From NCBI RefSeq assembly GCF_003751445.1, contig NZ_RJUU01000003.1, positions 558,001-622,000 on the forward strand: a stretch of DNA of 64,000 nucleotides, given 5' to 3'. Position 1 is the first letter of the stretch, and every line of letters begins with the position of its first letter. This stretch comes from Streptomyces sp. 840.1. Lineage in GTDB: Bacteria; Actinomycetota; Actinomycetes; Streptomycetales; Streptomycetaceae. Under the pieces are notes generated by a model. The model searched no databases. It worked only from the letters and a program-made list of their open reading frames with translations, and was not told the DNA's origin. Of this stretch, positions 1 through 64,000 are shown piece after piece. A program made the position numbers and the translations under genes.

Positions 1-308
1 TCGCCAGGACCGGGTCCGCGGTCGAGAGGCCGGTGCGCCGACTGATCGGATACGCGGCCGTCCGGGCGCGGCCCGGCGAGAGCGTGGTGGCGGTGGTGCG
101 GGTGTCCGGGCGGGCCCTGGCGCACTGGTCGGCCGAGCGGCACGGGTGGGAGACGGAGTCCGGCGAGTTCACGCTGCTGGCCGGCCGCTCGGCGGGCGGA
201 CTGCCGCTCGCGGCGACGCTGACGGCGGCCGGCGTACCGCTCTCGCCCGGCTCCGGCGTTCCCGAGGCAGCGGACCGCGATGGAGAGCGCTCTCCGTCGG
301 TGCTATAA
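1..308 (+). CDS. GH3-family beta-glucosidase, C-terminal fragment (5' end outside window)
   Basis: The frame is open from the first bases and ends with TAA at 306-308. The visible ~100 residues match the fibronectin-III-like domain that closes glycoside hydrolase family 3 beta-glucosidases: a PGES segment, then VRVSGRALAHWS, then a GEFTLLAGRSAG strand like the usual 'pGxfxvxvGxSS' ending. The catalytic domains lie upstream of the window, so substrate is not visible; beta-glucosides are the family norm. The LacI regulator follows only 8 bases later and its operator lies inside the last codons of this gene, so the two are probably linked in sugar control. The assignment rests on the C-terminal domain only. 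Confidence 0.7.
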   Translation, partial: ARTGSAVERPVRRLIGYAAVRARPGESVVAVVRVSGRALAHWSAERHGWETESGEFTLLAGRSAGGLPLAATLTAAGVPLSPGSGVPEAADRDGERSPSVL

Positions 309-317
309 ATGCGCTCA
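281..317 (+). promoter_or_regulatory. Probable leaderless promoter of the LacI gene
   Basis: A -35-like TGGAGA (281-286) is followed 16 bp later by CTATAA (303-308). The A of the ATG at 317 lies 8 bases beyond the -10 box, the expected place for transcription start, and no Shine-Dalgarno sequence precedes the ATG. I infer a leaderless transcript repressed through the overlapping palindrome. Confidence 0.5.
282..295. promoter_or_regulatory. LacI-type operator GGAGAGCGCTCTCC
   Basis: Perfect 14-bp palindrome with the central CG step and GAGCGCTC core typical of operators bound by LacI-family sugar repressors of Streptomyces (CebR-type boxes). It overlaps the -35 region (TGGAGA, 281-286) of the promoter for the LacI gene, which suggests autoregulation. 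The same 14-bp core recurs inside the longer palindrome at 4185-4208. Confidence 0.75.
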
Positions 318-1426
318 TGACGGATGATCTGCGCTCGGCCGGCACACCCACCCTGGAGGACGTGGCGAGGGCGGCCGGGGTCTCCCGCGCCACCGTCTCC
401 CGGGTGATCAACGGAGTACGCAATGTCGATCCGGTGATCCAGGAGGCCGTGCGCCGGGCGGTCGCCAGTACCGGATACGCGCCGAACCGCGCGGCACGCT
501 CGCTGGTGACCCGGCGCACCGACGCCATCGCGCTGGTGGTCTCGGGCGCCGGGGTGGAGAGCGAACCGGCCGACGGGGCGCGCCCGTCCGGAGCCGGGGG
601 CGCGGAGGCCGGCGAGCCCGACAGCGGCTCCGCCTTCACGGCGCAGGTCTTCGCGGACCCGTTCTTCGGCCGGGTGGTGACCGGGGTGGTGAACTATCTG
701 CGGCCGCGCGGCATGCACCCGGTGCTGATGTTCGCCGAGACCTCACGGGCCCGGGAGGACGTGGTCTCCTTCCTCCGCCAGGGCAGCGCCGACGGCGCCC
801 TGGTCGTGTCGACGCACGCGGAGGACCCGCTGCCGGCGCTGCTGACGGACGCGGGGCTGCCCGCGGTGCTGTACGCCCGGCCGGCCCGCCCGGTCCGGAT
901 CAGCTATGTCGACCTGGCCCACCAGGACGGCGCGCGGCTGGCGGCCGAGCATCTGCTGTCGCGGGGCTGCCGCCGCATCGCGACCATCACCGGGCCGCTG
1001 GACGTGCCCGCCGGGCAGGAGCGGCTGGCAGGCTTCCGCGACACGATGGCGGGGCTCGGACACCCGTACATCGCGATCGCCGAGGGGCAGTTCACCCAGG
1101 AGAGCGGCGAGGCGGCGATGGAGCGGCTGCTGGTCGAGCATCCCGACGTGGACGCGGTGTTCGCGGCCAACGACTTGATGGCGGTGGGCGCCTGCCATGT
1201 CCTGCGGGAACACGGGAAACGGGTACCGGAGGACGTCGCGGTGATCGGGTTCGACGACAGCAGCGCGGCGTCGGCCTGCCGTCCCCCGCTGACCACGATC
1301 CGCCAGCCGGTCGAGGCGATGGCCGCCGAGATGGCCCGGCTGCTGATCGAACGGCTGGCGAAGCCGGACGGCGCGACGACCTCCGTGATCTTCGAACCGG
1401 CACTGGTGGTGCGGGGCTCGGCGTAA
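317..1426 (+). CDS. LacI-family transcriptional regulator
   Basis: 369 residues. N-terminal HTH with the family hallmark TLEDVARAAGVSRATVSRVI followed by the hinge helix region (NRAARSLVTRRT), then a periplasmic-binding-protein-like effector domain ending in VIGFDDSSAASACRPPLTTIRQP, the usual C-terminal LacI signature. An acidic/Gly-Ala insert of about 30 residues sits between the first effector strand (AIALVVSG) and the FADPFFGRVV segment, so this protein is slightly longer than the family norm. Start 317 is chosen because the longer frame upstream overlaps the GH3 gene and lacks the HTH phase. It probably represses the upstream beta-glucosidase locus and itself through the palindrome at 282-295. 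The sugar ligand cannot be read from sequence. Confidence 0.9.
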   Translation: MTDDLRSAGTPTLEDVARAAGVSRATVSRVINGVRNVDPVIQEAVRRAVASTGYAPNRAARSLVTRRTDAIALVVSGAGVESEPADGARPSGAGGAEAGEPDSGSAFTAQVFADPFFGRVVTGVVNYLRPRGMHPVLMFAETSRAREDVVSFLRQGSADGALVVSTHAEDPLPALLTDAGLPAVLYARPARPVRISYVDLAHQDGARLAAEHLLSRGCRRIATITGPLDVPAGQERLAGFRDTMAGLGHPYIAIAEGQFTQESGEAAMERLLVEHPDVDAVFAANDLMAVGACHVLREHGKRVPEDVAVIGFDDSSAASACRPPLTTIRQPVEAMAAEMARLLIERLAKPDGATTSVIFEPALVVRGSA

Positions 1427-1581
1427 GCCCGCGCGCGGACCCCCGCGACTTCGAGCCGGCGCGAGGACCTTGTGACGTCCACGCGCCCCTCGGGGTTGCG
1501 CGGCCGTCTCAGCCGCGGAAAGGATCGGGCGGTCGCCGCCCGGGGCCCTGCGGTCGCCGTGCCACCTGATCGGGGTTCGCG

Positions 1582-2145
1582 GTGAGCCCGACCGACCGGA
1601 TACTCCCTCTCGCGGGCGTCGCCCCCGGGGCGCTCATGTCGTACGTGGTGAGCAGCCTGAACGAGCGGACGAGGTGGCGCAGGCAGCAAGCCGTGCGGTG
1701 AGACGAGCGCCACCTGACGGCCTGCGCGGAGTACGCCCACACCGTCAAGGAGCTGGCGGCCGGCTACCGGACGCCGGCCGTCGCCCGCGGCCTGACGTCG
1801 GGGCCGGTGGCGGGGCCGGCGCCCGAGGCACTGCCGGAACGAACTCGGCGCGCTGGAGTCCCGCAGGTCGGCGCTGTCCGAGACACTCGCGCTGCTCGGT
1901 GGCACCGAGGCGAACACCGCCTCCAAGACGCTGGACCACTGCGTGTGGCGGCTGGAGTGCCTGGCCCGCGGTATCCCCACCGAGGCCGAACAGGACTGGG
2001 ACCAGGCGTATCTGGAGTTCCGCCAGGCACGGGACCGCTACGTCGCGTACGCGCGGCCGGTCTCGGCGTCCCCGGGGCCGTGGCCCGGGAGGTGGCCTGG
2101 CCGGCCGCGTGGCGTCCCACGGGCCGGCCGTCGCCCCCGCAGTGA
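1582..2145 (+). pseudogene. Decayed gene for a membrane-anchored hypothetical protein
   Basis: From GTG 1582 the reading frame gives a short hydrophobic start (ILPLAGVAPGALMSYVVSSL) then NERTRWRRQQAVR, hits TGA at 1699-1701 where a Trp codon (W-D-E-R-H-L) would be natural, and continues in the same frame (AEYAHTVKELAAGYR). At about 1830-1838 coding sense moves to the next frame (NELGALESRRSALSETLALL ... DHCVWRLECLARG ... DWDQAYLEFRQARDRYVAYA) and at about 2060-2080 it moves back (GAVAREVAWPAAWRPTG). One stop and two frameshifts make this a pseudogene unless the sequence has errors. The intact protein would be about 190 residues with one N-terminal membrane anchor. I recognise it only as a Streptomyces-type hypothetical protein. 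Confidence 0.6.
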
Positions 2146-2222
2146 ACGGGGTGCCGGACGGACGGCCGTGCACGCCCGCACCGCCCTGGCGCCGCCCCGC
2201 ACCGCTCGTCCACCCCGCCGCC

Positions 2223-3581
2223 TCAGCCCGCCGCGTCCGAAGCCGTCTGCGGGTACTCCCTCTTGCGTACCGCGTCCGCGGCGGTCCGGAACCCCGGCGC
2301 CGGGGAGCTGGGCCGGGGCTCGGGGGCCGGGCGGCTGCCGCCCCTGGCGAGGAAGTCGGCCAGCGGGAGCGTCGCGGCGCCGACCGTGACCGCGTCGGGG
2401 CCGAGGCGGCCCATCTCGATCGTGGTGCGGGCCGCGGCGTGCCGGAGCGCGTACTCCTGGGCGTAGCGGCGGATGTCCGGCAGCAGGTGCGGTCCGATCA
2501 GCAGGCCCGCCCAGCCGCCGAGCAGGATGCGCTCGGGCAGGAAGAGGTTGATCAGGTCCCCGAGGGCCGCGCCCAGGCATTCGGCCGTCTCGTCCAGCAG
2601 TGACACCGCCAGTGGGTCCGGCTCACCGCCCTGCCCGGGGTAGGCCGCGGCCAGCAGCGCGGCGAGAGCGGTCTCGTCGTCGGCGTCGGCGGCGAGCGGG
2701 CCCCCCGCCTCGTGCCAGCGCTCGCGCATCGCCTCGGCACCCGCGTACGCCTCCAGGCAGCCGATGGAGCCGCACCGGCAGCGGCGTCCGCGCAGCTGAA
2801 CGGTGGTATGACCCCATTCGAGGGCCATGCTGCTGCGGTCCTCGTCGAGCAGGTCGCCGTGGTTCACACAGGCGCCGACGCCGGAGCCGATGAGCGCGAT
2901 GGCCGAAGCCCCCGCACCCCGGCCGCCGCCGAACCACATCTCGGCCTGGCCCAGCGTCTTGGCACCGTTGTCGATGAAGAACGGCACCTCCGGCGGGACC
3001 CGGACGGCTTCGCGGAGCAGCCGCTCGAAGGGAACGGCACTCCAGTCGATCGTCTGACCGTGGACGACCGAGCCCACATCACCGACGGCGCCGTCCGGAG
3101 CGTCCCGCTCGATGATCCCCGGCACGCCGATCCCGATGCCGAGCAGCCGGCGCGGGTCGGCCCCGGCGTCCCGCAGCACATCCGCGACGCCGCTGCGGAC
3201 GTGGCCGACGATGCGGCTGACGTCGTAACCGTGCTGGGCCAGCAGCCGTTCGGTACGGGCGAGTTCGGTGAGGGAGAGGTCGAAGAGCTCCACCCTTATC
3301 CGGGTCTCCCCGATGTCGATGCCGATCAGGAGCCCGCCCGTAGGCGCGACGCGCAGCAGCGTGCGGGGGCGGCCGCCGTCGGAGTCGACGACCCCGGCCT
3401 CTTCCAGGAGGCCCTCGGCGTCGAGTTCCGTAACGACGTTGCTGATGGAACCCGAGCTCAGCCCGGTGGCAGGACCGAGCTCCTGGCGGCTCAGCGGGCC
3501 GTCGAAATACAACCGTTGCAACACTCTTGCCCGGTTGCCCCGTCGCAGGTCACGCACGGTCCGTCTGTTGCGCTCAGCCAT
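2223..3581 (-). CDS. ROK-family transcriptional regulator
   Basis: 452 residues. N-terminal winged HTH (about 15-75, SRQELGPATGLSSGSISNVV) followed by a ROK kinase-like sugar-binding domain starting at GIDIG (87-91). Zinc-site elements are present: EWGH (His258) and CRCGSIGCLE (Cys268, Cys270, Cys275). The last ~45 residues are Pro/Arg/Ser-rich and look disordered, an extension beyond the normal ROK end. Such proteins sense sugars or sugar phosphates and repress carbohydrate genes. With the GH3 and LacI genes next door, a sugar-use locus is plausible. The gene is transcribed alone, away from a long gene-free region. Confidence 0.88.
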   Translation of the reverse strand: MAERNRRTVRDLRRGNRARVLQRLYFDGPLSRQELGPATGLSSGSISNVVTELDAEGLLEEAGVVDSDGGRPRTLLRVAPTGGLLIGIDIGETRIRVELFDLSLTELARTERLLAQHGYDVSRIVGHVRSGVADVLRDAGADPRRLLGIGIGVPGIIERDAPDGAVGDVGSVVHGQTIDWSAVPFERLLREAVRVPPEVPFFIDNGAKTLGQAEMWFGGGRGAGASAIALIGSGVGACVNHGDLLDEDRSSMALEWGHTTVQLRGRRCRCGSIGCLEAYAGAEAMRERWHEAGGPLAADADDETALAALLAAAYPGQGGEPDPLAVSLLDETAECLGAALGDLINLFLPERILLGGWAGLLIGPHLLPDIRRYAQEYALRHAAARTTIEMGRLGPDAVTVGAATLPLADFLARGGSRPAPEPRPSSPAPGFRTAADAVRKREYPQTASDAAG

Positions 3582-3834
3582 GTGGCTCCTTCCCTTCCCG
3601 CAACATACCGTGACCGCGGGACTTGACGCGACCTTCTCTCACCTCTTACATCACGGCATAAATTAAGTCATGAAGATCGTTCGATTCCCGAACACGGCCT
3701 TCCCTCCGGAAAGGGGACATCCGGCGCGCGCACGCCGGGGGCGGTTCGCCCGACAGTGGCGGCCGCAGCGATTCACCGAAGACGTTCACCCGCTGAGCGC
3801 CCGTCCGGGCCTCCGGCATCGAGGGCGGCAAGAT

Positions 3835-3871
3835 GCCCGCTTTCCGGGCCGGCGACGCCCGGAAAGCGGGC
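3835..3871. terminator. Strong hairpin, 15-bp perfect arms
   Basis: GCCCGCTTTCCGGGC (3835-3849) and its exact reverse complement (3857-3871) around a 7-base loop, with partly paired GATGCC/GGCATC flanks. No T-run follows, as is usual for Streptomyces terminators. Its partner gene is unclear because no gene ends nearby. Confidence 0.4.
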
Positions 3872-4064
3872 CGGCATCAAGGTCCAGCCGGCGGCCGCAC
3901 TCTGCGCCGATCCGGTCCGCGGGATCCTCGCCGTCTGCGCGTCCGACCGGAGCCCGCTCCTCCGGTCGGCGCCGGCGTGTCCACGGCGGACCGTTGGAGC
4001 GGGGCCGCCCGATCCCCGTCCGGCCCGTGCGGGGCGGCCGTGAAGCGACCATGAAACGGACATG

Positions 4065-4104
4065 AGTCCGCGTTGGTCACGGATTTCCGTGACCAACGCG
4101 GACT
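4065..4104. repeat. 19-bp inverted repeat with 2-base centre
   Basis: AGTCCGCGTTGGTCACGGA (4065-4083) is repeated as its exact reverse complement at 4086-4104, separated only by TT. The loop is too short for a normal RNA terminator hairpin, so a protein-binding palindrome, a cruciform or the scar of an element end are all possible. Confidence 0.6.
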
Positions 4105-4184
4105 TCCTCACCGCACCGACAGCGGGGATGGGACGGTGCGGGCGGCCCTACGGGATCAGCAGCCCTGCTCGGGCGCGGAGCCCC

Positions 4185-4208
4185 GGTTCGGAGAGCGCTC
4201 TCCGAACC
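4185..4208. promoter_or_regulatory. 24-bp perfect palindrome containing the LacI operator core
   Basis: GGTTCGGAGAGC (4185-4196) followed directly by its reverse complement (4197-4208). The central 14 bp, GGAGAGCGCTCTCC, is identical to the operator at 282-295, so the same LacI protein probably binds both. The nearest downstream gene is the hypothetical gene at 4471; no sugar gene is visible. Confidence 0.65.
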
Positions 4209-4470
4209 CCGAACAGTGTTGCCCCGCCGCTCGGGGGGTGTCAAGGCGAACGAGCGGGCCGCAGGAGTCCGGCGCTGCTTCAAGAGCTCCCGCAGCGACA
4301 GGAGAGGACGTCGGCAAACGTGGAGGGGCCGGGTTCGACACCGGCGGCCGGTGAGTAGCTTGACCATGGCCGAGAGGCTCCACAGACACGGCGTAGGGCA
4401 TCCGGACACGGCGTGGGGCATCCGGCTCACGGAAGAGCGCTCGCCCGCCACTCCCAAGGGGGAGACGTAC

Positions 4471-4977
4471 ATGAAGACGTACTTGCCTCTCGATGGCCAG
4501 AGCACGTGGGACCTGCTCCGGCAACTCGATGACCCGCAGCACATGGAGTTCCCACGCGGCTACGACCATGCCACCGCCCGAACCCGGTTCGAACGGCTCG
4601 CAGCCCGTCTGGACGCGCGGTTCCAATGCGTCTGCAGCGTCGACCGCGAGGTCCAGGACGCCAGCCATCACGGAACGGTCGTGATCCCCGCAACCGCCGC
4701 TGACAGCGCCGAACACATCACGGTGGTCATCAGCAACTTCGGGAACCTGGCCGTCGTGGCCTTGGGTGATCCCGGCGTCCTCGACGAGGAGGAGGAGCGT
4801 GAGCTCTTCCACACCACCGATCGACTCCGCATCGGGGAAGAACTCGACGCCCTCGGCTACACCGTCATCTCGGAGCACCTGCTCCGGACGGGATACGACG
4901 GGGTCAGCGACCTCGTCTCCTCCTACCCGCCCGAGTACCACCCGACGTGGTGGATCCGCTTCTTCGGTTACCTGTGA
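4471..4977 (+). CDS. Conserved hypothetical protein, 168 aa
   Basis: I do not recognise a named family. The product is acidic and soluble, with no signal peptide or membrane segment. It begins MKTYLPLDGQSTWDLLRQLD and ends with an aromatic cluster (TWWIRFFGYL). The middle alternates beta-like strands (TVVIPA, HITVVISNFGNLAVVAL) with an acidic patch (DEEEERELF). Start 4471 is supported by AAGGGGGAG (4456-4464) a few bases upstream; the open frame extends further upstream but without coding character. No neighbour on the same strand is close enough for an operon. Confidence 0.65.
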   Translation: MKTYLPLDGQSTWDLLRQLDDPQHMEFPRGYDHATARTRFERLAARLDARFQCVCSVDREVQDASHHGTVVIPATAADSAEHITVVISNFGNLAVVALGDPGVLDEEEERELFHTTDRLRIGEELDALGYTVISEHLLRTGYDGVSDLVSSYPPEYHPTWWIRFFGYL

Positions 4978-5610
4978 TCCCGCCTCCAGGGTGCTCGGCA
5001 GCAGCATTTCGAGAAGATCACCCACGCACGGCATCGACACCGGCCGGCGAACCGAGCGTGGGACCGGAACCTTCAAGCCCTTCCGGGCCGTCGCGACCCG
5101 TTACGAAGGACGGCGGTCCTACGTTTCCCACGGCACCGCCACGGCCGCAGTGATCCGGCTCCGGCCCTGAACGCAATCACCTCTTCCGATTCGACACCCG
5201 AGAAAAAGGCAGCAATGCCGCAAATGAGACAACTGGACAGACTCCCGCGCTCCACGGCTGCGGCACGATCCTCACGGCGGCAACCGCCAGAACTGCCAAC
5301 AGGACCCAGCTCGCGACGCGCCACGGATGCCCGACCGGCGTCCTGGCCACGATGGCCCAACGGCCCCGGAAACCATCCCCCGTCGATCCCCTGTGCAGAC
5401 CCTGGTGTCACTGGCAGGCGACCATCCATGATCCGGCGGACAGGCCCCAGGTGCCCACGGGCATGGCACGCCCGTTCGGGGCACATCGGCGACACCGCGA
5501 CAGCCTCACGGTCCGCGGTCGGATGTACCTCGTAAGCTCGGGAGTCCGTTCCACCATGGTGGTCGGCCGAACTGCCGAAGACCACGAAACCGGAAGCAGG
5601 CGGAACCTCG
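4978..5610. other. Intergenic region without a recognisable gene
   Basis: 633 bases. Open frames here on both strands are short and of low-complexity composition; none shows a domain or a convincing ribosome-binding site. The last ~100 bases must hold the gnd promoter, but I cannot place -35/-10 boxes with confidence. Confidence 0.5.
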
Positions 5611-7050
5611 ATGAGCAGCACAGCGCAGATCGGTGTCACAGGACTTGCCGTCATGGGGCGCAACCTGGCCCGGAACTTCGCCCGCAACGGATACACCGTT
5701 GCTGTGCACAACCGTACGGCCGCTCGTACCCGCGAACTCGTCGAGAAGTTCGGCGACGAGGGTGATTTCATCGCCGCGGAGAGTGCCGAGGACTTCGTGG
5801 CGGCGCTGGAGAAGCCACGACGCCTGGTCGTCATGGTGAAGGCCGGAGAGCCCACGGACGCGGTGATCGCGGAGTTCGCGCCCCTCCTGGAACCCGGCGA
5901 CGTGATCATCGACGGAGGCAACGCGCACTTCGCGGACACGCGCCGCCGGGAGCAGGCTCTGCGCAAGCAGGGCCTCCACTTCGTCGGCACCGGGGTGTCC
6001 GGCGGCGAGGAAGGCGCGCTCAACGGGCCGAGCATCATGCCGGGCGGCAGCCGGGAGTCCTACGACTCGCTCGGGCCGATGCTGGAGAAGATCTCCGCGA
6101 AGGCCAAGGACGGCGCGCCGTGCGTCACGCATGTCGGCCCCGATGGTGCCGGGCACTTCGTGAAGATGACGCACAACGGCATCGAGTACGCGGACATGCA
6201 GCTCATCGGTGAGGCCTACCAGCTGCTCCGCGACGTGGCGGGGTACTCCCCCGCGCAGATCGCGGACATCTTCCGTACCTGGAACACCGGGCGCCTGGAC
6301 TCCTACCTCATCGAGATCACCGCGGAAGTGCTGTCGCACGTCGATGCGGCGACCGGCAAGCCCTTCGTCGATGTCGTGCGTGACCAGGCGGAGCAGAAGG
6401 GCACCGGACGCTGGACCGTGCAGATCGCCCTGGACCTGGGCGTCCCGGTCTCCGGCATCGCCGAGGCCGTCTTCGCCCGCTCCGTCTCCGGCCACGCCGA
6501 CCTCCGCGAAGCCTCACACCACCTCGCCGGACCGGCCGCCCACAAGCTCGGCAAGGACGAGGCGGCGGCATTCGCCGACCAGGTCGAGCAGGCCCTGTAC
6601 GCCTCGAAGATCGTCGCCTACACCCAGGGCTTCCACGAGATCGCGGCCGGCAGCGAGCAGTACGACTGGGACATCGACCTCGGCAAGGTCGCCGCGATCT
6701 GGCGCGGCGGCTGCATCATCCGGGCCGCGTTCCTCGACAGGATCACCAGCGCCTACGAGGCCCAGCCCGACATGCCGAGCCTCCTCTCCGACAAGAGCTT
6801 CGCCCAGGAGATCGCCGCCGCCCAGGACGACTGGCGCGCCGTCGTCGCCGCCGCAGTGACCCAGGGCGTTCCGACCCCGGCCTTCGCCGCCACCCTCGCC
6901 TACTACGACTCCCTGCGCGCCGAACGCCTGCCCGCCGCACTCACCCAGGGCCAGCGCGACTACTTCGGCGCCCACACCTACCGCCGGGTCGACCGCGACG
7001 GCGTCTTCCACACGCTCTGGGGCGGCGACAAGACCGAAGTCGAGAACTGA
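5611..7050 (+). CDS. gnd: 6-phosphogluconate dehydrogenase, decarboxylating (long form)
   Basis: 479 residues, the length of the dimeric NADP-dependent enzyme of the oxidative pentose phosphate pathway (6-phosphogluconate to ribulose 5-phosphate plus CO2). Rossmann motif GLAVMG at 10-15 with NRT at the cofactor-phosphate loop; substrate-binding GTGVSGGEEGA; catalytic Lys185 and Asn189 in HFVKMTHNGIEY; the C-terminal all-helical domain and tail (YFGAHTYRR) are complete. Start 5611 follows a purine-rich stretch (GGAACCTCG). The gene stands alone and converges on the sigma-CAP gene 58 bases downstream. Confidence 0.95.
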   Translation: MSSTAQIGVTGLAVMGRNLARNFARNGYTVAVHNRTAARTRELVEKFGDEGDFIAAESAEDFVAALEKPRRLVVMVKAGEPTDAVIAEFAPLLEPGDVIIDGGNAHFADTRRREQALRKQGLHFVGTGVSGGEEGALNGPSIMPGGSRESYDSLGPMLEKISAKAKDGAPCVTHVGPDGAGHFVKMTHNGIEYADMQLIGEAYQLLRDVAGYSPAQIADIFRTWNTGRLDSYLIEITAEVLSHVDAATGKPFVDVVRDQAEQKGTGRWTVQIALDLGVPVSGIAEAVFARSVSGHADLREASHHLAGPAAHKLGKDEAAAFADQVEQALYASKIVAYTQGFHEIAAGSEQYDWDIDLGKVAAIWRGGCIIRAAFLDRITSAYEAQPDMPSLLSDKSFAQEIAAAQDDWRAVVAAAVTQGVPTPAFAATLAYYDSLRAERLPAALTQGQRDYFGAHTYRRVDRDGVFHTLWGGDKTEVEN

Positions 7051-7108
7051 CGGGCGGACCGGCCGGCCGGCTCCGGACAGGTGTGCCGGACCCGCTGTGC
7101 CGGACGGC

Positions 7109-8785
7109 TCACATCCTGGCGCCGAAGTCCTGGGTCCACCACGGTCCGCCGGAGCCCTTGTGGATGCCGACGCCGAGGTCCTTGAAGGAACAGTTGAGGA
7201 TGTTGGCGCGGTGACCCGGGCTGTTCATCCAGGACTCCATCACCGATGCGGGAGTCTGCTGACCCCGGGCTATGTTCTCGCCGTACGTCGACCAGTGGTA
7301 GCCGGCGTCGGTGATGCGGCGTCCGGGGTCGGCGCCGTCGGGGTTGGTGTGCTCGAAGAAGTCACGGGCGGCCATGTCCTCGGAGTGGCGCAGTGCCGCG
7401 TCCGTGAGCTGCGCGTCCTCCTTGACCGGCCCGCATCCGGCCTTCGCCCGCTCCTGGTTGACCAGGGCTACGACCTGGGCCGTCTCGCTCGCGGGGGCGG
7501 GTTGCGTGGCTGGGGCATTCGACGGGCGGGGTACGGACGTCTTCTCCGGCGGCGGGGCGACGGTCCTGGGCGGTTTGCGGGCCGGGGAGGCGGAGGTGCT
7601 CCGCTTGGTGGACGGCGAGGGCGAGACCGAGTGCGAGCGTGAGGGCGACGCGGACGCCGAGGGCGGCGACGAGGTGGTGGCCGGGCTCTCGGACGCCGTG
7701 AGATCGGCGATGGGCGCCGCCGAGGTGCGCGACGCGCTGTCCCCCTCGGTCCCCGCTCCGGGCCCGAGGGCCGCGTACCAGAGGCCCCCGCCGGTCATGC
7801 ACGCCACCACCACCGCGCCGCCGACCGCCCGGCGCTGGATCCGCCGGCGCCGGCGTGCGGCAGCTCGGGAGGCGTCCCGGCCGCCCGTGTGCCGGCCGCC
7901 CCCGGACCGGTGGCGGCCGGCACGGGCCGCGGTCGCGCCGTCGCCCGCTGCGGCGTCGAGAGCATGTGCGGCGGCGACCGGCGCCGTGTCGTCCCGGGCG
8001 GGCCACAGCACGAGGAGCGCCGCGGGCACGGCCACCAGCGCGAGTCCGGCCAGCAGGCCCTCGGCGGGCATCAGGCCGCTCCACAGTCCGGCGCACCGGA
8101 GGCAGTCACGGGCGTGCCGGGCTATTCGCTTGCGCCACAGGGCCGAGGGGCGGCCGTCCCAGGTGGTGAGGACGGCGCGCAGCTCCTCGCACGGCGGCTG
8201 CGCGCCGAGGGCCCGCACGACGACGCGGGCCGTCTCCAGCTGCGCCTTCATCCGCTGCACCCGGACCGCCGCGTACTGCGGCGAGAGCTCCAGCGCCTGG
8301 GCCACCTCGGTCCGGGTCAGCTCCCCCGCGCACTCCAGCCACCACAGCGACAGCAGGCCCCGGTCGTCCGGCTCCAGCCAGCGCGTCGCGCACGCCGTCT
8401 CCTGGCGCTGTCCGGACAACTGCAGGCGCATCATCGTCAGGTCGACGAAGTCGGCCCCCGGGTCGGCGATCTCCCCGGCCTCCTCCAGCGTTCCGGGGGC
8501 GATGTCGCGGTCCCGCCAGTGCGCACGTATCTGGTTCATCGCGATCGCCACCAGCCAGGAGCGGAAACTCTCCGGGGTGCGCAGAGCGCCGAGGCCGTCC
8601 AGTGCGCGCAGCATGGTGTCCTGCACCACGTCGTCGACGTCCGCCGAACCGTTCAGGGCCCGGCCCACGATGTTGTAGACGAGCGGAAGGTAGGCGCTGG
8701 CCAGTGCGTCCTGCGCCCCCGCGTCCCCGTTGCGCGCGGCGATCACCAGTGGCACCGGGTCCACCGTGTGCTGCTGACTGCTCAT
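7109..8785 (-). CDS. ECF sigma factor fused to membrane segments and a C-terminal CAP domain
   Basis: 558 residues. Region 2 of an extracytoplasmic-function sigma factor (about 10-95: YLPLVYNIVGRAL, DVDDVVQDTMLRAL, SFRSWLVAIAMNQIRAHWRDRD) and region 4 (about 140-190: RTEVAQALELSPQYAAVRVQRMK). Then a zinc-finger-like HxxxCxxC (His224, Cys228, Cys231) as in anti-sigma domains, a hydrophobic segment (242-261), an Arg-rich linker, a second hydrophobic segment (about 320-340), a long Ser/Pro/Thr linker (about 345-430) and a CAP/SCP (YkwD-like) domain from about 436 (LVNQERAKAGCGPV ... YGENIA ... MNSPGHRANIL ... WWTQDFG). I infer a membrane-tethered sigma factor with its own sensor. The two hydrophobic segments leave the side of the CAP domain uncertain. 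Confidence 0.88.
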   Translation of the reverse strand: MSSQQHTVDPVPLVIAARNGDAGAQDALASAYLPLVYNIVGRALNGSADVDDVVQDTMLRALDGLGALRTPESFRSWLVAIAMNQIRAHWRDRDIAPGTLEEAGEIADPGADFVDLTMMRLQLSGQRQETACATRWLEPDDRGLLSLWWLECAGELTRTEVAQALELSPQYAAVRVQRMKAQLETARVVVRALGAQPPCEELRAVLTTWDGRPSALWRKRIARHARDCLRCAGLWSGLMPAEGLLAGLALVAVPAALLVLWPARDDTAPVAAAHALDAAAGDGATAARAGRHRSGGGRHTGGRDASRAAARRRRRIQRRAVGGAVVVACMTGGGLWYAALGPGAGTEGDSASRTSAAPIADLTASESPATTSSPPSASASPSRSHSVSPSPSTKRSTSASPARKPPRTVAPPPEKTSVPRPSNAPATQPAPASETAQVVALVNQERAKAGCGPVKEDAQLTDAALRHSEDMAARDFFEHTNPDGADPGRRITDAGYHWSTYGENIARGQQTPASVMESWMNSPGHRANILNCSFKDLGVGIHKGSGGPWWTQDFGARM

Positions 8786-8913
8786 GTCTCAGATCCCTGT
8801 CCTGTAGGCCGCCGATGATGCCCGATGACTGGGAGACCGCCGCGGGCGGCCGGGATATCAGTTCCTCCGGCCGGAGTTTCCGGTACGGGTCCGGCGCGGC
8901 CGGACCCGACGGC

Positions 8914-9609
8914 TCAGGCGAGCTTCTTGAGCAGCTCCCCCGCGAGCGGTGCGGCGGAGGCCGGGTTCTGGCCGGTGACCAGATTGCGGTCGACGACCAC
9001 GTACGGGGCCCACGGCTCGCCCTCCTGGAAGTCGGTGCCGATCTCCACGAGGCGGTCCTGGAGCAGCCACTTGGCCTTGTCCGCGAAGCCGGCCTGGCTC
9101 TCCTCCGTGTTGGTGAAACCGGTGAGCCGGTAGCCGGCGAAGGCGTTGGTGCCGTCGCTCTTCGTGGCCGCGAGCACGGCGGCCGGGGCGTGGCAGACGA
9201 TGCCGAGGGGCAGCCTCACTTCCAGCGCCCTGGTCAGCAGCTTCCCGGAGTCCACGTTCACCGCCAGGTCCTCCATGGGGCCGTGGCCGCCGGGGTAGAA
9301 CACCGCCGCGTAGTCCGCCAGGTCGACGTCCGCCAGGCTCAGCGGCTGCTGGAGTTCGTTCATGGAGGCGAGGACGTTCGCCACCCGGTCGGCGTTCTCC
9401 TGACCGTCGTTGAACTCCGGCGCCAGACTTCCCCGGTCCACGGTCGGCACCACGCCGCCGGGAGTGGCGACGACGATCTCGTACCCGGCCGCCTTGAACC
9501 GCTCGTACGGTGCGACGGCTTCCTCGGCCCAGAAACCGGTCGGGTGCACGCTCCCGTCGGCCAGGGTCCAGTGGTCGGAACCGGTCATCACGAAAAGGAT
9601 CTTTGCCAT
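8914..9609 (-). CDS. DJ-1/PfpI-family class I glutamine-amidotransferase-like protein
   Basis: 231 residues. The nucleophile elbow Cys139-His140 lies in LGIVCHAPAA and the accompanying acidic residue is near Glu30, as in DJ-1/Hsp31-like proteins that act as glyoxalase III, chaperones or deglycases. Other features fit Hsp31-type members: GSDHWTLADGSVHPTGFWAEE at the start and YPGGHGPMEDLA before the elbow. The start at 9609 is preceded by GGAAGA; the open frame extends far upstream but that part has no coding sense. The exact substrate is not readable from sequence. Confidence 0.88.
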   Translation of the reverse strand: MAKILFVMTGSDHWTLADGSVHPTGFWAEEAVAPYERFKAAGYEIVVATPGGVVPTVDRGSLAPEFNDGQENADRVANVLASMNELQQPLSLADVDLADYAAVFYPGGHGPMEDLAVNVDSGKLLTRALEVRLPLGIVCHAPAAVLAATKSDGTNAFAGYRLTGFTNTEESQAGFADKAKWLLQDRLVEIGTDFQEGEPWAPYVVVDRNLVTGQNPASAAPLAGELLKKLA

Positions 9610-9999
9610 CTCACATCTTCCGCAGGGCCCCGGCGTCAGCCGTCCGGGACGATTCCGCGCGATTTCGCGCCTACGGGCCCGACCGTACGGTGCCCACCCG
9701 CCGGAGCCCGGCAGGGGCGCCACGGTGGGGCGCCGGACAGCCATGGGGATGACGTGGATGGAGCACACGGCGGGCGTCCGCCTGCCGTCGGCCGCAGACG
9801 GGAGGCGGCACGGTTCGCTGCCCGATCGGCGCAATCCCCGACCCCGCAGTCCCGGCGGCGCCTCGGGCCGTGCCCGACCGGCCGGTACGGTGAAGGATCG
9901 CGCCGCCGCAACCGTCGCACCGCCCGGCACGGCGGGAGCGACGGCGCTTTCCTTCCGGCGGCCGGCTGCCCGGAAGGTCTCAAGGGTTTCGGAGGGTCT

Positions 10000-10755
10000 G
10001 TGGCAATCGACATCAATGAACCGTTCGGTCAGAACTGGACGCACGCGGCACAGTTCGGCATCGCGTTCGGGCTCTCGTGCGCGATCGGGATCGAACGGGA
10101 GATCCGCCAGAAGGCGGCCGGTCTGCGCACGTACACGATCGTCGGGCTCGGGGCCGCCCTGTTCACCCTGGTCAGCAAGTTCGGCTTCTCGGACGTACTG
10201 GTCACCGGACAGGTCGAGTTGGACCCGTCCCGGGTGGCGGCGCAGATCGTCTCCGGGCTCGGGTTCATCGGCGGTGGCGTCATCTTCGTCCACCGCGGCT
10301 CGGTCAAGGGGCTGACGACGGCCGCGTCGATCTGGCTGACCGCGGCGGTCGGCTGCGCGGCCGGCGCGGGCCTGCCCGTCCTCGCGACTCTCGCCACACT
10401 CGCCTACTTCCTGGTGTCGTACGGCGTCCGGCCGCTGGCTCACCGCCTCCCGGCGCTGCGCAACGCCTCGATCGGGTACCGGATCACTTACACGGAGGGG
10501 GTGGGCGCGCTGCGGGAGCTGGTCAAGCACTGCACGGAGGCGGGGTTCGCGATCTCCGAGCTGACCACGCTCGCCGCCGACGGCGAGGGAATGTTCCGGC
10601 GCCGCCGCCGGTCGGAGACCGAGCCGCCGCCCGAGCGGACCGTCGAGGTCGCGCTCGTCGTGCAGGGCAGGGGCGATCCGGACGCGCTGATGGCCCGGCT
10701 TTCGAGCACCACGGGCGTGCTGGCGTGCAGCCGGAGTGACCTCGCGGACGAGTGA
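10000..10755 (+). CDS. MgtC/SapB-family membrane protein
   Basis: 251 residues from GTG 10000, chosen because GGAGGG lies just upstream (9991-9996). Four to five membrane helices fill the first ~150 residues, with the family signature IGIEREIRQKAAGLRTYTIV followed by GLGFIGGGVIF and GLTTAASIWLTAAVG. The C-terminal ~90 residues form a soluble ACT-like part (GYRITYTEGVGALRELVKHC) with an Arg-rich loop. MgtC relatives are tied to magnesium limitation and acid stress, but most actinobacterial members have no proven substrate. It is transcribed alone, divergent from the DJ-1 gene. Confidence 0.88.
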   Translation: MAIDINEPFGQNWTHAAQFGIAFGLSCAIGIEREIRQKAAGLRTYTIVGLGAALFTLVSKFGFSDVLVTGQVELDPSRVAAQIVSGLGFIGGGVIFVHRGSVKGLTTAASIWLTAAVGCAAGAGLPVLATLATLAYFLVSYGVRPLAHRLPALRNASIGYRITYTEGVGALRELVKHCTEAGFAISELTTLAADGEGMFRRRRRSETEPPPERTVEVALVVQGRGDPDALMARLSSTTGVLACSRSDLADE

Positions 10756-10924
10756 ACGTTCCGGGGGGGACGTGCGAGGCGCCGGCGCGGACATCGCCCG
10801 GTCGGACGCGCTGGGGTGCGGCACCCCGCCGGGTGTGGGTAAGTGGCAGCGGGCCCCGCTGCCGTCACGTACGCGGGTACCGCCGTACTGCCTTGTCGCC
10901 CACGCCATCCCATGGAGCCGCCGC

Positions 10925-12001
10925 ATGCCCGGGACCACCGAGGAAGCGGCCGCGGCGCAGCCCGTGGTCGCGCCGCTGACCAGCGCCGCCCTGATCCTGG
11001 TCGCCACGATCGAGCCGGGCGGTGAGCCGGCTGTCCGCGAGGCACTGCCGGATCTGGCGGCCCTAGCCCGCTCCATCGGGTTCCGTTTCCCCGGGGCGGG
11101 GCTGGCCTGTGTGACCGGGTTCGGTTCCGATGCCTGGAGCCGGCTGTTCGCGGGGCCGCGCCCCGCCTCGCTCCACCCCTTCCAGGAGCTCCACGGGCCC
11201 CGCCACCACGCCCCCGCCACCCCGGGCGATCTGCTGTTCCACATCCGGGCCGAGCGGATGGACGTGTGCTACGAGTGGGCGTCCCAGCTGCTCGGCCGGC
11301 TCGGCGGCGCGGTGAAGGTCGTCGACGAGACGCACGGGTTCCGCTACTTCGACCACCGGGACCTGCTGGGCTTCGTCGACGGCACCGAGAACCCGGTGGG
11401 GCCGGACGCGCGGTCGGCGGCGCTGGTCGGCGACGAGGACCCGGACTTCGCGGGCGGCAGCTACGTCGTCGTGCAGAAGTACCTGCACGATCTGACGTCG
11501 TGGAACGCACTGAGCACCGAGGAGCAGGAACGGGTGATCGGGCGGACCAAGTTCACGGACATCGAGTTCGCCGACGACGTCAAACCCGCCGACTCCCACG
11601 TGGCGCTGAACACCATCACGGACCCGGACGGCACGGAGCGCGACATCCTGCGCGCCAACATGGCGTTCGGCAGCTTCGGGCAGGGTGAGTTCGGTACGTA
11701 CTTCATCGCGTACGCCGCCGATCCCGGCGTCACCGAGCAGATGCTCCGCAACATGTTCCTCGGCAGTCCCCCCGGCACCCACGACCGCATCCTCGACTTC
11801 TCGACCGCGGTCACCGGCACGCTCTTCCACGCCCCCAGCGCCGACTTCCTCGACGCCCCGCCGCCGTCGCCCGCGTCCGCCGAGGCCGGGACCCGGGCCC
11901 TGCCGGAGCCGCCGTCCGCGCCGGCTTCGCAGGCCCCGGTCCCGCCGGGCTCCCGTGACGGTTCGCTGCACATCGGCAGCCTGCAAGAAAGCGCCCAGTG
12001 A
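10925..12001 (+). CDS. DyP-type haem peroxidase, encapsulin cargo
   Basis: 358 residues. DyP signature GFVDGTENP with catalytic Asp152, proximal haem ligand His225 (DSHVALN) and distal Arg243 (ILRANMAFG). The enzyme reduces hydrogen peroxide while oxidising dyes, phenols or unknown partners. The last ~50 residues are a Pro/Ala-rich linker ending in DGSLHIGSLQESAQ, which matches the encapsulin targeting peptide (consensus around SL-x-IGSL) that docks cargo inside the shell. The stop TGA shares its A with the ATG of the encapsulin gene, so the two are translationally coupled. Start 10925 gives the normal family N-terminus. Confidence 0.95.
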   Translation: MPGTTEEAAAAQPVVAPLTSAALILVATIEPGGEPAVREALPDLAALARSIGFRFPGAGLACVTGFGSDAWSRLFAGPRPASLHPFQELHGPRHHAPATPGDLLFHIRAERMDVCYEWASQLLGRLGGAVKVVDETHGFRYFDHRDLLGFVDGTENPVGPDARSAALVGDEDPDFAGGSYVVVQKYLHDLTSWNALSTEEQERVIGRTKFTDIEFADDVKPADSHVALNTITDPDGTERDILRANMAFGSFGQGEFGTYFIAYAADPGVTEQMLRNMFLGSPPGTHDRILDFSTAVTGTLFHAPSADFLDAPPPSPASAEAGTRALPEPPSAPASQAPVPPGSRDGSLHIGSLQESAQ

Positions 12002-12798
12002 TGAACAACCTCCACCGCGAACTCGCCCCTGTCACGCAAGCCGCCTGGGACCAGATCGAGGAGGAGGCCCGGCGCACCTTCAGCCGCCATCTGGCGGGCC
12101 GCCGCGTCGTCGACGTCCGCGGCCCCGAGGGCGCCCAGTTGGCGGCCGTCGGCGACGGCCACCTCCGGGAGATCGACCCGCCCACCCCCGATGTGCTGGC
12201 GCGTGCCCGCACGTCGGTGCCGGTCATCGAGTGGCGGGTGCCGTTCACGGTGACGCGGGCTGCCGTGGACGATGTGGAGCGCGGCTCCGACGACAGCGAC
12301 TGGCAGCCGGTCAAGGACGCCGCCAGAACCTGTGCGTTCGCAGAGGACATGGCGCTCATCGACGGCTACGCGGCGGCCGGGATCACCGGCCTGCGGGACG
12401 GTTCCTCGCACAGCCCGCTGGCACTTCCGGCGGACGCGCGGGACTATCCGGCAACGGTCAGCCAGGCGCTGACCCAGCTGCGGCTGGCCGGTGTCGACGG
12501 GCCCTACCGGCTGCTGCTCGGCGCTGACGCGTTCACGGAGGCGACGGAGACGTCCGACCACGGATATCCCGTCTCCACCCATCTGGCCCGGCTGCTGGAC
12601 GACCAGATCCTGTGGGCGCCGGCGGTGGCGGGCGGGGTGCTGCTCTCCACCCGGGGCGGCGACTTCGAGCTGTGCCTGGGCGAGGATCTGTCGATCGGCT
12701 ACCAGGAGCACGACGCGACGACCGTCAGCCTGTACTTCCAGCAGTCGTTCACGTTCCGGATGCTGACGCCGGAGGCCGTGGTCCCGATCATCGCCTGA
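12001..12798 (+). CDS. Family 1 encapsulin shell protein (linocin M18-like)
   Basis: 265 residues, normal for a T=1 encapsulin with the HK97 phage capsid fold. Typical segments: NNLHRELAPVTQAAWDQIEEEA at the start (the N-terminal helix that binds cargo peptides), RRVVDVRGPEGAQLAAV, the domain around DDVERGSDDSDWQPVKDAA, GPYRLLLGADAFTEA, and the C-terminal SLYFQQSFTFRMLTPEAVV. The ATG at 12001 overlaps the DyP stop by one base; a GTG three bases earlier is less likely. DyP and shell together form a nanocompartment for peroxide chemistry. A hairpin terminator closes the pair. Confidence 0.95.
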   Translation: MNNLHRELAPVTQAAWDQIEEEARRTFSRHLAGRRVVDVRGPEGAQLAAVGDGHLREIDPPTPDVLARARTSVPVIEWRVPFTVTRAAVDDVERGSDDSDWQPVKDAARTCAFAEDMALIDGYAAAGITGLRDGSSHSPLALPADARDYPATVSQALTQLRLAGVDGPYRLLLGADAFTEATETSDHGYPVSTHLARLLDDQILWAPAVAGGVLLSTRGGDFELCLGEDLSIGYQEHDATTVSLYFQQSFTFRMLTPEAVVPIIA

Positions 12799-12805
12799 TC
12801 GCGGC

Positions 12806-12843
12806 TCGTGCCGGAGGCCCAGGACGTCGGGCCTCCGGCACGA
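12806..12843 (+). terminator. Hairpin terminator after encapsulin
   Basis: TCGTGCCGGAGGCCC (12806-12820) pairs perfectly with 12829-12843 around an 8-base loop, 7 bases after the encapsulin stop. No T-run, as usual in Streptomyces. Confidence 0.7.
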
Positions 12844-12926
12844 ATACGGAATATGACGGTGATCATCGAGCCGGCCGAGGGGCGGAAAGGCCGCGGCCGG
12901 TCACCCGTGGCGGTCGAGCGCATCGG

Positions 12927-13151
12927 TCAGCCGACCGGTGAGGGCTCCGGCTCCGGCGGCGGCACCGGTTCGGGGTTCGGCGCGGGCGGCTGCGGAATCG
13001 GGTCGGGCGAGGGGCCCGGCGGTGTCGGGACCGGCGGCGTCGGCCCCGGGCCGGGCGGCACCGGTGTGGGTTCCGGCAGCGGCTGCGGCGGCCCCGGCAC
13101 GGGCCCCGGGGTCGGCGCGGGCGGAACGGGGTCGGGGAACGGATGGGTCAT
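12927..13151 (-). CDS. Small proline-rich repeat protein
   Basis: 74 residues, almost entirely Pro, Gly, Glu, Thr and Val in degenerate repeats (PVPPGPGPTPPVPTPPGP). It begins MTHPFPDPV. Start 13151 is supported by GGAGG about 7 bases upstream; a longer in-frame extension lacks such support. It has no signal peptide or membrane segment and is presumably disordered. I know of no function. Low-complexity DNA this rich in G+C can stay open by chance, but the well-placed ribosome-binding site argues for a real gene. Confidence 0.45.
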   Translation of the reverse strand: MTHPFPDPVPPAPTPGPVPGPPQPLPEPTPVPPGPGPTPPVPTPPGPSPDPIPQPPAPNPEPVPPPEPEPSPVG

Positions 13152-13235
13152 CTCGGGCCTCCGAACGGTCTGGGTGGATCTCCTCCACCGTCTCCCGGAG
13201 CGGCTGCCCGCGCCCGGCGAGTCCATACGTTCGGG

Positions 13236-13895
13236 CTACGAATGATCCGCCCGGCCCACCGAGGCGGCTGCCGCAGCCGCTGCGGCCAGGCCCGGACGCG
13301 GGCTGGACAGCACCGGAATCCGCGTGACCGTACGGGTGACGGCACCGGCCATGGACGCCTGGGCCAGCACGATCACGTCGGCGTCCGTCACCGCGTCGGT
13401 GGCCTCGGCCACCAGATCCAGGTAGCCGTCGTGCTCGCCCGCCTCGAAGCGCTCCCAGGCGCCCTCGACCAGCACGGTGCGCACCTCCGGCGGACGCCGG
13501 CCCGCCCTGTCGGCCTCCTCGGCGAGCAGGGCGAGGGTCGGCGGCAGAGTGGCGGCGACCGTCGCGATGACCGTGACCCGCTCCTCGCGGGCGGCGGCGG
13601 CCGCCATCGGCCGGTCGACCCGGAGCACCGGGACGCCGAGTGCCGGGCCGAGCGACTCGGCGACCCCGCCGATCGTCGAGCACGTACAGAGCACCGCCGT
13701 GGCCCCCTCGGCGACCGCGGCGACGAGCACCGCCTCGACGTCGCCCGCCACCGCCTGCGGCCCGCTCTCCCCGGCCCGGTCGAGGAGGTCCTCGAGCACG
13801 AGGTGGCGCAGGACGAGCTCCGGATGGCCGGCGTCGCGCAGGGCGTCGAAGACCGGGACATGCGCCGGGGAGGTGTGCAGCAGAGCCAGGGGCAT
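13236..13895 (-). CDS. Aspartate/glutamate racemase-like protein, one catalytic Cys missing
   Basis: 219 residues beginning MPLALLHTSPAHVPVFDALR. The first catalytic Cys region is present (ATAVLCTCSTIGGVAESLG), but the matching C-terminal motif, normally A-C-T/S, reads VIVLAQASMAG, so the second Cys is replaced by Gln. The two-base racemase mechanism is therefore unlikely; a lyase, decarboxylase or other one-Cys member of the fold is more likely. Start 13895 places the ATG directly before the first beta strand. The gene follows the GNAT gene by 38 bases on the same strand and may be co-transcribed with it and panD. Confidence 0.72.
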   Translation of the reverse strand: MPLALLHTSPAHVPVFDALRDAGHPELVLRHLVLEDLLDRAGESGPQAVAGDVEAVLVAAVAEGATAVLCTCSTIGGVAESLGPALGVPVLRVDRPMAAAAAREERVTVIATVAATLPPTLALLAEEADRAGRRPPEVRTVLVEGAWERFEAGEHDGYLDLVAEATDAVTDADVIVLAQASMAGAVTRTVTRIPVLSSPRPGLAAAAAAAASVGRADHS

Positions 13896-13933
13896 GGGCG
13901 AAACGCTACCGGCCCCGCCGCCTGCCCCGGTGA

Positions 13934-14296
13934 TCAGTACAGCTCGGGATGCGACGTGAGCTGTTCCTTCGCCCGCTCCACCAGTTCGGCCGGGGCCTGT
14001 GGTGCCTCGTCGGGGTGGCGCGACGCCCACTTCGCCGCGTACGGGCAGAGCGGCACGACAGGGACGCCCTCCCGGCCCGCGATGGCGTAGAACTCCCTGA
14101 CCAGGGCGCTCCCGATCCCCTTGCCCTCGTGCCCCGGCTCGACGACCGTGTGCACGGCGACGAGCGCGGCGGGTGCCCCGTCCATCACGAAGTACACGAC
14201 GACGCCGGCGGGCGTGCCGTTCTCGTACGCGAGCAGCTTGCCGACCGCCCGGTCGTCGACGAGGTCGATTCCGTTGCGTCCGCTCCGGTCCGCCAT
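13934..14296 (-). CDS. Small GNAT-family N-acetyltransferase
   Basis: 120 residues. Short YjdJ-like acetyltransferase with an AVHTVVEPGHEGKGIGSALVREFY segment in which EGKGIGSAL is the acetyl-CoA pyrophosphate loop (Q/RxxGxG/A type), followed by VPLCPYAAKWASRHPDE, the usual C-terminal motif of this small subfamily. Substrate unknown. It lies 30 bases downstream of panD on the same strand. Confidence 0.85.
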   Translation of the reverse strand: MADRSGRNGIDLVDDRAVGKLLAYENGTPAGVVVYFVMDGAPAALVAVHTVVEPGHEGKGIGSALVREFYAIAGREGVPVVPLCPYAAKWASRHPDEAPQAPAELVERAKEQLTSHPELY

Positions 14297-14326
14297 GACG
14301 GGTGCTCCTTTGTCGGGTCGGTCGCT

Positions 14327-14752
14327 TCAGCGCGCCGCGGGCACGGCGTGCGGGCTGCGCGCGGTGTCGGTACCCGGAACGGGAGCGGAGGCGTCGGCCC
14401 CGAGCTCGACGATCCGGTTGCCCGCGTCGACGTGGACGACACGCGGGACCAGGCCGCGCGCCTCGGCGTCGTCGACCTGCGCGTAGCTGATCAGGATGAC
14501 CAGGTCGCCGGGGTGCACGAGGTGGGCGGCCGCGCCGTTGATCCCGATGACCCCCGAGCCGCGCTCGCCCTCGATGACGTACGTCTCCAGCCGGGCGCCG
14601 TTGTCGATGTCGACGATGTGCACGAGCTCGCCGGGCAGCAGATCCGCCGCCTCCATGAGCTCGGCGTCGACGGTGACGGAGCCGACGTAGTGCAGGTCGG
14701 CCTGGGTCACGGTGGCCCGGTGGATCTTGGACTTGAACATGGTGCGCATCAT
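14327..14752 (-). CDS. panD: Aspartate 1-decarboxylase
   Basis: 141 residues. Pyruvoyl enzyme making beta-alanine for pantothenate and CoA. The self-cleavage site Gly24-Ser25 (YVGSVTVD) falls at the same residue numbers as in the E. coli enzyme when the double-Met start at 14752 ([13 protein letters not shown]) is used, and AGGAG lies 7 bases upstream, so this start is firm. The core [25 protein letters not shown] is complete; the C-terminal ~25 residues are a non-conserved Ala/Pro tail. It heads a possible panD-GNAT-racemase transcript. Unlinked panD is common in Streptomyces. Confidence 0.94.
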
Positions 14753-14987
14753 CGAGGCACTCCTGGATCTAGGCTCCCTGCCTGCGTTTTTGCAGGTCAA
14801 GGGCTGTTTCGACATCCTACAGCGAGTCGCAGGTCCGGGCAGCTTTCCCCACGTTCTCCAGGGCTCACGCTGACCGCCTGCTGACTTTCCTGGCACGCCG
14901 TCGGTCGGCCGGAGGAGGATCACACCCCCTCACTGGGCCCCACCCCAGCGGCGGCCCAAGCCTACGCAGCACCACCGAGGGACGGCC

Positions 14988-15248
14988 GTGATCACGGTCA
15001 CACGGGCGGCCGGCGAGGAGTTCGCCGAGTACGGCCTTGCGGGTGCACGCGTCGAGCGGATCGTGGCCACGTCAGGGGTCAACAGCGCGCTGCTCCACCG
15101 GCACTTCGGCAGCAAGGCCGGCCTGTTCGACGCGGTCTTCGCCGAACCTGCGGCAGAGGCTGTCGACGCCGTTCCAGTCACCCCCGAGGACCTGGCGCAG
15201 TACGCCGGAGCTCTGTTCGACTTCCACCAAGCAGGGTCTGCGTCGTAG
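14988..15248 (+). pseudogene. Truncated TetR-family regulator (DNA-binding domain only)
   Basis: 86 residues from GTG 14988. A complete TetR HTH is visible: AAGEEFAEYGLAGARVERIVATSGVNSALLHRHFGSKAGLFDAVFAE. After DLAQYAGALFDFHQAG the frame stops at 15246-15248, so the ligand-binding domain (about 110 residues) is missing. No ribosome-binding site is evident. The following 500 bases contain decayed coding sense on the other strand, so this looks like a rearranged, dead locus. Confidence 0.6.
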
Positions 15249-15740
15249 GCGCTGAGCATGGCATCGGACGGGCGCGCGTGCGTCCGCACCGCCCCGATCT
15301 CCATGATCACGGCGGCGGTCAGCGCCGGTGCCCGTGCACCCAGCTCGGGAAGGCGGCGGTGGGCCAGCCTGGCGAGGTCCGCGACGTTGGCCGCTGCCCC
15401 CCTTTCGTAGCGGGCGGCGACGTGCGCGGAGACGTTGGCTCCAGCACCCCCGCCCGTGTGCTCAGCAGTTCGCACAGCACCTGGCGCTGGGCCGGCGACT
15501 CGGTGAGGACCGCAACGTACTGCTCGGCGCGCCGGTCCCGCCCGTACGAGTTCGGCGTCCACGGCTACGGAATCCACGGCCGCCCGGCCGCGAAGGGTAC
15601 GGTCCGGCAGGTCCAGCACCGGCAGCGCAACCACCGCGCCACCCTGATCACCGACGACGACAGCCGGCACCTGCTCCACCTTCGCCAGGGACGCCCTGTC
15701 GCCCACGACCGGGGCGGCGCGGCCGGGAACTCGACATCAT
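15249..15740 (-). pseudogene. Frameshifted remnant, family not recognised
   Basis: On the minus strand, coding-like segments follow each other in different frames: QVPAVVVGDQGGAVVALPVL ... AEQYVAVLTESPAQRQVLCELLSTRAG ... NVSAHVAARYERG ... NVADLARLAHRRLPELGARAPALTAAVIMEIGAVRTHARPSD is read across these frames in order. Each piece has normal amino-acid composition, but frame changes occur near 15440-15520. I infer a decayed regulatory protein. I could not name the family. Confidence 0.35.
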
Positions 15741-15781
15741 GGTGAGGCGCAACACCCCGCGCGCCTCGTTCGAGGATCTGC

Positions 15782-16279
15782 TCAGCTCGGCGCCGCGGCG
15801 TTCACGCCACCGGCATCGCCGCCGCCCTCGCCTCCCCCTTCGCGCAGGGAGTGGATCATGCTCCGCAGGATCCGGAACGCCGCCGCCTGCTCGGTCCCGG
15901 TCATGCCGGCCAGCATCCTCACCTCCACGGACCGGACCGCTGCGGTCGCCTTCTCCAGGCTCCGCCGGCCACGAGGCGTGAGCCGAGCGGGAAGGACCTT
16001 CCCGACGCGCGCTTCCGCAGGCCTGGTCACGTAGCCATCCCGTTCAAGGGTCTGGAGCAGCACGTTCATCGACTGCCGGGTGACGAACGCGCCACGCGCC
16101 AGCCCGGAGTTCGACAAGCCCGGCCGCTGAGCGAGCAGTTCGAGGCAGGAGTAGTGCGTCACGGTCATCCCGAGTGGCCGCAGCACCTCCTCCATGGCCG
16201 CACGCAGGGCGCTCGAGGCCTCCTTCAGCAGGTAGCCCAGCGATTTGTCCAGGTCGATGCCGACGCCGTTTTGACTCAT
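15782..16279 (-). CDS. MarR-family transcriptional regulator
   Basis: 165 residues starting MSQNGVGIDLDKSLGYLLKEA. Winged HTH: LRPLGMTVTHYSCLELLAQRPGLSNSGLARGAFVTRQSMNVLLQTLERDGYVTR, with the wing around RVGKVLPARLTPRGRR. The C-terminus is Gly-rich (about 145-165) and not conserved. The gene is divergent from a VOC-family gene, and two inverted repeats lie between them; the first overlaps the ATG. MarR regulators of this arrangement usually repress themselves and the divergent detoxification gene until a small phenolic or reactive ligand binds. Confidence 0.9.
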   Translation of the reverse strand: MSQNGVGIDLDKSLGYLLKEASSALRAAMEEVLRPLGMTVTHYSCLELLAQRPGLSNSGLARGAFVTRQSMNVLLQTLERDGYVTRPAEARVGKVLPARLTPRGRRSLEKATAAVRSVEVRMLAGMTGTEQAAAFRILRSMIHSLREGGGEGGGDAGGVNAAAPS

Positions 16280-16294
16280 GTCAGTAGTCTGACA
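16279..16294. promoter_or_regulatory. MarR operator 1 (TGTCAG-N4-CTGACA)
   Basis: Perfect 6-bp arms with TAGT between, overlapping the first base of the MarR coding sequence on the minus strand. The half-site TGTCAG recurs in operator 2. Confidence 0.7.
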
Positions 16295-16301
16295 TACATT
16301 G

Positions 16302-16327
16302 GTTCGTGTCAGGATACTGACACGAAC
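16302..16327. promoter_or_regulatory. MarR operator 2, 11-bp arms
   Basis: GTTCGTGTCAG (16302-16312), GATA, then CTGACACGAAC (16317-16327): a perfect inverted repeat sharing the TGTCAG-N4-CTGACA core with operator 1, centre-to-centre distance 28 bp. It lies 15 bases before the VOC start codon and can block both divergent promoters. Confidence 0.75.
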
Positions 16328-16342
16328 AGAAGGAGCACCATC

Positions 16343-16711
16343 ATGCCCGCCACCGGCCCCGACTTCATCTCGCTCCAGGTGCACGACCTCGATGCCTCGC
16401 AGGCGTTCTACGAGCAGTACCTCGGCCTGGTCCGCTCGCCGGCCGGGCCTCCGCATGCCGTCGTCTTCGAGACGAAGCCGATCGCGTTCGCGCTCCGTGA
16501 CATCGTTCCCGGCACCGATCTCGCATCCGTCGCCCAGCCCGGCATCGGCGCCGCGATCTGGCTCCACGCCACCGATACCCAGGCCATCCACGACGCTCTC
16601 GTCGCCGACGGCCACACCATCACCTGCGCGCCGATCGACGGCCCCTTCGGCCGGACATTCACCTTCGCCGACCCCGACGGCTACCGGATCACCCTCCACG
16701 ACCGCGCCTGA
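16343..16711 (+). CDS. VOC-family (glyoxalase/bleomycin-resistance-like) protein
   Basis: 122 residues: MPATGPDFISLQVHDLDASQAFYEQYLGL opens a single beta-alpha-beta-beta-beta module pair, ending FADPDGYRITLHD, the usual last metal-ligand strand of VOC proteins. Start 16343 has AAGGAG 8 bases upstream. Probably a detoxifying dioxygenase, glyoxalase or binding protein; substrate unknown. It is controlled by the divergent MarR. Confidence 0.88.
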   Translation: MPATGPDFISLQVHDLDASQAFYEQYLGLVRSPAGPPHAVVFETKPIAFALRDIVPGTDLASVAQPGIGAAIWLHATDTQAIHDALVADGHTITCAPIDGPFGRTFTFADPDGYRITLHDRA

Positions 16712-16769
16712 CGGACGAACGCTCCGGTCGGGAGCGGCCGTGGGGCCCACTCCGTCCCGGGCGCAGCGG

Positions 16770-17564
16770 TCAGGGCAGGATGGAGTCCACGTAGCCGCCG
16801 TCCACCCGCAGAGCCCCGCCCGTGGTCGCGGAGGCGAAGGACGAGGCCAGGTAGACGACCATGTGGGCGATCTCGGCCGGCTCGATGAGGCGCTGGAGCA
16901 GCGACTGCGGCCGGTGCCTGCGCATGAACTCGCGTTGCGCCTCGTCCCACGGAAGGTCCTTGTCGACCAGCTCGTAGACGAAGTCCTCGACCCCACCGGT
17001 GTGCGTCGGACCGGCGATGACGGAGTTGACCGTCACGCCCGTGCCCGCGGCGTCCTTCGCGAAGCCGCGGGCGACGGCCAGCAGCGCCGTCTTGGAGACG
17101 CCGTAGTGGATCATCTCCGCCGGGATGACCACAGCCGAGTCGCTGGCGATGTACTGCACCCGGCCCCAGCCGTTCTCCTTCATGCCCGGCAGATACGCCC
17201 GGGTCATACGGATCGCGGCCAGGACGTTGACCTCGAAGTAGCGCCGCCAGTCGTCGTCACTGATCTCCAGCGCCGGCTGGGCGCCGAAGATACCGAGATT
17301 GTTGACGAGGATGTCGGCGCGCGGCAGCGCGTCGCGCACCTGGCGGGCACCCTCGTCGGTGGCGATGTCGCCCGGCGCGGCGACGAACTCCGCCTCGGGG
17401 CACTGTTGGCGCAGCCGCTCGATGGCGGCGGCCACCGAATCGGCACTGCGGCCGTTGACCGCGACGCGGGCACCCGCGCCCGCGAGGCCGGCGGCGATCG
17501 CCGCGCCGATTCCCTGCGTGGAGCCGGTGACCAGGGCTGATTTTCCGGAGAGATTGACGAGCAT
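16770..17564 (-). CDS. Short-chain dehydrogenase/reductase
   Basis: 264 residues from ATG 17564 (AGGGAA upstream; the frame extends 11 codons further without support). Classical SDR: cofactor motif TGSTQGIG at 13-20, NNLGI structural motif, catalytic Ser in IASDSAV, Tyr154 and Lys158 in YGVSK, and a C-terminal GGALRVDGGYVDSIL. NNLG in place of NNAG and the SDR length fit oxidoreductases acting on unknown carbonyl or sugar substrates; the Arg/Asn after the second strand (VNGRSADS) suggests NADP. Stands alone, converging on the VOC gene. Confidence 0.9.
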   Translation of the reverse strand: MLVNLSGKSALVTGSTQGIGAAIAAGLAGAGARVAVNGRSADSVAAAIERLRQQCPEAEFVAAPGDIATDEGARQVRDALPRADILVNNLGIFGAQPALEISDDDWRRYFEVNVLAAIRMTRAYLPGMKENGWGRVQYIASDSAVVIPAEMIHYGVSKTALLAVARGFAKDAAGTGVTVNSVIAGPTHTGGVEDFVYELVDKDLPWDEAQREFMRRHRPQSLLQRLIEPAEIAHMVVYLASSFASATTGGALRVDGGYVDSILP

Positions 17565-17647
17565 GGAAGTCGCATTCCCTGGATGAATCAGGATCAATCA
17601 GGGTTAACGACGCGGGGAGCGATTGCCGGTGATGGGGCGGAGGCCGT

Positions 17648-18121
17648 TCAGGGCCGCGATGCGTCGAAGGGCAGAAGCCGATGGAAGACGGCCCTGGCCT
17701 GGCCCGGTCCGTTGTAGTCTTCGACGATCTTGACGTCGAAGCCGAGACTGCGGTGGAACGCGATCGAGCCGACGTTTCCGGGTGACGTGATCGCCTTCAA
17801 CTGCCGTGCGCCGTGGCGAAGCGCGACCTCAACGAACGCTGCATACAGACGGCGTCCGAGACCGGTGCCGCGGGCATCGTCCCTGGTAGCGATCAAGTGC
17901 ACGTATCCGGTGCCGGCCGGGGTGACGAACCCGATGACGTACCCACGGATTCCGTCCTGGGCACGGGCGACCAGACAGGTAGAGCCGAACTCCTTGACCA
18001 GCGCCAGAAGGTGCAGGGACCGAAGATCGCGTTCTCCCCAGTACCGATGGTGATCACCGAGAACTTGGTGGATATCGGCCATATCGGCTGATGTGATCCG
18101 TGTGCACATGACAGGGATCAT
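17648..18121 (-). CDS. GNAT-family N-acetyltransferase
   Basis: 157 residues from ATG 18121 (MIPVMCTRITSADMADIHQVLG). Other in-frame ATG codons at 18109 and 18151 are possible; none has a strong ribosome-binding site. GNAT features: acetyl-CoA loop RDDARGTGLGRRLYAAFVEVA, then GNVGSIAFHRSLGFDVK. Contains YWGERDLRSLHLLALVKEFGSTCLVA before the core. Substrate unknown. It lies directly beside the insertion-sequence remnant, so its native promoter may have been disturbed. Confidence 0.85.
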   Translation of the reverse strand: MIPVMCTRITSADMADIHQVLGDHHRYWGERDLRSLHLLALVKEFGSTCLVARAQDGIRGYVIGFVTPAGTGYVHLIATRDDARGTGLGRRLYAAFVEVALRHGARQLKAITSPGNVGSIAFHRSLGFDVKIVEDYNGPGQARAVFHRLLPFDASRP

Positions 18122-18169
18122 GCCAGGTGTTGTGATTGTTCGAGGAGTCATGCGGCCGGTCCGTGACGC

Positions 18170-18232
18170 GGGAACAGGCCGCACGGGTTGGGTGAGTCGT
18201 GAGGCATACCTGGGCCCGTGCGGCCTGTTCCC
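18170..18232. repeat. 18-bp perfect inverted repeat at the edge of the IS remnant
   Basis: GGGAACAGGCCGCACGGG (18170-18187) and its reverse complement (18215-18232), 27 bases apart. The right arm overlaps the first codons of the transposase frame (GTG 18199). It may be a subterminal hairpin of the element that limits read-through transcription. Confidence 0.6.
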
Positions 18233-19230
18233 ATCCTGTCCTGTCCGGGGTCTCCCGCGCACACCTCGGCATGTTGCTCGAAGAACTCGCTCCCGGGTGG
18301 CAGGCCGGCCGCCAGTCAGCGCTGCGCGAGCGGCGGGGCGGAGACCGCCGGCGAGCAGCCGGTGCGGGACCCAGGCAGCGCCTGGTCCTCGTCAACCGAT
18401 TACTGGTCACGCTGGTGCATCTGCGTCTGGGGCTGCCGCACGCTGCGCTGGCCGAGCTGTATGAGGTGGACCGCTCCACCGTCTCCGCAGCGGTCCGACA
18501 GGTCCGCCTACTTCTGGCGACCCGGGGCTTCGCGGTTCCCGACCGGCCCGGATTGCGGCTGGGGACGCGGGGGGATGTCTTCGCCTATGCCGATGCCGAG
18601 GGTGTGCCCTGGGGATCGACGGGACCGAGGCGCAGGTCCGCCGCCCGCGCGCGCCGTCCCGGCCGCAAGGCCTTCGTATCCGGCAAGAAGAAGCAGAACA
18701 CCATCAAGACCACCACCTTCAGCGACGGGCAGGGCCGCACTCTGTTCAGCGGGGTGGTCCGGCCCGGCCGGATGCACGACCGGACAGCCGTGCGCACCGA
18801 AGGCCTCGCCGAACGGTTCCGCCAGCACCCGAACGTCAGGGCGGAAGTCGACGAAGGCTACCGGGGCCTGGCCAACGAGCCCCCCGCCCAGGTCAGCGCC
18901 CCGCCGAAGAAACCGAAGGATGACGCGCCAATGGGCGAGCGTCACGCCTGGCACGAGCAGCGGCGCCGCCAGCCATCGGCCCGGATCTGCGTGGAGCACA
19001 CCAACGGCGAGTACAAGCAGTGGCGGCCCCTGCAACGGTTCACCGGCCGCCGCGAGACCTACACCGAGCCCCATCTCGCCATCGCCGGACTCGTCTCCGA
19101 CCGCTCCGCCCGCAGGCCCACCCGCCGCAAGACCAGCACCGAACTGGTACTCGCCCGGCAGGTAACCCGCTGTTCACCCACCAGCCAACCCATCAGGCCG
19201 GCACACCCCGAACTCAATCGCTCCCAAGGT
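18199..19230 (+). pseudogene. IS5-family transposase with two compensating frameshifts
   Basis: Start GTG 18199. N-terminal HTH (LVNRLLVTLVHLRLGLPHAALAELYEVDRSTVSAAVRQVRLLL), then FAYADAEG. At about 18606-18609 the family's first catalytic motif continues in another frame (LGIDGTEAQVRRPRA, 18609-18653), and sense returns to the first frame at about 18655 (RPGRKAFVSGKKKQNTIKTT ... DEGYRGLA ... EHTNGEYKQWRPLQRF). In the continuous frame the IDGTE Asp is replaced by unrelated residues, so the protein should be inactive. The frame stays open without a stop right into the next gene, so the C-terminus has also lost its stop; the end given is where similarity fades. Confidence 0.7.
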
Positions 19231-19491
19231 CGCAATCAGATTCCATCATCCGGGCCATGTCGGTCTATTGCATCAGCGGCCCTCACCCACCCCTCACACA
19301 TCCCCCGTGGCGCCACGGCCGCCTCACTGCCGCTATTGCGCCCCAGGCGTGCGCGCCGAGGACGGCGAATCGCGCGGACGGTTCCTCGAACGAACTCAAG
19401 TCAATGTGTCGATACGGGAGTTCGGGGCAACCGAGCAACAAGCCGGTCACCGCCGGACCAGGCCTCAGGCCGATCGACTAAGGAGTGGGTC

Positions 19492-19758
19492 ATGACGACG
19501 CAGTACGGCAATCACCAGACTGGCCAGCAGCCCCACGGCGCCCCGCGGCCTGCGACGACCGGCAACGTACTGAGCATCATCGCCATCGTGCTCGGAGTGA
19601 TCTCGCTCCTCTTCCTGCCGATCGTCTTCGGTGTGGTCGGCCTGGTCCTGGCCATCGTCGCCAAGACCGTCCGGCACGAGCGGCTCGCGGTCATCGCCAT
19701 CGTGGTCAGCGCCGTGGGCCTGGTCGGCGGCATGATCCTCGGAGCCGCTCTGGCCTGA
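19492..19758 (+). CDS. Small membrane protein, DUF4190-like
   Basis: 88 residues: a short polar Gln/Gly/Pro-rich head (MTTQYGNHQTGQQPHG), then two membrane helices (LSIIAIVLGVISLLFLPIVFGVVGLVLAIVA and LAVIAIVVSAVGLVGGMILGAAL) joined by a positive KTVRHER loop, the layout of DUF4190 proteins. Start 19492 has AAGGAG (19479-19484) upstream. The open frame extends back through the transposase, but this is accidental. Function unknown. Confidence 0.8.
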   Translation: MTTQYGNHQTGQQPHGAPRPATTGNVLSIIAIVLGVISLLFLPIVFGVVGLVLAIVAKTVRHERLAVIAIVVSAVGLVGGMILGAALA

Positions 19759-19803
19759 CGGACACCGGGTCCGAGGCTCGGGCCCGACGCGGATCGACTT
19801 CTC

Positions 19804-19850
19804 CGGCCGGTTGTTGCGCGCCACCAGCGGTGGCGCGCAACAACCGGCCG
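19804..19850. terminator. Bidirectional hairpin terminator, 22-bp perfect arms
   Basis: CGGCCGGTTGTTGCGCGCCACC (19804-19825), loop AGC, then the exact complement to 19850, between the convergent small membrane gene and the ArsR gene. Very stable; serves both strands. Confidence 0.8.
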
Positions 19851-19893
19851 ATGCTGTGCCCGCCCGGGTCGCGGAGGCGGCGGCCACCGTCGG

Positions 19894-20283
19894 TCAGGGA
19901 CCGGCCGGCGCCTCCTCCGCAGGCGTCACCGGGGCGTCGCGGGCCCCCATCCGCAGATGCTCGACGTGGTACAGCGCCTGGTCGAGGAGTTCTGCCACGT
20001 GGTTGTCGTACAGGGCGTAGACGATCGAGCGCCCGTGGCGTTCGCCGGTGACAAGGCCGAGGTTGCGCAGCAGCCGGAGCTGATGGGAGCAGGCGGAGGC
20101 TTCCATGCCGACGGCCTCGGCCAGGTCACCGACCGCGCAGGGGCCTTCCTGGAGGCGGGCCAGGATGTAGAGCCGGGAGGGGGTCGCGAGGGCCTGGAGG
20201 GTGGCGGCGACGTCGGCGGTACCGACGGCGTCCAGGCGCTCACGGGTGGTGGAGCTGCCTGCGGTGTCGGTTCCATGGCCCAT
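19894..20283 (-). CDS. ArsR/SmtB-family metal-responsive repressor
   Basis: 129 residues from ATG 20283. Winged HTH with LQALATPSRLYILARLQEGPCAVGDLAEAVGMEASACSHQLRLLRNLGLV. The alpha-5 metal site pattern D-x-H...H-x-x-H/E is present in DNHVAELLDQALYHVEHL, suggesting Zn, Co or Ni sensing rather than arsenite. A start at 20307 would place the ATG within the operator; 20283 is preferred because TATGAT lies six bases upstream, giving a leaderless message. It faces a P1B-4 metal ATPase remnant across a classic SmtB-type operator. Confidence 0.88.
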   Translation of the reverse strand: MGHGTDTAGSSTTRERLDAVGTADVAATLQALATPSRLYILARLQEGPCAVGDLAEAVGMEASACSHQLRLLRNLGLVTGERHGRSIVYALYDNHVAELLDQALYHVEHLRMGARDAPVTPAEEAPAGP

Positions 20284-20301
20284 GGGAACATCATACCGAC
20301 G

Positions 20302-20325
20302 ACACATGAAGACCTATTCATGTGT
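20302..20325. promoter_or_regulatory. SmtB/ArsR-type operator
   Basis: ACACATGAA-N6-TTCATGTGT, a perfect 9-bp inverted repeat with the ATGAA/TTCAT half-sites and 6-base gap found at operators of Zn/Co/Ni-sensing ArsR proteins. It lies between the repressor and the ATPase pseudogene and just upstream of the repressor's TATGAT box. Confidence 0.75.
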
Positions 20326-20377
20326 TCTTGTATGGTGAGAACCTGTTCCCCTCCGGCCCGCGAAGGGTTGTTCTGTC

Positions 20378-21761
20378 ATGTCTTCTGTCCTGGATCAGCG
20401 GTCCGCTCCGGCCCCGGCCGGACCGCGCCCGGCCGTCCCCCGGCGGCGTACGCGGATTCTGGCCCTCGGTGATCGCCCGGATCGTGAAGATGGTCGAGGA
20501 GGCCTCCAGGACCAAGGCCCCCACCCAGTTGTTCATCGAGAAGGTCGAGCAGCGGTACTCGATCGGCATGGTCGTCGCGACCCTGGCCGTCTTCGCCGTC
20601 CCCTTCGCGTTCGGCTCCCCGCTCCAGCCCGCCCTGCTCCGTGCGATGACCTTCATGATCGTCGCCTCGCCGTGCGCCGTGGTGCTGTCCACGATGCCGC
20701 CGCTGCTCTCCGCGATCGCCAACGCCGGCCGCCACGGCGTCCTCGCCAAGTCCGCCGTCGTCATGGAGCGCCTGGCCCAGATCGACGCGGTCGCCCTGGA
20801 CAAGACGGGCACCCTCACCGAAGGCACCCCGCGCGTCACCGCCGTCCGCCCGCTGCCCGGGTCCGGGCTGGACGAGGACGAGCTCCTCGCCCTGGCGGCC
20901 TCGGCCGAGCACCCCAGCGAGCACCCGCTCGCGCGCGCCGTCGCCGACGCCGCCCGCGAACGCGGCCTCGCACCCGCGCTCGCACTCGTAGAGGCGGCCG
21001 GTTTCGTCTCCGTACCCGGTCAGGGAGTCACGGCCACTATCGGTGGGCGTCTCGTCCAGGTCGGCTCCCCGGCCCGCCTCACCCATGCCCGCACCCCGGA
21101 CGCCGACAGCGCGGTACGTGTGCTCGAGGCCGAAGGGCGCACGGCGGTCCTCGTGCTGCGCGACGGCGTGCCTGTCGGGGTGTTCGGCATCACGGACCGG
21201 CTCCGCCCCGATGCCGGCGCGACGGTGGCCGCGCTCACCGAACTGACCGGCTCCGCCCCGGTCCTGCTGACCGGTGACAACGAGCGTGCCGCCCGCCACC
21301 TGGCCGCCGAGGTCGGCATCACCGACGTCCGCGCCGGGCTCCTGCCCCGGGACAAGTTCTCGGTGGTGAAGGCATGGGAGGCGGATGGACGGCGGGTGCT
21401 GATGGTCGGCGACGGCGTCAACGACGCCCCGGCCCTGGCCGCCGCCCACACCGGCTTCGCCATGGGCAGGGCGGGCTCCGATCTGGCCCTGGAGACCGCC
21501 GACGCCGTGGTCGTCCGGGACGAACTCGCCACGATCCCCGCCGTGGTGACCCTGTCCCGCAAGGCCCGCGGTCTGGTCGTGCAGAACCTGGTCATCGCCG
21601 GGATCTTCATCACCGCACTGGTGGCCTGGGACCTGATCGGCACGCTGCCGCTGCCGCTGGGCGTCGCCGGACACGAGGGCTCCACCGTCGTCGTGGGTCT
21701 CAACGGGCTGCGGCTCCTGCGGGAATCCGCCTGGCCCCGGCCCGGTCAGGACACTTCCTGA
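20378..21761 (+). pseudogene. P1B-4-type heavy-metal ATPase with large internal deletion
   Basis: ATG 20378 begins MSSVLDQRSAPAPAGPRPAV, the expected N-terminal tail, but after RRRTRIL (about 20460) the sequence jumps, with a frame change, to SVIARIVKMVEEASRTKAP, which follows the actuator domain in intact enzymes. The first membrane helices and the actuator TGE loop are therefore missing (my estimate, roughly 200 residues). The rest is complete: SPC metal-site motif (ASPCAVVLST), phosphorylation site DKTGTLTEGT, HP motif (AEHPSEHPLA), GDGVNDAPAL, and the P1B-4 tail motif HEGSTVVVGLNGLRLL. P1B-4 pumps export Co, Zn or Fe. It cannot work as it stands. Confidence 0.8.
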
Positions 21762-21863
21762 GCGGGGGCGTCATGACCGGCCGGGCGGGAGCGCCCCTGG
21801 CCGGTGCGGGAGCACGGGCCAGGCCCGCCCCGGCGGACGCCCCGCGCTCCCGTAGCGCGGCGG

Positions 21864-22427
21864 CTACCAGCCGGCCTTCACCCCGTTGTAGGCCGTGCGG
21901 CAGTCCGCGTTGGTGGCATCGGCGGCGAGCTTCTCCATGGAGTTCTTCCAGACCTGCTTGGCCACCTTCTCCATGTCACGGGTCGCTGCGGGCACGTTCG
22001 GGGCGTACTTCTTGATCGTCCCGATCGAGGACTTGGCGAACTTGTTGCAGACGGGCGCCGCGGCGTTCCGGTAGCGGGTGTCCAGCTCCCCGGCGACCGC
22101 CTGGCCGTTGTTGGTCGCCCAGGTGTTCCAGGCCGCGCACGCCGCCTCCGTGAAGACCGCCTGGTCGGCCTCGCTCAGACCCAGCACTTCGCCCAGCATG
22201 GTGTTCTTGGCCTTGTCGGGGACCGTGAAGTCCACGACGGGGAACTTGTCCATGGTTTCGAGCAGCGCCTCCTGACACGCCGGCGGCAGCGGGGCCGCCT
22301 GCGCGGCGGCCGGAGCGGCGGCGCGGGCGGTGGGCTCGGCCACGGCGCTGGAGGAGACGGTCAGCGCGGAGGCGGACAGGAGAGCAGCGGTCAGGACGGT
22401 GCGCCGGACGGTACGCGAAAGAGTCAT
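21864..22427 (-). CDS. Secreted hypothetical protein
   Basis: 187 residues. N-terminal signal peptide: MTLSRTVRRTVLTAALLSAS then ALTVSSSAVAEP, with a likely cleavage after an AXA site. The mature part is helical, Ala/Lys-rich, with four Cys (PPACQEALLE, EAACAAWNTW, APVCNKFAK, NADCRTAYNG) that could form two disulfides. Start 22427 has AAGGAG upstream. I do not recognise the family. Confidence 0.75.
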   Translation of the reverse strand: MTLSRTVRRTVLTAALLSASALTVSSSAVAEPTARAAAPAAAQAAPLPPACQEALLETMDKFPVVDFTVPDKAKNTMLGEVLGLSEADQAVFTEAACAAWNTWATNNGQAVAGELDTRYRNAAAPVCNKFAKSSIGTIKKYAPNVPAATRDMEKVAKQVWKNSMEKLAADATNADCRTAYNGVKAGW

Positions 22428-22603
22428 GGGGGTAGTGCTCCTTGCACGGAAGGGTCTGTCGGTCCGGGCACCGCATCGGCGCCCGACGGCTACTGAACGA
22501 TCACCGCATCCCGCAGGTCACGGACCCTTTCGGCGGGCCGGCCAGTGGCACAAAGGGGCGTCGGGCGTGCGTGCGACGAACCGCTCCCGGGGCCCGTCGG
22601 CGC

Positions 22604-23461
22604 TCAGGTGGGCCGTGCGCGCTCCGCCGGGGGGAGCGGCTCGGGCGCCCTCTCGGCGCCCGCGCTGTCGGTGGGAGACGGGACCCACGGCCGCCTCTCC
22701 GGCGGCAGCGCGTTCCCGGTCCGCCTGCGGAAGACCAGGAACCCGGCCGAGGCTGCGCCGAGGAGCCAGAGGCACTGGATCACGAGGCCCTGGACGGCGG
22801 AGGTGTCGGAGAACGCCGCCGACATGCCCGCCTGCACGGCTCCGTAGGTCGGCAGGAAGCGCACCACCGCGCTGTCGGACCCTGAGCTGGAGAGCGGGTT
22901 CTGCAGGGCGACATCGAGGATGCTGATCATCAGAATGGCGAACATGCCCTCCACCTCCCGGCGGAGTACCGATCCGAAGACCACGCCGAGCGCGCCGTAC
23001 GTCATCGCGGCGCAGAACAGCGCCGCCGCCAGCAGGAGTGGCTGCCGCGGCGGCCAGGAGAATCCGACGGCTACCGTGGCGTACCCGGCGATCGCCGCGC
23101 ACACCAGCGTGAGCGCGGCGAGCTTCGCGAGGACGAGGTGGTAGCGGGGGTATCCGGCCATCGCGAGCCGCCGGTCGAACGCGCCTCCGGTGAAGGTGGC
23201 CGCGAACATCATGAATCCGGCGATCAACGTGACCGCGTTCAGCGCGCCGGTGATCTGGGTCAGGTGGTTGCCGGGCGGGGACAGCACCTCGCCGGTGGCC
23301 CGCAGCCGGAAGGGGGCGAGCCGGTCGGGGATGGTCACATAGGCGAGGCCGATCCATACGGGGATGTACACGACCACCAGCAGCATCGCGAACCGGTTGC
23401 GGGCGTGCCCGATCAACGCGTAGCGCGACGCCGTGCCGAACAGGGACCAGTGCCGCCTCAT
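22604..23461 (-). CDS. ABC-2-type transporter permease
   Basis: 285 residues with six hydrophobic segments (for example AMLLVVVYIPVWIGLAYV, VTLIAGFMMFAATFTGG, LAALTLVCAAIAGYATVAVGF, LLLAAALFCAAMTYGALGVVFGSV, and LVIQCLWLLGAASAGFLVF), as in ABC-2 exporters, and a hydrophilic Pro/Glu-rich tail. Its start ATG (23461) overlaps the stop of the ATPase gene by four bases, so the two are translated together as one exporter. Substrate unknown. Confidence 0.85.
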   Translation of the reverse strand: MRRHWSLFGTASRYALIGHARNRFAMLLVVVYIPVWIGLAYVTIPDRLAPFRLRATGEVLSPPGNHLTQITGALNAVTLIAGFMMFAATFTGGAFDRRLAMAGYPRYHLVLAKLAALTLVCAAIAGYATVAVGFSWPPRQPLLLAAALFCAAMTYGALGVVFGSVLRREVEGMFAILMISILDVALQNPLSSSGSDSAVVRFLPTYGAVQAGMSAAFSDTSAVQGLVIQCLWLLGAASAGFLVFRRRTGNALPPERRPWVPSPTDSAGAERAPEPLPPAERARPT

Positions 23462-24072
23462 GCCACCGCCTCCGCCTGCGGCTCCCGGCAGTGCAGGCGC
23501 CCGTCCTCCAGGCGCCAGAGCAGGTCGAGCCGGTCGATGTCGTACGCCAGGTGGGAGACGACCAGCACCGAGCGCCCGGCGTCGCGCAGTCCGGTCGCCA
23601 GCTCCCAGAATCGCAGGTACGTCTCCCAGTCGAAGCCCTGGTAGGGCTCGTCCAGGAGCAGCACGTCCGGATCGTGCATGAGCGCGAGGGTCAGATTCAG
23701 CTTCTGCCGGGAGCCCCCGCTGAGCAGGCCCGCACGCTGGTCGAGGTACTCGGTGAAGCCGAGGACCTCCATCACCTCCTCGGCCCGCCGCAGATCCGGG
23801 AGTCCGAACGCGCTCCTGAAGAAGTCGAGGTGCTGGCGGACGGTGAACGCGTCGTCCAGGACCACGGACTGCGGGCAGTAGCCGAACCTTCCCCGGTGCC
23901 GCACCGAGCCCCTGCCGGGCCTGAGTTCACCGGAGACGATCTTCAGCAGGGTCGTCTTGCCCGAGCCGTTCTCCCCGACGATTCCGGCGAGGGTGCCGGG
24001 CCGCAGCCGAAGGTCGACGCCCCGCAGAACGGTGTGCCGGCGGTAGGCGTGGTGCACATCTGTGACGTCCAT
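23458..24072 (-). CDS. ABC transporter ATP-binding protein
   Basis: 204 residues, a minimal ABC domain. Walker A GENGSGKTT (33-41), Q-loop YCPQSV, signature LSGGSRQKL, Walker B VLLLDEPYQG, H-loop VVSHLAYD. Start 24072 places MDVTDVHHAYRRHTVLRGVDL at the normal domain beginning; the open frame upstream has no homology. Partner of the ABC-2 permease directly downstream. Confidence 0.9.
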   Translation of the reverse strand: MDVTDVHHAYRRHTVLRGVDLRLRPGTLAGIVGENGSGKTTLLKIVSGELRPGRGSVRHRGRFGYCPQSVVLDDAFTVRQHLDFFRSAFGLPDLRRAEEVMEVLGFTEYLDQRAGLLSGGSRQKLNLTLALMHDPDVLLLDEPYQGFDWETYLRFWELATGLRDAGRSVLVVSHLAYDIDRLDLLWRLEDGRLHCREPQAEAVA

Positions 24073-24372
24073 CGTGTCGCTCCGTCGTGCCGGGCCCGGC
24101 TGTTGGCCGCTGAACTCGTCGGCGTCCTGCCGGTGTACGGGAATGCGTCGGCCGGGCGCTCGGTGGCGCGTCCGGTCCGCCCGTGCCCAACGAGCGGGCC
24201 GAGCGGCGGAAACGGTGCCGGCAGAGCGCCTGTCCCTCGCCGTCAACCCCGTGCACGAGGTGTCATCCGCGCGACGGGTCCACCGCTGAAGACCGGTTCC
24301 CGAGGCGGTGGGGTGGCTAGCGTGACCCGCTCCGGAGTGCCGCGATCGGTGTCGATGAAGGGTCGTTCAGCC

Positions 24373-25773
24373 ATGCGGAGAACGTGTGTGATCGGAGCGG
24401 GCCCTTCCGGCCTGGCCGCGAGCAAGGTCCTCGCCTCGCGCGGTGTTCCGTTCGACTGCTTCGAGGCCGGTTCGGGCATCGGCGGGCTCTGGCGGTACGG
24501 GAACGACAACGGCATGTCGGGGGTGTACGCGTCGCTGCACACGAACATCTCGAAGGAGAGCATGTCCTTCTCCTCGCTGGCGATGCCGGACACCTACCCG
24601 GTCTTTCCGCACCACAGCAAGGTCCTCGCCTACATGGAGGACTACGCCGCGACGTTCGGCCTGCTCCGCCGCATCACGTTCGGCACGGAGGTCACCTCGG
24701 TGCGGCCGCTGGACGACGGCGGCTGGGAGGTCGCGCACCGGCGCCGAGGGGACACGGCAGCGCAGGTGGAGACGCGGCGGTACACCGAAGTGGTGGTGGC
24801 CAACGGGCACCACTGGAACCCCCGCCTCCCCGATCCCGCCGTGCCGGGGGCCGAGGAGTTCGAGGGGTCCGCCCTCCACTCGCACGACTACCGCACCCCG
24901 GAGGCGTACGCGGGCCGCCGGGTCCTGGTGATCGGCATGGGCAACTCGGCGTGCGAGATCGCGGCGGAGGTCTCCCGGACGGCGGCGCGGACGTTCCTCT
25001 CCGCACGCGACGCGACGCACGTGTTCCCCAAGATGCTGCTCGGCCGGCCTGCGGACCACCTGGTGTGGAGCCCGCTGTCCCGCATCCCTCGGTTCCTCAA
25101 GGGCCCGGCGATGGCGCTTCTCCTGCGCCTGACCCGCGGTGCCCCGGCCCAGTACGGGCTGGCCGAACCGGTCCGCGGGCCCCTCGCCGCCCACCCCTCC
25201 ACCTCGGACGAACTCCTCGTCCAGCTGGCCAGGGGCGCGGTCACTCCCAGACCCGGCGTCAGCTCGTTCGGCCGGGACACGGCAACTTTCACGGACGGCA
25301 GCCAGGAGCCCGTGGACGCCGTGGTGTACGCCACCGGGTACTCCATCTCCTTCCCCTTCCTGGACCCCGGCGTCTTCGCGGCCCGGGGCGGCCGTACGGA
25401 GCTCTATCTGCGCACCGTGCCGCCCCGGCTACCTGGCCTCTACTTCATGGGGCTCGCCCAGCCTGCGGGTGAGGCCTTCCCGTTGCTCGAACCACAGGCC
25501 GAATGGATCGCCGGCCTGATCACCGGAACGATCGCCCTGCCGTCGCAGCAGGACATGACGCGGGCGATCAGCCGCGAGTGGCGGCTCCACGGACGGACGT
25601 ATGCGCCCACCTACCGCCACGGGATCGAAATCGACGTCCGCTCCTACCACCGGGCCCTTCGCCGGGAGCTCCGGGCGGGCGCACGCCGAGCACGCGGGGG
25701 CGTCCCACCCCTGCCCGCGCCGGCCGCGCCCGGTCCCCGCTCCGGTCTCGGTCCGCCAACGGAGGCCACGTGA
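24373..25773 (+). CDS. Flavin-containing monooxygenase (FMO/BVMO-like)
   Basis: 466 residues. FAD motif GAGPSG (8-13), FMO fingerprint FEGSALHSHDY (F-x-G-x3-H-x3-Y), NADPH motif GMGNSA (188-193) and a late TGY motif in DAVVYATGYSISFPF. FMOs oxygenate soft nucleophiles (N or S) or ketones. Start 24373 follows GAAGGG; an ATG at 24355 is an alternative. The C-terminal ~35 residues are Pro/Arg-rich and unconserved. It converges on the wax-ester-synthase-like gene 70 bases away and may tailor the lipid made by the neighbouring synthase, but this is inference from position. Confidence 0.88.
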   Translation: MRRTCVIGAGPSGLAASKVLASRGVPFDCFEAGSGIGGLWRYGNDNGMSGVYASLHTNISKESMSFSSLAMPDTYPVFPHHSKVLAYMEDYAATFGLLRRITFGTEVTSVRPLDDGGWEVAHRRRGDTAAQVETRRYTEVVVANGHHWNPRLPDPAVPGAEEFEGSALHSHDYRTPEAYAGRRVLVIGMGNSACEIAAEVSRTAARTFLSARDATHVFPKMLLGRPADHLVWSPLSRIPRFLKGPAMALLLRLTRGAPAQYGLAEPVRGPLAAHPSTSDELLVQLARGAVTPRPGVSSFGRDTATFTDGSQEPVDAVVYATGYSISFPFLDPGVFAARGGRTELYLRTVPPRLPGLYFMGLAQPAGEAFPLLEPQAEWIAGLITGTIALPSQQDMTRAISREWRLHGRTYAPTYRHGIEIDVRSYHRALRRELRAGARRARGGVPPLPAPAAPGPRSGLGPPTEAT

Positions 25774-25843
25774 TCCGTTCCGCCGCGAACCTCACAGGGT
25801 GCCCGACGGCGAACGCCCGGCCGCGCTCAGACCGGGGCCGCGC

Positions 25844-27223
25844 TCAGGCCGGGGCCGAGCTCTCCTCCAGCTCGCCCACGGCCCGCTCCCACAGCTCCGG
25901 CAGCGACTCCCCCAGCGGCAGGGCGCCGTCGACAACGAAGGACACCTCGGCCCAGTCGCCGAAGAAGGACAGCCCCACACCGAAAAGGTGTCCGGGCACG
26001 AGCAGGGGCAACAGGGCGGTGCCCGTCACCTGCGTCTCCCCCAGGCTCCCCTTCTCGGCCAGCGGCATGGAGGTGGCCATGACGTTGGTGACGCGCGGAG
26101 AGAGCACGCGTCGCAGATACCACTCGGTGGGGCGGCCCGGCATGAAGCGGACGAGGTCCTGAATGGCCTGCCGCCATGCGTCGCCCCGCAACTTGCCTGT
26201 CCTCGCCATCACATGGTCCAGTCGCCGCAGTGAGACGTCACCGTCGCCGGGCCCGTCCGGATCCTTCGACGCGGCCCCCACCGGCAGCTCCAGCGGCACG
26301 GCGAAGCAGCGGTTGCCCCACGTCTGGTCCTCGTCGGGGCGGCGAGCGTCGATGGGCAGCAGGGCCGTCACCCGGGGCAGAGCAACCCCGGCGCGGGCCG
26401 ACCAGTCGGTCAACGCCCCGGCCAGCGCGGCCAGGTGCACATCGTGGGCCGAGCCGCCCCGCGCGGCGCCGATCCGGCGCAGGGTGTCCGCCGGTACCCG
26501 CCCCCGCGCCAGCCGCCTCTCCCCGGAGGGGGTGAAGACGGCGTCCGGGCGGTGTCCCCGTACGGCGAGAGAGCCCGCCGCGAACCTGATGGCGAGCCCT
26601 ACGGCAGCACCCACCCGCCGTGGCACCCCGGCCCGGCGGCTCCGGCCGGGTACCGGGCGCGCCGACGGCTCCCCTTCGCCCAGGATGGCGCGGAAGGTCA
26701 TGGCGGCGGCCGAACCGTCCTGGCAGGCGTGGTGGAAGCGGTAGCAGACGGCGTACGCGTCCGGTTCGTGCCCGTGGATCAGCCACATCCCCCACAGGGC
26801 TCCGGGCTCGAACGGGGCGTTGAGCGCGGTGTGCAGGGCACCGTCCCAGGCGGCGGGGCCGTCGGCGGCCACCTCGTGCACATGCCTGGCGATGTCGAAT
26901 TCCGCGTCCGGCTGCCACTGGGGCCGCCGTCCGCCCTCGACCCTGCTCGTGTGCAGGGGCAGCCCGCCCAGACGGAAGCCCACATACGCTCGGAAGTCCG
27001 CCAGGGCCGGGGGCGGCCCGCTGAGATACGCGACACCGCCGCCGTCCCAGCGGACATCGGGCCGCCGACGCCCCAGGTTGAGGAACGCCCGGTCGACCGA
27101 GTGCGTGGGATGGCGGCGGGGCGACGGAACGAACGGGGCGGACGGCTCGGGCTGAGCGGGCTCGGCGGGTTCAGTGGACTCAGTGGACTCAGTGGACTCA
27201 GTGGGCTGTTCAAGACCGGACAT
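25844..27223 (-). CDS. Wax ester synthase/diacylglycerol acyltransferase (WS/DGAT) family protein
   Basis: 459 residues. The catalytic motif HHxxxDG is intact as HHACQDG (His164, His165, Asp169, Gly170); N-terminal acceptor-side domain (HSVDRAFLNLGRR) and the C-terminal VTNVMATSMPL and GVGLSFFGDW segments complete the two-domain fold. The enzyme joins an activated acyl chain to an alcohol or diacylglycerol. The first 30 residues are a low-complexity TEST/EPAQP tail encoded by a 9-bp tandem repeat. It is divergent from the PUFA-synthase-like operon, making it a good candidate for the acyl-transfer step missing from that synthase. Confidence 0.85.
   Translation of the reverse strand: MSGLEQPTESTESTESTEPAEPAQPEPSAPFVPSPRRHPTHSVDRAFLNLGRRRPDVRWDGGGVAYLSGPPPALADFRAYVGFRLGGLPLHTSRVEGGRRPQWQPDAEFDIARHVHEVAADGPAAWDGALHTALNAPFEPGALWGMWLIHGHEPDAYAVCYRFHHACQDGSAAAMTFRAILGEGEPSARPVPGRSRRAGVPRRVGAAVGLAIRFAAGSLAVRGHRPDAVFTPSGERRLARGRVPADTLRRIGAARGGSAHDVHLAALAGALTDWSARAGVALPRVTALLPIDARRPDEDQTWGNRCFAVPLELPVGAASKDPDGPGDGDVSLRRLDHVMARTGKLRGDAWRQAIQDLVRFMPGRPTEWYLRRVLSPRVTNVMATSMPLAEKGSLGETQVTGTALLPLLVPGHLFGVGLSFFGDWAEVSFVVDGALPLGESLPELWERAVGELEESSAPA
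27172..27207. repeat. 9-bp tandem repeat inside WS/DGAT gene
   Basis: Three exact copies of CAGTGGACT (27172-27198) and a fourth imperfect copy (CAGTGGGCT, 27199-27207). In the minus-strand gene it encodes the Ser-Thr-Glu repeat near the N-terminus. Copy number could vary without breaking the frame. Confidence 0.75.
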
Positions 27224-28126
27224 GGGGTTTCGGAGCTCCGATTCTGGCCGAAGGCCACGACAGATCAGATCAGATCAGGTCAGGGCAGGGCCACCGCACG
27301 GCCACGGCTGGACGACAGCACCGGCGGCAGACGAGAACAGGTCATCCGTGCACAAGCGGGCGGACCGCAGGAGGCCGCCGCCACCGGGCCGCCGCACCTG
27401 CGGCCGTCGCGCGCGGCACAACGCTGCCCGGACCGGCAGGACAACAGACAGGACAACAGAATGACCACCGTCCGCAGCCGGTCCGTCCGGCCTCCGCACC
27501 CCGTGCCCGCCCCGGCTACCCGGTCCCGGTCGGCGCCGGGCAGGTCGCCCGTATCCGCACGCAGGCATCCGGGGGCCCGGTTCCCGTGCCGTGACCGGCC
27601 TGCCGCACCGCGCCACCCGCAGCCGCCGCCGACGCGGCTGCCCCCGGCACGCGCGTCCGGGCCCCTCGGCCGGTCCAGGATCCGCACCGGCAGGTTCGCT
27701 CGAAAGGAGGACGGGTCTCGGACCGCGCCCGTACGGCTCCGCACATGTCCCGTCGCCGTGTTCGACGAGGCGGCCGGGAGGGCTGTGAAACCCCTCCGAA
27801 TCGGACGGCGCGCACGGTTCCCGGTGTGGCGTACTTCGTTCGGGTGAGCAGGGAGAATCGAGGCGGGCAGCCCGCCCACCGTCTGACATTGTGTGCCGTG
27901 CGCCGGAGGTCACCGGGCCGGGGCGGGCCCGGGAAACCCTGTCCGGACAGGGCAACGGACCGGTCGCACCGTGCGACGCGCCCGCCAGTGGCACCCCGCC
28001 TCGCAGGACGGCCAGTGGCACCCCGCTCTGCCGGCACCCGGTCGCCGTAACGGCGGTGCCCCTGCCCCCTCCGCTCCGCACACGGTCGCGGGACCGCCCC
28101 TTCTCACCGCCCTTGGAGCCACGCTC
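27224..28126. other. Long divergent intergenic region of the lipid cluster
   Basis: About 900 bases between the WS/DGAT gene and the reductase. Open frames are present on both strands but are Arg/Pro/Ala-rich and show no domain. It must contain the promoters of both transcripts. A 16-bp direct repeat, GCCAGTGGCACCCCGC, occurs at 27984-27999 and 28011-28026, 27 bp apart, about 100 bases before the reductase start. Confidence 0.55.
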
Positions 28127-29338
28127 GTGCACGTCGCCCTCACCGGCGCCACCGGATTCCTCGGACTGCGCCTGTTACGTCGCCTGCTCGGCACCCACCC
28201 GACAGTGACGGTCCTGGCCCACGCCGGATCGGACGACGCCCTGCACCGCATCACCCGGTACTTCGAACTGACCGGCTCGCCCGAGGCGTTCATCGCCGAA
28301 CTCCCGCGCCGGCTGCGAGTGGTGGACACCGATCTGGGGCAGCCCCGCCTGGGGCTGTCCGGGCGGGCCTTCCAGGAGCTGGCCGACGGTCTGGGCACGA
28401 TCTGGCACAGTGCGGGCAGCATCAATCTGGAGGGCGATCTCCCCGAGCTGCGCCACATCAACGTCGAAGGCACGCGCCACGTGCTGGAGTTGGCGGCCGC
28501 CGGACACCGGACACCTCTGCTCCGCCACGTGAGCACCGCGTTCGTCGCCGGGTCCCGGCGGGACGGAGTGGCGTACGAGGACGAGCTGGACGACGCCTGC
28601 GGCTTCGAGAACGCCTACGAACGTTCCAAGTACGAGGCGGAGCTGCTGGTACACGCGTGGTCCCGGAAGCACGGCCGCCCGGCCCTGGTCCTGCGGCCGA
28701 GCATCCTGGTCACCGATCTGCCGCCGCACCCCGAACTGCCCTCGCATCCGCTGCTGGTCATCGAGCGGATCCTGCGGGACGCCCGGTGTGCGGCGGAACT
28801 CGCAGAGCCCGCAGAACCCCGGGAACCCGCAGAGTCAGCCCGGCCCGCACAACCGGCTGGGCCCGGCGACCCCGGGCCGGGCGGCCGGCCCCTCGTCCGG
28901 ACGGTGGGGCACCCGCGCGGCCGGCTGAACCTGCTGCAGGTCGATCACGCGGCCGAGGTCATGGTGCGGCTGGCCGGACTGACGCCATCGGGCGGCGTCG
29001 ACACGTACCACGTCGTCCACGACCGCGACGTGCCGGTACCGACGGTCGTGACGCTGCTGGAGCGGCTGGTCCCGCTCTCGATCGACCTGGTCGCCGCCAA
29101 GCCGGAGACCCCGTCGGCGCTGGAGGCCCTGCTGGACTTCTATCCGGGCATGACGGCCTACCTCGCCCACCGGCGGCGGTTCGACGACACCCGGGTCAGG
29201 ACCCGGCTGGGGCCGACGGCGGCGTCGGCCCCGGTGAGCCTCGACTACCTCTGGTCCGGTCTGGCCCCGAGAGGCCGGCCCCTCGCCCCGGCGCCGGGCA
29301 CCGCCCCGGCCGTCCTTCCGTCCGCCCGGTACGCCTGA
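28127..29338 (+). CDS. NAD(P)-dependent acyl (thioester) reductase-like protein
   Basis: 403 residues from GTG 28127 (TTGGAG upstream). Extended-SDR fold of the male-sterility/thioester-reductase (NAD_binding_4) type: GATGFLG at 7-13, IWHSAGSINLEG, HVSTAFVAG, catalytic Tyr164 and Lys168 (YERSK), VLRPSILVTD. Relatives reduce acyl-CoA or acyl-ACP thioesters to aldehydes or alcohols, which would let it release a chain from the synthase encoded next. A Pro/Glu/Ala-rich insert of about 35 residues lies near 225-260. First gene of a four-gene operon (34-base gap to the pfaD-like gene). A non-reductive sugar-epimerase-like role cannot be excluded. Confidence 0.78.
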   Translation: MHVALTGATGFLGLRLLRRLLGTHPTVTVLAHAGSDDALHRITRYFELTGSPEAFIAELPRRLRVVDTDLGQPRLGLSGRAFQELADGLGTIWHSAGSINLEGDLPELRHINVEGTRHVLELAAAGHRTPLLRHVSTAFVAGSRRDGVAYEDELDDACGFENAYERSKYEAELLVHAWSRKHGRPALVLRPSILVTDLPPHPELPSHPLLVIERILRDARCAAELAEPAEPREPAESARPAQPAGPGDPGPGGRPLVRTVGHPRGRLNLLQVDHAAEVMVRLAGLTPSGGVDTYHVVHDRDVPVPTVVTLLERLVPLSIDLVAAKPETPSALEALLDFYPGMTAYLAHRRRFDDTRVRTRLGPTAASAPVSLDYLWSGLAPRGRPLAPAPGTAPAVLPSARYA

Positions 29339-29372
29339 CCAGCAGACGTCCTCTCCCGTTGGAGCCCTTGCC

Positions 29373-30956
29373 GTGTCCGTCCTCGCTCTCCCCGACGCCC
29401 CCGCCGCGTCGCCGCCGGTCTTCTCGCCCGAGGGGATCACGGCCCGTGCCCGGCAGATCCGCAGACCGGTCCACGTCGTCAGTTCGCCGGACGGCCGTGA
29501 GCTGGGGCTCGCGACCGGTCCCGTACCCGGCGGCACGGTGCTCGGCACGCTGCCGCCGCTGTACCCGGAGTGGCTCGGCGGCCGCACCTTCTGCGAGGCG
29601 CACGGCGTCCGCTTCCCCTACGTCGCGGGCGAGATGGCGAACGGCATCGCGACCACCCGGATGGTCGCGGCGATGGCGCACGCGGAGATGCTCGGCTTCT
29701 TCGGGGCGGGCGGGCTGGCCTACCCCGAGGTGGAACGGGGCGTGCACGCGCTCGCGCGGGAGCTGGAATCCCGCGACAACTGGGGCGTCAACCTCATCCA
29801 CTCCCCGGCCGAGCCGGAACTCGAGTTCCGGGTGGCCGAGTTGCTGGTGGACGCCGGTGTCCCGCGGATCTCCGCATCGGCGTTCATGGAGCTGACCCCG
29901 GCGGTCGTGCTGTGCTCCGCGCACGGGCTGCGCCGGGACGCGGCGGGCGCAGTCGTCCGGCGCACACGGCTGCTCGCCAAGGTCTCCAGGCCCGAGGTGG
30001 CCGAGCGGTTCCTCTCCCCCGCCCCGCCCGTACTGCTGGACCATCTCGTCGCCCGGGGGAAGCTGACCCGGCAGGAGGCGGATCTGGCGGCCCTGGTGCC
30101 GGTGGCCGAGGACATCACGGTGGAGGCGGACAGCGGCGGGCACACCGACAACCGGCCGCTGCAGGCCCTGCTGCCGAGGATCGCGGCCCTGCGCGACGAG
30201 CTGTGCCGCCGGTTCGGCTACCCCCGGCCGGTCCGCCTCGGCGCGGCGGGCGGCCTCGGCACACCGGACGCGGTGGCCGCCGCGTTCGCGCTCGGCGCGT
30301 CCTACGTCGTCACCGGGTCGGTGAACCAGACGGCCGTCGAGTCGGGCCTGTCCGACGAGGCGAAGGCGATGCTCTGCGACGCGGACATCGCCGATGTGGC
30401 CATGGCACCGGCGGCCGACATGTTCGAGCTGGGCGTGAAACTGCAGGTCCTCGCCCGAGGCACGATGTTCGCCCAGCGGGCCGCCCGGCTCCACGCCGCC
30501 TACCGGGCCCACGGTTCGCTGGAGGAGATCCCGCCCGCACTGCGGACCCGGATCGAACGCGACGTGCTGCGTGCCCCGTTCGACGAGGTCTGGCAGCGCA
30601 CCCGCGCGTTCTGGGAGCAGCGCGATCCTGCGGAGATCGCCCGTGCTCAGGCCGACCCGAAGCACCGCATGGCTCTGGTCTTCCGCTGGTACCTGGGGAG
30701 TTCCAGCCGGTGGGCGATCACCGGTGAGGCCTCGCGGCGGACCGACTACCAGATCTGGTGCGGTCCGGCGATGGGCGCGTTCAACCGGTGGGTGGCCGGG
30801 ACGTTCCTGGCCGAGCCGGCAAACCGGTCCGTGGTGCAGATCGCGCTCAACCTGCTCGAAGGGGCTGCGGTACTCACCCGTGCCCATCAACTGCGCACCT
30901 ACGGGGTCCCCTTGACGGCCGAGGCGTTCAGTTACCCGCCGCGCGGGCTGGCATGA
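29373..30956 (+). CDS. pfaD: PfaD-type trans-acting enoyl reductase of a PUFA-like synthase
   Basis: 527 residues, GTG start. FMN-dependent TIM-barrel of the nitropropane-dioxygenase type characteristic of PfaD: VAGEMANGIATTRMVAAMAHA, MLGFFGAGGL, WGVNLIHSP, VPRISASAFMELTPAVV, EADSGGHTDNRP, AAGGLGTPDAVAAAFALGASYVVTGSVNQ. It ends with the typical C-terminal helical part (FRWYLGSSSRWAITGEASRRTDYQIWCGPAMGAFN is spread over about 440-480). PfaD reduces enoyl-ACP intermediates on the synthase. The stop overlaps an in-frame ATG of the megasynthase, so the genes are coupled. Confidence 0.93.
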   Translation: MSVLALPDAPAASPPVFSPEGITARARQIRRPVHVVSSPDGRELGLATGPVPGGTVLGTLPPLYPEWLGGRTFCEAHGVRFPYVAGEMANGIATTRMVAAMAHAEMLGFFGAGGLAYPEVERGVHALARELESRDNWGVNLIHSPAEPELEFRVAELLVDAGVPRISASAFMELTPAVVLCSAHGLRRDAAGAVVRRTRLLAKVSRPEVAERFLSPAPPVLLDHLVARGKLTRQEADLAALVPVAEDITVEADSGGHTDNRPLQALLPRIAALRDELCRRFGYPRPVRLGAAGGLGTPDAVAAAFALGASYVVTGSVNQTAVESGLSDEAKAMLCDADIADVAMAPAADMFELGVKLQVLARGTMFAQRAARLHAAYRAHGSLEEIPPALRTRIERDVLRAPFDEVWQRTRAFWEQRDPAEIARAQADPKHRMALVFRWYLGSSSRWAITGEASRRTDYQIWCGPAMGAFNRWVAGTFLAEPANRSVVQIALNLLEGAAVLTRAHQLRTYGVPLTAEAFSYPPRGLA

Positions 30957-31012
30957 GCGGGACCGGCGCCGACGCGGCGCCGGCAAGGACAGCCCGAACC
31001 GGAGGAGAGACC

Positions 31013-34000
31013 GTGCCCGCCCCACCCCACCGCCAGGTCCCGGTCGCCGTGGTCGGCGTCGGGGCCCTGGTGCCCGGCGCGACGGACGCGGCCGGCTACT
31101 GGCGGATCGTGACCGGTGGCCGCGACCTGATGACCGATGTTCCCGCCTCGCGCTGGAGCGTGGCGGACCACTACGACCCGGACCCGGCCGCGCCCGACAA
31201 GACGTACGCCCGCCGGGGCGCCTTCCTCCCCGAGGTGGACTTCGACCCGATGGCCTACGGGGTTCCCCCCGCCAATCTGCCGACGACGGACACCTCCCAG
31301 CTGCTCGCCCTGATGGTCGCCGACCAGGTACTGAAGGACGCCGGTGGTCCGGCCGGGGTGGACCGGGACCGGACCGGGGTCGTCCTCGGGGCCGCCGCGC
31401 TGGAACTGCTTCCGCACATGTACGGGCGCGCCCAGCGCCCGGTGTGGCTCGCGGCGCTGCGGGAGGGCGGACTCGGTGAGAGCGAGGCGCAGGCCGTGTG
31501 CGACCGCATCTCGTCCCGCTTCGCACCGTGGCGGGAATCGACCTTCCCCGGGCTGCTGGGCAATGTCGTAGCGGGCCGGATCGCCAACCGGTTCGATCTG
31601 CACGGCATCAACCACACCACCGACGCCGCCTGCGCCAGTTCACTGGCGGCCCTGTCGACATCGGTCGCCGAGCTGTCCCTCGGCCGGGCCGACCTGGTGA
31701 TCAGCGGAGGCGTCGACACCGGGAACGACATCGGCATGTTCCTGTGCTTCTCCAAGACCCCCGCGCTCTCCCCCAGCGGTGACTGCCGGCCCTTCTCGGC
31801 CGACGCCGACGGCACCATGCTGGGCGAAGCGGTCGTCATGTACGCGTTGAAGCGGCTGTCCGACGCGGAACGGGACGGCGACCGGATCCACGCGGTGATC
31901 CGCGGCATCGGCACGTCCTCCGACGGCAGGAGCACGGCGATCTACGCCCCGCTCCCCGACGGCCAGGCGCGGGCGCTGCGACGCGCCTACGAGCAGGCGG
32001 GCTACGGGCCGGAGACCGTGGAACTGGTGGAAGCGCACGGAACCGGCACGAAGGCCGGAGACACCGCCGAACTGGCGGCGCTCACCGAGGTGTTCGGCGC
32101 TTCGGGCCGTAGGGACGGCCAGTGGTGCGCCATCGGATCGGTCAAGTCGCAGATCGGCCACACCAAGTGCGCCGCAGGCGCGGCGGGACTGCTCAAGGCC
32201 GTCATGGCCCTGCACCACAAGGTGCTGCCGCCGACCGTGAAGGTCGACCGGCCGAACCCGGCGGCCGCCGCTGCGGACGGCCCGTTCTACGTCAACACCG
32301 AGACCCGCCCGTGGGTTCGGCCCGCCGGGCATCCGCGCCGGGCGTCGGTGTCGAGCTTCGGTTTCGGCGGCAGCAACTTCCACGTCACGCTGGAGGAGTA
32401 CGCGCCCCGGGGGGCCGGGGGCCGGGCGGCTCTGCGCCACCGCTCCGCCCCGAGCGAGCTCGTCCTGTTCAGTGGCGACTCCCTGTCGGACCTCGTGGCG
32501 CCGCGTGCCGGCGAGGACCGTCCGCTGGCCGCGCTGGCCCGGGAGAGCCACAGCTCCTTCGCGTCCACTGCCCGGATGCGGCTGGCCGTCGTCGCCACGG
32601 ATGCCGAGGACCTGCGGGAGAAGCACGCGCAGGCGGTCGCGCTGATCCGGCGGCAGCCCGGCTCCGCGTTCTCGACGCCCGCCGGTGTCCGGTACGCGTG
32701 CGGGGACGCCGAGCCCGGCCGCATCGGCTTCCTGTTCCCGGGGCAGGGTTCCCAATACGTCGGGATGGGAGCCGGTCTCGCGATGCTGGCGCCGGGCGCG
32801 CAGGCCGTCTGGGACCGGCTGGGCGGCACCCGCTTCGACGGACTGCCCCTGCACCGGGCCGTGTTCCCGCCGCCTGCCTTCACCGATGATGAGCGGGCGG
32901 CCCGGCGGGCCCTGCTGGACGCCACCGAATGGGCGCAGCCCGCGCTGGCGGTGCACGCCCTCGCGCTGCTGGAGGTGGTGCGGGAGCTGGGGCTGCGGCC
33001 GGACTGCGTGGCCGGTCACAGCTTCGGCGAGCTGGTGGCGCTGCACTGCGCGGGTGTCATGGACGCCGGTTCGCTGGTGGATCTGGCCCGGCGCCGCGGT
33101 GAGCTGATGCGCGACGCGGCGGTCACCCCGGGCGGGATGCTGGCGGTGGCGGCGGACCGTTCGCACGTGGCCGGGGTACTGGCCGGCGGCGGGTTCGGTG
33201 ACATCTGGCCGGCCAACCACAACTCCCCTCGCCAAGTCGTTCTTTCGGGGACGTCGGAGGCGGTCGCGCGGGCCGAGGAGGCGCTGTCGGCCGACGGGAC
33301 CGCAACCCGCCGGCTGGCGACGTCGACCGCCTTCCACAGCCCGCTCGTCCGGCCGGCCGTCGAGCCGCTCGCCGGTTACCTGCGCACGGTGCCGCTCACG
33401 GAACCCCGGATCGAGGTCTACGGAAACGCGGACGCGGCGCCCTACCCGTCAGCGCCCGACGAGGTGCGCGACCGGATCGCCGCCCATATCGCCTCCCCGG
33501 TGCTCTTCCAGGACCAGATCGAGGCCATGTACGCGGCGGGCGTGCGGACCTTCGTCGAGGTAGGCGCCGGGGCCGCGCTGACCGGCCTGGTCGGGCAGAT
33601 CCTCGGCAACCGCTCGCACACGGCCGTTGCGCTGGACCGGCCGGCCCGGTCCGGCGCCGACACCCTGCACACCGCGCTCGGCGAACTCGCCGTACGCGGC
33701 GTCCCCCTCGACCTCGACACCCTCTGGGCGCCGTACGCCCACGAGAGCCCAGCGAAGGAGCACGAGCCCCGAATGACCGTGAAGATCAGCGGAGCCAACT
33801 GCGGTCAGTTCCCTCCGGCGGGCGCCGCGTCCGCCGGGCCGTCGCCCGCTGCGGCGGACGGTCCCGAACGCGGGCCCCGGCCCGCCTCCGTACACGTATC
33901 CGCGTCCGACACCCCGGCGGCCCCCATGCCCGCGTACATCCCCTCTCCGGTCCACGCCCCGCAGCCGTCGCAGGTCCCGGCGGCACCCGTGTCCTGGCAG

Positions 34001-37000
34001 CCCGAGCCCGGACCGGCATCGGAGGCCGGGGCTCCGCCGGGCTCCTGGGGCGGGGACGGCGTCGACGGCAGCTGGTACGCCGCCGTCGAGAGCGTCCAGC
34101 GGCAGACGGCGCAGGCCCACGCGGCCTGCCAGCGCATGCTGACGGACAGCCATATCGCCTTCCTGCGGATGACCGAGACGACCCTGGCCGCGATGCTCGG
34201 CGCACCGCGCACGGGTGGGGCCGCTGACCTGCCCGCGCACCCGGCCTCGGACCCGCGCACCGGCGGAGACCTGGACGCGCCCGTCCCCCCGGCGCCGCTG
34301 CCGCTCCCCCGCTCCTCGTCACCGCGACCCGTGCCCGTACCCGTGCCGGAGCCGGTACCCGTGGTTTCGCCGGCCCCTCCGGTTCCTGCGGCTCAGGCCG
34401 TGCGCGTTGTCCGGGCAGCGGCGCCCGCACCCGTGGCCGCCCCCGCACCGGCCGACGGCCCGGCGCCGCTGTCGCCCTCGGAACTGGAGGAACTGCTGCT
34501 GTCCGTGGTGGCGCGGCTCACCGGCTATCCCGCCGCCATGCTCAACATGGACATGGAACTGGAGGCGGATCTGGGCGTCGACTCCATCAAGCGCGTCGAG
34601 ATCCTGTCCGTCATGCGCCGCGAGGTGCCCGACGTCGGCGCGGGGGACATCAGCCGGCTCGGCAAGCTCCGTACCCTGCGCGAGATCGTCGACGCGCTCA
34701 CCGACGGCGCCCCGGTGGCCTCCGGGCCCACGGCACCGGAGGCCACCGACCCCCCAGAGCCGCCCGGAACCACCGCAGTCACTGAAAGCAGCACGAACAC
34801 CACCAACACCACAGCCACCGCATCCGCGCTGCCCGCCCCCCGCACCGGATCGGGCGAGCGGACGCCGCTGACGAGGCTGGTGCCCCGGACGGTGGAGTCG
34901 CCGCCGTCCGGGCTGGCCACGGCCGGGCTGCTGGACGGGCCCGTCGTGGTGACCGACGGCGGCACGGGCGGGTCCGCGATGGCCGGCCTCGTCGCGCGGA
35001 AGCTGACGGAACGCGGCGTGGACGCCACCGTCGCGGCGGAGGTGCCCTCGCAGGCGTACGGAGTCATCCATCTCGGCGCGCTCACGGCGGACCCCACGCC
35101 GGACGGCGCGCGGGAGGTCCACCTGTCTGCGCTGCGGGCGGCGCGTGCGGTCTCGGCCGCACGGACGGCCGGGGGCGGCGGGCTGTTCGTGACCGTCCAG
35201 GACACCGGGGGCGACTTCGGGCTCGGCGGCGGCGAACCCGGCCGTGCGTGGCTGGGCGGGGTCGCGGGGCTGGCCAGGACGGCGGCGAAGGAGTGGCCGG
35301 ACGCCTCGGTCAAGGTCATCGACTGCCGGCGGGGCGGCCGGGACGACGAGGAGGTCGCCGCGGCAGTCGTGCGGGAGCTGTTCGAGGGCGGCGCCGACCC
35401 GGAGGCGGGCCTGCGGGCGGACGGCACCCGTACCCTTCTGCGGCTGGTACCCGGGCGGGTGACGCCCGGCGGCGCGCCGAGGATCTCCTCCGATTCGGTG
35501 ATCGTGGCCACCGGAGGGGCGCGCGGGGTGACCGCGGCCGCCCTGCTCGACCTGGCCAGGGCCCACCGTCCGAGGATCGTGCTGCTCGGCAGGACCGAAC
35601 CGGCCGCCGAACCCGCCGGACTGACCACGGCGACCGACGAACCGGCCCTCACCCGGCTGCTGGCGGAACGCTCCACCCCGGACGCGGCCGGCGTCTCGCC
35701 CGCCCGGATCGCGGAGCGGGCCCGGGAGATCCTGGCCGCGCGCGAGGTGCGGGCGACAGTGGCGGGGCTGGAGGCCGCAGGGTCGCCCGTCCGGTACATC
35801 CGGGTGGACGCCCGTGACGCTGACGCCCTCGCCGCCGCCCTGCGCGACGTACGCGAGACGTGGGGGCCGGTCACCGGCCTCGTGCACGGCGCGGGGGTCC
35901 TGGCCGACCGGCGGATCGCCGACAAGACCGACGAGCAGGCCGAGTCGGTGATGTCCACCAAGGTGGACGGTCTGCGGGCGTTGCTGGCGGCGACGGCGGA
36001 CGATCCGCTGGACACGATCTGCCTCTTCTCCTCGGTGGCCGCCGTCTTCGGCAATCCGGGGCAGAGCGACTACGCGATGGCCAACGAGGTCCTCCATCAG
36101 GTCGCGTCGGCCGAGCAGGCCCGCCGTCCCGGGTGTCTGGTGCGGTGCGTGGCCTGGGGCCCCTGGCAGGGCGGCATGGTCACCCCGGCCCTGGCCGCGC
36201 ACTTCGGCCGCTCCGGAGTGCCGCTCATCCCGCTGGACCAGGGCGCCTCGGCCTGCACCGCCGAGCTGGACGGCGCCGCCGGCGACGCCCGCGTCGTGCT
36301 GACCGCCGGGGACGACCCGGCCGCCCTCTCCCCGGCGGGTGAACCGAGGCAGGCACAGATGACCGTCCGCTCCGACACCCTTCCGCAGCTGGCCGACCAC
36401 GCCCCCGCCGGTGTTCCCGTGCTGCCCGTCGCCCTGGTCCTGAACTGGTTCACGGCCGCGGCCACGGCCTGGCTGCCGGATCCCGGGCAGCTGGTCCTGC
36501 GTGACCTGCGGGTCTACAGGACGTTCTCCCTGCCCGAACTGCCGGGCGAGGGACACCGGATCACCCTGCTCGGCAGCCGGGGCGCACCCGGGGCGTTCCC
36601 GGAGCTGGAGGCGGAGCTGCTGGGCGAGGACGGCCAGGCGCACTTCCGGGCGGTCCTCGACGCCGGGGAGGGGGAGCCCGACGCTGCTGCCTGGAACACC
36701 CCGGAGGGCCTGAAGCCGCTCTCCCGGGCCGAGTCGTACGACGGGAAGGTGCTCTTCCACGGTCCCCGGTTCCAGGTACTGCGCTCGGTGCGCGGCGTCT
36801 CGCAGCACGGCGCCGAGGCGACCGTCGCGGGCCTGCGCGCCCTGGGCTGGGCCGGTGAGCACTGGCCGCTCGATCCGGCCGCCGTGGACGGCGCGCTGCA
36901 ACTCGCCCTGCTCTGGGGCGAGGAGGTGCTCGGAGCGGCGACGCTGCCGATGGCCGTCGCCGAGTGCAGGGTGCACCGGCGCGGCCCGGTCGACGGCACC

Positions 37001-37129
37001 GTGCGGTGTGTGGTGCGGGGCCGCAAGGCGCACGACACCGGGGCGCGCTGCGACGCGGCGCTCATCGACGCGGACGGGTCCGTCCGGCTGGAACTGATCG
37101 GTGTCGAGCTCGTCCGCCGCCCCTCCTGA
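31013..37129 (+). CDS. PUFA-synthase-like megaenzyme I: KS-AT-ACP-KR-DH
   Basis: 2038 residues from GTG 31013, chosen for the ideal GGAGGAG at 31001-31007; ATG 30953, overlapping the pfaD-like stop, is the alternative. Order: ketosynthase (1-~450; Cys207 in DAACASS, His342 in EAHGTG, then KSQIGHTKCAA), malonyl-type acyltransferase (~560-880; GQGSQYVGMG, Ser670 in GHSFGE), Pro/Ala linker, a single ACP (Ser1191 in LGVDSIKRVEIL), ketoreductase (~1495-1740; ATGGARGV) and a C-terminal hotdog dehydratase with His1796 in HAPAGVPVLP (HxxxGxxxxP). DSIKRVEIL and the domain order are those of PfaA/myxobacterial Pfa2. Only one ACP is present, while PUFA synthases usually have several. Confidence 0.93.
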   Translation: MPAPPHRQVPVAVVGVGALVPGATDAAGYWRIVTGGRDLMTDVPASRWSVADHYDPDPAAPDKTYARRGAFLPEVDFDPMAYGVPPANLPTTDTSQLLALMVADQVLKDAGGPAGVDRDRTGVVLGAAALELLPHMYGRAQRPVWLAALREGGLGESEAQAVCDRISSRFAPWRESTFPGLLGNVVAGRIANRFDLHGINHTTDAACASSLAALSTSVAELSLGRADLVISGGVDTGNDIGMFLCFSKTPALSPSGDCRPFSADADGTMLGEAVVMYALKRLSDAERDGDRIHAVIRGIGTSSDGRSTAIYAPLPDGQARALRRAYEQAGYGPETVELVEAHGTGTKAGDTAELAALTEVFGASGRRDGQWCAIGSVKSQIGHTKCAAGAAGLLKAVMALHHKVLPPTVKVDRPNPAAAAADGPFYVNTETRPWVRPAGHPRRASVSSFGFGGSNFHVTLEEYAPRGAGGRAALRHRSAPSELVLFSGDSLSDLVAPRAGEDRPLAALARESHSSFASTARMRLAVVATDAEDLREKHAQAVALIRRQPGSAFSTPAGVRYACGDAEPGRIGFLFPGQGSQYVGMGAGLAMLAPGAQAVWDRLGGTRFDGLPLHRAVFPPPAFTDDERAARRALLDATEWAQPALAVHALALLEVVRELGLRPDCVAGHSFGELVALHCAGVMDAGSLVDLARRRGELMRDAAVTPGGMLAVAADRSHVAGVLAGGGFGDIWPANHNSPRQVVLSGTSEAVARAEEALSADGTATRRLATSTAFHSPLVRPAVEPLAGYLRTVPLTEPRIEVYGNADAAPYPSAPDEVRDRIAAHIASPVLFQDQIEAMYAAGVRTFVEVGAGAALTGLVGQILGNRSHTAVALDRPARSGADTLHTALGELAVRGVPLDLDTLWAPYAHESPAKEHEPRMTVKISGANCGQFPPAGAASAGPSPAAADGPERGPRPASVHVSASDTPAAPMPAYIPSPVHAPQPSQVPAAPVSWQPEPGPASEAGAPPGSWGGDGVDGSWYAAVESVQRQTAQAHAACQRMLTDSHIAFLRMTETTLAAMLGAPRTGGAADLPAHPASDPRTGGDLDAPVPPAPLPLPRSSSPRPVPVPVPEPVPVVSPAPPVPAAQAVRVVRAAAPAPVAAPAPADGPAPLSPSELEELLLSVVARLTGYPAAMLNMDMELEADLGVDSIKRVEILSVMRREVPDVGAGDISRLGKLRTLREIVDALTDGAPVASGPTAPEATDPPEPPGTTAVTESSTNTTNTTATASALPAPRTGSGERTPLTRLVPRTVESPPSGLATAGLLDGPVVVTDGGTGGSAMAGLVARKLTERGVDATVAAEVPSQAYGVIHLGALTADPTPDGAREVHLSALRAARAVSAARTAGGGGLFVTVQDTGGDFGLGGGEPGRAWLGGVAGLARTAAKEWPDASVKVIDCRRGGRDDEEVAAAVVRELFEGGADPEAGLRADGTRTLLRLVPGRVTPGGAPRISSDSVIVATGGARGVTAAALLDLARAHRPRIVLLGRTEPAAEPAGLTTATDEPALTRLLAERSTPDAAGVSPARIAERAREILAAREVRATVAGLEAAGSPVRYIRVDARDADALAAALRDVRETWGPVTGLVHGAGVLADRRIADKTDEQAESVMSTKVDGLRALLAATADDPLDTICLFSSVAAVFGNPGQSDYAMANEVLHQVASAEQARRPGCLVRCVAWGPWQGGMVTPALAAHFGRSGVPLIPLDQGASACTAELDGAAGDARVVLTAGDDPAALSPAGEPRQAQMTVRSDTLPQLADHAPAGVPVLPVALVLNWFTAAATAWLPDPGQLVLRDLRVYRTFSLPELPGEGHRITLLGSRGAPGAFPELEAELLGEDGQAHFRAVLDAGEGEPDAAAWNTPEGLKPLSRAESYDGKVLFHGPRFQVLRSVRGVSQHGAEATVAGLRALGWAGEHWPLDPAAVDGALQLALLWGEEVLGAATLPMAVAECRVHRRGPVDGTVRCVVRGRKAHDTGARCDAALIDADGSVRLELIGVELVRRPS

Positions 37130-37179
37130 CCGCACCCGGCCCCGGCCTCCGCCCTGCCGTGAAGTGAAGTGAGACCCGC

Positions 37180-40100
37180 ATGCCTGTCGAACCCATCGCC
37201 GTCGTCGGCCGGGGCTGCGTGCTGCCCGGTGCGCTCGATCCGGACACGTTCTGGGAGAACATCGCCGCCGGCCGCCTGAGCCTGTCGGCCGCACCCGCTG
37301 ACCGGTGGCGGCTGCCGCGCCAGTGGGCGATGGGCTCGGTGGACGACCACCTCGACCGCACCTGGACCGATGTCGGCGGGTACGTCCGCGGGTTCGCATC
37401 GGTCTTCGATCCGGGCGGCTTCCTGATCGCCCCGGAGCGGATCGCGTCGCTGGACCCGCTCTTCCACTGGGTGCTGTACGGGGTCCGGCAGGCGCTCACC
37501 GAGGCGGGCCGCTCCGGCCCGTTGCCGCGCGGGGGGCTGGTGCTGGGGAACCTGTCGTATCCCACGCCCGCCGGGGCGGCCTTCGCCGAGCACGTCTGGC
37601 TGTCGGCGCAGCGCCCCGCTCTCCGGGACGCCCTGCTGAGCGGTGAGCGCGGTGCGCGCCCCGACGCCCGTAACCGCTTCTCCTCCGGGCTGCCCGCCCG
37701 GCTCGCCGCCCAGGCGCTCGGCCTCGGCGCCGGGGCGTGGTCCCTCGACGCCGCCTGCGCGTCCTCGTTGTACGCGATCAAGCTGGCGTGCGACCGGCTG
37801 CACGACGGCACGGCCGACCTGATGGTCGCCGGCGCGGTGAGCCGCCCCGACCCGCTCTACCTCCACGTGGGGTTCTGCGGGCTGTCCGCGACCAGCCGCA
37901 CCGGGCGCAGCCGCCCCTTCCACCGGGACGCGGACGGGCTGGTGCACGGCGAGGGCGCCGGCTTCGTCGCCCTGATGCGGCTGTCCGAGGCGCGCGCCGC
38001 CGGTGTGCCGGTGCTCGGCGTGATCCGCGGCGTCGGGCTGTCCAACGACGGGCGTGGTTCGGGTCTGATCAGCCCGTCGGAGGAGGGCCAGGTACGGGCG
38101 ATGCGGCTGGCGTACGACGTCGCGGGGGTCCCTCCCGAGTCGGTGTCGCTCGTGGAGTGCCATGCGACAGGGACGCCGGTCGGTGACGCGGTGGAGGCGC
38201 GCGGCATGGCCCGGGTCTTCGGGGCGGCGGACGACGTGCCGATCGGTTCGGCGAAGTCGAACGTCGGGCACCTGCTGGCCTCGGCGGGCGTGGCGGGGCT
38301 GTTGAAGGTGCTCGGCGCGATGCGCGCGGGGGTCCGCCCGGCGACGCTCGGCGCGCAGCAGCCGCTGGACGCGCTGTCGGGTACCCCGTTGCGGCTGCTG
38401 TCCGCTGCGGAGGAGTGGACGGGGCAGCGGCGGGCCGCGGTGAGCGCGTTCGGGTTCGGCGGTACCAACGCCCACCTGATCGTCGACCCACCGGACGCCG
38501 TTCCCGTGTCCGCGGCCCGGCACGGCGGCAGGGCCGAGCGGGTACCGGTGGCGATCGTGGCCGTCGGCGCCCGGGTCGGCGAGGGCACGTCCGCCGAGGA
38601 TCTGCGCCGGGCGGTGCTGGGTGGTGAACGGCGCGGCCCCGTCACGGAGATCCCCGTTGAGCTGCCGGGCCTGTGCTTCCCGCCGCTGGCCCTGGAGCGG
38701 GCCGTGCCCCATCAGCTCCTGGTGCTGGAGGCGGCCCGGGAGGCCGTACGGGGGGTGAGCCTGCCCCGCGAGCGGACCATGGTGGTCATCGGAACCGGGG
38801 TGGACCCCCAGGTGGCCCGCGCGGGTGCCCGCTGGCGGGTGCCGTTCTGGCTGGAGCGGTCGGGCGTGCACGTCACCGGCGCCTCGGCGGATTCCGCCCG
38901 GGGGGCGTTCACTCCCCCGATGACGGCGGAAGGGGTGGTGGGCAGCATGCCGAACCTCGCGGCGAACCGCATCAGCACCCAACTTGACCTGGCGGGCCCC
39001 GGGTTCACGGTCTCCGCCGAGGAGGCCTCCGGGCTGATCGCACTGGAGCTCGCGGCGCGGGCCATCCGTTCGGGTGAGGCCGACGCCGCTCTCGTCGGTG
39101 CCACCGACCTGTCCTGCGAGGCCGTCCACCGGGCTGCTCTGCGGGAGCTCGGCCACCGGGACGAGCCCGGGGACGCGGCCGTCGTCCTGGTCCTCAAGCC
39201 CCTGGCGGCCGCCCGCAGGGACGGCGACACCGTGGTGGCCCTGCTGGACGAGGGTGCCGCCGGGGAACCCGACATGGTCATCGGGGACGGCCCGGACGCG
39301 GTGTTCGACCCGTCGTCGGTCTTCGGGCGCGCCCATGCCGCGTCCGGCCTGGTCTCCGTCGCGGTCGCGGCACTCTCCCTCCAGCACCGCGCGGTGCCCC
39401 GCCCCGGCGGGCCCGCGGACGCCGGAGCCTTCGCCCGGACGGCGCGGGCGGTGGCGCTGCCGCTGGAAGGGCCGGCCGCGAGCGTACGGCTGCGCGCGGG
39501 GGACGTCCTGCCGTGGCTGCGGGGCACGGCTCCGCGCCTGCACGTCTTCTCCGGGGCCGATCGTCAGGAGGTGCTGGCCGCGCTGGACTCCGGTACGCGT
39601 TCCTCGGCCGGCCCGGCCCGCCTCGCGCTCCTTGCCGACGGGGACACCGTGCCGGCCGGCCGCAGGGAAGCCGCCCGCCGCTGGCTGGCGGAGGGCGGGG
39701 CCCGCCCCGCCGACCTGCTGTACCGGGACGGTCCGGTCGGCGGGCAGACCGCCTTCGTCTACACGAACGGCTCGGCCGCCTACCCGGGTATGGGCCATGA
39801 GCTGATGCTCGCCCTGCCGTCGCTGGGCGAGGCGGTGCGGGAGGGGCACCGCGAGATGACCGCCCGGCTGCGGTCCGGGCCGGAGCCGGGTGTCCTCGGG
39901 CAGATCTGGGCCGCCGCCGAACTGGCGGTCTCCCACACCGTGCTCAGCCGCGACCTGCTCGGGCTGCGGCCGGACGCCGCGCTCGGGTACTCATCGGGCG
40001 AGTCGACGGCGCTGGTCGCGCTGGGGGCCTGGCCTGACTCCGCGGGGCTGTTCGAGGCCGTCCGGGCCAGTGGTCTGTTCACGACCGAACTCACAGGTGA

Positions 40101-43100
40101 GCTGCGGGCGGTCCGGCGTTACTGGCGGCAGCGGGGGATCCAGGGCTCGCGGTGGTCGAGCTATCTGGTCGGAGCACCGCTGGAGACCGTCCGGGCGCAG
40201 ATCGCGGCGGACGCCTCGGTCCACCTGCTGGCGGTGAACGCGCCCGGTGTCTGCGTCATCGGCGGCGAGTCGGTGGCGTGTGCGGCGGCCGTGGCCAGGA
40301 TCGGCGCCGACCGGGCGATCGAGCTGGACTACGACCTGGCGGCCCACGCACCGGAGCTGGCCGAGGTCGCGGAGGTGTGGCGCGAGGTCCACCGCCGTCC
40401 CACGGTCGAGGTGCCCGGGGTGCGGTTCTACAGCGGGGCCACCGGGCGGGCGTACCGGCTGACGGAGGAGCGGGCCGCCGAGGCGATCACCGCCCAGGGG
40501 CTCGGCACGATCGACTTCGCGGCCACGGTCGAGCGGGCGTGGGCGGACGGCGTCCGGGTGTTCGTGGAGCACGGGCCCCGGAGACTGTGCACCGGCTGGA
40601 TCAAGCGGGTGCTCGGCGACCGGGAACACGTGGCCGTCGCGCTGGACGCCTCCGAGGACACCGGGCTGCGGCAGCTGTGCCTCGCGGTCGGCGAACTCGT
40701 CGTCGCCGGAGTGCCGGTGCGGGCGGACGCGCTGTTCGCCCGGCTCGCCGAGGCCTCGGGCCGGCTCGCGCCGCCCGGCCCCACCGTCACCATCGCCGTA
40801 CCCCCGACCCCGTGCCTGCCTCCCCTGGAGCGTGCCGTGACCGTTCTGCCCCGGGCGCCCGAGCTGGCCCCCGTACCGGACCGGAGCCCCGTCCTGCGCG
40901 GCGCCTTCCCCGCCGGGGCCGGCGTCGCCGTACCCGCGCCCTCCTCCCCCGCAACCTCCCGCGCTCGTGCGGCAAGTGCGGCGGGAGCCGGGGCGTTGGC
41001 CGCCCTGCACGCGCTTCACGTCGCCGAGCTGCACCAGGAGGTGATGGCCGCGCACACCGAGGCTCATCAACGGTTCCTGCGGGTGTCGGCACTCGCCGTC
41101 CAGGCACTGACCACCGCCGGCAGGCCGGCAACCGGGCCCCGCGAAGCGGACTTGATCCCAACGGGATCCCCCAGGCTGGTGGCCGGGCCGACCGAGCCCG
41201 GCCCGGTCCCGGCGAGAGACCTCAGGCCGGGGCCGAAGTTCGACCGCGCCCAGCTGGAGCACCTCGCCTCCCGCGAGGTCTCCGCGCTGTTCGGGCCGCG
41301 CTTCGCCGAACAGGACGGGTACCCGGTACAGACCCGGATGCCCGGACCGCCCATGCTGTTCGCCGACCGGGTCACCGGCATCGACGCGGTGCCGGCGGCG
41401 CTGACGATGGCAGGTCCGGTGCGCACGGACGGGACGATCTGGACGGAGACCGACGTCCTGCCCACCAGCTGGTACCTGGACTCCACGGGGCGCATGCCCG
41501 CCGGCGTACTGATCGAGGCGGGCCAGGCCGATCTGCTCCTGCTCAGCTGGCTGGGCGTCGACCTCCTGAACCGGGGCGAGCGCGCCTACCGGCTGCTCGG
41601 CTGCGAGGTGACGTTCCACGGCACCCCGCCCGAGGCGGGCGACACCCTGTGCTTCGAGATTCATGTCGACGGCCACGCGGAGGCCGACGGTGTGCGGCTG
41701 GCGTTCTTCCACTACGACTGTTACGTGGACGGCGAACTGCGGCTGAGCGTCCGCGAGGGCCAGGCCGGGTTCTTCACCCCGGCGGAACTCGCCGGCAGCG
41801 GCGGTGTCCGCTGGGACCCCGCCGAGCACGCGCCCGCTGACGGCCTGCCGCTCGACCCGCCGGCCGTGCGCTGCGTGCTGTCCCGCTTCGGGCCCGACCG
41901 GTTGCTGGCCCTGGCGCAGGGCCGCCCGGCGGACTGCTTCGGGCCCGGCTGGGAGTCGACGGCTGCCCACGTACGCACGCCTGCGCTGGACGAGAGCCGA
42001 CTGCGGCTGCTGGACGAGGTCGTCGCGTTCGACCCCGCCGGAGGACCGTGGGGGCGCGGGTATCTGCGCGCCGAGACCGCGCTCTCGCCCGACGACTGGT
42101 TCTTCACCGGGCATTTCAAGAACGACCCCTGTATGCCGGGCACTCTGATGCTCCAGGGCGGTCTCCAGGCGATGGCGTTCTACCTGACGGCCATGGGCTA
42201 CACGGTCGACCGGGACGGCTGGCGCTTCGAACCGGTCACCGATCACCCCTCCAGTGCGATGTGCCGGGGCCAGGCGACGCCGGAGGGCCGACGGGTCGTC
42301 TACGAGCTGTTCGTCACGGGCGTCTGCGGCGGACCGGTGCCGACGCTGTACGCGGACGTCCTGGGCTCGGTGGACGGGACGAAGGCGTTCCTGGGCCGCG
42401 GCATGGCGCTCCGGCTGGTCCCCGACTGGCCGCTGTCGCACTGGCGGCACTCGGGCCCGCCCGCCGTGCAGTCCGGCGGCGCCCCGGTGCCCCTGGCACG
42501 GCTCGCCGGGATGGCCGGGCACCGGGAGGAGAAGCCGGTGGCTGTGGCGGCCGACGGGTTCCCCTTCGACTACGCCTCGCTGCTGGCCTGCGCCTGGGGC
42601 CGGCCGAGCGAGGCGTTCGGCGCCATGTACGAGCCGTTCGACGGCACCCGCAGGGTGGCCCGGCTCCCCGGCCCGCCGTACCACTTCATGAGCCGGATTG
42701 TGTCGGTGGAGGGGCCGCAGGCCGGAATGCGGGAGGGCAGTGTCGTCGTCGCCGAGTACGACGTGCCGGACCGGGTCTGGTACTTCGAGGAGAACGGCGG
42801 CCGCGCCATGCCGTTCGCCGTCCTGCTGGAGATCGCGCTGCAGCCCTGCGGGTGGCTTGCCTCGTACGTGGGCAGCGCGCTGACCGGCGGGACGGACCTG
42901 CTGTTCCGCAACCTCGACGGATCGGGAACGGTCACCGGCGAGGTCACTCCGGCGACCCGTACCGTCCGTACCAGGGCGGAGCTGACGCGCGTCTCGCGCA
43001 GCGGAGACATGATCATCGAGTCGTTCCGGGTGGAGTGCACGGCCGACGACGTACCGGTGTACGAACTCACCACGGTCTTCGGCTACTTCCCGCGTTCGGC

Positions 43101-43686
43101 CTTCGACGACCAGCAGGGCCTGCCGACTTCGGCGGACGAGCGGGCCCGGCTCGACGAGCCCTGCGGGCACACCGTCGATCTGACCGCCCGCCCCGCCCGC
43201 TACTGCGCCGGGGAGCCGCGTCTGCCGGGCCCGATGCTGTTGATGCTGGACCGGATCACGGGTTACTGGCCGGACGGGGGAAGCGCGGGGCTCGGCCGGC
43301 TGCGGTCGGAGAAGGACGTGCGCGCGGACGCCTGGTTCTTCCGGGCGCACTTCTTCCAGGACCCGGTCCAACCGGGCTCGTTGGGCATCGAAGCCATGTG
43401 CCAGCTCCTCCAGTACCACCTGCTCGAACGCGGCGCGGCCGACGGCGTCCCCGCCGCCGGGTTCGAGCCGGTGCTGCCCGGTCACGAGACGGCCTGGACA
43501 TACCGGGGCCAGATCACCCCGGCGAACCGGCTGATCCGGGTGGACATGGACATCGTGGCGAGCGGCACGGACGAGCGGGGGCCCTACGCCGTGGCGGACG
43601 CCTCGCTGTGGGGCGACGACACGTGCATCTACCGCGTGCGGGGCCTGGGCATGCGGGTGGTGCCGGGGGCGGGGCGCATGCCCTGA
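37180..43686 (+). CDS. PUFA-synthase-like megaenzyme II: KS-CLF-AT-DH-DH
   Basis: 2168 residues. Ketosynthase (1-~430; Cys193 in DAACASS, ECHATGTP, SNVGHLLASAG), then a KS-like chain length factor (~450-780) whose active Cys is replaced (SAEEASG, about 612-618), an acyltransferase-like domain (~860-1190; NGSAAYPGMG, Ser938 in GYSSGES with Tyr for the usual His), an Ala-rich linker and tandem FabA-type hotdog dehydratases (~1370-2160; His1645 in GHFKNDPCMPGTLM, His2057 in AHFFQDPVQPGS). This is the layout of PfaC/myxobacterial Pfa3, but without the C-terminal AGPAT acyltransferase. Repeated dehydration with FabA-like domains is what creates cis double bonds or polyenes. Last gene of the operon; 50 bases separate it from megaenzyme I. 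Confidence 0.92.
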   Translation: MPVEPIAVVGRGCVLPGALDPDTFWENIAAGRLSLSAAPADRWRLPRQWAMGSVDDHLDRTWTDVGGYVRGFASVFDPGGFLIAPERIASLDPLFHWVLYGVRQALTEAGRSGPLPRGGLVLGNLSYPTPAGAAFAEHVWLSAQRPALRDALLSGERGARPDARNRFSSGLPARLAAQALGLGAGAWSLDAACASSLYAIKLACDRLHDGTADLMVAGAVSRPDPLYLHVGFCGLSATSRTGRSRPFHRDADGLVHGEGAGFVALMRLSEARAAGVPVLGVIRGVGLSNDGRGSGLISPSEEGQVRAMRLAYDVAGVPPESVSLVECHATGTPVGDAVEARGMARVFGAADDVPIGSAKSNVGHLLASAGVAGLLKVLGAMRAGVRPATLGAQQPLDALSGTPLRLLSAAEEWTGQRRAAVSAFGFGGTNAHLIVDPPDAVPVSAARHGGRAERVPVAIVAVGARVGEGTSAEDLRRAVLGGERRGPVTEIPVELPGLCFPPLALERAVPHQLLVLEAAREAVRGVSLPRERTMVVIGTGVDPQVARAGARWRVPFWLERSGVHVTGASADSARGAFTPPMTAEGVVGSMPNLAANRISTQLDLAGPGFTVSAEEASGLIALELAARAIRSGEADAALVGATDLSCEAVHRAALRELGHRDEPGDAAVVLVLKPLAAARRDGDTVVALLDEGAAGEPDMVIGDGPDAVFDPSSVFGRAHAASGLVSVAVAALSLQHRAVPRPGGPADAGAFARTARAVALPLEGPAASVRLRAGDVLPWLRGTAPRLHVFSGADRQEVLAALDSGTRSSAGPARLALLADGDTVPAGRREAARRWLAEGGARPADLLYRDGPVGGQTAFVYTNGSAAYPGMGHELMLALPSLGEAVREGHREMTARLRSGPEPGVLGQIWAAAELAVSHTVLSRDLLGLRPDAALGYSSGESTALVALGAWPDSAGLFEAVRASGLFTTELTGELRAVRRYWRQRGIQGSRWSSYLVGAPLETVRAQIAADASVHLLAVNAPGVCVIGGESVACAAAVARIGADRAIELDYDLAAHAPELAEVAEVWREVHRRPTVEVPGVRFYSGATGRAYRLTEERAAEAITAQGLGTIDFAATVERAWADGVRVFVEHGPRRLCTGWIKRVLGDREHVAVALDASEDTGLRQLCLAVGELVVAGVPVRADALFARLAEASGRLAPPGPTVTIAVPPTPCLPPLERAVTVLPRAPELAPVPDRSPVLRGAFPAGAGVAVPAPSSPATSRARAASAAGAGALAALHALHVAELHQEVMAAHTEAHQRFLRVSALAVQALTTAGRPATGPREADLIPTGSPRLVAGPTEPGPVPARDLRPGPKFDRAQLEHLASREVSALFGPRFAEQDGYPVQTRMPGPPMLFADRVTGIDAVPAALTMAGPVRTDGTIWTETDVLPTSWYLDSTGRMPAGVLIEAGQADLLLLSWLGVDLLNRGERAYRLLGCEVTFHGTPPEAGDTLCFEIHVDGHAEADGVRLAFFHYDCYVDGELRLSVREGQAGFFTPAELAGSGGVRWDPAEHAPADGLPLDPPAVRCVLSRFGPDRLLALAQGRPADCFGPGWESTAAHVRTPALDESRLRLLDEVVAFDPAGGPWGRGYLRAETALSPDDWFFTGHFKNDPCMPGTLMLQGGLQAMAFYLTAMGYTVDRDGWRFEPVTDHPSSAMCRGQATPEGRRVVYELFVTGVCGGPVPTLYADVLGSVDGTKAFLGRGMALRLVPDWPLSHWRHSGPPAVQSGGAPVPLARLAGMAGHREEKPVAVAADGFPFDYASLLACAWGRPSEAFGAMYEPFDGTRRVARLPGPPYHFMSRIVSVEGPQAGMREGSVVVAEYDVPDRVWYFEENGGRAMPFAVLLEIALQPCGWLASYVGSALTGGTDLLFRNLDGSGTVTGEVTPATRTVRTRAELTRVSRSGDMIIESFRVECTADDVPVYELTTVFGYFPRSAFDDQQGLPTSADERARLDEPCGHTVDLTARPARYCAGEPRLPGPMLLMLDRITGYWPDGGSAGLGRLRSEKDVRADAWFFRAHFFQDPVQPGSLGIEAMCQLLQYHLLERGAADGVPAAGFEPVLPGHETAWTYRGQITPANRLIRVDMDIVASGTDERGPYAVADASLWGDDTCIYRVRGLGMRVVPGAGRMP

Positions 43687-43753
43687 GGGGCTCCGGGTGC
43701 GGTAGTCAGGTGCCGGCCGGGGGCCGCCCGCCGCCGTCTCGCGGCGAGCGGCC

Positions 43754-43784
43754 TTGAGTCTCCAGTCGGGGGAGACGTCAGGAT
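43754..43784 (+). promoter_or_regulatory. MerR-type promoter and operator
   Basis: -35 TTGAGT (43754-43759) and -10 CAGGAT (43779-43784) separated by 19 bp, the long spacer typical of MerR-controlled promoters. The spacer contains GTCTCC-N7-GGAGAC (43758-43776), a perfect 6-bp inverted repeat. The -10 box is 7 bases before ATG 43792, so the message is probably leaderless and autoregulated. Confidence 0.65.
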
Positions 43785-43791
43785 GAGGGGC

Positions 43792-44718
43792 ATGAACGAC
43801 GCGACCCTCCACCCGATCGGGGAAGTTGCCCGGCTCACCGGCCTGTCGGTGAAGACGATCCGGTTCTACTCCGACTCGGGGGTGGTGCCGCTCGCCGCCC
43901 GCAGCCCCGCCGGATACCGGCTCTACGACCTCGACGCACTGCTCCGCCTGGACCTCGTACGCACCTTGCGGGAGCTGGGCATGGACCTCGCCACCATCCG
44001 GCAGGTGCTGGACCGCAAGGTCTCGGTGGCGGAGGTGGCGGCGGTCCACGCCGATGCCGTGGATCTCCAGATCCGGACGTTGCGGCTGCGGCGCAGTGTC
44101 CTGAGAGCCGTGGCCGTCCACGGCTCCGGTCCCGAGGAGGCCAGTCTCATGCACAAGCTCACCCGCCTGACCGCAGCCGAACGCAGGCGCCTGATCGACG
44201 ACTTCATCGACGCCACCTTCGGTACGGAACACGCCCGCCTCGAACTCGCCGCCATGGTGCGCGCGGCCGCCCCCGCCCTTGCGGACGACCCCTCCCCCGA
44301 GCAGATCCGCGCGTGGGTGGAGCTCAACGAGCTCATGGACGACGAGGACTTCCGCGACCACATGCGCAGGACCGCTGAACAGGGGACCGACCACACGGAA
44401 CCAGGTCTACGGGGCGAGGTGCCCGAGCCCGTCGGCGAACTGGTCGCCGCGGCGAAGGAAGCGGGCATCGACCCGCTCGGCCCGGAAGCCGGACCGGCCG
44501 TCCGGGGCATCGTCCAGCTGTTCGTACAGGCCTACCCGCATATCCCCGAGGCGGAGGGGGCGCTCCGGATGATCGAGCAACTGGAGGCGGCGGGCGATCC
44601 GCGCATGGAGCGGTACTGGCGGCTGGTGTGGGCGGTCAACGGCTGGCAGGTGCTGCCGAGTCTGCTGCCGGACCGTTCCTGGCTGCTCCAGGCGCTGCGC
44701 GCGGACCGCACTCCGTAA
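43792..44718 (+). CDS. MerR-family transcriptional regulator
   Basis: 308 residues. N-terminal MerR HTH: HPIGEVARLTGLSVKTIRFYSDSGVVPLAARSPAGYRLYDLDALLRLDLV, followed by the dimerisation helix. The C-terminal ~190 residues are a helical effector domain with several acidic and Trp-rich helices (AWVELNELMDDEDFRDHMRR, YWRLVWAVNGW), longer than metal-sensing MerR proteins, so an organic ligand is likely. Start 43792 fits a leaderless message; ATG 43783 is three codons upstream. It sits between the megasynthase operon and the furan-synthase operon and may control either. Confidence 0.9.
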   Translation: MNDATLHPIGEVARLTGLSVKTIRFYSDSGVVPLAARSPAGYRLYDLDALLRLDLVRTLRELGMDLATIRQVLDRKVSVAEVAAVHADAVDLQIRTLRLRRSVLRAVAVHGSGPEEASLMHKLTRLTAAERRRLIDDFIDATFGTEHARLELAAMVRAAAPALADDPSPEQIRAWVELNELMDDEDFRDHMRRTAEQGTDHTEPGLRGEVPEPVGELVAAAKEAGIDPLGPEAGPAVRGIVQLFVQAYPHIPEAEGALRMIEQLEAAGDPRMERYWRLVWAVNGWQVLPSLLPDRSWLLQALRADRTP

Positions 44719-44966
44719 GCCGGCCCGGCCACCGACGGCCGCAGGTGGCCGTCGGTGGCCGGTGGCCGTACGGCGCATGGCCTGCGCACGCGGACCGGCG
44801 TGTACGGCGGAGTGCGACGTGTGACGGGGTCGGCGCAGTGCCCCGTTCTGACCCCGCACGCCCTGCCGGTGACCACGGCCCGCCGCCATGATGAGCGGAC
44901 GGCAGTGATCCGAGCGGCTCCGCACGCCTGCCCCGGCAGGCGGACCTGCGGTGGAAGGAATTCACC

Positions 44967-45731
44967 TTGTTGCTTCTCATCTCCCCGGACGGCGTCGACG
45001 AGGCGCTCGACTGCGCGAAGGCGGCGGAACACCTCGACATCGTCGATGTCAAGAAACCCGACGAGGGGTCGCTCGGCGCGAACTACCCCTGGGTCATCAG
45101 GGAGATCCGCGACGCGGTCCCGGCGGACAAGCCGGTCTCCGCCACCGTGGGGGACGTCCCGTACAAGCCCGGCACCGTGGCTCAGGCCGCGCTCGGCGCG
45201 GCCGTCTCCGGGGCCACGTACATCAAGGTCGGTCTCTACGGATGCACGACGCCCGAGCAGGCCATCGAGGTCATGCGCGGGGTCGTCCGCGCGGTGAAGG
45301 ACTACCGGCCGGACGCGTTCGTCGTCGCCTCCGGGTATGCCGACGCGCACCGGATCGGCTGCGTCAATCCGCTGGCGCTGCCCGACATCGCCCGGCGCTC
45401 CGGCTCCGACGCGGCCATGCTCGACACCGCGATCAAGGACGGTACGCGGCTGTTCGACCACGTACCGCCCGAGGTCTGCGCGGAGTTCGTCCGGCTGGCC
45501 CACGGGGCCGGCCTGCTCGCCGCCCTCGCCGGCAGCGTCAAGGCGGCAGACCTCGGGGCGCTGACCCGTATCGGCACCGACATCGTGGGGGTGCGCGGGG
45601 CGGTCTGCGAGGGAGGGGACCGCAACACCGGTCGGATTCGGCCGTCGTTGGTGGCCGCCTTCCGGGCCGAGATGGACCGGCATGCCCGGGAGCACGCCGC
45701 CACCGCTGCCGCCGCCGCGACCGCGGGCTGA
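44967..45731 (+). CDS. 4-HFC-phosphate (5-formylfuran-3-yl methyl phosphate) synthase, MfnB family
   Basis: 254 residues, TTG start with GAAGGAA 8 bases upstream. The MfnB family converts two glyceraldehyde 3-phosphate molecules into a furan aldehyde phosphate, the first step of methanofuran synthesis in methanogens. All catalytic residues I recall for the archaeal enzyme are present with a constant +2 offset: Asp27 and Lys29 ([14 protein letters not shown]), Lys87 (YIKVGLYG), Asp153 and Lys157 (MLDTAIKDG). [15 protein letters not shown] matches the phosphate-binding end. Actinomycetes do not make methanofuran as far as I know, so it likely supplies a furan building block. The aldehyde dehydrogenase starts 8 bases later. 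Confidence 0.88.
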
Positions 45732-45739
45732 CCGCCCGG

Positions 45740-47140
45740 ATGCCGAACTGCCGGCCCCGCCGCGGGCCCGGAGCCGGCGGGCGTTTCGCCGTCGTCGATC
45801 CGGCGACGGGTGAGGCCTTCGACGATTCCCCCGACCAGCAGCCGGACGAACTGGACGGCGTCGTCGGCCGGGCGGAGGCGGCCTGGCGCGGCTGGCGGGA
45901 CGACCCCGCCGCCCGCGCCGCCGCACTCCTCGCGGCAGCCGACGCCGTGGAGTCGGCCGCGCCCGGCCTCGCGCCGCTCCTCACCCGTGAGCAGGGCAAA
46001 CCCCTGGCCGAGTCGTACGCGGAGCTCGACCGCACGGCGGCCCGCCTGCGCTACTTCGCAAGGGCCGCTCCCGGGCCCCGCCCCATCAGGGACGGCCGTC
46101 CGGTGCACAGCGAGATCCGCTGGCGGCCGCTCGGGCCGGTCGCCGCGATCGTCCCCTGGAACTTTCCCCTCCAGCTCGCGTCGGCGAAGTTCGCTCCGGC
46201 GCTCGCCGCGGGCAACACGGTGGTGCTGAAGCCGTCCCCGTTCACACCTCTTGCCACCAGGCTGCTGGTGTCCGTGGTCTCCGCCGCCCTGCCCGAGGAC
46301 GTGCTGACGATCGTCACGGGCCGCGAGCCGCTCGGCGCCCGCCTCGCCTCCCATCCGGGGATCCGCCATGTCACCTTCACCGGTTCCGTTCCCACCGGCC
46401 GGGCGGTCGCCGAGGGCGCGGCGGCCTCACTCGCCCGGGTCACGCTGGAGCTGGGCGGCAACGACGCGGCGATCCTGCTGGACGACGTGGATGTGGAACG
46501 GATCGCGGAGCGGCTGTTCTGGGCGGCGTTCCGCAACTGCGGGCAGGTCTGCATGGCGGTCAAACGCGTCTACGCCCCGGTCCGGCTCCACTCCCGCGTG
46601 GTCGAGGCCCTCGCGCACTACGCGAAGAGCGTCGTGGTCGGAGCCGGACTGAACCCGGACACGCGGCTGGGGCCGGTGAACAACGCCCCGCAGCTGGCCC
46701 GGATCGAGCACTGCACGGCCCAGGCCGTGTCGGACGGCGCCCGAGCCGTCTGCGGCGGCCACCGGCTGGAGCGGCCGGGATACTTCTTCGCTCCCACGAT
46801 CCTGACCGGTGTTCCCCCGAGCAGCGCCGTGGTGACGGAGGAGCAGTTCGGTCCGGTGCTGCCGGTACTGCCGTACGGGAGACTCGACGAGGCGGTCGAG
46901 GCGGCCAACAGCACCCGTTTCGGGCTGGGCGGATCGGTGTGGGGAACGGACCTCGACCGGGCCGAGGCGGTCGCCGGCCGGCTGGAATGCGGCACGGCGT
47001 GGATCAACCACCATGCGGAACTGTCCCTCGCCCAGCCCTTCGCGGGCATCAAGGAGAGCGGTGTCGGCGTCGCGGGCGGGCCGTGGGGGCTCTACGGGAA
47101 CCTCAGACCGTTCGTCGTGCACCGTCCGCTGGAGGGATGA
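45740..47140 (+). CDS. Aldehyde dehydrogenase (NAD(P)-dependent)
   Basis: 466 residues. Catalytic Cys271 (NCGQVCMAVKR) and general base Glu237 (TLELGGND), cofactor segments PWNFPLQLASAKFAPALAAGN and FTGSVPTGR, and the C-terminal SGVG motif near GIKESGVGVAGG. It resembles succinate-semialdehyde/aryl-aldehyde dehydrogenases with the NCGQVC variant. Position, directly between the MfnB-type furan synthase and an alcohol dehydrogenase, suggests oxidation of a furan or fatty aldehyde. Start 45740 lies 8 bases after the MfnB-like stop. Substrate not readable from sequence. Confidence 0.92.
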   Translation: MPNCRPRRGPGAGGRFAVVDPATGEAFDDSPDQQPDELDGVVGRAEAAWRGWRDDPAARAAALLAAADAVESAAPGLAPLLTREQGKPLAESYAELDRTAARLRYFARAAPGPRPIRDGRPVHSEIRWRPLGPVAAIVPWNFPLQLASAKFAPALAAGNTVVLKPSPFTPLATRLLVSVVSAALPEDVLTIVTGREPLGARLASHPGIRHVTFTGSVPTGRAVAEGAAASLARVTLELGGNDAAILLDDVDVERIAERLFWAAFRNCGQVCMAVKRVYAPVRLHSRVVEALAHYAKSVVVGAGLNPDTRLGPVNNAPQLARIEHCTAQAVSDGARAVCGGHRLERPGYFFAPTILTGVPPSSAVVTEEQFGPVLPVLPYGRLDEAVEAANSTRFGLGGSVWGTDLDRAEAVAGRLECGTAWINHHAELSLAQPFAGIKESGVGVAGGPWGLYGNLRPFVVHRPLEG

Positions 47141-47142
47141 GG

Positions 47143-48231
47143 ATGAGGTTCGACGCGGCGGTACTGCGCGGGTACGAGGGGCCGTTCGCCGTCGAGGAGG
47201 TGGTCCTGGAGGCGGGGCCCGCCGAGGGCGAGGTGCTGGTCAGGATCGCCGGCTGCGGGATGTGCCGGACCGACCTCGCGGTGCGGCACTCGGCGGGCCG
47301 TTCACCGCTGCCGGCGGTGCTCGGACACGAGGGGGCCGGGGTGGTGGTGGAGACGGGTGGCCCGGACACCGGGCTGAACGCCGGCGATCACGTCGTGCTG
47401 GGCTTCGACTCCTGCGGGCGCTGCCCGACGTGCCTGAGCGGCGCCCCCGCCTACTGCGACTCCTTCGCCTCGCTCAATCTCTTCGGCGGCCGGACGGAGC
47501 ACGCGGCACGGTTCAGGGACGCGGCGGGCGGCGGGCTGGCCCCGCGCTGGTTCGGCCAGTCGTCGTTCGCCGCGTACGCGATGGTCCGGGCCCGCAATGC
47601 CGTGCGCGTCGATCCCGCGCTGCCCGTCGAGCTGCTCGGGCCTCTGGGCTGCGGCTTCCTGACCGGTGCCGGAGCCGTTCTCAACTCCTTCGGCGCAGGT
47701 CCTGGGGACACCCTGGCGGTGTTCGGTGCGGGGGCGGTGGGCCTGGCCGCGGTGATGGCGGCGACGGCGGCCGGTGCGGTGACCGTGGCCGTCGACCGGT
47801 TTCCCGAACGGCTGGCCCTCGCGGAGCGGTTCGGTGCGATCCCGTTGCGTGCCGGACCGGCCGGCCCTGCCGACCGGATCCGGGCCCTGACCGGCGGTGG
47901 TGTGCAGTACGCGCTGGACACCACGGGCTCCGCACAGCTGATCAACGACGCGCTCCGGGCGCTGCGCCCGACCGGTCATCTCGGGCTGGTGGCGCGGCTG
48001 CGCACCACGCTGCCCATCGAACCCGGCTCACTCGACCGGGGCAGGCGCATCTCGCACATCTGTGAGGGGGACGCGGTGCCGAGGCTGTTGGTCCCGAGGC
48101 TGACCGGGCTGTGGCAGGCGGGCCGGTTCCCCTTCGACGAGCTGATCCGCACGTACCCGCTCGCCGACATCAACGAGGCCGAGCGCGACTGCGAGGCGGG
48201 CCGCGTGGTCAAGCCGGTGCTGATTCCGTAA
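47143..48231 (+). CDS. Zinc-dependent alcohol dehydrogenase, aryl/benzyl type
   Basis: 362 residues from ATG 47143 with GGAGGG (47131-47136) upstream; ATG 47137, overlapping the ALDH stop, is the alternative. Catalytic zinc ligands Cys38, His62-Glu63 (GHEGAG) and a third Cys in GPLGCGFLTGAG; structural zinc set Cys91, Cys94, Cys97, Cys105 (CGRCPTCLSGAPAYC). Rossmann motif GAGAVGLAAV. FGGR and FGQSSFAAYAM are typical of the benzyl/aryl-alcohol subgroup. It would interconvert a ring-bearing alcohol and aldehyde; with the MfnB-like enzyme upstream, a hydroxymethylfuran is an attractive but unproven substrate. Confidence 0.92.
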   Translation: MRFDAAVLRGYEGPFAVEEVVLEAGPAEGEVLVRIAGCGMCRTDLAVRHSAGRSPLPAVLGHEGAGVVVETGGPDTGLNAGDHVVLGFDSCGRCPTCLSGAPAYCDSFASLNLFGGRTEHAARFRDAAGGGLAPRWFGQSSFAAYAMVRARNAVRVDPALPVELLGPLGCGFLTGAGAVLNSFGAGPGDTLAVFGAGAVGLAAVMAATAAGAVTVAVDRFPERLALAERFGAIPLRAGPAGPADRIRALTGGGVQYALDTTGSAQLINDALRALRPTGHLGLVARLRTTLPIEPGSLDRGRRISHICEGDAVPRLLVPRLTGLWQAGRFPFDELIRTYPLADINEAERDCEAGRVVKPVLIP

Positions 48232-48248
48232 CGGGCGGACGGAGGGGG

Positions 48249-48286
48249 CCTGTCGACGGGGCGGGCCGGGCCGCCCCGTCGGCAGG
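48249..48286. terminator. Convergent hairpin terminator
   Basis: CCTGTCGACGGGGCGG (48249-48264) pairs with CCGCCCCGTCGGCAGG (48271-48286) with one mismatch and a 6-base loop, between the convergent alcohol dehydrogenase and methyltransferase genes. Confidence 0.7.
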
Positions 48287-48287
48287 G

Positions 48288-49256
48288 TCACGGCCGGGGC
48301 TTGTTCGCGAACACCCACCGATTGCCCGCGAGCGCGTCGTTGGCCTCCGGTAACGGGCCGCGTCCGTGGTGGCGGGTGAAGTCGAAGGGGGTGTGGACCG
48401 ATGTCGACCAGCCCTTGCCGGTCAGATGTCCGGCGGAGTCCGGCCTCGTCCCCCTGTCGAACAGGTTGAGCAGGTCGATGCCGATCTGCTCAGTGGTCGA
48501 GGTGTAGAGGGGACTGTCGCGGTATTCCAGCAGATCCTTGTCGAGTTTGACTTCGAACGCGAGGGCGCTTCCGCCGGCGCTCAACTCGTCCACCGTGTCG
48601 ATGAGGCTGGTCTCGGCGGCGTTGGGCAGGTAGAACAGCAGCCCCTCGGCCAGCCAGACGCTGGGTGCGGCCGGGTCGAATCCGGCGTCGGTCAGCGCTC
48701 CTGCCCAGTCGGCGCGCAGATCGACCGGGACCGGTACGCGCGCCGCCTTCGGTTCGGCGGACAGCCCGTCGAGCACCTCGTGCTTGAAGGCCAGCACGCC
48801 TTCTCTGTCGACCTCGAAGATCACACAGCCGGGCGGCCAGTCGAGCCGGTACGCCCGGGAGTCCAACCCTGCTCCCAGCAGCACCACTTGGCGGGCGCCC
48901 GCCTGAACCGACCGGAGGACGAAGTCGTCGAGGACCCTCGTCCGCAGCCCGAAGTAGCGCGCGAACCGCCCCCAGAGCGGGTTCGCGTCACCGTCGGGAA
49001 CCTGCTGGAGGCGGACCGGCCAGTTCGCGCAGGCCGGTGCGGCGAGCACGAAGTGTTCCGCGAAGACGTCCCGGGCCAGAGGGTCCTGGCGGTGGGTCTC
49101 GATCGCACGGGCCGCAGCGACCAGAAGAGCGGTCAGGCCGACGCCTCCGCCCACCCCGTCCGCCTCTCCCGCCCCGCTCGTTTCTCCCGTCCTGCCGGCT
49201 TCTTCCGTCCCGCCGGTTTCTCCCACCTCTTCCGCTGTCCCCACGCCGTTCACCAT
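48288..49256 (-). CDS. Class I SAM-dependent methyltransferase, PPM/LCM type (TIGR00027-like)
   Basis: 322 residues from ATG 49256. Family marks: AIETHRQDPLARDVFAEHFV near the start, the SAM loop VVLLGAGLDSRAYRLDWP, VIFEVDREGVLAFK, VPVDLRADW, and WLAEGLLFYLP. Such enzymes are O- or carboxyl-methyltransferases in actinomycete secondary metabolism and in mycobacteria. The first ~38 residues are a Gly/Glu/Thr-rich low-complexity leader, so the true start could be downstream. It converges on the ADH gene and follows the EF-hand gene on the same strand. Confidence 0.85.
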   Translation of the reverse strand: MVNGVGTAEEVGETGGTEEAGRTGETSGAGEADGVGGGVGLTALLVAAARAIETHRQDPLARDVFAEHFVLAAPACANWPVRLQQVPDGDANPLWGRFARYFGLRTRVLDDFVLRSVQAGARQVVLLGAGLDSRAYRLDWPPGCVIFEVDREGVLAFKHEVLDGLSAEPKAARVPVPVDLRADWAGALTDAGFDPAAPSVWLAEGLLFYLPNAAETSLIDTVDELSAGGSALAFEVKLDKDLLEYRDSPLYTSTTEQIGIDLLNLFDRGTRPDSAGHLTGKGWSTSVHTPFDFTRHHGRGPLPEANDALAGNRWVFANKPRP

Positions 49257-49355
49257 TCCCACCCGTTCACGCCTTCCGCCCCTTCGATTTCGGTACTCCG
49301 ATACTCCGTGCCGGCCACGCGCCCCCCTGAGGCATCTTGAGACCACAAACAGCGA

Positions 49356-49381
49356 GGAACCGGAATAACAATTCCGGTTCC
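49356..49381 (-). terminator. Hairpin after EF-hand gene
   Basis: GGAACCGGAAT (49356-49366), AACA, ATTCCGGTTCC (49371-49381): a perfect 11-bp inverted repeat 24 bases after the EF-hand stop. On the minus strand it is followed after a few bases by a T-rich TGTTTGT. Confidence 0.6.
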
Positions 49382-49404
49382 GGCCGGATACAGGATTCCC
49401 GCTT

Positions 49405-49938
49405 TCAGGCCTCCACGCTCCCGACGAGGTGGTCGCCAGGAATTCCGGCCTTTTCCGGACTGTAGAAGTCCTTGATACCGACCACCCAGGACATCACCTC
49501 GATGCGGTCGGAATCCGAGGGCCCGAAGGCGTCGAAGAGAGCATCGATGTTCGGGCGCTCGAAACCGATCGCGACCATCAGCGCCATGAAGAGGGGCCGC
49601 TCGATGAGACCGTCGCCGTCCGGGTCGCCCAGCGCGGCGAGCGACTCGGCGAAGTCACCGATCGTCGCGTCGAAACGCTCAGGTGACAGCACACAGGCCG
49701 CGTACTCGTCGAAGCTGATCACCCCGTCGCCGTCGGCGTCGAGTTCGGTGCTCAGGGTCGACCAGTACCGCCGGAAGGCAGCCTCCATCGCACCCTTCGC
49801 CGCGTCGTCGGAATCGGGTGCCACCTCGACGACACGGCGCGCCATGATGTCGAAGTCCTCGGCATCGAGAACGCCATTCCCATTGGCGTCGAGCAGCGAG
49901 AAAACAAGCTTGACCCGATTGGTTGCCTCTGCACGCAC
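49405..49938 (-). CDS. Calexcitin-like EF-hand calcium-binding protein
   Basis: 177 residues, GTG start with AAAGGTGG upstream. Three canonical EF-hand loops: DANGNGVLDAED (17-28), DADGDGVISFDE (67-78) and DPDGDGLIERPL (105-116); a fourth, SDSDRIEVMSW, is degenerate. Small soluble four-EF-hand proteins of this kind occur in Streptomyces and bind calcium; their targets are mostly unknown. No signal peptide, so it acts in the cytoplasm. Location beside the lipid cluster may be chance. Confidence 0.9.
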   Translation of the reverse strand: MRAEATNRVKLVFSLLDANGNGVLDAEDFDIMARRVVEVAPDSDDAAKGAMEAAFRRYWSTLSTELDADGDGVISFDEYAACVLSPERFDATIGDFAESLAALGDPDGDGLIERPLFMALMVAIGFERPNIDALFDAFGPSDSDRIEVMSWVVGIKDFYSPEKAGIPGDHLVGSVEA

Positions 49939-50480
49939 AGCCCAGCCACCTTTCTTCTGACCGAACCGTTCCGGTGGCCAGAAGGAATCAACGAACGATC
50001 GGTCACCGCACCTACCGGCCCCGCCAGGAATCCAGAACCTGAACTCGTGACTGCGAACTCCCCACTGGGAACTCCGGCCGTCCCTTTACTATCCGGCCGA
50101 CGATCGCCGCTGCATAAAAAATCCATGCCGATTCACCTGAACGGGTGCATTTCACTCAGATGATGTGTACCGCGAACAATCCGGCATCCCGCGTGCGGTG
50201 GAGGCGAGACACCCCGCCCCGACGGCCGGCCCGACGCCCGTCCAGCCCGGCGCAGTTGCGGCCGTGACGCTGGCGCTCCGTGGAGAGACCGTACGAATTT
50301 GCCGCGTGGGGGTAGGCCGCCGCCCGCTCTTGTTATACCTTCCGTCCAACAGCTTGCTAGACGCCACGTCTAATAAGCGAGGGCGGTGTTCGGCGGCCGG
50401 CTGTCCCATCGAGGGGGCAGGGGTGAGGCAGCACGCCGGGCGCCGTCGGATCGATCCCTCTCGATTCAAGGAGCCGCAGC
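49939..50480. other. Divergent regulatory region
   Basis: About 540 bases between the EF-hand gene and the AurF-like gene, relatively A+T-rich in parts (CATAAAAAATCCATG near 50113, TTGTTATACC at 50330-50339). It contains a short perfect inverted repeat, TAGACG-CCA-CGTCTA (50358-50372), a candidate operator for the AurF-like operon. No coding frame looks real. Confidence 0.5.
50358..50372. promoter_or_regulatory. Candidate operator TAGACG-N3-CGTCTA
   Basis: Perfect 6-bp arms around CCA, about 110 bases upstream of the AurF-like start and next to the A+T-rich TAATAA. Regulator unknown. Confidence 0.35.
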
Positions 50481-51401
50481 ATGGCAAGCAGCACTGTTCG
50501 GCCGGAGGACCAGAACCAGGACCGGGCCGCCGGTCAGGACGTCGCCCGGCGTCTGCTCGACTCGGCCGCGAAGCTGTCGTACGACCCGGCCGCCGAGGTG
50601 GACTGGGAGACGCCCCTGGACCCGGACCACCACGGCGCGAGCCCCGAGTGGAGCACGCTCTACGGGACCCCGTACTGGCGGGAGTTGACCGAGGCGCAGC
50701 GCAAGGCGCTGACCCGCCAGGAGGCCGCGTCCGTGGCCAGCACGGGCATCTGGTTCGAGATGATCCTGCAGCAGATGGTCCTGCGGGACATGTACGCGAA
50801 GGACCCCACCGACCTGCGGTTCCAGTGGGCGCTCACCGAGGTGGCCGACGAGTGCCGGCACTCCATCATGTTCGCCAGGGGCGCGGCGAAGCTCGGCGCC
50901 CCGGCCTACCGGCCGCACCGCGCCGTGGTCGAACTGGGCAGGGCCTTCAAGACACTCGCGTTCGGAGAGGCCGCCTACGCCGCGATCCTCGTCGCCGAGG
51001 AGGTCCTCGACGTCATGCAGCGCGACTGGATGCGGGACGAACGGGTCGCACCCTTCGTCCGCACCATCAACAACATCCATGTGGTCGAGGAATCGCGGCA
51101 CATGAAGTTCGCCCGCGACGAGACCCGCAGGCGCCTGCGGAACGCGGGTCCGGTGCGCCGGCACATCAACTCCCTCGTGGTCGCGATCGCCTCGTACTAC
51201 ATCGTCACCAGCATGGTGAACCGGGACGTCTACGCGAACGCCGGGCTCGACAGCGAGCGCGCCCGCAGCGAGGCCGGGGCCAACGAGCACCACAAGTCGC
51301 TGATGCGGTCCAGCTGTTCGGGCCTGATGGAGTTCCTCGCCTCGGCCCGGCTCCTCACGAGGCCCGCGCTCTTCTTCTACAAGCGCGCCTCCCTGATCTG
51401 A
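50481..51401 (+). CDS. AurF-like diiron oxygenase (p-aminobenzoate N-oxygenase family)
   Basis: 306 residues; AGGAGC ribosome-binding site just upstream. Ferritin-like four-helix bundle with a full AurF-type ligand set in correct spacing: Glu93 (GIWFEM), Glu124 and His127 (ECRH), Glu173 (AEEVLD), His200 (NNIHVVE), Glu204 and His207 (ESRH). AurF oxidises an arylamine to a nitro compound; other relatives hydroxylate or desaturate. The ferredoxin-reductase fusion gene begins 63 bases downstream and is the obvious electron donor. The substrate may come from the neighbouring cluster, but the pair may also be independent. Confidence 0.9.
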   Translation: MASSTVRPEDQNQDRAAGQDVARRLLDSAAKLSYDPAAEVDWETPLDPDHHGASPEWSTLYGTPYWRELTEAQRKALTRQEAASVASTGIWFEMILQQMVLRDMYAKDPTDLRFQWALTEVADECRHSIMFARGAAKLGAPAYRPHRAVVELGRAFKTLAFGEAAYAAILVAEEVLDVMQRDWMRDERVAPFVRTINNIHVVEESRHMKFARDETRRRLRNAGPVRRHINSLVVAIASYYIVTSMVNRDVYANAGLDSERARSEAGANEHHKSLMRSSCSGLMEFLASARLLTRPALFFYKRASLI

Positions 51402-51464
51402 TCCGGTCCGACCCGACCCGCTCCGATCCGCGCGCCCCACCGACCGAGCCGACGAGATGACGAG

Positions 51465-53111
51465 ATGACCTACGCCATCACCCAGACCTGCTGCAGCGAT
51501 GCCACCTGCGTCGCCGTGTGCCCCGTCAACTGCATTCACCCGACGCCGGAGGAACCGGACTTCGGCAGCACCGAGATGCTCTACGTCGATCCGGCGACCT
51601 GCATAGACTGCGGCGCCTGCGCGGATGCCTGCCCGGTCGACGCCGTCGTCCCGGTGGACAGCCTCTTCGGGGCGCACAAGGAGTACGCCGCGATCAACGC
51701 CGCCTACTTCGGGGACCGGGAGCCGGAGCCGGTCGCCGGACCGAACTTCCACGCCTGGGGCGAGCCCGCGTTCCCGCGCAGCCTGCCGTCCGACTTCGCG
51801 CCGCTCCGGGTGGCGGTCGTGGGCACCGGGCCGGCCGGGATGTACGCAGCGGAGGACCTGCTGCTGCACACCAACGCCGAGGTCACACTGGTGGACCGGC
51901 TGCCGGTGGCGGGCGGCCTCGTCCGGTACGGCGTCGCGCCCGACCACCCGGCGACGAGGAAGGCGGGCGAGACCTTCGCGCGCTTCCACGCGCACCCCCG
52001 GGTACGGATGACCCTGGGCGTCGAGGTGGGCCGGGACATCACCGCGCAGGAGCTCGCCGCGCACCACGACGCGGTGATCTACGCGGTCGGCGCCTCCACC
52101 GCCCGGCGGCTCGGCATTCCGGGCGAGGACCTGCCGGGCAGCATCTCGGCCACCTCGTTCGTGTCCTGGTACAACGCCCACCCGGAAACGCCGCCGGAGA
52201 CCGTCGCCCTGACGGCGGACCGGGTGGTCGTCGCCGGGAACGGCAACGTCGCGCTCGACGTCGTGCGCATCCTCGTCACTGATCCGGCCGCCCTGGCCGC
52301 CACGGACATCGCCGGTCACGCGCTGGCGGCCCTGCGGGGATCGCAGGTGCGCGAGGTGGTGCTGCTGGGGCGGCGCGGCCCGGAACACCTCGCCTGCACC
52401 GCCTCCGAGCTGCTCGCCCTCAAGCACCTGCCGGGTGTGGAACTGGTAGTCGACGACAGCGACCCGAGGACCGGTACGGCGATCGACAGCGCCGCGCCGG
52501 GCGAGAAGGCCGCGCTCCTGCGGGACGTGCCCCGGGAGACGGCCGGCCGGTCGCCCTCCCCCGCCGCCGGACGGCGCATCGTCCTCCGCTTCCACACGGC
52601 CCCGGTGGAATTGCTCGGCCGGGACCACGTCGAGGCAGTGCGGGTGACGTGCGCCGGGGGCCGGCGGGAGATACCGGCGGGCCTGTTCCTGCGGGCGATC
52701 GGATACCGCGGCCTGCCGGTGCCGGGGCTGCCCTTCAACGAGACGACCGGGACCGTCCCGCACGAGGGCGGCCGGGTGACGGGCCTGCCGGCGACGTACG
52801 TCGTCGGCTGGATCAAGCGGGGCCCGTCGGGCGGCATCGGGGCCAATCGCACCTGCGCCGCCGAGACCGTGGGCAGCCTCCTGGCGGACGCCGTCGCAGG
52901 CGTACTGCCCTCCCCCGCTCCCTCGCCCAGGGCGTTCCAACGCCTCGCCCGGAGCCGCGGCCGCGATGTCGTGGACGCCCGGGGGCTGGCGGCCATCGAA
53001 CGGGCCGAGCTGGCGGGCGGCCGCGAGCAGGGCCGCCCGAGGGTCAAACTGGCCACGGTGTCCGCACTCGTCGCGGCGGCGAAGGGCGGCCGCGGCAGAC
53101 CGTCGAACTGA
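51465..53111 (+). CDS. Ferredoxin-ferredoxin/NADP reductase fusion (FprB/adrenodoxin-reductase type)
   Basis: 548 residues. N-terminal ferredoxin with two Cys clusters (Cys9, Cys15, Cys19 region; Cys46, Cys49, Cys52, Cys56 in CIDCGACADACP), followed from about 115 by an adrenodoxin-reductase-type flavoprotein: FAD motif VGTGPAGMYAAE, PVAGGLVRYGVAPDHP, NADP motif AGNGNVALDVVRIL, LLGRRGPEHLACTASEL, and WIKRGPSGGIGANRTCA near the end. It moves electrons from NADPH through FAD to its own Fe-S clusters. The partner is almost certainly the AurF-like diiron enzyme encoded just upstream. Confidence 0.92.
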   Translation: MTYAITQTCCSDATCVAVCPVNCIHPTPEEPDFGSTEMLYVDPATCIDCGACADACPVDAVVPVDSLFGAHKEYAAINAAYFGDREPEPVAGPNFHAWGEPAFPRSLPSDFAPLRVAVVGTGPAGMYAAEDLLLHTNAEVTLVDRLPVAGGLVRYGVAPDHPATRKAGETFARFHAHPRVRMTLGVEVGRDITAQELAAHHDAVIYAVGASTARRLGIPGEDLPGSISATSFVSWYNAHPETPPETVALTADRVVVAGNGNVALDVVRILVTDPAALAATDIAGHALAALRGSQVREVVLLGRRGPEHLACTASELLALKHLPGVELVVDDSDPRTGTAIDSAAPGEKAALLRDVPRETAGRSPSPAAGRRIVLRFHTAPVELLGRDHVEAVRVTCAGGRREIPAGLFLRAIGYRGLPVPGLPFNETTGTVPHEGGRVTGLPATYVVGWIKRGPSGGIGANRTCAAETVGSLLADAVAGVLPSPAPSPRAFQRLARSRGRDVVDARGLAAIERAELAGGREQGRPRVKLATVSALVAAAKGGRGRPSN

Positions 53112-53158
53112 CCCGGCAGGCAGGCAGGGGACCCTGCCGGATCAGGAGCCCCGCCGGA

Positions 53159-53701
53159 TCAGAACTCTTCGAGGTCGGGGTCGGCCGGAGCCGCCGCCAC
53201 CTGTCCCTTGGCCCGCCTGCCGACGACGGCGGCCGCCGCTACCGCGCCGCCCGCGAAGGCCAGAGCCACCGTCCAGGGCCGGTTGAACACATGACAGGTG
53301 GCCTGGTCCACGGAGTAGCGGCCGGGGCCGGTGAGTCCGATCGCGGCAGCGGTGAACCCGAGGAAGGCCGGGTACTCGTAACCGCCGCCCTGCGCGAAGA
53401 ATCCCGCGGGCGCGTGGACGGCCACGGCTCCCGCCATCGCGCCGGCCGCCGCCGCCCCGGCCGCCGGGGTGGCGAGGCCCAGGGCCAGCAGGACGCCGCC
53501 GCCGGCCTCGCCGAGTCCCGCCGCGACGGCGCTGTGCTTCGACGGGTGGAAGCCCATCGCCTCCATCGCCGCGGTGGTGCCCTCGATGCCTCCGCCGCCG
53601 AACCAGCCGGCCAGTTTCTGGCTGCCGTGCGCGGCCAGCACCGCGCCGGTCCCGACACGCAGGAGAAGCAGGCCGAGGTCACGACGGTTCACGCTGCCCA
53701 T
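53159..53701 (-). CDS. DoxX-family membrane protein
   Basis: 180 residues. Four membrane helices with the DoxX pattern: DLGLLLLRVGTGAVLAAHGSQKLAGWFGG, then AAGLGEAGGGVLLALGLATPAAGAAAAGAMAGAVAVHAPAGFF, GGYEYPAFLGFTAAAIGLTGPGRYSVD and a final helix before a short RRAKGQ tail. DoxX-like proteins are linked to redox or thiol homeostasis in actinobacteria; no reaction is readable. Divergent from the FadH-like gene across a large palindrome, and convergent with the reductase fusion. Confidence 0.88.
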   Translation of the reverse strand: MGSVNRRDLGLLLLRVGTGAVLAAHGSQKLAGWFGGGGIEGTTAAMEAMGFHPSKHSAVAAGLGEAGGGVLLALGLATPAAGAAAAGAMAGAVAVHAPAGFFAQGGGYEYPAFLGFTAAAIGLTGPGRYSVDQATCHVFNRPWTVALAFAGGAVAAAAVVGRRAKGQVAAAPADPDLEEF

Positions 53702-53845
53702 GAGGTTCTCCGGGGAGGTTTCGGGGGCCCGCCGCGGACTGACGGACCTCAGGTGCGGTACGGGTCCACTCTCGGCGCCGCCGCGCCCCGAGGGGGCACG
53801 TTGTTACGCCGTCCGGGGCACCGCCGCAGGGCACGTGACCCGTGA

Positions 53846-55954
<2,109 letters not shown>

Positions 55955-56009
55955 CCTGGCACCCCGGGGCCGGCCGGGCAGCCGGCCGGCCGTCTCTAGG
56001 ATGCACCCC

Positions 56010-56564
56010 ATGTCACTCCCGCACGCGATCCTCACCGCCCTCCTCGAAAAGCCTTCGTCGGGGCTGGAGCTGACCCGCAGGTTCGACCGGTCGATCGGCT
56101 ACTTCTGGTCGGCCACCCACCAGCAGATCTACCGTGAGCTGGGAAAGCTGGAGCGGGCCGGGCAGATCAGGGCGCTCGTACCGGCCCAGCCGGCCCGGGG
56201 GCAGAAGAAGGAGTACGAGGTACTGCCGGCGGGCCGCGAGGAGCTGTCGGCGTGGGTGGCCCGCCCGGAGGACCCGAGGCAGGTCCGGGACCCGCTGCTG
56301 CTGCGGATGCGGGCGGCGGCGGTCGTCGGGGCGCCCGGTCTCGACGCGGAGCTGCGCCGTCATCTGGCGTTGCACCGGCGGCAGCTCGCGGAGTATCTGG
56401 AGATCGAGGAGCGGGACTTCCCGCCGGAGCGCACCTCCGCCGAGGACCGGCTGAGGCATCTGGTGCTGCGCGGAGGCATCGATCTGGAGAGCTTCTGGAT
56501 CGGCTGGCTGACCCGTGCGCTGGATGATGACGCCGTCCCGGCGGCGCCGCCGCTGCCGCGGTAG
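56010..56564 (+). CDS. PadR-family transcriptional regulator
   Basis: 184 residues from ATG 56010 (AGGAT upstream; an ATG at 56001 is also in frame). PadR winged HTH: LPHAILTALLEKPSSGLELTRRFDRSIGYFWSATHQQIYRELGKLERAGQI, wing KKEYEVLPAGREEL, and the helical C-terminal Vir_act_alpha-like domain (RHLALHRRQLAEYLEIEERDF). It lies 55 bases after the FadH-like gene on the same strand and may bind the 53860-53889 palindrome. Confidence 0.9.
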   Translation: MSLPHAILTALLEKPSSGLELTRRFDRSIGYFWSATHQQIYRELGKLERAGQIRALVPAQPARGQKKEYEVLPAGREELSAWVARPEDPRQVRDPLLLRMRAAAVVGAPGLDAELRRHLALHRRQLAEYLEIEERDFPPERTSAEDRLRHLVLRGGIDLESFWIGWLTRALDDDAVPAAPPLPR

Positions 56565-56620
56565 CCGGGCCGGCCGCAGCGCTCAGGGCTGCGGCTCGCA
56601 CCCCGTGCCCGGGGGCTTCG

Positions 56621-56656
56621 CCGCAGGATCAGGACCGGCCGGCCCTGATCCTGCGG
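56621..56656. terminator. Hairpin between convergent PadR and EamA genes
   Basis: CCGCAGGATCAGG (56621-56633) pairs exactly with 56644-56656 around a 10-base loop. It overlaps the last codons of the EamA-like gene. Confidence 0.6.
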
Positions 56657-57591
56657 AGGTGCCCGTGTTCCGGGCGGAGGCCGCGCGGGCTCCTGATGAC
56701 CACCCTCGACGGTACGGGGACGCCCGGTGCGGGCGCGGCGGGCAGCGGCGCGGCGACGGGCGCCGCCCCGGCCTGGGCGCGGCTGAGCAGGAACACTCCG
56801 CGGGTCGCGGCGGCCGCGCCCAGCAGCGCGGCGAACAGGCTGATGGTGCCGCCCTGGAGGCGCTCCCCCAGCAGGGCGAGGCCGATGGCCGCCGCGGCGA
56901 CGGGGTTGGCGAGGGTGACCACGGCGAGCGGTGCGCCGAGGCCGCCTCGGTAGGCCGTCTGGGAGAGCAGCAGCCCGCCCATCGCGAAGGCCGAGACGAG
57001 GGTCGCGACGACGACCAGGCGCCAGCTGAACAGCGGGCCCGTGGTGTGGTCGGTGACGGCGACCGTGAGTGTCTGGGTGAGCGCGGAGGCGACGCCGGAG
57101 GTGATGCCGGAGGCCGCCGCGTGCCGCAGTCCCGGGCGGGCGCCGGGGCGGCTGAGGCCGGCGACGACCGCCATGGTTCCGGCGCCCACCGCCAGTGCCT
57201 CGACCAGGCTGAGGGTCTCGTGCGGGGCGGAGCCCCCCGAGGTCGTCAGCAGGGCGCCGAGGCCGAGCAGGGTGAGGAGGGTGCCGCGCCACTCGGTCGT
57301 GGAGACGCGGCGGCCGGCCGCGCGGGCGCCCAGCGGGACGGCGGCGACCAGGGTGAGGGCGCCGAGCGGCTGGACGAGGGTGAGCGGGCCGTACTTGAGC
57401 GCGGCGACGTGCAGCAGCGCGCCGCCGGCGTTCAGCCCGACGGCCGACCACCACGCCCCGTGCGCGAGCAGCCGGAGCGTTCCGGCGCCGGGTGCGGTGC
57501 GTCCGGCGAGCCGTGCCTGCGCGACCGCGGCCGAGGCGTACGCGGCGGCGGAGACCAGGGAGAGCGCGACGGCGATCAGGGTGGCGTTCAT
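56629..57591 (-). CDS. DMT-family (EamA-like) permease
   Basis: 320 residues with nine to ten membrane helices in two repeats (for example TLIAVALSLVSAAAYASAAVAQARLAG, PLTLVQPLGALTLVAAVPLGARAAG, PLAVVTLANPVAAAAIGLALLGERL). The PL-Q-PLGAL and LANPVAA segments resemble the conserved helix ends of EamA domains. The C-terminal ~45 residues are Pro/Arg-rich and cytoplasmic. Start ATG 57591 overlaps the stop of the PAP2 gene (ATGA), so both are translated from one message. Solute unknown. Confidence 0.82.
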   Translation of the reverse strand: MNATLIAVALSLVSAAAYASAAVAQARLAGRTAPGAGTLRLLAHGAWWSAVGLNAGGALLHVAALKYGPLTLVQPLGALTLVAAVPLGARAAGRRVSTTEWRGTLLTLLGLGALLTTSGGSAPHETLSLVEALAVGAGTMAVVAGLSRPGARPGLRHAAASGITSGVASALTQTLTVAVTDHTTGPLFSWRLVVVATLVSAFAMGGLLLSQTAYRGGLGAPLAVVTLANPVAAAAIGLALLGERLQGGTISLFAALLGAAAATRGVFLLSRAQAGAAPVAAPLPAAPAPGVPVPSRVVIRSPRGLRPEHGHLRRIRAGRS

Positions 57592-58448
57592 CGTCCGGCT
57601 CCGGACGCGGCGTAGGACGAGGAGGCGCCGCCCGCCCGCGCGGGGGCGGCGTACGGGCCGGTGGCGTAGGAGCCGGCCGAGGCGGCCGAGGCGGCCGGCC
57701 AGGGGATGTGGGGCCGGGCCGGCCCCGTGCGCGGCAGGCGCAGGGCGGCGAAGGCCACCGAGAGCAGTGCGGCGACCACGATCGAGTCGAGCCAGTAGTG
57801 GTTGGCGGTGCCGACTATCACGAACAGGGTGATCGCCGGGTGCAGCAGCCACAGCCAGCGCCACCGCGAGCGGGTGGCGACGACGAGGCCGACGCCGACC
57901 ATGACCGCCCAGCCGAAGTGCAGTGAGGGCATCGCCGCGAACTGGTTCGCCATCGAGTCGGTGGCGGGCGTCGACCCGTAGACCGTGGGCCCGTACACCT
58001 GCCCGGTGTCCACGAGCCCGGTCGCGGCGAGCAGCCGGGGCGGGGCGAGCGGGAAGACCAGATGCAGGGCGAGTGCGGCGCCGGTGAGGACGGCGAGGAT
58101 GCGGCGCGACCAGACGTAGTGGTGCGGGCGGCGCCAGTACAGCCAGCCGAGGAAGAGCAGGGTGGCCGGGAAGTGCACGGTGGCGTAGTAGGTGTTCGCC
58201 AGGTGGATCAGCATCTCGTTGTGGAGCAGCAGCCCCTGCACGGCTCCCTCACCGGGCAGGTGTGCCGCGCGTTCGAGGTCCCAGACGTGTGTGGCGTTGT
58301 GGAACGCCTCATCGACGTGACCGTTGGCCGCCTGGCGGCCGAACTTGTAGATCACGAAGAGTCCTGCGACGAGAAGAAGCTCGCGGACGAGGGGCGGTCG
58401 GGCAGCGCTGTCCGGCTCCTGATCTGCGGGCCTGCTACCGGCGAACAT
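57588..58448 (-). CDS. PAP2-superfamily membrane phosphatase (Aur1-like)
   Basis: 286 residues from ATG 58448 (AAAGGGG upstream). Six membrane helices. Catalytic pieces of the PAP2 family: MPSLHFGWA (second motif, PSxH) and GTANHYWLDSIVVA (third motif, HxxxD). The helix-rich N-half with FHNATHVWDLERA and LANTYYATVHFPAT is typical of the inositolphosphotransferase/Aur1-like branch in Streptomyces. It probably removes phosphate from, or transfers a head group to, a lipid at the membrane. Divergent from the TetR gene, with a compound operator between. Confidence 0.86.
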   Translation of the reverse strand: MFAGSRPADQEPDSAARPPLVRELLLVAGLFVIYKFGRQAANGHVDEAFHNATHVWDLERAAHLPGEGAVQGLLLHNEMLIHLANTYYATVHFPATLLFLGWLYWRRPHHYVWSRRILAVLTGAALALHLVFPLAPPRLLAATGLVDTGQVYGPTVYGSTPATDSMANQFAAMPSLHFGWAVMVGVGLVVATRSRWRWLWLLHPAITLFVIVGTANHYWLDSIVVAALLSVAFAALRLPRTGPARPHIPWPAASAASAGSYATGPYAAPARAGGASSSYAASGAGR

Positions 58449-58508
58449 CACCCGGTGCCCCTTTGCTGACGAAGCGGTGTTACGGCGGCATGGACCAGCC
58501 CATGCCGT

Positions 58509-58578
58509 ATCGATACGCCAGTGTACCGATACGGGAGCGTATCGGAACACTCGCGTATCGGTACACTGGCGTATCGAT
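58509..58578. promoter_or_regulatory. Compound TetR operator array
   Basis: Arms of 25 bp (58509-58533 and 58554-58578) form a perfect inverted repeat around a 20-base centre. On the plus strand the unit GCGTATCGG(A/T)ACACT(C/G) repeats every 16 bp from 58537, 58553 and 58569. TACACT at 58562-58567, and its mirror at 58520-58525 on the minus strand, could be -10 boxes of the TetR and PAP2 promoters, buried inside the array. Confidence 0.75.
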
Positions 58579-58613
58579 GGACCTCGTCGCAGAGTCGCAG
58601 AGAGGGAACGCGC

Positions 58614-59243
58614 ATGTCGTCGCAGGAAACCGAGCAGGAGTCGGCCCCCGCGCCACGCCGGTCGAAGATCACACCGGAGCGGGCCCAGGAGCTCTACACG
58701 GCAGTCCTCGACATGCTCAGGGAGAGCGGCTACGAGTCGCTCACCATGGAGGGCGTCGCCTCCCGGTCACGCTGCGGCAAGTCCACGCTCTACCGGCAGT
58801 GGGGCTCCAAGCCGGAGCTGGTCGTCGCCGCCCTGCACGGCACCCGGCGCGGGCTGCTGCCGAGGATCGACACGGGCACGCTGGCGGGAGACCTGCGTGC
58901 GGCGGCCAAGGCCATCGGTGAGGGTTCGGGGCGCGACACCACGCTGATGCTGGCCCTGAGCCATGCCGCACTACAGAGCCCCGAACTGCTGTGCGCGCTG
59001 CGCGAGGCGCTGATCCTGCCGGAACTTGCGGCACTGGACGCCATGGTCAGGCGCGGTGTGGAGCGTGGCGAAGTGGCGGCGGACAACCCCGCCACGGAGT
59101 TCGTCTCCGCACAGCTGCTCGGCGTGATGCGCGCCCGGCCCCTGCTGGAGGGCGCCGTGGCGGACGAGACCTTCCTGGTCCGCTTCGTGGAGGGCGCCGT
59201 CCTTCCCGCACTCGGCCTGGACGCCCACGCGTCCGGGTCGTGA
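58614..59243 (+). CDS. TetR/AcrR-family transcriptional regulator
   Basis: 209 residues; GAGAGGGA upstream of ATG 58614. HTH: RAQELYTAVLDMLRESGYESLTMEGVASRSRCGKSTLYRQWGSKPELVVAAL. The C-terminal domain is the TetR_C_11-like type with TLMLALSHAALQSPELLCALREALI and LEGAVADETFLVRFVEGAVLPALG. It very likely represses itself and the divergent PAP2-EamA operon through the operator array between them. The ligand is unknown, possibly a toxic lipid or drug. Confidence 0.92.
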   Translation: MSSQETEQESAPAPRRSKITPERAQELYTAVLDMLRESGYESLTMEGVASRSRCGKSTLYRQWGSKPELVVAALHGTRRGLLPRIDTGTLAGDLRAAAKAIGEGSGRDTTLMLALSHAALQSPELLCALREALILPELAALDAMVRRGVERGEVAADNPATEFVSAQLLGVMRARPLLEGAVADETFLVRFVEGAVLPALGLDAHASGS

Positions 59244-59319
59244 CAGACGTGGGCCGTCGCCCCAGCGGATGACGACGGCCCGCTCGCGCCGCACCGTGGG
59301 GACGGGGGCGGCGCACCTC

Positions 59320-59359
59320 CGGGCGGCCGGTGACTTCTTCGGAAGTCACCGGCCGCCCG
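59320..59359 (+). terminator. Terminator hairpin with UUCG loop
   Basis: CGGGCGGCCGGTGACTTC (59320-59337), TTCG, then the exact complement (59342-59359), followed by CTTTCG. An 18-bp stem closed by a UUCG tetraloop is exceptionally stable. It ends the TetR transcript. Confidence 0.85.
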
Positions 59360-59417
59360 CTTTCGTACGCCCGCACCACTGGGGCCTTCCGTTTGGATCA
59401 GGCCGGAATCCCCCTTC

Positions 59418-59466
59418 TCGTCCTCTTGACGATATGACCTCGCTCCCTTTATCGTCTCAATGACGA
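59418..59466. promoter_or_regulatory. Paired operators TCGTC-N5-GACGA upstream of the SPFH gene
   Basis: Two copies of TCGTC-N5-GACGA (59418-59432 and 59452-59466), 34 bp apart, about three helical turns. The second ends 19 bases before the SPFH start. Likely sites for one repressor binding twice. Confidence 0.55.
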
Positions 59467-59484
59467 GAACGAGGGGGTCCCATC

Positions 59485-60498
59485 ATGGCCGACATCACCA
59501 GGCGCTTCGGCTGGCGCCATCTGCGCTCCGCGCCCACGGCCCACATCCGCCACCACAAGCGCGGCCTGCTCGCCCACGACGGGGCAGGGCTGAGCTTCTG
59601 GTACCGGTCGCTCAGCGCCGCGCTCTCCGAGGTGCCGGTCAACGACCGCGAGCTGGCCATGGCCTTCCACGCCCGCACCGCCGACTTCCAGGACGTCACC
59701 GTGCAGGCCACCGTGACGTACCGCATCAGCGATCCGGCCGAGGCCGCCGCGCGCCTGGACTTCTCCGTCGACCCGGACACCGGCGTCTGGCGCGGCGCCC
59801 CGCTGGAGCAGATCGCGACGCTGCTCACCGAGACGGCCCAGCAGCACACCCTGGACGTGCTGGCCCGCACCCCGCTGGCCGGCGCACTCGTCGACGGCGT
59901 GGCCGCCGTGCGCGAGCGGGTCGCCGCAGGCCTGGCCGCCGAGCCCCGGCTGCCCGCCACCGGGATCGAGGTGGTGGCCGTGCGCGTCGTCGCCATCCGG
60001 CCCGAGGCCGAGGTGGAACGGGCCCTGCGCACCCCCGCCCGTGAGCAGATCCAGCAGGAGGCCGACCGCGCGACGTACGAGCGGCGGGCCGTGGCCGTCG
60101 AGCGCGAGCGGACCATCGCGGAGAACGAGCTGGCCAGCCAGATCGAGCTCGCCCGCCGCGAGGAGCAGTTGGTCGAGCAGCGCGGTACGAACACCCGCCG
60201 CGAGGCCGAGGAGAACGCGGCGGCCGACGGCGTGCGCGCCGAGGCCGAGGCCGCGCGCAAGGTGCGCCTCGCCCGCGCCGAGGCCGAATCGGCCCGCGAG
60301 GTCGGCGCGGCACGTGCCGAGTCCCAGGCGGCCTGGCTGCGGGTGCACGGGGAGGTGGAGGCCGCGACGCTGCACGCCCTGGCCGCCACCCGGCTCGCGG
60401 AGAACCTGCCGCGCATCGACAGCCTCACCCTCTCGCCCGACGTCCTCACCGGCCTGCTCACCAAGCTCGGCCGGCCCGCCCCGGAGAGCCGGGCGTGA
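59485..60498 (+). CDS. SPFH/Band-7-domain protein
   Basis: 337 residues. No signal peptide or membrane helix at the N-terminus, which is unusual for flotillins. SPFH domain about 20-185 (FHARTADFQDVTVQATVTYRISDPAEAAARLDF ... LTETAQQHTLDVLA ... GIEVVAVRVVAIRPEAEVERAL), then a long coiled coil (about 185-290; repeats of EAE, AEAARK and ARAEAESARE), and a short C-terminal part. Start 59485 follows AGGGGG. The stop overlaps the start of the NAD-kinase-like gene by four bases (GTGA), so the two are coupled. Probably a multimeric scaffold. Confidence 0.86.
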   Translation: MADITRRFGWRHLRSAPTAHIRHHKRGLLAHDGAGLSFWYRSLSAALSEVPVNDRELAMAFHARTADFQDVTVQATVTYRISDPAEAAARLDFSVDPDTGVWRGAPLEQIATLLTETAQQHTLDVLARTPLAGALVDGVAAVRERVAAGLAAEPRLPATGIEVVAVRVVAIRPEAEVERALRTPAREQIQQEADRATYERRAVAVERERTIAENELASQIELARREEQLVEQRGTNTRREAEENAAADGVRAEAEAARKVRLARAEAESAREVGAARAESQAAWLRVHGEVEAATLHALAATRLAENLPRIDSLTLSPDVLTGLLTKLGRPAPESRA

Positions 60499-61388
60499 GC
60501 CTGGCGCCGCGAGCGGTCCTGGTCCACCGCACCACCGAGTACGAGGAACTGCTCGCGCGGCACGGCACCCACGGCCAGGCGGCGTTCTTCCTGACGAGCC
60601 GGGGCCGGTCCATCGAGGAGGTCGCCCGGCGGCACGAGCGGACCCGGCAGGCGCTCAGCGATGTGGCGGCGGCCGTTCCGCTGCAGTGGCGGCAGTCCCG
60701 GGTGGAGCGCCAGGACCTGGACCGGTTCCTCTTCGCGCCCGAGGACGTGGTGGTCGTGGTCGGCCAGGACGGCCTGGTCGCCAACGCCGCCAAGTACCTC
60801 TGCGGCCAGCCGGTCGTCGGCATCGACACCGATCCCGGGCGCAATCCCGGGGTCCTGGTCCGCCACCGGCCCGCCGACGCGGCCGCGCTGCTGCGGGCGG
60901 CCGTGGCACCGGGCGGCGCGGTGGACGAGCTGACCATGGTGGAGGCGGTGGCCGATGACACCCAGCGGCTGCTGGCACTCAACGAGATCTACCTCGGCCC
61001 GCCGGGGCACCAGACAGCCCGCTACCGGCTCGGCCCCGACGACTCCCCCGCCGAGTCCCAGGCCTCCTCCGGCGTCCTGGTCGGGACCGGCACCGGCGCC
61101 ACCGGCTGGCTGCGCTCCCTGTGGCAGGAACGCCGCAGCCCGCTCGCCCTGCCGGCGCCCACCGACTCCCGGCTGCTCTGGTTCGTCCGGGAGGCCTGGC
61201 CGTCCCCGGTCACCGGCACCTCACTGGTCTCGGGCGAGCTGGGGCGCGGGCAGGGGCTGCGGCTGACCGTGGAGTCGGACCGGGTGGTGGTCTTCGGCGA
61301 CGGGATGGAGGCGGACGCGCTGGAGCTGACCTGGGGGCAGACGGTACGGCTCGGCATCTCACCCACGTCCCTGCGGCTGGCCGGCTGA
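60495..61388 (+). CDS. NAD kinase-like protein with altered nucleotide motif
   Basis: 297 residues, GTG start overlapping the SPFH stop. NAD-kinase/diacylglycerol-kinase-like fold: the usual GGDGT motif reads [16 protein letters not shown], followed by [16 protein letters not shown], a conserved LALNEIYLG (the NE/D motif that contacts NAD) and [16 protein letters not shown] near the substrate loop. The GGDG-to-GQDG change may reduce or change activity. In actinomycetes this type sits beside SPFH genes, and a role in binding or phosphorylating NAD-like molecules is inferred. A Nudix hydrolase follows 82 bases downstream. Confidence 0.78.
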
Positions 61389-61470
61389 CCGCAGCACCCC
61401 GGTCCCCGCCCGTAGGCTCGGCGCCCCATGGCGGTCACCGGCCGCCGACCAGCCCCAGGAGCAGACAGAC

Positions 61471-61977
61471 ATGGACAGCGAGACGACGCGCATCCCGGAC
61501 CGCAACTCCCGGCCGCCGCAGGCGCAGGCCGCCCTGGGGGTCGGCGTGATCGTGCGGGACACGCAGGGGCGCGTCCTGCTCGGCCGGCACCACAGCGGCA
61601 GCTGGGAGCTGCCGGGCGGGAAGGTCGATCCGACGCACGAGTCGATCGCGGCGGCGGCCGTGCGCGAGCTCCGCGAGGAGACGGGTCTGGAGGTTCCCGA
61701 GGGCGACATGGGCGTCTTCGCGATGCTGCACGACGTGGCCGGCGGCATCAACCGGGTGACCATGGCCGCCCTGGTCACGGTGGAGTCGGGCAGCCCCCAG
61801 GTCACCGAACCCCATCTCATCAGCGCCTGGCGGTGGACCCGGCCCGAGGAGCTGCCGACGCCGCTGTTCGACCCCTCGGCACAGATCCTCGCGGCCTGGC
61901 GCCCCGATCTCGGCATCGCGCACCCGCCTGCCCATAAGCTGACCGTATTGCCCGAGGCCACACAGGTGAACCCCTAA
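61471..61977 (+). CDS. Nudix hydrolase
   Basis: 168 residues. Complete Nudix box at 49-73: [25 protein letters not shown], matching G-x5-E-x7-REUxEE-x-[31 protein letters not shown] precedes it, typical of 8-oxo-dGTP/NTP or ADP-ribose pyrophosphatases of the MutT type. It hydrolyses a nucleoside diphosphate linked to another group; with an NAD-kinase-like gene upstream, a dinucleotide or NAD-derived substrate is possible. The TAA stop lies inside a short inverted repeat (61970-62002). Confidence 0.92.
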
Positions 61978-62002
61978 ATCAGTTATTCATTTGCCTAGGG
62001 GT
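61970..62002. terminator. Weak inverted repeat around the Nudix stop
   Basis: ACCCCTA (61970-61976) and TAGGGGT (61996-62002) with a 19-base A+T-rich centre. It may be a weak terminator or an operator for the following FBP gene. Confidence 0.35.
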
Positions 62003-62027
62003 CATAGGCAGAGTTAGCGTCGATGTC

Positions 62028-62522
62028 ATGAAGGCCGTGACCGAACAGGACATCCGCACATCGTTCGTCAACTGCTCCAAGGGGGAAGCCAAGCGTCTGC
62101 CGCTCCCCCGCGATTTCGAGGAGCTGCCGTGGGAGGATCTGGACTTCCTCGGCTGGCGTGACCTGTCCGCTCCCGGGCGCAGCTACATCGTCACCGAGCA
62201 CGAGGGCAGGACGGCCGGCATCACGCTCCGCTTCCCCTCCCAGCAGCGCGGCTTCCTGCACCGGAGCATGTGCTCGCTCTGTCTGACCACACACCCCGGC
62301 AGCGGGGTGTCCCTGATGACCGCCCGCAAGTCCGGGCAGGCGGGGCGCGAGGGGAATTCGGTCGGCCTGTACATGTGCACCGATCTGGCCTGCTCGCTCT
62401 ACGTCCGGGGGAAGAAGGCCGTGCCGTCGGGCGCCCGGTTCAAGGAGTCGCTGACGGTGGAGGAGCAGATCGCCCGCACCTCGGCCAACCTCTCCGCGTT
62501 CGTGGCCAGGCTCTACAGCTGA
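62028..62522 (+). CDS. FBP-domain (EF-G-binding, FusB-like treble-clef) zinc protein
   Basis: 164 residues. An N-terminal helical part (MKAVTEQDIRTSFVNCSKGEAKRLPLPRDF) is followed by a C-terminal treble-clef zinc finger with Cys82 and Cys85 (CSLC) and Cys117 and Cys122 (MCTDLAC). The family resembles staphylococcal FusB, which binds elongation factor G and frees it from the ribosome; whether this actinobacterial form gives fusidic-acid protection is unknown. ENSVGLYMC and the LSAFVARLY end are family features. Confidence 0.85.
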   Translation: MKAVTEQDIRTSFVNCSKGEAKRLPLPRDFEELPWEDLDFLGWRDLSAPGRSYIVTEHEGRTAGITLRFPSQQRGFLHRSMCSLCLTTHPGSGVSLMTARKSGQAGREGNSVGLYMCTDLACSLYVRGKKAVPSGARFKESLTVEEQIARTSANLSAFVARLYS

Positions 62523-62572
62523 GCCGGGGATACGCGGAACCGGCGGGGGCGGCGGACGGCCGTCCCGTCCCC

Positions 62573-62750
62573 CTAGGGCCTGTCCTCAAACTGCCGTCTG
62601 CCGGGCGACGCCACGCACGCACTCTCGCCGCACCGGCCCCAGACCCCGGTACGTCCAGTACCGGGGCCTGGGGCCGGCACGCCGAGAGCACGACCTGACG
62701 CCGCCCGCCCGCCCTTCGGGCGACGACGGCAGTTTGAAGACAGGCCCTAG
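62573..62750. mobile_element. MITE-like element with 26-bp terminal inverted repeats
   Basis: Left end CTAGGGCCTGTCCTCAAACT (62573-62592, continuing to 62598) matches the reverse complement of 62725-62750 with one mismatch. The interior, 126 bases, has no gene but folds into nested hairpins centred near 62655 (CCCCGGTAC/GTACCGGGG). CTAG at both ends is itself palindromic and may be the target duplication. This is the form of a non-autonomous transposable element mobilised by an IS elsewhere. Confidence 0.75.
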
Positions 62751-62797
62751 GCCGGATGCCGGGGCGGGACAGGACGGGCGCCGCGCCGCCGCGCCTG

Positions 62798-64000
62798 TCA
62801 GCGGATTTCGGTCTCCACCCTGGAGGGGACCAGCCGGGTCCCGTCGGCAAGGCGGAACTCCAGCGTGACCGGGTGAGCGCCGGCCGCCGCGTCCGAGGTG
62901 GCCCGTACGGCGACCCGGGCGGCGGCGCCCCGGGTGCCGCGCACCTTCAGCGTGCCGCTCGACGGTGCCACGACGACACCGTCGGGCGCGGTCGCCGTCC
63001 AGTGGACGGTGTGGCCGGCGAAGTCGACGTCCTGGGCCTCCACGTCGAGCGGCACCGGGGCACCGCCCCGTTCGAGCACCAGGAATCCCGGATCACCGAA
63101 CCCGGCCGCAGGGCTCGCGTAGGTGTCGACGACGTCCTGGCGGATGCGGGCGTCGTCGTAGGGCGACTGGCTGCCGGGGCCGTTCCAGCGCCCCCGGGCC
63201 TGCATGTTGGGCAGGCAGACGCCGTTGAACCGATTGCGGTGCACGAGTGCCCGGTACTCCCGGCGCGCCGCGTCCAGTTCGGCGCTGCCTGCCGGTGCCA
63301 GGCCGATCCTCATGTCGGCCAGCGCGATGTCCAGGTTGCGGGTCAGCCGGTCGAGCAGGGTGCGCGGCACGGGGCCCTCCGCCCGGCCGGCCGCCTCCTG
63401 GAGGGCGGCCCGCGCCTGCCCGTAGTTCGTGGTGAGCACACCGGGCCCGTGCGTGTCGGGGTCCAGGGCCGTCAGCTCGTAGTAGCGCCCCATCGCGCCG
63501 GCCCCGGCCGCGCCGAACCGGGCCTCCAGGTAGCCGTCGAGGTAGCCGCCCGCGTCCAGTGAGCTGTCCCAGGCCAGCGCGGCGACCAGGGACTGGACGT
63601 GCTCGTAGGTGATCCAGTCGCCCGGCTCGCTGTACATGCCGATGCCGTTCAGACCGAGCCCCGACTCGTGGACGGCGTCGGCCGCGATGGTGGTGAGCGG
63701 GTGGACCGGAAGGCTGCGCCAGCGGTACCGCCGGTAGTACTCGTACATCGCGAGCGGGCCCCGGTGGGTGGAGCGCCAGGCCCGCAGCGCCTTCGCCAGA
63801 GCGGTGTTGGCGCCCACCGAGGGATCGCCCAGGTGACCGTCGTAATTCCGGCCGTACGGGGCGAAGTCCACCACCACCTCGGGGTCGCAGGGGTACTGGG
63901 GGCCGGGCGGCTGCACGGTGGAGGCGTACGCGATCCGTTCGGCCCGGACCCCGGGCAGTTCCTCGCGCAGCACCCGGGCGAGCTCGTTGACCACCACCGA
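62798..64000 (-). CDS. DUF4838-domain protein (glycoside-hydrolase-like), 5' end outside window
   Basis: At least 400 residues; the frame is open through the last base of the window. NELARVLREELPGVRAERIAYAS and PEVVVDFAPYGRNYDGHLGD are typical of DUF4838 TIM-barrel proteins, which are thought to be carbohydrate-active. MYEYYRRYRWRSLPVHPLTTIAADA and GIGMYSEPGDWITYEHVQSLVAALAWD follow. The last ~110 residues form a beta-rich accessory domain (HTVHWTATAPDGVVVAPSSG). The N-terminus, including any signal peptide, is not in the window. Substrate unknown. Confidence 0.75.
   Translation of the reverse strand, partial: SVVVNELARVLREELPGVRAERIAYASTVQPPGPQYPCDPEVVVDFAPYGRNYDGHLGDPSVGANTALAKALRAWRSTHRGPLAMYEYYRRYRWRSLPVHPLTTIAADAVHESGLGLNGIGMYSEPGDWITYEHVQSLVAALAWDSSLDAGGYLDGYLEARFGAAGAGAMGRYYELTALDPDTHGPGVLTTNYGQARAALQEAAGRAEGPVPRTLLDRLTRNLDIALADMRIGLAPAGSAELDAARREYRALVHRNRFNGVCLPNMQARGRWNGPGSQSPYDDARIRQDVVDTYASPAAGFGDPGFLVLERGGAPVPLDVEAQDVDFAGHTVHWTATAPDGVVVAPSSGTLKVRGTRGAAARVAVRATSDAAAGAHPVTLEFRLADGTRLVPSRVETEIR

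Follow-up and report, generated by a model that had tools for sequence, protein, structure and literature searches.

Streptomyces sp. 840.1 carries a row of PUFA-synthase-type genes with its own reductase gene and an acyltransferase gene beside it, and the question raised by this locus is what kind of lipid it makes and how the chain leaves the synthase. We analysed a stretch of 64,000 nucleotides (contig NZ_RJUU01000003.1, positions 558,001 to 622,000), which is called the window below. The reading that we favour, and hold to be moderately probable, is that this is an iterative synthase of the Type L secondary lipid class, with a stand-alone thioester reductase (TR) that releases the chain by reduction and a WS/DGAT-family enzyme that then esterifies it. 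The features are listed in Table 1.

Table 1. Genes of the locus, with positions in the window and the profile matches on which the names are based
Feature	Position	Strand	Profile match
ABC transporter permease (accessory)	22604..23461	-	ABC2_membrane_3 E 2.8e-4, under cut-off
ABC transporter ATPase (accessory, candidate exporter)	23458..24246	-	PF00005 95 bits
Flavin monooxygenase-like (FMO-like) protein, optional tailoring gene	24373..25773	+	PF00743 281 bits
WS/DGAT-family O-acyltransferase (HxxxDG)	25844..27223	-	PF03007 36.1 bits, cut-off 23.6
Stand-alone thioester reductase (TR)	about 28127..29338	+	PF07993 152 bits
PfaD-type enoyl reductase	29373..30956	+	TIGR02814 675 bits, cut-off 449
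PfaA-type KS-AT-ACP-KR-DH (PKS-type DH)	30953..37129	+	TIGR02813 1163 bits, cut-off 1010; Pfam domains
PfaC-type KS-CLF-AT-DH1-DH2	37180..43686	+	two ketoacyl-synt stretches, two FabA stretches, Acyl_transf_1

The layout given in the preliminary description was confirmed. TR, PfaD, PfaA and PfaC were all found in their places, head to tail on one strand, and the gaps are indeed no longer than 50 bases: 34 bases separate TR from PfaD, PfaD and PfaA overlap by four bases (ATGA), and 50 bases lie between PfaA and PfaC. The WS/DGAT gene is divergent from this row, as had been said, its start being about 903 bases from that of TR. The candidate start of TR is a GTG at 28127 with TTGGAGCC ahead of it; the frames were scanned from 24388 for the FMO-like protein, 27893 for TR and 30758 for PfaA. 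No Rfam family or tRNA was matched in the window.

The synthase itself is already known. The idea that it is new to streptomycetes is not supported, since it fits Type L of the secondary lipid synthases in print, with a pfaD homologue as the first (5'-most) synthase gene, then pfaA and a fused pfaBC containing KS, CLF, AT and two DH domains, in a streptomycete host (PMC3098273); the AT, at 31.7 bits for Acyl_transf_1, is slightly under the Pfam cut-off of 32.7. Type L includes the SCO0124-0129 'eicosapentaenoic acid' cluster of S. coelicolor (Shulse and Allen 2011, PMC3098273). The domain order is KS-CLF-AT-DH-DH in the window and KS-CLF-DH2-AT as written for Type L, and the passages describing Type L name neither a thioester reductase nor a WS/DGAT, whereas the window has both (PMC3098273). 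The likeness to myxobacterial Pfa1-3 pointed out earlier also held, since the order ER / KS-MAT-ACP-KR-DH / KS-CLF-AT-DH-DH is that described for Aetherobacter and Minicystis (PMC8436480); the window differs in having one ACP, no AGPAT and no DH4, and in the addition of TR and WS/DGAT. Similarly, pfa-like PKS-NRPS hybrids of Streptomyces (Clade V) have pfaD, pfaA and a fused pfaBC with two DH domains, but they are coupled to PKS and NRPS modules and lead to a metallophore-type product, and TR and WS/DGAT are unnamed in the passages on them (PMC13291983). Among the papers listed in the literature searches, none was seen that deals with TR or WS/DGAT beside PUFA-type genes of a streptomycete.

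The motifs expected of the KS, AT, ACP, KR and PKS-type DH domains are intact, and the CLF has Glu at the position of the KS Cys. The locus could be read as an ordinary PUFA synthase, whose EPA-like fatty acid would go into phospholipids, with TR and WS/DGAT as side activities or neighbours. PfaA and PfaD exceed the cut-offs of the PUFA-family models TIGR02813 and TIGR02814, which agrees with such a reading (the PfaD model is not specific alone, being over its cut-off in one of 14 control genomes), as does the label of EPA cluster given to the S. coelicolor relative in the literature; PUFA production in S. coelicolor was, however, undemonstrated as of 2011 (PMC3098273). PfaA has one ACP, with a single GVDSIK motif, and so lacks the tandem ACPs (2-9) described as a defining feature of marine PUFA synthases (PMC3585217). 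Engineered synthases with different numbers of ACPs are reported to have changed in yield and not in product profile, so one ACP is compatible with a PUFA product (PMC5067506). PfaA has a single ACP at every TR-bearing locus where its frame is whole (34 of 34), but this is not a mark of the TR clade, because 15 of the 23 TR-less whole frames have one as well. Among the six non-actinobacterial whole PfaA frames, two to four ACPs were present in L050, L052, L057, L068 and L083 and one in L067; AGPAT occurs in four of these six genomes and is preceded by DH4 in two of the four.

The dehydratase domains bear more directly on the product. When PfaC was aligned to FabA, DH2 showed His/Glu and DH1 His/Gln, and in all 24 TR-bearing loci that showed the motif, Gln takes the place of the catalytic acid of DH1. 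DH1 of the window therefore departs from the His plus Asp/Glu pair described for both FabA-like DHs (PMC9667614). Changing the Asp/Glu to Ala in DH1 or DH2 is reported to have abolished function, and with DH1 mutated a PUFA synthase produced no DHA (PMC9667614). The Gln makes a canonical EPA- or DHA-type chain less likely, and the single ACP and the missing DH4 likewise argue, more weakly, against a standard PUFA. These points, together with the retention of TR in every close cluster tested (below), lead us to consider an ordinary PUFA synthase quite improbable. In the favoured reading, PfaA, PfaC and PfaD, which have the domains for it, would assemble a long chain on the one ACP that PfaA has, and with Gln as the DH1 residue and no DH4 the double bonds would probably be fewer or otherwise placed than in EPA or DHA.

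At the C-terminus of PfaC of the window, a tblastn domain test found neither DH4 nor AGPAT, the latter being proposed to end the chain in myxobacterial PUFA synthases (PMC8436480). Among the named PfaC loci that were read, AGPAT was present in 0 of 25 TR-bearing and in 4 of 13 TR-less ones; a motif match in L053 was unconfirmed by tblastn and was rejected. Its absence is weak evidence for reductive release, because the other nine of these 13 TR-less loci are also without it and so, to our knowledge, are marine PUFA synthases. DH4 was present by tblastn in L035, where the reading-frame test had missed it, and gave no tblastn match in the six TR-less loci L048, L050, L061, L066, L068 and L083 nor a match in L058, which has TR and no WS/DGAT; its absence was therefore rejected as a peculiarity of the WS/DGAT clade.

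TR is the proposed release enzyme. The protein has the Rossmann nucleotide motif (TGATGFLG) and the Ser/Thr-Tyr-Lys residues (with YERSK) of a thioester reductase: in an alignment of 16 rows, aligned to MxaA, S136, T137, Y164 and K168 did not vary, and most of the TGATGFLG columns were close to invariant. MxaA (4u7w, E 2e-43) was the best solved relative of the family alignment, and no ACP was matched in the TR protein by the Pfam scan. Of the 66 PfaD loci whose upstream sequence reaches 4 kb or more, 35 have TR, and it lies directly 5' of PfaD in all 32 with a PfaD identity of at least 70%, which are all from Streptomyces or Actinacidiphila. It also stands directly before PfaD in the Frankia and Parafrankia loci and is absent from three Kibdelosporangium/Rhodococcus loci (PfaD identity 69.3-69.98%). 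The WS/DGAT gene was found at 25 of the 66 loci, in each case together with TR, and in 25 of the 32 close clusters, so the synteny with pfa-like genes on which the preliminary description had staked its reading was observed. Most likely, TR would cut the chain off the ACP in trans as an aldehyde or alcohol and the acyltransferase would esterify it; family, active-site motifs and conserved position all point to such an attack on the PfaA ACP thioester.

That a thioester reductase would be new to the PUFA-synthase superfamily is not supported, since precedents exist in HglB of heterocyst glycolipid synthesis, an ACP-thioester reductase (PMC8064123), and in the zeamine and fabclavine polyamino-alcohol synthases, PUFA-synthase-like systems that recruit a thioester reductase (PMC13291983, PMC12964715). 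The heterocyst glycolipid synthase (Type F) is similar, as a member of the superfamily that has a thioester reductase of its own, but its HglB is an ACP-TR protein (PMC8064123) and it is described as having no pfaC DH domains (PMC3098273), whereas in the window TR has no ACP match, PfaC has DH1 and DH2, and a WS/DGAT gene is added. The zeamine and fabclavine systems, unlike the window, have an additional aminotransferase and are joined to an NRPS-PKS product; neither an aminotransferase nor an NRPS was found among the genes scanned, from 20.3 to 49.9 kb of the window.

The intact HHxxxDG motif reported earlier for the WS/DGAT protein stood in part: HHACQDG is present in the window, but the first His is not kept among the relatives, while the second His, Asp and Gly (H165, D169 and G170) were invariant in all nine family rows aligned. 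The protein resembles the WS/DGAT family (TIGR02946, PF03007) in its PF03007 match, HxxxDG and near full-length profile match, and differs in being far under the TIGR02946 cut-off (113.6 vs 309.95 bits) and in having a type I iterative synthase as its genomic partner. At E <=0.01 the solved relatives of the family alignment were 7nxg and 6chj only, both named as WS/DGAT class. TR and WS/DGAT are also carried by S. violaceorubidus (L042), which we take to be a close relative of S. coelicolor, and SCO0123 of the latter is presumably a WS/DGAT. The acyltransferase might itself be the main release enzyme, taking the acyl group off ACP or CoA and passing it to diacylglycerol or a different acceptor, with TR acting on another substrate or in a minor branch. 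The conserved HxxxDG is consistent with this, and the principal WS/DGATs of S. coelicolor are reported to use long-chain acyl-CoA, the acceptor of SCO0958 being diacylglycerol (PMC5539140). However, WS/DGAT is not seen at 10 of the 35 loci that have TR and 4 kb or more upstream, and none of the 25 WS/DGAT-bearing loci is without TR, which moreover lies within the synthase row, with WS/DGAT outside it; we therefore think this reading unlikely. One of the ten, L028, has a 100-base run of N (L028:7902-8001) where the gene would sit, and the idea that L028 lost it was dropped.

The PfaD tree agrees with the favoured reading. Among its 73 rows the 38 streptomycete TR rows group together, weakly (82/75), and a clade of 32 rows inside this group (98/87) contains all 27 WS/DGAT rows; the other five are unscorable, four because their contigs end early and L028 because of its gap. 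The six-row sister group has TR and the whole synthase without a WS/DGAT gene, and TR therefore does not need WS/DGAT. Away from PfaD, relatives of the two genes adjoin or lie one gene apart at four of the nine Streptomyces TR loci fetched (L135, L144, L145 and L148), the pairing in L144 being recognised by tblastn and a family scan. Among 394 genomes drawn from the class, the pair was not seen outside Streptomyces among the matches listed, four candidates being scored per genome so that misses are possible, and a class-wide pair was rejected. Besides the sister group without WS/DGAT, two observations go against the favoured reading: a WS/DGAT neighbour was found at 2 of the 19 strong TR loci of this draw (at least 296 bits; 18 were read and G412 was left out), namely the window and G524, and TR itself is under the TIGR01746 cut-off (129.3 vs 213.35 bits).

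The reduced aldehyde or alcohol might also be used otherwise, for example in a glycolipid or an FMO-tailored metabolite, with the WS/DGAT-family protein acylating a different head group. The distance of this protein from TIGR02946, because of which the acceptor may not be a long-chain alcohol, and its unconserved first His would suit such a use, as would the HglB precedent, which ends in glycolipids (PMC8064123), and the FMO and ABC genes often found beside WS/DGAT. Of the 60 PfaD loci whose upstream sequence reaches 9 kb or more, 17 have an ABC ATPase there, and each of these belongs to the 23 that bear WS/DGAT; the permease is in the same place in G118, G053, G524, L012 and L024, and an FMO match, in some cases partial, was obtained at 12 of the 23 WS/DGAT-bearing loci. 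The solved relatives of the WS/DGAT-family protein at E <=0.01 are nevertheless two WS/DGAT-class enzymes and nothing else, and we regard this use as rather doubtful. In the reading with ester formation, the ABC pair and the FMO would be optional export and tailoring genes.

Because the cluster has its own reductase and an ester-making enzyme, its product is probably a long-chain alcohol or wax-like ester and not an ordinary omega-3-type fatty acid. The co-occurrence with TR suggests that the WS/DGAT-family enzyme would join the released alcohol to an acyl donor, giving a wax-ester-like neutral lipid. Streptomycete Type L clusters have long been listed as EPA or PUFA clusters, and the literature passages show no product; conservation of TR, loss of the acid in DH1 and the restriction of WS/DGAT to a clade that lacks DH4 predict another lipid class, to be sought among reduced, neutral, possibly esterified lipids rather than membrane fatty acids. 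If this is true, reduction and esterification would join AGPAT transfer and the glycolipid and polyamino-alcohol routes as ways of handing over a PUFA-type chain, and the reductase and acyltransferase would be a pair for making unusual wax esters. Published data, from S. coelicolor only, suggest that expression may occur around sporulation. It is a speculative extension, to which we give little credence at present, that many Streptomyces have a lipid of spores or aerial mycelium that has not been seen before. It would be a partly unsaturated alcohol of long chain length, made by a PUFA-type synthase with one ACP, freed by a reductase in trans and then kept in store or exported in wax-ester form, as a functional counterpart of heterocyst and akinete glycolipids and Azotobacter cyst lipids; the 'eicosapentaenoic acid' label in S. 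coelicolor would then be wrong, and the same pair would serve other Streptomyces iterative synthases without a release domain.

The MerR, MfnB-like, ALDH and ADH genes downstream were rejected as cluster members, because PfaC is followed by other genes in G118 and G053. As a separate observation, an MfnB-like gene also follows PfaC in the nearest relative, L005. Nine ACPS-family matches, candidates for a PPTase (PfaE), were found in the genome, all outside the window; in Aetherobacter and Sorangium pfaE is also described at a separate locus (PMC8436480).

By sequence, the locus encodes a Type L secondary lipid synthase together with a conserved enzyme predicted to release the product reductively; the WS/DGAT-family acyltransferase that it also encodes appears to be an addition in one streptomycete clade. 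The Type L class of Shulse and Allen is described as taking in S. coelicolor A3(2) (PMC3098273), the EPA label of which is repeated in later papers (PMC7324645, PMC6414726, PMC5932044), and the synteny of pfa genes between myxobacteria and streptomycetes had already been noted (PMC8436480). The genome carrying the window comprises 8.84 Mb in 4 contigs. Genes were assigned to families with Pfam and NCBIfam, and the preliminary description of a row of TR (stand-alone thioester reductase), PfaD, PfaA and PfaC with a divergent WS/DGAT gene proved accurate in family assignment and spacing: TR and PfaD are separated by 34 bases, PfaD and PfaA overlap by 4 bases, and 50 bases lie between PfaA and PfaC. 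The sequence TTGGAGCC precedes the start of TR and also that of PfaD.

Genes of the locus, with window coordinates
Feature	Position	Strand	Assigned with	Place
FMO-like gene	24373-25773	+	Pfam/NCBIfam	
WS/DGAT-family gene	25844-27223	-	Pfam/NCBIfam	after FMO-like gene
TR	28127-29338	+	Pfam/NCBIfam	first of plus-strand row
PfaD	29373-30956	+	Pfam/NCBIfam	
PfaA	30953-37129	+	Pfam/NCBIfam	
PfaC	37180-43686	+	Pfam/NCBIfam	last of plus-strand row

The motifs were read with the meanings that we take them to have for KS, AT, ACP, KR, DH and CLF domains. Those of PfaA are intact (KS, DAACASS and EAHGTGT; AT, GHSFGE; one ACP, GVDSIK; KR; PKS-type DH, HAPAGVPVLP); PfaC has an intact KS, a CLF with Glu where the KS has Cys, and an AT with GYSSGE. 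The sequence of its DH1 is HFKNDPCMPGTLMLQ and that of DH2 is HFFQDPVQPGSLGIE; the Gln of DH1 and the Glu of DH2 both align to the FabA Asp after the HF..DPVMPGCLGL stretch. According to PMC9667614, PUFA DH domains are predicted to use His with Asp or Glu as active site, Emiliania DH domains with the acid changed to Ala are non-functional, and in the Thraustochytrium synthase a DH1 mutant made no DHA and a DH2 mutant still made it. From the Gln at the acid position and these mutants, which in Emiliania carry Ala, we infer that DH1 of the window is impaired. Gln was present in all 24 TR-bearing loci in which the motif was found (it was not found in locus L058); the TR-less loci had Glu in 10, Asp in 1 and Gln in 1 (L056), L040 being without the motif. 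A single ACP was counted in 34/34 whole PfaA frames of TR-bearing loci and in 15 of 23 TR-less ones; of the other TR-less frames, 7 had 2-4 ACPs and 1 had none. One ACP is thus common in the actinobacterial branch, while the DH1 Gln travels with TR. Tandem ACPs are counted among the features that define marine PUFA synthases (PMC3585217), and ACP number is reported to alter yield, not profile (PMC5067506).

A GTDB genome scan with PfaD supplied the relatives: of its 231 confirmed loci, the best 80 were each searched for the window's other proteins. Sequence of 4 kb or more before PfaD was available in 66 loci; in 35 of these a same-strand TR lay no more than 600 bases upstream of PfaD, and in 25 WS/DGAT followed beyond it on the opposite strand, all 25 having TR. 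Within this set PfaD identity was at least 70% in 32 loci, all from Streptomyces or Actinacidiphila and related rather than independent; every one of them had TR, and 25 had WS/DGAT. Of the remaining 7, L028 has an assembly gap at that site, and in the other 6 no WS/DGAT gene turned up when nine proteins of the family served as queries in a wider tblastn search. Where at least 9 kb upstream was available (60 loci), an ABC gene was present in 17 and an FMO match in 13, one of them (L075) a weak match in a TR-less locus. Of 150 genomes drawn from the genus, 41 had PfaD at E 1e-60 or better. TR stood beside it in G053, G116, G118 and G147 (PfaD at least 80%; the four besides the window genome) and in G133 (64%); none was beside PfaD in G060 (65%) or G048 (66%). 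WS/DGAT at 70% or more occurred only in G000 and the same four genomes, in G116 and G147 near the edge of a different contig. In a TR-bearing cluster of genome G524, a second WS/DGAT-family gene adjoins the first (L211:6788-7966, +). An MMPL-family transporter gene, a candidate for another lipid exporter, lies directly 3' of PfaC (L226:2016-4283, +) in the genome of L034, where TR is present without WS/DGAT.

A PfaD tree of 73 rows, from which eight short or cut loci were left out, placed the 38 streptomycete TR rows together with weak support (82/75). Within them a clade of 32 rows (98/87) held all 27 WS/DGAT rows, L028 and four rows too short to score, and its sister group consisted of six TR-only rows. 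The TR rows of Frankia, Parafrankia and S. morookaense were placed elsewhere, so TR is either wider than the streptomycete group or has moved. Frankia-type loci (L212, L213, L214 and others) have the order TR-PfaD-PfaA, and no PfaC match was found within the stretch fetched, at most ~3 kb beyond PfaA; in the genome of L063, a named Frankia locus, a search with the second half of PfaC gave at best a partial match (31%). These loci, with no PfaC-like gene in the fetched stretch, are likely the published Type M.

PfaC C-termini of 38 named loci were tested by tblastn. DH4, the name used in Minicystis rosea for a second PKS-type dehydratase ending PfaC (PMC6731297), matched in G133 and throughout the TR-only sister group (6/6); the 18 named WS/DGAT-clade members read, L028 among them, gave no match. 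DH4 was likewise not found in L058 and six TR-less loci, which rules out its absence as a peculiarity of that clade. In hybrid synthases, DH4 and FabA-like DHs are reported to strongly affect the product (PMC6731297). AGPAT matched in four loci, all TR-less (L050, L052, L057, L068), and at the PfaC C-terminus of 0/25 TR-bearing loci, whose genomes may carry a separate AGPAT gene elsewhere.

TR matches were present in 18 genomes of the genus and lay away from PfaD in 12, of which 9 loci were fetched. A WS/DGAT-family gene adjoined TR or stood one gene off in 4/9 (L135, L144, L145, L148), and none was found in the other 5. The chance of such adjacency within 2 kb is, by rough reckoning, ~0.5% per locus, even at ten WS/DGAT genes in 8.5 Mb. 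Counting against the pairing, WS/DGAT was found at only 2 of 19 strong TR loci (296 bits or more) among the matches listed from a 394-genome class draw, G412 not being read. Large type I PKS proteins were identified in L144 and L147 by NCBIfam, and one in L142 by BLAST only; L148 and L149 encode a KS-AT-DH-ER-KR-ACP synthase that also includes a methyltransferase stretch, and no match to a thioesterase was obtained there. By these comparisons, TR relatives recur as stand-alone enzymes beside synthases, the two checked showing no release domain, which supports release in trans. HglB, an ACP-thioester reductase, is described as required for heterocyst and akinete glycolipids, without which akinetes tolerate stress poorly; its enzyme activity is, according to the same paper, still to be explored (PMC8064123). 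In the window locus TR would release the chain in trans, which is likely, and WS/DGAT would then esterify it, a probable second step.

Two of the non-PfaD loci have a large type I PKS, TR and a WS/DGAT-family gene side by side (L144:7983-19406, L148:2143-12335), and in a small cluster the genes for an aromatic ammonia lyase, a single KS, TR and a WS/DGAT-family protein are neighbours (L145:6474-11978). Just 3' of PfaC in the window is a MerR-family regulator of 311 aa (43783-44718, +), matched in 83/150 genus genomes (E 1e-30 or better). It is followed by a row (44967-48231, +) of an MfnB-type homologue of (5-formylfuran-3-yl)methyl phosphate synthase (scoring above the cut-off of its NCBIfam model), an aldehyde dehydrogenase and a zinc alcohol dehydrogenase, and then by a leucine carboxyl methyltransferase-family gene (48288-49346, -); together these may form a small furan-forming cluster. 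A protein with EF-hand calcium-binding motifs is encoded at 49405-49938 (-). The nearest relative (L232) also has an MfnB-like gene 3' of PfaC.
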